Below are positions 1 through 15,050 of a stretch of DNA of 15,050 nt, one piece after another. The stretch lies in NCBI GenBank assembly GCA_017560705.1, contig JAFZEK010000129.1, positions 1-15,050 of the forward strand, in the 5' to 3' direction. This DNA comes from Bacteroidales bacterium. GTDB taxonomy: Bacteria; Bacteroidota; Bacteroidia; Bacteroidales; P3. Under the pieces are notes generated by a model. That model made no database searches. It was not told where the DNA came from and worked only from the letters and a program-made list of their open reading frames with translations. A program made the translations under genes and the position numbers. Position 1 is the first letter of the stretch; each line of letters begins with the position of its first letter.

Positions 1-146
1 ATCTTTTCCAACACATCCTGCATAATATCTTCCCAATATAGCCGCCTTATGACCGAATAAAAATAACATTTCTTCTTTATAAGGTTGCCATAACGATTCA
101 TTATACACATTATGAATTGCTCTTTTTCGGCTCTACTTCTATACAT
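1..146 (-). CDS. ECF-type RNA polymerase sigma factor, N-terminal part (runs off the left edge)
   Basis: An ATG on the minus strand at 146 opens a frame that is still open at base 1, giving 48 residues. It begins MYRSRAEKEQF and contains a stretch WEDIMQDVLEK. That stretch fits the region 2.1-2.2 pattern of ECF sigma-70 factors, where an acidic EDLxQExx motif follows a hydrophobic helix (here the CYFYSVIRRLYW area). Such factors bind core RNA polymerase and direct it to alternative promoters, in Bacteroidota often for envelope or polysaccharide functions. Region 4 and any partner anti-sigma gene would lie outside the window. The call rests on a short segment. The start is the first ATG after the upstream stop region, and no clear Bacteroidota promoter was found in 147-400. 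Confidence 0.55.
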   Translation of the reverse strand, partial: MYRSRAEKEQFIMCIMNRYGNLIKKKCYFYSVIRRLYWEDIMQDVLEK

Positions 147-505
147 TGTAGCAAATCTGTTTTTTTCATTTATGTAGGCAGCTTACTAAGTAATTACATC
201 CTTTATCCATCGTCTTGCTCTTTTTCCTTAGCCCCCGTCAGACCGTTTTTTCCCTATTTTTGGCACACCGTAGCAGACACCAAAAAAAACATATCTTTCC
301 ATCAATATCCAATAACTATCATCACTACGATGTACATTTCTAGAAGTTGCCTCTATAAATATAATACCAATAAAAAGTGCCAAATATTACAGGCCTCTCC
401 TTAATTAACATCTTTTATGCTTTGAGCTTCGCGAGACGAAAGACGAAAGACGAAGGGATTTTGCTGTAGAGAGAGAGAGAGAATAAAGAGGGTATAGAGA
501 GAGTA
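147..505. other. Intergenic region with one element-end-like sequence and a GA-rich stretch
   Basis: No convincing gene is seen. The plus-strand frame at 117-404 overlaps the start of the sigma factor in the opposite direction and has no recognisable content. Bases 335-352 (CATTTCTAGAAGTTGCCT) resemble the right end of the 275-bp element family. Bases 420-460 hold short GACGAAA repeats, and 468-504 is a purine-rich (AG)n tract directly abutting element copy 1. Confidence 0.6.
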
Positions 506-780
506 AAGGCGACTTCTAAAAATTGCTTTGTAGGTGGTTTGCGGAATTTCGCTAGAAAGATTTCTACTTTCTTTTGACCCATCATAGCGGGCTATGCGAC
601 CCCAAAAGAAATAGAAAGATTTCGGTGAAAAACGCAAACGTTGCGATTAAGCGAGTAAAGAGCAATGCCTAAGCATTAGCTATTTCGAGCGATAGCAACA
701 TCGACGAAGTCAACGCACACAAAAGTTTAAAGAAGATTTCTTCTATCTTACTAGAACGTGGAATTTTTAGAAATTACCTT
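506..780 (+). mobile_element. 275-bp inverted-repeat element, copy 1 (type A)
   Basis: Left end AAGGCGACTTCTAAAAATT and right end AATTTTTAGAAATTACCTT are near-perfect inverted repeats of each other. Inside, from left to right, are a long hairpin at about 561-617 whose tip is CATAGCGGGCTATG, then a 75-bp core at 637-711 containing AATGC-CTAA-GCATT, then a tail. The size, short inverted ends and lack of a transposase gene fit a MITE-like non-autonomous element. Frames through it on the minus strand (401-637) only reflect the repeat. The right flank is TA-rich, but a clean target duplication cannot be identified. Copy 2 is almost identical. Confidence 0.8.
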
Positions 781-1165
781 ATATTAACATCCCTGTATTT
801 AACCTGTAAAAGGCTTATTTCCCGCCTTCGAACACGAAAAGAAACGTACAACGCAAGGAAAAAGACTTATCAATACTATGCCATTGATTATCAACACCAA
901 CAGTTTTTCACCATACTTCTAAAAAGTGACTACGACAACTACATCCGGAGGGAATTATATCTACATCACGTAATAGTCATACTTAGATCGGGAGAGCGTG
1001 AGACTTTCATGGCGTAGCCACGGCACTTTCACAGGCAAAGTGCCGTAGTTTTATGTGCAAAACTTGGGGTTTTCGCCGTCTTTTTCGGGCAAGAAATCCA
1101 CCGCGTTTTAACATTTATCATCCCCCCTTTAACATTCATATCTTTATCCTTATGTTATAACAATT
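781..1165. other. Spacer between two type A element copies; possible gene remnant
   Basis: On the plus strand a frame is open from the end of copy 1 (781) to a TAG at 1015-1017, about 78 codons, without an early ATG. It could be a gene tail cut off by copy 1 or simply chance. I do not recognise the product. A hairpin at 1020-1046 follows it immediately. The remainder (1050-1165) shows nothing recognisable. Confidence 0.4.
1020..1050 (+). terminator. Possible rho-independent terminator in the spacer between copies 1 and 2
   Basis: ACGGCACTTT and AAAGTGCCGT form a 10-bp perfect stem with a 7-base loop, followed by AGTTTTA. The T tract is weak. The stem begins three bases after the stop of the possible gene remnant ending at 1017, which is mild support for that frame having been a gene. 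Confidence 0.5.
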
Positions 1166-1439
1166 AAGGCAACTTCTAAAAATTGCTTTGTAGGTGGTTT
1201 GCGGAATTTCGCTAGAAAGATTTCTACTTTCTTTTGATTGAGCATAGCGGGCTATGCGATTGAAAAAGAAATAGAAAGATTTCGGTGAAAAACGTAACGT
1301 TGCGATTAAGCGAGTAAAGAGCAATGCCTAAGCATTAGCTATTTCGAGCGATAGCAACATCGACGAAGTCAACGCACACAAAAGTTTAAAGAAGATTTCT
1401 TCTATCTTACTAAAACGTGGAATTTTTAGAAGTTGCCTT
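1166..1439 (+). mobile_element. 275-bp inverted-repeat element, copy 2 (type A)
   Basis: The ends AAGGCAACTTCTAAAAATT and AATTTTTAGAAGTTGCCTT are perfect 19-bp inverted repeats. The internal order is the same as in copy 1: hairpin with CATAGCGGGCTATG, then the 75-bp core at 1296-1370, then the tail. It differs from copy 1 mainly in the hairpin shoulders (GATTGA instead of GACCCA) and in a one-base deletion before the core. Both sides carry TA next to the ends, which fits a TA target duplication but is ambiguous. It lies about 125 bp beyond the terminator of the gld/RluA operon. Confidence 0.85.
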
Positions 1440-1552
1440 ATATAAGCACAAAGACGTGCCGCCGGTGCATCTCTACACGAGGTGAATTTTATCCGGTGTA
1501 TATTGCAGTATATATATATACGGGCGTATCGCATACGTCCCTTACGACAACC

Positions 1553-1603
1553 TCCGAAAAACAAAACGTGCCTTCCTAGCATATAGGCTAAAAAGGCACG
1601 TTT
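1553..1603 (-). terminator. Rho-independent terminator of the gldF-to-pseudouridine-synthase operon
   Basis: On the minus strand AAACGTGCCTT pairs with AAGGCACGTTT (stem arms 1564-1574 and 1593-1603), with an extra inner TAGC/GCTA pairing. A T-rich run (TTTTGTTTTT) follows at 1563-1553. It starts 11 bases after the stop codon of the pseudouridine synthase gene. Confidence 0.88.
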
Positions 1604-1613
1604 AAAATATCTG

Positions 1614-2495
1614 TTAGCGTTCCACCAAATCGATGAACGGCTGAGGAATGGGCAGTTCAAATTCCATTTCTTTTTGGTTGACAGGATGGACAAAAGCAAG
1701 CTTATAGGCATGTAGGGCCACCCTTTTCAAAGGGTCGTTGTCGCTACCATATCTCATATCGCCCACGATAGGGTGTTTCAAATCCTGCATGTGCACACGT
1801 ATCTGGTTTTTCCTACCCGTTTCGAGCCTCATCTCCACAAGTGAGTAGCGAGGTTTACGCTTTAGAGTTTTGTAGTGTGTTATGGCCAGTTTTCCGCCGT
1901 TGTCGGTAGGCGAAGAGTAGGTGATGAACATCTTATTATCCTTCAGCCACGACTGCACAGTGCCGTATTCCCTTTCCATAAAGCCTTCCACCACGGCGAT
2001 GTAGCGGCGTTCGGCCACCAGGTTTTGCCAGTCTCTTTCGAACATCAGACTTATCTTTTTATCTTTGGCAAAGATAAGTAGGCCAGATGTGTGCTTGTCC
2101 AGACGGTGTACGGTGTGTGCACGGCAACGCTGGCGAGTGAACTCAAAATACTTGTTCAGCACCTTCTGAGCCGAATCCTCGTCGGTATAAGAATTAGTAA
2201 CAATGCCTTCTTTCTTTTCTATCACCACTATGTACTTATCCTCATACACTATGTTCATCCACTTGCTTGTAAAGCGTCGTTTCTCGGCTTTGTTGCCAAT
2301 CCTCACCACCATGGCGGGTTCCAGCACATAGTTGTACTTCGTCACCACGTCGTCGTTCACCCACACAATGCCGTTGGCAAGCATGTTCTTCACCTTGGTG
2401 CGGCTTATGCCCTGCATCCTTTCCATCAGAAAAGTCATAAGCTCCGCTTTCTCTTTCACCACAAAGTGTGGTCCTTTACGTTCTTTTCTTTCCAT
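1614..2495 (-). CDS. RluA-family RNA pseudouridine synthase
   Basis: This 293-residue protein converts specific uridines in rRNA or tRNA to pseudouridine in the cytoplasm. An N-terminal S4-like RNA-binding part (about residues 15-70) precedes the RluA catalytic domain. The family signature HRLDKHTSGLLIFAK sits at about residue 130, with Asp133 as the catalytic nucleophile. A second conserved block, GRKNQIRVHM, and a C-terminal HPxxGDxxYG-like segment (HPIVGDMRYG) follow. Length and domain order are normal for the RluD/RluA group; which uridine is modified cannot be told from sequence. It is the last gene of the operon, 37 bp after the DUF4340-like gene, and is closed by a strong terminator. 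The start is the ATG at 2495, which leaves the S4-like part complete. Confidence 0.93.
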   Translation of the reverse strand: MERKERKGPHFVVKEKAELMTFLMERMQGISRTKVKNMLANGIVWVNDDVVTKYNYVLEPAMVVRIGNKAEKRRFTSKWMNIVYEDKYIVVIEKKEGIVTNSYTDEDSAQKVLNKYFEFTRQRCRAHTVHRLDKHTSGLLIFAKDKKISLMFERDWQNLVAERRYIAVVEGFMEREYGTVQSWLKDNKMFITYSSPTDNGGKLAITHYKTLKRKPRYSLVEMRLETGRKNQIRVHMQDLKHPIVGDMRYGSDNDPLKRVALHAYKLAFVHPVNQKEMEFELPIPQPFIDLVER

Positions 2496-2532
2496 ATCCT
2501 AGTAGTGTGTTGTTGGTGAGTAAAAATAATAA

Positions 2533-3597
2533 CTATCGGCCCAAGAAATAGCTAGCCGGCTGCAATATGTTGTCGAACACGTAGTATTGTATAAGCACAG
2601 TGTCGGTATTATCTAGTATTGCATACTGTCTGTTCACATCAAAAATCTCGGACAATTCGGACCCATCCAACTGTTTTATTAGTTCAGGATTGGTAAACTT
2701 AATATATGTTCTTAGCGTTCTTACGCGGTCGGCCATGTCGGTAATAGTAAGCACAAATCCCGGAGGGCGAGCGAAAGTAGTGTCTAGCTCTACCTTAGGC
2801 ACTACGGAGGCATACTCATCGAAGTTCAAATTCACAAACGACGATAGTAGTTGAGCCACTCTGGCTGTGTCGAAATTAGGCTGAACGGTGTTGGACTGCA
2901 ACATCAAAAAGTCGAACGACTCGCCGTTACGCACCACTTCGAATGACTCTTGTGGCATTTGAGGTATTTCAATCTTTACGGATTTTAGGTCTTGCACATC
3001 ACAGTCCACAATCTTACGAGTACGCCATAGCGGTGGATTGGGGTTGAAGCGAGGAGTGAGGAAACCTCTGAAGCCGGGTATATGTATAATGTATGGCACT
3101 TCGTCGCCTTCGCGGAACATGAAAGTACCCATGTTGTCCTGTGTTTCGCTACCTACATAGTAGGTCGTAGTAAGCTTTTCTTTTGGGAAAAGGCGTAACT
3201 TTCCACCAAACCAATCGATGAGATATACCTTCTGATACACTTCCACCTTTATGCTGTTTACCGAAAGGTTTTTGATAATATTAGGTATAGCATTGCGGTT
3301 CACGTGTTGTCTTATTCTCATGTCGTGCAAGGTTTCGAGTAGCATATCCACTAATGGCTGATTGGCAGGATACATGCTGTTCACCAGCCAAGCGGTGTCG
3401 CTACCTTGAGGTCCTACCCTTTCCAACAGCAAGTTTACATCTAGCTTGTTCGATAGGTATAGTTTTGTTATAGCGTCTACATTCTCTATGTGGTAGTCTT
3501 GTTTCAGCGTTGCCGACTTAGATTTTGTTTTCACAACAACGAAAGCCACCAATCCAAGAATAGCCACCGCACATATTATTATCCAATTTTTCTTCAT
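2533..3597 (-). CDS. Membrane-anchored DUF4340-like protein of the gld operon
   Basis: About 354 residues. I place the start at the ATG at 3597 (MKKNWIII) because the longer frame to 3621 would begin with TTG. One N-terminal membrane helix (about residues 4-23, rich in I, V, A) is followed by a large, probably periplasmic domain with no cysteine lipobox. Proteins annotated DUF4340 are commonly encoded directly after GldG-type genes in Bacteroidota, and both position and architecture fit. It probably works with the GldF/GldG transporter, but its biochemical role is unknown. The gldG stop lies about 33 bp upstream. The family assignment leans partly on context, because I see no short diagnostic motif. 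Confidence 0.72.
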   Translation of the reverse strand: MKKNWIIICAVAILGLVAFVVVKTKSKSATLKQDYHIENVDAITKLYLSNKLDVNLLLERVGPQGSDTAWLVNSMYPANQPLVDMLLETLHDMRIRQHVNRNAIPNIIKNLSVNSIKVEVYQKVYLIDWFGGKLRLFPKEKLTTTYYVGSETQDNMGTFMFREGDEVPYIIHIPGFRGFLTPRFNPNPPLWRTRKIVDCDVQDLKSVKIEIPQMPQESFEVVRNGESFDFLMLQSNTVQPNFDTARVAQLLSSFVNLNFDEYASVVPKVELDTTFARPPGFVLTITDMADRVRTLRTYIKFTNPELIKQLDGSELSEIFDVNRQYAILDNTDTVLIQYYVFDNILQPASYFLGR

Positions 3598-3630
3598 GTT
3601 ATATGTCGTTTTTTTTATCAAGTTTTATTC

Positions 3631-5424
3631 TTATTTCTTTTTATATCTGTTCTTTCTTACAAGAGTTATCACCACACCGGCTATCACCACTAAGGCTATA
3701 GGCACAGCGGTGTTCAGCACTTGGAATGTGGGTCGTTGATCTTTCACCTTGGCCACATTGAGCTTTCTTATCTTTATCTCTCTAGAACGAGCCTCCATGT
3801 AGTCCTCGTCGCCACATAGGTAGTTGATGGCGTTCAGTATAAAAGTTTTGTTGGCATACATAGTGTTGGTGTATCGGTCGTAGCCCAGAGGATAGGCGAA
3901 GTTTTGCCTATAGTTGAAAGCGTTCTTAATGATGTCGCCGTCGGCTATTACTATCATTTTGTTAGGTTCGCCCTCGCTACGGTATCCCATTTCGGGCAGG
4001 TCTGTAAAGGCAGGAGTAAGCCTGTTCTTCCATGGCGATTTAAAGTTGCCCTCCAAAAGCACCGCCACAGGCAAGTTGCTCTTGTTGAAAAGGCGACCAT
4101 CAGGCTCGGTGCGAGCCACGTTGAGGTCTACCACAGCAGGAGCATTCACCACTCTGGAATATTCCGATGTGGCAAGAAGCACAGTCTTCTTTATGTCGTT
4201 GTCTATAAGGTCGAGGCTGTTTACGAACTCTGTTCTTATCACATCCAAGTTTTTCACTATAGGGTGTTTTGCCAAAGGCACAATCTCGGGGAAGTAGAAC
4301 CATGGTCTGAACTCTATCTGAGGGTTATTGCCCATGCTTCCACCGGCCATAGGGATAGGCATACAGCGTATATCCATCACCAGGTTTTGGTTCACCCTTA
4401 CACCGTAAGTGAACATCATTTCGTCGAATCCCAAACCCAACGGCATACGCATAGCCATGGTTTGGCTGCGAGTGGAAAGGCTGTCCATCTCTATATCCAA
4501 GCCATCTACAAGCCATAGCACACGGCCACCATACATCACAAATTGGTCTATGATATACAAGTCCTCGTCGCTGAAAGGTTGTCGGGGCTTAGGTATAACC
4601 AAAAGTTTGAACTTATTGTGGAAAGTAATTTCGGTGGAATCGTTGGGGTTCACCCTGCGTTCGGTCAGTGCGTTCACATTGCCGTTTATCGTTATATTCT
4701 CCATGGAGTAGTAGTCCGTAAGGGCCAACTGAATGTCGTAAATATCATGACGTTCAAGCTCGCCATGACCCTGAAGGAAAGCAATTCTTTCTTTCTCTAC
4801 ACGAGCCAAACGGCGAATGGCATCGGTAAGAGTATATTCCAACGCCTGCACAGAGTTGTTTATCAGCTCCACGTCGGACACGTAGCGTTGGCCTAGCAGC
4901 AGCTGCACCGAGGTCTCTTGACCTTTATATAGCACGTCGGCAGCAGGAATAACAAGTTGTTGTTTTATGCCATCGGGAGTTTTAATCTCCACCTTGCTAG
5001 GCTGTATACCCTTTTGTGCCAGCTTTTGGTAAAAGACTTTTTGCTCCTGAGCATTGTCGAAATCCGTAGGGTTCACAAACTCGTATTCTATGTATTTGTT
5101 GTAAGCCCTGAACTGGTTCAGCATCTCTTTGGTCTCGTTCTGTAGCTTCTTAAAATCGGGAGGCAGCTCTTTGCCTTCCAAGTACACACGCACCAGCACC
5201 GTCTCGTCCACATTCTTCAGCAAGCGTTTGGTAGCATTCGACAGCGTATAGCGTTTTTCCGACGTAAGGTCGAAGCGAGTATACACATAGTTGCCTATTA
5301 TATTCAAAAAGATGATAATAAGAACTCCTGCAAAAATCTCTATAAGATTAGAATGCTTTATGCTTCTTTTTTGCACCGAATCCTGATTCTTTCTCTTGAA
5401 AATCTTTATATCTCTAAGTTTCAT
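3631..5424 (-). CDS. gldG: GldG, accessory subunit of a GldF/GldG ABC transporter
   Basis: The protein has 597 residues: a basic N-terminal tail, one membrane helix at about 28-47, a large extracytoplasmic domain of the ABC_transp_aux type, and a C-terminal helix near 570-590 ending in RKNRYKKK. Visible family features are RFDLTSEKRYTLS just after the first helix, FLQGHGELE near the middle of the domain, and a later YIIDQFVMYGGRVLWLVDG segment. In Flavobacterium, GldG with GldF and the ATPase GldA forms an ABC transporter needed for gliding. Many non-gliding Bacteroidota keep gldFG, where the substrate is not known. It follows gldF by 42 bp in the same operon. The ATPase gene is not in the window. 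Confidence 0.93.
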   Translation of the reverse strand: MKLRDIKIFKRKNQDSVQKRSIKHSNLIEIFAGVLIIIFLNIIGNYVYTRFDLTSEKRYTLSNATKRLLKNVDETVLVRVYLEGKELPPDFKKLQNETKEMLNQFRAYNKYIEYEFVNPTDFDNAQEQKVFYQKLAQKGIQPSKVEIKTPDGIKQQLVIPAADVLYKGQETSVQLLLGQRYVSDVELINNSVQALEYTLTDAIRRLARVEKERIAFLQGHGELERHDIYDIQLALTDYYSMENITINGNVNALTERRVNPNDSTEITFHNKFKLLVIPKPRQPFSDEDLYIIDQFVMYGGRVLWLVDGLDIEMDSLSTRSQTMAMRMPLGLGFDEMMFTYGVRVNQNLVMDIRCMPIPMAGGSMGNNPQIEFRPWFYFPEIVPLAKHPIVKNLDVIRTEFVNSLDLIDNDIKKTVLLATSEYSRVVNAPAVVDLNVARTEPDGRLFNKSNLPVAVLLEGNFKSPWKNRLTPAFTDLPEMGYRSEGEPNKMIVIADGDIIKNAFNYRQNFAYPLGYDRYTNTMYANKTFILNAINYLCGDEDYMEARSREIKIRKLNVAKVKDQRPTFQVLNTAVPIALVVIAGVVITLVRKNRYKKK

Positions 5425-5466
5425 TTCAACAGTTATTTTCTATTAGTAAACAATATATATAATCTT

Positions 5467-6204
5467 CTACTTTTGCCACTTAGCGGATTGTAGCACCAAG
5501 CGAGTAAGCATAACAAACAGAGCAATGACGCTGAGGAAGTAAATGACATCGCGAGTGTCTATAACCCCACGGCTTATAGACTCGTAATGATAACGCATAC
5601 CCAACGACCTTACAAAAAGATTCAACGAACCGAAGATGTCCATATTATACAGCGTTTCGAAACCCAGATAGCAGAACACCGAAAGCAATACCGCAATGAT
5701 AAAAGCCACAATTTGATTGGTAGTAAGCACCGACGAGAAAAGGCCTATAGCCACAAAAGCACTACCCAAGAAGAGCAAGCCAATATAGGAGCCTACAACA
5801 CCTCCGGTGTCGATGTTGCCCACAGGGTCGCCCAAAAGGTAGACACTTACGTAGTATACCACCGTAGGCAATATGGAAATAAACACTAGCGTGATGCCGG
5901 CAAGCAACTTGGCAAGTATTATTTTATACTCGGAAAGTGGCTTGGTAAGCAACAGCTCTATAGTGCCGTTCTTTTTTTCTTCGGCAAACATACGCATGGT
6001 AATAGCAGGAATAAGAAAAAGGAACAAGAAAGGCCCAATGAGGAACAGCCCGTCCAAGCCCGCATAACCATAGTCCAAAATATTAAAGTCGGAGTTGAAA
6101 ACCCACAACATAAGTCCGTTCAAGAGAAGGAAAACAACAATGGTAAGATAACCCATCAACGACGAAAAAAAACTTCCCAACTCCTTTTTGTATAATGTAA
6201 GCAT
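5467..6204 (-). CDS. gldF: GldF, ABC-2 type permease
   Basis: This 245-residue integral membrane protein has about six hydrophobic helices, beginning MLTLYKKELGSFFSSLMGY. The cytoplasmic segment MRMFAEEKKNGTIELLLTKP is typical of ABC-2 permeases: the EE-x-GT-x-ELL-x-T-x-P pattern follows the second helix. It should form the membrane channel of the transporter completed by GldG and an ATPase encoded elsewhere. It is the first gene of a four-gene minus-strand operon. A Bacteroidota -7 box (TACTTTTG, 6286-6293) lies 82 bp upstream. Length is normal for the family. Confidence 0.93.
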   Translation of the reverse strand: MLTLYKKELGSFFSSLMGYLTIVVFLLLNGLMLWVFNSDFNILDYGYAGLDGLFLIGPFLFLFLIPAITMRMFAEEKKNGTIELLLTKPLSEYKIILAKLLAGITLVFISILPTVVYYVSVYLLGDPVGNIDTGGVVGSYIGLLFLGSAFVAIGLFSSVLTTNQIVAFIIAVLLSVFCYLGFETLYNMDIFGSLNLFVRSLGMRYHYESISRGVIDTRDVIYFLSVIALFVMLTRLVLQSAKWQK

Positions 6205-6285
6205 AATGTATAGTTTTTGTTTTTACTCTAGTTATTAACGACATAGCGTTGATATAATTGCATACCAACACAATATTTCAACATG

Positions 6286-6293
6286 CAAAAGTA
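6286..6293 (-). promoter_or_regulatory. gldF: Candidate -7 box for the gldF operon
   Basis: TACTTTTG on the minus strand matches the Bacteroidota TAnnTTTG -7 element and is 82 bp upstream of the gldF ATG. No -33 TTTG at the right distance is evident, so this is only moderately supported. Confidence 0.5.
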
Positions 6294-6343
6294 CGGAAAA
6301 AAAATGACAATTCACTGTAGTGGTCTTTATTTCAAGGAGATTT

Positions 6344-6460
6344 CTAATAATTAGGTCCATCTTCGGCAAGCATAATTCTCTTAGCAGTGGCAGCATCATA
6401 GGCACCATTACCACCTACGAAACACTGTGTTTCACCGGCAAAACCTACTATCACAGTCAC
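6344..6460 (-). CDS. Possible small ORF (38 residues) or gene remnant between ferredoxin and gldF
   Basis: A GTG at 6460 on the minus strand opens a frame of 38 codons to a TAG at 6344-6346. The product begins MTVIVGFAGE and ends KRIMLAEDGPNY. A purine-rich GGAAAGGGGGG stretch six bases before the GTG resembles a Shine-Dalgarno site, which is unusual in this phylum. The composition (Gly/Ala-rich, charged tail) looks like protein rather than random AT-rich sequence. An in-frame TAG lies two codons upstream of the GTG, so if it is a remnant its N-terminal part is lost. I do not recognise it. It lies right after the ferredoxin terminator and 140 bp before gldF. Confidence 0.3.
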   Translation of the reverse strand: MTVIVGFAGETQCFVGGNGAYDAATAKRIMLAEDGPNY

Positions 6461-6486
6461 CTGCTACCCCCCTTTCCACAAGGCAC

Positions 6487-6526
6487 AAAAAAAGCGATTG
6501 AAAGAAATCTTACAATCGCTTTTTCT
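6487..6526. terminator. Bidirectional rho-independent terminator after the ferredoxin gene
   Basis: AAAAGCGATTG and CAATCGCTTTT form an 11-bp perfect stem with a 12-base loop. A and T runs on the two sides make it functional in both directions. On the minus strand it lies about 20 bases after the ferredoxin stop codon and separates that gene from the gldF operon. Confidence 0.9.
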
Positions 6527-6542
6527 AGTTTTTAATCTTTAA

Positions 6543-6710
6543 TTATGCAGGATTGATAGCACCTACAGGACATACGTCTGCACAAGTTCCACAATCAACA
6601 CATTTATCAGCATCTATTGAATAGATGTCGCCTTCAGAGATAGCTCCTACAGGGCATTCATTGATACATGTGCCACATGCTGCACAATCATCGCTAATTT
6701 TATAAGCCAT
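6543..6710 (-). CDS. 2[4Fe-4S] ferredoxin (55 residues)
   Basis: A minus-strand frame from ATG at 6710 to TAA encodes MAYKISDDCAACGTC at the start. It carries two CxxCxxCxxxCP clusters: C9-C12-C15-C19-P20 and C37-C40-C43-C47-P48. Each binds part of two [4Fe-4S] clusters, and spacing and length match clostridial-type ferredoxins. It is a soluble low-potential electron carrier, probably for pyruvate or 2-oxoacid:ferredoxin oxidoreductases and related anaerobic enzymes, none of which are encoded here. It is monocistronic: its own promoter lies at 6742-6770 and a terminator follows at 6487-6526. Confidence 0.97.
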   Translation of the reverse strand: MAYKISDDCAACGTCINECPVGAISEGDIYSIDADKCVDCGTCADVCPVGAINPA

Positions 6711-6741
6711 TTCTATATGTTTTAGGGTTAATAATCGTTTG

Positions 6742-6770
6742 CAAAGATAGCTATTTTATTTCTATACCAA
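6742..6770 (-). promoter_or_regulatory. Bacteroidota-type promoter of the ferredoxin gene
   Basis: On the minus strand, TTGG (6767-6770) and TATCTTTG (6742-6749) are 17 bp apart. This matches the -33 TTTG / -7 TAnnTTTG consensus of the primary sigma factor in this phylum, 32 bp upstream of the ATG. Confidence 0.75.
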
Positions 6771-6913
6771 GTGATTTTTTGCAATATTTTTTTGCACCGC
6801 CACGCAATCATTTGTATAACAAACAACTATACACAGTAGAATATGTATGCTTTCATGTTTAAAAGTCTCTACTGCACAGCATTCGCAATGCACAAAATGC
6901 TTTTTCGATAGCT

Positions 6914-7903
6914 TTATTGCAAGTTTTTCAACAAATCGCCCATAACTCTTCTGGCAGAGGCGTTTTGATATAGTATCTTATATGTTGCTTCCACTATAGG
7001 CATCGACACTCCTAGCTGAGTTCTGGTTTTCTCCATACACTCTGTAGCAAAATATCCTTCGGCTATCATCTTCATCTCTAGCTGTGCCCCTCTTACGGAA
7101 TACCCCAAACCTATCATATTCCCAAACATTCTGTTGCGGCTATGCTGTGAATAGGCTGTCACTAGTAGGTCGCCCAAATAAGGGAAGCGGTCCAAGTTCC
7201 GTCCTTCCATAGGATTTATGCGGCTTACGAATGTTTCCATTTCCTGTATGGCGTTGGATATAAGCACGGCAAAAAGGTTGTCGCCGTAGCCCAAGCCCTT
7301 GCAAATACCAGCAGCCAAAGCATAGATGTTCTTTAGCACTGCGGCATACTCTATGCCATGTATGTCGTCGGACACTACGGTGTTCACATATCGGCACGAC
7401 ATAAACTCGGACACGTAAGCTGCCAATTCGGCATTCTTAGAGGCCACAGTAAGATAGGTGAGTTTTTGCCTTGCCGTCTCCTCGGCATGCGATGGCCCAC
7501 TGATGACAGACATCCGCGAATAGTCTATCCCAAATTTATCATGAAAATAATCGGCAACAATCTGGTTGGTTTGAGGCACTATGCCCTTTATGGCAGAATG
7601 CACATTCTTACCCTCGAACATCTCAGGAGTAGTGTTCTCCAACGAACAATCCAAAAACGCCGACGGCACTACGAACAACAAATCATCGGATTTGGCTATA
7701 ACATCATTTATATCCGCATAGAAATTTATACGATTTATATCAAAATCTACTTCACTTAAATATGTGGGGTTGTGACCTGTTTCCTGCAGCCCTTCTATTA
7801 TTTCAGGCTCTCTTATCCACCAATTTATTATAGCATCAGTATGCTCCATCACTATCTTAGCAACGGCAGTAGCCCAACTTCCACTTCCAAATAATCCTAT
7901 CAT
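6914..7903 (-). CDS. gpsA: Glycerol-3-phosphate dehydrogenase [NAD(P)+]
   Basis: This 329-residue cytoplasmic enzyme reduces dihydroxyacetone phosphate to sn-glycerol-3-phosphate, the backbone for phospholipids. The N-terminal Rossmann fold begins IGLFGSGSWATAVA, a GxGxxA dinucleotide site. HSAIKGI gives the conserved Lys106, and SGPSHAEE lies at about residues 145-152. YAAVLKNIYALAAG contains the catalytic Lys191, followed by GLGYGDN. The length is standard and the ORF is intact from the ATG at 7903. It is separated from the ferredoxin by about 200 bp that contain the ferredoxin promoter, so the two are probably independent transcripts. It is divergent from sodB. Confidence 0.96.
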   Translation of the reverse strand: MIGLFGSGSWATAVAKIVMEHTDAIINWWIREPEIIEGLQETGHNPTYLSEVDFDINRINFYADINDVIAKSDDLLFVVPSAFLDCSLENTTPEMFEGKNVHSAIKGIVPQTNQIVADYFHDKFGIDYSRMSVISGPSHAEETARQKLTYLTVASKNAELAAYVSEFMSCRYVNTVVSDDIHGIEYAAVLKNIYALAAGICKGLGYGDNLFAVLISNAIQEMETFVSRINPMEGRNLDRFPYLGDLLVTAYSQHSRNRMFGNMIGLGYSVRGAQLEMKMIAEGYFATECMEKTRTQLGVSMPIVEATYKILYQNASARRVMGDLLKNLQ

Positions 7904-7966
7904 TATTATTCTTATCGCTTATTTTACAGTCGTTTGTTGTAATATTACTCTTATTATAAATATTTG

Positions 7967-7974
7967 CAAAGTTA
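7967..7974 (-). promoter_or_regulatory. gpsA: Candidate -7 box for gpsA
   Basis: TAACTTTG on the minus strand fits TAnnTTTG and lies 63 bp upstream of the gpsA ATG in the divergent gpsA/sodB intergenic region. No good -33 element is visible. Confidence 0.5.
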
Positions 7975-8105
7975 CACTTATTTCTTGAATAAATGATGCT
8001 TAGTGGTAAAAATTACCTCGCATAGTTTGTCATGCTATCGAACTTTTTTGCGTCATGGATTGTTGATAGTGGCAAAAAATCGATAATAATAAAACATCAA
8101 CGACT

Positions 8106-8690
8106 ATGAACTTTACATTACCCCCATTGCCATACGCTACCGATGCCTTAGAACCATTCTTGTCTAAGCGTACAGTGGAATACCACTACGGCAAACACCA
8201 TGCAGCATACATAGAAAACACCAATAAATATGTTCGAGACACACATTTTCAAAATAGCAACAACCTAGAAGAATTAGTGTTGCACGCCGACGGCATCCTA
8301 TTCAACAACGCTGCTCAAGCCTGGAACCACACCTTCTACTGGCACTGCTTTTCGCCTACCGGCGGTGGCATGCCCACTGGCACCCTGGCTAATAGGATAG
8401 ACCGCGACTTTGGGTCGTTCGACGAGTTCAAGACCAAGTTTGCCATTGCTGCTACCTCGCTCTTTGGCTCGGGATGGGTGTGGCTCGTAGAAAAAACCGA
8501 CGGAAAACTAGAGATTCTTCCTACCGCCAACGCCGAAAACCCTCTACGTTTCGAACGCAACCCTATACTGACATGCGACGTGTGGGAACATGCCTACTAC
8601 CTCGACAAGCAAAACCGACGTGCCGAATACGTAAACGAATTTTGGGACAAAGTGGACTGGAAAGCTGCCGAAAAACGTTTGAAACACTAA
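8106..8690 (+). CDS. sodB: Superoxide dismutase, iron type (Fe/Mn family)
   Basis: This 194-residue enzyme dismutates superoxide to hydrogen peroxide and oxygen in the cytoplasm. The four metal ligands are visible: His27 (YHYGKHH), His75 (AQAWNHTFYW), and Asp158 and His162 (DVWEHAYY). Gln71 just before the second histidine ligand and the Thr in LTCDVWEH are features of iron-type rather than manganese-type enzymes. Relatives in Bacteroidales are often cambialistic, so manganese use cannot be excluded. The sequence begins FTLPPLPY, as usual in the family. It stands alone on the plus strand, divergent from gpsA. The upstream 200 bp contain no clear operator. An element-end-like motif lies 40 bp after the stop. 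Confidence 0.96.
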   Translation: MNFTLPPLPYATDALEPFLSKRTVEYHYGKHHAAYIENTNKYVRDTHFQNSNNLEELVLHADGILFNNAAQAWNHTFYWHCFSPTGGGMPTGTLANRIDRDFGSFDEFKTKFAIAATSLFGSGWVWLVEKTDGKLEILPTANAENPLRFERNPILTCDVWEHAYYLDKQNRRAEYVNEFWDKVDWKAAEKRLKH

Positions 8691-9030
8691 CAAAGACAAA
8701 CACAATACTTTTCATGATAAGTAGACCATAGGTAACTTCTAAAAGAGTTTGCTCGCCTCCTGTGGCTTTCTCCTATTTTCATGCATCCTCTTGCAAAACC
8801 TGTAATCAAACTACTTGCTGTTACTTTCTATTTGCAGCATTGGCAAACCAAGAAAAACAATAACCAATGCTGCTACTTTTCAAACTCTTAGAACAACCAA
8901 AAAACACATCAAGAATATATGTCGCAAACCACTACTGCATCATACATTATGCACAATGGCACTAGCCCATTCCTAACAATAGCAAACAAAGAAAATACAC
9001 AGAAAAAAATATTTTTCTTTCCCTCTGTCG
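8691..9030. repeat. Intergenic region after sodB with nested inverted repeats
   Basis: No gene is seen. Bases 8730-8744 (AGGTAACTTCTAAAA) match the end of the 275-bp elements apart from C to T at the fourth base. AAGAGTTTG (8743-8751) is repeated inverted as CAAACTCTT (8881-8889), so 8730-8898 looks like a decayed ~169-bp inverted-repeat element. Within it GCAGCATTGG (8834-8843) and CCAATGCTGC (8864-8873) form a 10-bp perfect stem, followed by TACTTTT, which may also end the sodB transcript. Confidence 0.55.
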
Positions 9031-9060
9031 TTTGCTGTTCAAGTTTTTTCCGTAATTTTG
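9031..9060 (+). promoter_or_regulatory. Bacteroidota-type promoter of the small secreted protein
   Basis: TTTG (9031-9034) and TAATTTTG (9053-9060) are 18 bp apart, an excellent match to the phylum consensus. The ATG follows 66 bp downstream of the -7 box. Confidence 0.8.
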
Positions 9061-9126
9061 CAACCAATTTGATTGAGGATTACTCAACAAATTATATGTT
9101 TAACTTATTGTCAGAAAATATTTAAG

Positions 9127-9504
9127 ATGAAAAAAATCTTGTTTGTTATAGTCGCAGTTTTCACTGTTTTGGTGTTCAAGCCAACGACAGCTGCCAATGC
9201 TACGTCCACTACAAACGAGGCTGTAGAAAGCAGCATCTTAAACACCACTCAGGAAGAAATGGAGATAATAAGTGGCAACAGAATGCTACTGCCACCATCC
9301 ATGAACGCCGTGAGCATAGTGCCGCCAATGAGTGCTACGAGCAAAACCTCGTCGCAAAACATATATAAGAATGCTCAAATACGACACTTGGATGTGGTGA
9401 ATGCCCAAATACACCTCCAAAAAAAAATACAACAACATCATTATAAAATAATATCTCAGGCTGTAAACTACTACATATTTTTCCTGAGACGAATACGAAT
9501 ATAA
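9127..9504 (+). CDS. Small secreted protein of unknown function
   Basis: I place the start at the ATG at 9127, giving 125 residues. A longer frame with an upstream ATG at 9073 is possible but would put non-signal sequence before MKKILFVIVAVFTVLVF. That segment is a clear signal peptide, with a likely cleavage in the TTAANATS area. No cysteine follows it, so this is not a lipoprotein. The mature part is Ser/Thr- and Asn-rich, then basic, with a hydrophobic, arginine-ended tail (YYIFFLRRIRI). I recognise no domain. The strong promoter upstream argues that the gene is real. It is probably monocistronic, because 230 bp with several hairpins separate it from the next gene. Confidence 0.6.
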   Translation: MKKILFVIVAVFTVLVFKPTTAANATSTTNEAVESSILNTTQEEMEIISGNRMLLPPSMNAVSIVPPMSATSKTSSQNIYKNAQIRHLDVVNAQIHLQKKIQQHHYKIISQAVNYYIFFLRRIRI

Positions 9505-9734
9505 ATCTTTTCCATTTACCTTTATTATCTTTCATCTGCCGAACCTAGGTTTCGCAGATGGCTCGTGGGCATCCTCTACAATGCCACACCTAGATGGTGT
9601 GCTGCACCGGCAGGGAGCTTTCATTGCCTACACCCTTCAAACAAGGATTTTATCCGGCAAGCTATACTTTATAGCTATGCTTGGAAAGTACAATCAAAAA
9701 AAATAAACAAACAAGAAATTAAACACATAAAGAA
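9505..9734 (+). other. Intergenic region with three successive hairpins
   Basis: Three inverted repeats lie here. The first is a 28-bp near-palindrome (9533-9560, centred on AACCTAGGTT, 12 of 14 pairs Watson-Crick). The second is CACACC-5-GGTGTG (9585-9601). The third is AGCTATA-CTT-TATAGCT (9660-9676). No protein and no consensus promoter is seen. It may be the 3' end of the upstream gene plus a structured leader for the next. Confidence 0.5.
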
Positions 9735-10256
9735 ATGGAAAACAACTTTAAAAATATAGATAAACACATTTATTCCGCATCATCGGACATTGCAAAAGGT
9801 TACAAACACATACTATGGGCGTTTATATGCACCTTGATAGGAGCCATAGCTCTATGGCTATACATGAACTACGAATACATAGCACTGCACCCCACATGGT
9901 CCGGACTTACACTAGGCATAGTGATAATAGGAGCATTTTCAGCATGCACCATTATATGCTACTACACCTTTGGCGACTGCCACTCTCCATACTACAAACC
10001 TACCAAAGAACAACTATGTCGCGAGGAATGCTACTTCTCTTCGTCCAATGCCGACAAGGTAAGCCAAAGCATCAACGAAAAGAACATTGCTGCTTTAGAC
10101 AAATTGCCTAAAAGCATAGTACCTCAAGTGGTAGTGATAAAATATTCCAACGACGACAATTCTGTAATGGCAATACAAGCCTTCGACAACGGCGACGGCT
10201 TGATGACACCCATCACCGACATCGTTATCTGCAACAAACTAACTCAAAACATCTAA
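9735..10256 (+). CDS. Two-helix membrane protein of unknown function (paralogue A)
   Basis: This protein of 173 residues has a short cytoplasmic N-terminus and two membrane helices (about residues 27-46 and 58-80). A soluble domain of about 90 residues follows, containing YYKPTKEQL near residue 90 and ending ITDIVICNKLTQNI. The layout and several positions align with the next gene: a YxPT turn after the second helix, an aromatic/charged helix, then a strand-turn-strand part with a DD/ND pair. I do not recognise the family. It lies upstream of paralogue B and nhaD on the same strand, separated from paralogue B by about 200 bp that contain an element-end-like motif and a large hairpin. Confidence 0.72.
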   Translation: MENNFKNIDKHIYSASSDIAKGYKHILWAFICTLIGAIALWLYMNYEYIALHPTWSGLTLGIVIIGAFSACTIICYYTFGDCHSPYYKPTKEQLCREECYFSSSNADKVSQSINEKNIAALDKLPKSIVPQVVVIKYSNDDNSVMAIQAFDNGDGLMTPITDIVICNKLTQNI

Positions 10257-10266
10257 AAACAACTTC

Positions 10267-10281
10267 AGGTAACTTCTAAAA
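10267..10281 (+). repeat. Solo element-end-like motif after paralogue A
   Basis: AGGTAACTTCTAAAA is identical over 15 bases to the copy at 8730-8744 and matches the terminal inverted repeat of the 275-bp elements except for one base (T for C). It begins 11 bases after the stop codon. No matching right end with a full element is present. Confidence 0.6.
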
Positions 10282-10284
10282 AAA

Positions 10285-10330
10285 AGGTTCAGCTCCAACT
10301 GGACTATAAAAGCCAGATGGGGCTGAACCT
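10285..10330 (-). terminator. Large hairpin with U tract on the minus strand
   Basis: AGGTTCAGCTCC (10285-10296) pairs with GGGGCTGAACCT (10319-10330) with one G-T wobble, and CTGG/CCAG pair inside. On the minus strand the stem is followed by eight T residues, so it would terminate minus-strand transcripts. On the plus strand no T run follows. No minus-strand gene lies to its right before the lipoprotein gene, so its role is unclear. It may instead be a structured element between paralogues A and B. Confidence 0.5.
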
Positions 10331-10454
10331 CACAAAAAAACTAATAAAAAACAACTGAATTACAATGACTATTGGCTTAATGCTACTCTTTTGACACAAA
10401 TCTTTTGAGGCATTTGCCCTATATTCATTGTAGCTAAAAAAAAGAATAATACAC

Positions 10455-10994
10455 ATGGAAGACTTCGAAAAAATAGAAAATAAAATAAAAGAGATGACAA
10501 CCCACAATATAGTGGCAAAAAAGAAAAGTCCTATTTCGTCCATAGCATTGAGCTTGGCAGGTATAGTTATAATATTTTTAGGGTCGTCAAAAATAGTAAG
10601 TAACGACATTATGGAAATGTCGTTCATGAGCGTTGGAGCCATAGCAGGATTATACGGATTGGCCAAACTGCTGATAGTGGCACAAAAAGAGTCCGTAGAT
10701 TATGTGTACGAACCAACAAACAAGAAACTAAAATCGCACAAGATTTACATCAATGCCAACGACAGGATAAAGATGGATAAATTCATCCAAAACAACGACT
10801 ACTCTATGCTGCAAAGCATAGGCAAAGAAGTAAGCTCAGGCAATATGCTGCACCTCTTCGGCACCGACGACGGCGAAATATTCGTGTTCCAAATGGCAGA
10901 ATACGTTCCCCACACTTTCGTGCCGGCATCGCCTGTGGTAGTGTTGCGTAACAACGAAGCTAAAAATATGCTAGAATTTATTAATAAAAAATAG
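10455..10994 (+). CDS. Two-helix membrane protein of unknown function (paralogue B), cotranscribed with nhaD
   Basis: This protein has 179 residues. A charged N-terminus is followed by two membrane helices (about residues 27-45 and 54-76) and then a soluble domain starting VDYVYEPTNKKL. Near the C-terminus are GTDDGEIFVFQMA and PASPVVVLRNNEA. The domain aligns in outline with paralogue A: the YxPT turn, a polar helix, and a DDG/DDN turn followed by a hydrophobic strand. The stop codon is 7 bp before the nhaD ATG, so the two are almost certainly one transcript. That suggests a role linked to the antiporter or its membrane environment. The family is not recognised. Confidence 0.75.
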   Translation: MEDFEKIENKIKEMTTHNIVAKKKSPISSIALSLAGIVIIFLGSSKIVSNDIMEMSFMSVGAIAGLYGLAKLLIVAQKESVDYVYEPTNKKLKSHKIYINANDRIKMDKFIQNNDYSMLQSIGKEVSSGNMLHLFGTDDGEIFVFQMAEYVPHTFVPASPVVVLRNNEAKNMLEFINKK

Positions 10995-11001
10995 ATAGGC
11001 C

Positions 11002-12351
11002 ATGTTTTACACAATCCTCATCATCTTTGTTTTAGGCTACATTTGCATAGCACTTGAACATCCGCTGAAGGTAAACAAAACCGCCACAGCCCTAGTGCTA
11101 GGCGTAGTGGTATGGACACTCTATTTATTAGGAGGTCCCGGCATTTATGAATTTACCAATTTCTCTGCAGGCTTCGATGCCTTCAAAGCTGCACATCCCG
11201 ATGTTGCTCATCCATTCATAGACTACATTGTGAACCACGAAATGTTCGACCATTTGGCAGAGATAGCCGAAACCCTATTCTTCCTTCTTGGAGCTATGAC
11301 TATAGTCGAAGTCATAGACCGCCATCACGGTTTCCGCATCATCACCGACCTCATACGAACTCGCAATGTAGTGAAACTTCTATGGCTGCTAGCCATCATT
11401 ACCTTCTTCCTTTCGGCAGTATTGGACAACCTAACAACCACCATAGTTATGATCTCACTGCTTCGCAAACTCGTTTCGGACAAGAAAGACCGTTGGTTCT
11501 TTGCTGGCATTATAATCATAGCTGCCAACGCCGGCGGTGTGTGGTCGCCGATTGGCGATGTCACAACCATCATGCTTTGGATAGGCAACAAAATATCTGC
11601 TAGCCAAATAATAATGAAAACCTTTGTGCCAAGCTTCGTGTCGCTCATCGTTCCTTTGATATTCACCTCGTTTGCGATGAAGCACAAAGCCAACACCATG
11701 CCCGAAATCGACGACTGTCAAAAGTCGATGGTGCCATCGTGGCAACGCAACTTAATATTCTGCGTAGGCATTGGAGCATTGCTCTTCGTGCCTATTTTCA
11801 AGACCATCACCCACATGAAGCCCTACATGGGGGTGCTGCTTGGCCTTGGAGTGCTATGGATAATAACCGAAGTGATACACCGCAAAGAAAACGAAGAAAA
11901 CAAGGATTTGCACATCGCCGCCATCATATCACGTATAGATACACCTAGTATACTATTTTTCTTAGGAATCCTTTTGGCAGTGGCAGGGCTGCAATCTGCC
12001 GGACATTTGTCGCTCCTAGCCTCCGGACTAAACGAGGCATTTGCAGGCAACTTCCTCATCATCGATGTGGTGATAGGCGTGCTGTCGTCAATCGTGGACA
12101 ATATACCATTAGTGGCCGGAGCCATGGGAATGTACGATTTTCCAATGGATCACCCATTCTGGACATTCCTAGCCTACTGTGCAGGAACAGGCGGAAGCAT
12201 ACTCATCATAGGCTCCGCAGCAGGAGTAACAGCTATGGGAATGGAAAAGATAGACTTTATATGGTATTTGAAAAAGATAACGCCTTATGCTCTCATAGGC
12301 TACCTAGCAGGTGCCGGAACCTACATGCTTATGGATTTAATTCTACACTAA
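11002..12351 (+). CDS. nhaD: Na+/H+ antiporter, NhaD type
   Basis: This polytopic inner-membrane protein of 449 residues, with about 11-13 helices, exchanges Na+ (or Li+) for H+. It belongs to the ion transporter superfamily that includes arsenite permeases. The hallmark segments are LDNLTTTIVMISLLRK (about residues 135-150) and the following ANAGGVWSPIGDVTT. A second repeat unit has IVDNIPLVAGAMG near residue 370, and GTGGSILIIGSAAGV follows. The paired DN motifs in the two halves fit the internal repeat of this fold, with acidic residues in ion binding. Start and length are normal. It directly follows paralogue B. The stop is 19 bp before element copy 3, with no separate terminator visible between. 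Confidence 0.93.
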   Translation: MFYTILIIFVLGYICIALEHPLKVNKTATALVLGVVVWTLYLLGGPGIYEFTNFSAGFDAFKAAHPDVAHPFIDYIVNHEMFDHLAEIAETLFFLLGAMTIVEVIDRHHGFRIITDLIRTRNVVKLLWLLAIITFFLSAVLDNLTTTIVMISLLRKLVSDKKDRWFFAGIIIIAANAGGVWSPIGDVTTIMLWIGNKISASQIIMKTFVPSFVSLIVPLIFTSFAMKHKANTMPEIDDCQKSMVPSWQRNLIFCVGIGALLFVPIFKTITHMKPYMGVLLGLGVLWIITEVIHRKENEENKDLHIAAIISRIDTPSILFFLGILLAVAGLQSAGHLSLLASGLNEAFAGNFLIIDVVIGVLSSIVDNIPLVAGAMGMYDFPMDHPFWTFLAYCAGTGGSILIIGSAAGVTAMGMEKIDFIWYLKKITPYALIGYLAGAGTYMLMDLILH

Positions 12352-12370
12352 TATACCCAACTGTAAAATT

Positions 12371-12645
12371 AAGGCAACTTCTAAAAATTGCTTTGCAAGT
12401 GGTTTACGGAATACTGACTTCGTCGATGTTGCTATCGCTCGAAATAGCTAATGCTTAGGCATTGCTCTTTACTCGCTTAATCGCAACGTTCTTGAGAAGA
12501 TTTCTACTTTCTTTTGACCCATCATAGCGGGCTATGCGATTGAAAAAGAAATAGAAAGATTCCAAGAAAAAAACGTAAACCACGCAAAAGTTCTTTTATT
12601 TCATGATAATATTTCTTATAACGTGGAATTTTTAGATGTTGCCTT
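12371..12645 (+). mobile_element. 275-bp inverted-repeat element, copy 3 (type B, core inverted)
   Basis: The left end is AAGGCAACTTCTAAAAATT and the right end is AATTTTTAGATGTTGCCTT, an 18 of 19 inverted match. The CATAGCGGGCTATG hairpin is present in the same orientation as in copies 1 and 2. The 75-bp core (12416-12490), however, is reverse-complemented and sits to the left of the hairpin. The tail (CCACGCAAAAGTTC area) differs from type A. The element fills the whole space between the convergent nhaD and lipoprotein genes, and its right end overlaps the lipoprotein's last codons. TA lies next to both ends. Confidence 0.85.
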
Positions 12646-13311
12646 AAGCATCTTGGTCAATTTCTTGGCAGCTTTTGCATCCAAATCAAAGATAGGATAA
12701 TTGGTGAAACTTATTGTAAATGTTTTTTCTTCGCTGCTACCCATATTGCCATAGGTTAATGTGTTCCATATATCCACCATTGTGGCAGTGATGTTGGCAG
12801 AGATTCTTTTATTCACCAAGTCAATTTCAGTTATTGTTACCGTCATATTGTCGGACACCCAGCCTGTAGCGAATGTTTCGCCATCTAGATTGGTAGTTCC
12901 GGTGAAAAGAATTATAGCAAGATCTCCTTCTTCGCCGGTAAGTATGTTGCCTTCTTGATTTTGCGTTCCTTCTTCGCCAAGAAATCCAACTATAACAGCA
13001 TCTTGAGGTATACCGTCTCCTATAAAATCGAAAGTGTACATTATACGACAAGCCTGTTGTTGAGTCGAAACGTCTTTTGTTCCTACAGCCATAACGAATG
13101 TTTCTTCTTCATCAGCTTCATATCCTACCCAAAAGCTCTGCGGAATCCAATCAACAGCACCGTCGAAACCAAACATAACTCCACTTGGAAGTTCAATATC
13201 CGGATTGTCGCCAGAGTTTGTACCTTCTGTTGGGTCATCAGGTTTGCAAGCTGTAAAAGCCAAAAGGCTTACTACTAAAATAAAAGCCAAAAATATTAAT
13301 GTCTTTTTCAT
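12616..13311 (-). CDS. Lipoprotein of unknown function, bracketed by type B elements
   Basis: The start is placed at the ATG at 13311 (MKKTLIFLAF), giving 231 residues; the frame extends upstream to 13359 but without a signal sequence. A lipoprotein signal peptide ends in LLAFTAC with Cys21 as the lipid attachment site, followed by a short linker KPDDPTEGTNSGDN. The mature part is acidic and rich in beta-type segments (VIVGFLGEEG, LAIILFTGTTN, TISFTNYPIFDL), suggesting a beta-sandwich exported to the envelope. I recognise no family. The last residues, KATSKNSTL, and the TAA stop are read from the right inverted repeat of copy 3, so the native C-terminus has probably been altered. A consensus promoter with a palindrome lies upstream. 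Confidence 0.78.
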   Translation of the reverse strand: MKKTLIFLAFILVVSLLAFTACKPDDPTEGTNSGDNPDIELPSGVMFGFDGAVDWIPQSFWVGYEADEEETFVMAVGTKDVSTQQQACRIMYTFDFIGDGIPQDAVIVGFLGEEGTQNQEGNILTGEEGDLAIILFTGTTNLDGETFATGWVSDNMTVTITEIDLVNKRISANITATMVDIWNTLTYGNMGSSEEKTFTISFTNYPIFDLDAKAAKKLTKMLKATSKNSTL

Positions 13312-13356
13312 TGTGTTATGTGTTTTAATAATTAATTTATTACTTCTTTCGGGATG

Positions 13357-13388
13357 CAAAATTACGTATAATATACGTATTGCACAAA
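13357..13388 (-). promoter_or_regulatory. Promoter of the lipoprotein gene with overlapping palindrome
   Basis: On the minus strand, TTTG (13385-13388) and TAATTTTG (13357-13364) are 20 bp apart, matching the Bacteroidota consensus 46 bp upstream of the ATG. The spacer holds a perfect 17-bp palindrome, TACGTATAATATACGTA (13363-13379), which overlaps the -7 box and could be a repressor site. Confidence 0.72.
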
Positions 13389-13396
13389 TATTATTT

Positions 13397-13669
13397 AGGC
13401 AATTTCTAAAAATTGCTTTGCAAGTGATTTACGGAATACTGACTTCGTCGATGTTGCTATCGCTCGAAAGAGCTAATGCTGAGGCATTGCTCTTTACTCG
13501 CTTAATCGCAACGTTCTTGAGAAGATTCCTACTTTCTTTTGACCCATCATAGCGGGCTATACGACCCCAAAAGAAATAGAAAGATTCCAAGAAAAAAACG
13601 TAAACCACGCAAAAGTTCTTTTATTTCATGATAATATTTCTTAGAACGCGGAATTTTTAGATGTTGCCT
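13397..13669 (+). mobile_element. 275-bp inverted-repeat element, copy 4 (type B, core inverted)
   Basis: It has the same layout as copy 3: left end AGGCAATTTCTAAAAATT, inverted 75-bp core (13441-13515), CATAGCGGGCTATA hairpin, shared type B tail, right end AATTTTTAGATGTTGCCT. It is in the same orientation as copy 3 and lies just upstream of the lipoprotein promoter. Two substitutions in the AATGC hairpin of the core and one in the hairpin tip distinguish it from copy 3. Confidence 0.85.
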
Positions 13670-13695
13670 ATAGAAACACTATTGGGGTGAATATC

Positions 13696-13736
13696 AAAAA
13701 GAGGCGAGAAATCACTTCCGACTTCTCACCTCTTTT
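13696..13736 (-). terminator. Terminator of the tRNA-Gly/tRNA-Leu transcript
   Basis: AAAGAGGCGAGAA (13698-13710) pairs with TTCTCACCTCTTT (13723-13735) apart from one position that is a G-T wobble in the minus-strand transcript. On the minus strand the stem starts two bases after the tRNA-Leu 3' end and is followed by TTTTTGAT. The plus strand has only a short T run. Confidence 0.85.
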
Positions 13737-13737
13737 G

Positions 13738-13821
13738 TACCCGGGGCCGGGATCGAACCGGCACGAGTGTAACCTCATTGGTTTTTGAGACCAACGCGTC
13801 TACCAATTCCGCCACCTGGGC
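13738..13821 (-). tRNA. tRNA-Leu (anticodon CAA)
   Basis: 84 nucleotides including the discriminator A; the CCA end is not fully encoded. The minus strand shows GCCCAGG, a D-arm with GGTAGACGC, an anticodon arm TTGGT-CTCAAAA-ACCAA giving anticodon CAA (reads UUG), a long class II variable arm, and a T-arm GCCGG-TTCGATC-CCGGC. In the acceptor stem, position 5 is A facing C68, and G1 faces U72, so the stem is weaker than usual. Confidence 0.95.
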
Positions 13822-13897
13822 TTTATACTTCCGAAGCACATCTTATCTCGCATGCTTCTCATCAAAAAAAGACCCGAAAAATCTCCGAGCCTTAATG

Positions 13898-13970
<73 letters not shown>

Positions 13971-14010
13971 TTGATGCTTACAACACATTTTCTCGTGCCA
14001 TTTGCGTTTG

Positions 14011-14042
14011 CAAAGATACGACTTTTTTTCGTAACAACCAAA
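14011..14042 (-). promoter_or_regulatory. Promoter of the tRNA-Gly/tRNA-Leu operon
   Basis: On the minus strand, TTTG (14039-14042) and TATCTTTG (14011-14018) are 20 bp apart, fitting the phylum consensus. The -7 box is 40 bp upstream of the tRNA-Gly 5' end. Confidence 0.75.
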
Positions 14043-14460
14043 TATTTTTACTTCTTCACACTATATCTGCAACTTACAAAGCCAAAACTACGCATTCCCG
14101 ACCATACTTAACCACCACAAAACGCACTTTTTTACCACTTCTCGATCACATAAAAACACATCCACTTTTCTAACGCTCAGCTAAAACTTCGCAGACGAAA
14201 GAGACATGAGTCATGAGCTGGCTTCCGCCCAACCGTTGTTGTTGTCCGTAGTCTTGGCACAGCCAAAACCGTAACTCAAAATATGTCAAAGAACTCTTTC
14301 CCATACCGCTGTCTGTTGTCCGTAGTCCGAGAAACACTTTTGCGAGGTTGTAAGAGAGTTGAGGTAGAAGCAAAAGTATTTTCGTTCAACACATTAACCG
14401 CATCCACACTTTTCGGTTTGGTTTTGCAAAGATACAAACATTCGAAATGTCACTTTAACG

Positions 14461-14530
14461 ATTTGTCCCGTTTTGTCCCGTTTTGTCCTGTTTTGTCCTG
14501 TTTTGTCCTGTTTTGTCCCGTTTTTGTCTG
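14461..14530 (+). repeat. Tandem repeat, 10-bp unit TTTTGTCCYG, seven units
   Basis: Six near-identical units differ only at first-base A/T changes and C/T at position 9. A seventh diverged unit (TTTTTGTCTG) closes the array. A one-turn-of-helix period and a strong pyrimidine/purine strand bias are visible. Confidence 0.95.
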
Positions 14531-14705
14531 TAATTGGCTTAGGCTTCGTTGTTGCTTCGCAGACGAAAGAGTACTGAGTCATGAGCTGTGAGTCGGCTAC
14601 CGCCTAGCTTCGCAGACTACAAGTCCACAAGACCACGAGACTACAAGTGGCAGCCGCCCCACTAGTTGTCTTGTAGTCTTGGCACAGCCAAGCAAAAAAT
14701 TGCGG

Positions 14706-14812
14706 CGACTTGTCAGCACCTCCGTCCGCCACCACTCAAGTATCCCCCTTAAGTATTCCCCTTTAGGGGGAATACGGGGGGATACGGTGGTGAGGAGGGG
14801 CTGACAATGTCG
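14706..14812. repeat. 107-bp near-perfect palindrome
   Basis: The inner arms GTATTCCCC/GGGGAATAC surround a short TTTA centre. Moving outward come GTATCCCCC/GGGGGATAC, CCACCACT/GGTGGTG-type arms, and TTGTCAGC/GCTGACAA with CGAC/GTCG at the tips. Only short bulges and mismatches interrupt it. No T run follows directly on either strand, so it is not a typical terminator. Confidence 0.85.
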
Positions 14813-14954
14813 AAGTTTGGTTTTAAGGACTACAGACAACCGTCAACGGACCTTATGCTCAGCTTATACTTCGCAGACGGATGTGCTGTGAGCTACGAGC
14901 ATTGAGTGGCTTCGCTATCGCTTCGCAGACTGCGAGTAGCTGTCGTATGACCAT

Positions 14955-14987
14955 TGTCTGTTATCCGTTGTCTGTTGTCCGTTGTCT
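14955..14987 (+). repeat. Short tandem repeat, 7-bp unit TGTCYGT
   Basis: Units TGTCTGT, TATCCGT, TGTCTGT and TGTCCGT are followed by a partial TGTCTC. The same unit recurs near 14310-14330 as TGTCTGTTGTCCGT. Confidence 0.8.
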
Positions 14988-15050
14988 CGCAAAGCGAAGC
15001 GTAACTCCCATGGTTTTGAGTCAAAACTCCCATACTTTTACCCTCTAAAC

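Follow-up and report, generated by a model that had tools for sequence, protein, structure and literature searches.

Several described systems resemble the family of elements examined here, in which one 76-bp core is found on either arm of a palindrome. The MITEs of Porphyromonas gingivalis with IS5-type ends (PMC4596501) are likewise short, repeated, non-autonomous elements of the Bacteroidales with IS5-family-like ends. As described in the available part of that report, however, their end sequences are different and their interior consists of tandem repeats, with no module on either palindrome arm. The Correia repeat enclosed elements of Neisseria are also MITEs with inverted repeats, and the accessible portion of a review (PMC10969869) reports inversion of the element. 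There it is the element that inverts, whereas here the outer parts are fixed, one module lies on the other arm and no flip was seen at a single locus.

In Galileo, a foldback-like transposon of Drosophila, chimaeric copies have been put down to exchange of sequence among copies, from which subfamilies are said to arise (PMC3573991, in the sections available), and both features invite comparison with the present family. Unlike the latter, Galileo is a eukaryotic element of the P superfamily for which those sections describe no side-branch module in mirror positions. Its chimaeras are there said to have different bounding sequences without identical duplications, whereas of the five copies with two like ends in the present family, one is flanked by a perfect duplication. 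Template switching between the arms of an inverted repeat, in which one arm templates the other, leads to homogenisation of the arms and inversion of the spacer (PMC8604942). The events in the available part of that account are short, the inverted spacers carrying 2–5 substitutions; here a 76-bp module would have to be copied or exchanged. Finally, BIMEs and REP mosaics (PMC2817692, PMC3733652) are built of palindromic modules, in alternating orientation in BIMEs, but as portrayed in the portions at hand they lack terminal repeats with target duplication. Our search of the literature found no account of a MITE whose module takes mirror positions on its two arms.

Four copies in the window

How are the individual copies built? 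The window is a stretch of 15,050 nucleotides from a Bacteroidales bacterium (assembly GCA_017560705.1, contig JAFZEK010000129.1) and contains four of them (table 1). A first-pass annotation had claimed that the core of copies 3 and 4 is reverse-complemented and lies on the other side of a central hairpin, CATAGCGGGCTATG, which itself keeps its orientation. Both parts of this description are confirmed. The cores of copies 1 and 2 each match, inverted and over 76 nt, that of copy 3 at 100% and that of copy 4 at 97%; the cores of the two architectures are reverse complements over their full length. The hairpin has the same orientation in all four copies, with an A as the last base in copy 4. The core had been given as 75 bp; the module is real, but this was one base short of its true length. 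Identity at 76 of 76 positions, together with the recurrence of both architectures in this genome and its relatives, puts the match far beyond chance.

The inverted ends extend to 20 nt, without mismatch, in copy 2 and to 21 nt at 95% in copy 3; the GG..CC ends put the element boundaries about 2 bp further in at each side. At gathering threshold Rfam yielded no more than two tRNAs in the window, and since neither fell inside an element we rejected the core as part of a known RNA.

Table 1. Positions of the four element copies, their central hairpins and their cores in the window.
Feature	Position	Strand	Remarks
Copy 1, architecture A (right-arm core)	506..780	+	flanking 4-mers TAAA / TTAT, non-matching
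Copy 1 central hairpin	583..596	+
Copy 1 core, 76 bp	637..712	+	AACGTT end towards hairpin
Copy 2, architecture A	1166..1439	+	flanking 4-mers TTAA / TTAT
Copy 2 central hairpin	1243..1256	+
Copy 2 core, 76 bp	1296..1371	+
Copy 3, architecture B (left-arm core)	12371..12645	+	target duplication TTAA / TTAA, perfect
Copy 3 core, 76 bp	12415..12490	-	AACGTT end towards hairpin
Copy 3 central hairpin	12523..12536	+
Copy 4, architecture B	13397..13669	+	flanking 4-mers TTTA / TATA
Copy 4 core, 76 bp	13440..13515	-	97% to copies 1 and 2
Copy 4 central hairpin	13548..13561	+	last base A

Family size and forms

We compared about 180 copies from six related genomes, all of them MAG contigs from six assemblies, many of which terminate in elements. 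Each of the six genomes of the genus that we searched contains the family. The window's own genome (G000, 1.78 Mb) has 276 end-like sites (≤2 mismatches) and 83 core-like sites (≤3 mismatches). A blastn search of a plasmid collection with copy 3 gave no match, and viral contigs contained neither an exact 23-mer from the core nor an exact 19-mer from the end.

The modal lengths between ends are 195 and 270. Besides A (consensus 275 bp, 35 copies) and B (274 bp, nine copies) there is a common coreless form, N (199 bp, 19 copies), and alignment of the consensus sequences shows A and B to be N plus the same 76 bp. This form, the quasi-palindrome and the copies with mixed parts described below lay beyond the view of the first-pass annotation. 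Its suggestion of two subfamilies drawn from common modules has support: among scored copies A occurs in 6/6 genomes of the genus and B (counted as hairpin present with a full core on the left) in 4/6, and all three forms, A, B and N, carry each of the dissimilar right-end cassettes R1, R2 and R3. When core orientation is tabulated copy by copy, both architectures recur in the window's genome and in its relatives.

Among 152 hairpin-bearing copies with one L and one R end, a full core lies on the right only in 91, always in + orientation, and on the left only in 16, always in − orientation. Thirty-six have no core and nine have core remnants (six right, two left, and L212, which combines a left remnant with a full right core). 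All 107 scored copies have the AACGTT end of the core turned towards the hairpin. These are MITEs by their shortness (below about 600 bp), their high copy number, the want of space for a transposase gene and their terminal inverted repeats, with GGCAACTTCTAAAAATT-like sequence at both ends.

Palindrome arms and mirror sites

The two halves of the element are inverted repeats for most of its length, and it folds end to end as a foldback element does. Fold z-scores are −6.8 for A, −7.1 for B and −8.8 for N, and 0 of 200 shuffles fold as well. Because the element is a quasi-palindrome, the core that had been called ‘inverted and moved’ is better said to occupy a near mirror-image place on the opposite arm.

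How exact is the mirror? We measured the distances from core to arm motif on 109 core-bearing copies. At an inner right-arm site the motif is 9 nt from the core (nine copies from G001, G002 and G005, both junctions read); at the left-arm site it is 12 nt away (16 copies). After hand alignment of the two motifs these distances become 11 and 12 nt. On the outer side of the core there are 11–12 nt to CACGC, equal to 7–8 nt to AAAGCAC, as against 8–9 nt to AAATCAC. The left-arm site thus mirrors the inner right-arm site with a deviation of 1–2 nt. Most right-arm cores (74 of 93) lie about 10 nt off their exact mirror position, a further 10 being irregular or unparsed; simple homogenisation of the arms gives no account of this offset.

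Might the core instead be a small mobile element in its own right that entered the coreless MITE on two or more occasions, once per arm? Since the arms are inverted repeats, its target would be present in both and would yield mirror positions automatically. Both A and B do resemble clean 76-bp insertions into N, a second right-arm site exists 10 nt away, and the short direct repeats that can be read at the ends of right-arm cores (CAAA..CAAA in the A consensus, AACG..AACG at the inner sites) would suit insertion. On the other hand, no direct repeat of this kind is seen at the left-arm site, and the ends of the core, as read from the sequence, are not inverted repeats of each other. In 101 sequences from G000, moreover, 4 of 98 core hits had neither recognised flank, three of them partial or diverged and one (L182) with arm-like flanks; in a second set, 1 of 108 rows (five being G000 loci) was without either recognised flank. 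The parts searched thus contain no clean free core. We consider insertion unlikely.

An ancestor with a core on each arm, formed by inverted duplication, would account for the 1–2 nt agreement of the mirror sites and for the remnants on both arms. A, B and N would then have arisen by loss of one core or of both, a loss to be expected because a perfect 76-bp hairpin is unstable. The distribution of cores is also in its favour: a full double-core copy was found in 0 of the 152 rows, where 9.7 would be expected from independent arms. But the consensus gives no obvious sign that a core was ever lost from the coreless arms, L212 can equally be read as a recombinant of A and B, and the outer right-arm site requires an extra step. 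Descent from such an ancestor strikes us as improbable. The missing double-core copy is at the same time an expected intermediate of arm exchange, and its absence counts against exchange.

Mixed copies and matched loci

Five copies have two like ends, L/L in L200, L203 and L162 and R/R in L156 and L199, and in L153, L194, L200 and L203 an A-type core junction on one side is joined to a B-type junction on the other. An A copy in G000 (C232) and an N copy in a second species (G004:C23) have 1446 bp in common at 99.6%, starting inside the element beside the hairpin; beyond this breakpoint both the arm (core versus no core) and the flank differ. On which side of the L170/L295 junction is ancestral, comparison with the G001 locus L383 gave no similarity between the far flanks.

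Does the core change sides in place? It keeps its side at all eight loci whose two flanks were matched between species, and no flip at a single locus was seen; in three of these pairs the flanks are nearly identical, leaving little time for change. The proposal of active rearrangement of the core, made from the window, therefore finds no support as far as rearrangement in place is concerned. Programmed inversion, as in phase variation, would offer one module in two orientations within a fixed frame. Here, however, the core differs in both arm and orientation with hairpin and ends unchanged, and its own two ends are not mutual inverted repeats. We rejected an invertible DNA switch on the change of arm and the constancy of side, and regard flipping in place as scarcely credible. 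The evidence points to exchange between copies.

Target-site duplications

Matching 4-bp duplications flank 72 of 149 elements with GG..CC ends, where 15.1 are expected from shuffled pairs. Comparison of lengths gave 76/160 against 15.5 for 4 bp and no excess for 3 or 5 bp; the duplication is of fixed length, as in a MITE. By form, perfect duplications number 32/93 in A against 26/34 in N (p = 4e-5), and 8/16 in B. The deficit of A relative to N is in part one of age, since A ends are twice as diverged (1.58 versus 0.79 mismatches per 34 bp). In copies with two like ends, leaving out mispaired overlapping rows at L199, L375 and L433, four of five duplications mismatch and one is perfect (L199, TTTA/TTTA), a fraction not clearly different from the 82/173 perfect among L..R rows. 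Because of that fraction, and because the difference between A and N is confounded by age, we dropped the duplications as proof of exchange.

Could the mixed forms be artefacts of assembly over a repeat present more than 100 times, the rest being an ordinary MITE with three subfamilies? Several contigs do start or stop in elements (e.g. L003, L030, L041, L045), and a matching duplication is absent from all like-ended copies but L199, which has two like ends and yet a perfect duplication. But A and B stand at many loci in several separate assemblies, some with perfect duplications, so that artefact is limited at most to the mixed copies and some junctions. The mismatched pair TAAA/TATA, for which one substitution could account, flanks the same A locus in three different assemblies (L290, L363, L367) and is therefore no private assembly error. 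That the mixed forms are artefacts and the rest an ordinary MITE seems to us very improbable. Misassembly is nevertheless the main caveat, and wrong joins of repeats could lie behind part of the mixed copies and of the mismatched duplications.

A candidate IS5-family relative

What moves the elements? PF01609 has 15 matches across 6/6 genomes. At L313 an IS5-family transposase frame lies behind GGTAACTTCTAAAAATT and scores 219.7 bits against NF033581 (cut-off 140). A piece at L314 scores 120.7 bits, below that cut-off, and has related ends flanked by ATAA/ATAA. The ends of both, of the GGTA..TTCTAAAAATT type, are similar but not identical to the MITE ends (GGCA). Outward ends of related type were found at L313 and at the locus of L314/L319; element ends likewise lie close to the PF01609 loci L311, L316 and L317, and some of them we took for neighbouring MITEs. 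Among end pairs 900–3500 bp apart in the sequences then examined, with frames of at least 200 aa judged by eye, no IS bounded by exact MITE ends, GGCAACTTCTAAAAATT, was recognised. L313 is a candidate autonomous relative.

Discussion

We judge it somewhat better than an even chance that this is a foldback MITE family in which one hairpin-forming module of 76 bp occupies, as a side branch, the right arm (A), the left arm (B) or neither (N), the forms likely interconverting by exchange and copying of arms between copies, with no flip in place. Their mover is probably a transposase of IS5 type, which would act on the elements in trans. Since pairing is possible between opposite arms of one copy or of different copies, the core may have reached the mirror place by template switching or recombination between two homologous arms. 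Crossing over, in the arms of the hairpin as well as in the core, would then reshuffle core-bearing and coreless arms, and the dispersed copies likely serve as recombination sites that rearrange the chromosome.

A wider reading, which we put forward tentatively and would not ourselves bet on, makes these MITEs a genus-wide shuffling system. Arms would pair with either arm of any copy and the side branch would pass from arm to arm and from copy to copy, so that core-bearing, mirror and coreless forms all stay in circulation and the double core is avoided, while the copies, as recombination junctions, would rearrange chromosomes and set the edges of the DNA exchanged between species.

If the mixed copies are assembly errors, the remainder is an ordinary MITE family with three subfamilies. 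The family offers a bacterial case in which template switching or recombination between arms can be followed over many copies and six genomes, the module-bearing arm being a built-in marker. Should exchange prove true, small non-coding MITEs would reshuffle themselves and also act as junctions for chromosome rearrangement and interspecies transfer.

Core placement in the window and in the consensus elements

How do the two arrangements of this foldback (quasi-palindromic) MITE relate to one another? The four window copies and their cores, right of the hairpin in two and left of it in two, are confirmed (see table). The cores of copies 1 and 2 form 76-nt inverted matches with those of copies 3 (100%) and 4 (97%); the first-pass annotation had held this for 75 bp. 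Its description of a core 'inverted and moved across the hairpin' stands as regards the opposite arm and the reversal, and is better put as a near mirror image, exact to 1–2 nt at an inner site and about 10 nt off at the outer site used by the window copies 1 and 2.

We write A for a right-arm core, B for the reverse-complemented left-arm core and N for coreless elements. One hundred end pairs were collected from 100 contigs plus the window, with modal lengths of 195 (9 pairs) and 270 bp (27 pairs). Consensuses from 63 of these, hand-picked from the module map and leaving out mixed copies, nested pairs and fragments, measure 275 bp (A, 35 copies), 274 bp (B, 9) and 199 bp (N, 19); aligned, A and B equal N plus an identical 76 bp, which lies on one arm in A and on the other in B. 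A form of about 211 bp, with core and without recognised hairpin, occurs at loci L166, L171, L336, L391 and others; it is probably a deletion between the AGAAAGATTTC repeats flanking the hairpin on both sides.

Copy 3 looks like an insertion, as judged by sequence comparison, because in two other genomes of the genus, G002 and G005 (L322, L327), the sequence that follows the orthologous transporter gene runs on without the element. The two B copies of the window are in direct orientation. Frames resembling the predicted ORF between them are arrayed in a row in contig C24 of genome G004 (L335).

Coordinates of features in the window and at other loci
Feature	Position	Remark
Copy 1	506-780	A; core 637-712
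Copy 2	1166-1439	A; core 1296-1371
End-like sequences GGTAACTTCTAAAA	8731-8747, 10268-10284	solitary, partner end absent nearby; nearer to IS ends than to MITE ends
Site of copy 3	12351-12372	apparent insertion
Copy 3	12371-12645	B; core 12415-12490
Lipoprotein-like predicted ORF	12616-13359	final codons and stop codon within copy 3
Copy 4	13397-13669	B; core 13440-13515
Short dispersed repeats	14170-14930	around CTTCGCAGACGAAAGAG, at least 3 copies
Tandem repeat	14452-14531	10 bp, TTTGTCCYGT
~211-bp forms	L166:7498-7709, L171:1371-1582	core, no recognised hairpin
Element with MITE-like ends	L314:2089-2410	interrupts transposase gene of presumed IS relative

Orientation, junctions and folding

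After relatives were added, 183 rows were classified, and 110 more were set aside, 76 for having neither hairpin nor core and 34 as duplicates. Three of the 183 coincide with another row in position, leaving about 180 copies. Among the 152 rows with a hairpin, one left and one right end, a full core lay only on the right in 91 (all plus), only on the left in 16 (all minus) and on neither arm in 36, while nine held remnants (six right, two left, and one on the left opposite a full core on the right). Outside these fall one row with a reversed hairpin and right core, and 30 in which both ends are of one kind or a hairpin is not recognised. Because right cores are always plus and left cores always minus, all 107 copies with one full core turn the same end of it towards the hairpin; being related by descent, they are not 107 independent events.

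No full double-core copy occurs among the 152, against 9.7 expected if the arms were independent, in a sample enriched for cores (relatives were chosen mostly by core matches, part of at least 144). Long perfect hairpins are unstable, and this lack would fit such instability. A symmetric ancestor that later lost one core is a close rival to the copying of arms set out below.

Junction distances were measured in 109 core-bearing copies (16 left-arm, 93 right-arm). After hand alignment of arm motifs, left-arm cores and nine inner right-arm cores (G001, G002, G005) lie at equivalent distances, within 1–2 nt on both sides. The outer right-arm site, about 10 nt further out, is the commonest (74 copies) and serves 35 of the 37 right-arm copies of G000, the window's own genome; ten right-arm junctions are irregular or unparsed. 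Short direct repeats are readable at the core ends of right-arm sites, CAAA for the A consensus and AACG for inner sites, and fit another close rival, that a once-mobile core inserted twice; at the left-arm site there are none.

Single strands of window copy 2 (A), window copy 3 (B) and L243 (N) all fold end to end, with z values of -6.8, -7.1 and -8.8. In A and B the core then stands out as a side branch; by itself it folds weakly (z -2.1; 3 of 200 shuffles equally good).

The same locus in different species

Does the core rearrange in place, as the first-pass annotation had considered? No flip is seen at the loci compared: the core or its diverged remains keep the same side in eight of eight matched between species, three of these pairs (G001/G002) being nearly uninformative. 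Both flanks match in L252/L253, L344/L363, L350/L427, L385:4535/L427:631, L385:12379/L426, L365/L392 and L384/L401, and also in the eighth, L368/L431, where one right flank has about 240 bp extra. Side was judged from junctions; for L385 and its partners, the three G001/G002 pairs, it was taken from their equal lengths and from flanks that agree at 99.9–100%. The identity of L385 (G001:C88) and L426/L427 (G002:C93), 99.9–100% between two species over the compared flanks, points to recent transfer or mis-binning.

Mixing of parts between copies

Several G000 contigs start or stop inside these elements, and mixed copies and mismatched duplications may in part be misassembly. Five copies have two like ends (L162, L200, L203 left/left; L156, L199 right/right), three further such rows being mispaired ends and excluded. 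Their flanking 4-mers are mismatched in four and perfect in L199 (TTTA/TTTA), so the duplications are no proof of exchange. Core junctions of both kinds, A-type on one side and B-type on the other, are combined in L153, L194, L200 and L203. By a reference set of our own, the right-end cassette (about 29 bp) has at least five dissimilar versions, and three of them, R1, R2 and R3, are each present in all of A, B and N. Compared between copies, the core has a mean identity of 0.95 and the cassette one of 0.53 (A) or 0.47 (N).

G000:C232 and G004:C23 have 1446 bp in common at 99.6%, from inside an element, beside the hairpin, to the end of the compared stretch. Beyond that breakpoint one has a core-bearing arm and the other a coreless arm, and the flanks are unrelated. 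Since these species are otherwise 73–77% identical (one gene region compared), such segments would be recent transfers or mis-binning.

Target duplications and a candidate IS

The 4-mers on the two sides of an element agree in 76 of 160 elements by one count and in 72 of 149 by another, about 15 being expected; in the window they agree in one copy of the four (copy 3). Among the 160, T is first in 130 and A last in 135 on the left side, 135 and 130 on the right. Three assemblies share the mismatched pair TAAA/TATA (L290, L363, L367), for which a single substitution could account. By end divergence A copies are older than N, so comparison of the two is confounded.

In L313 a frame for an IS5-family transposase (NF033581, 219.7 bits, cut-off 140) stands behind GGTAACTTCTAAAAATT, open to the contig end. 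A second IS copy, in L314, has GGTAGGTTCTAAAAATT and GGTAATTTCTAAAAATC as its boundaries and ATAA at either side. We infer that an IS5-family transposase moves the MITEs.

Distribution

G000 is a MAG of 1.78 Mb in 363 contigs, 75% complete. It holds 276 sites of the end pattern AACTTCTAAAAATTGC at up to 2 mismatches (reversed control 0) and 83 of the core at up to 3 (control 1). At up to 1 mismatch, all six genomes of the genus have at least 50 ends; of the other 55 of the 61 searched (own included), two have one each and the remainder zero. Outside the genus, one genome matches the element weakly over 34 bp. Core matches number 15 (G001), at least 41 (G002), 32 (G003), 30 (G004) and 26 (G005), and the core is absent from six searched genomes of other genera in the family. 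In the species collection an exact core 27-mer hits 50 loci, all in Bacteroidales bacterium MAGs from rectum or colon of sheep, water buffalo or yak, probably the same assemblies as G001–G005.

A proposed exchange between arms

Because each arm is homologous to the other in reverse, it could use the opposite arm, in its own or another copy, as a template or recombine with it. Such copying or recombination would account by one process for near mirror placement, for the direction in which the core always points with respect to the hairpin, for mixed copies and for common cassettes.
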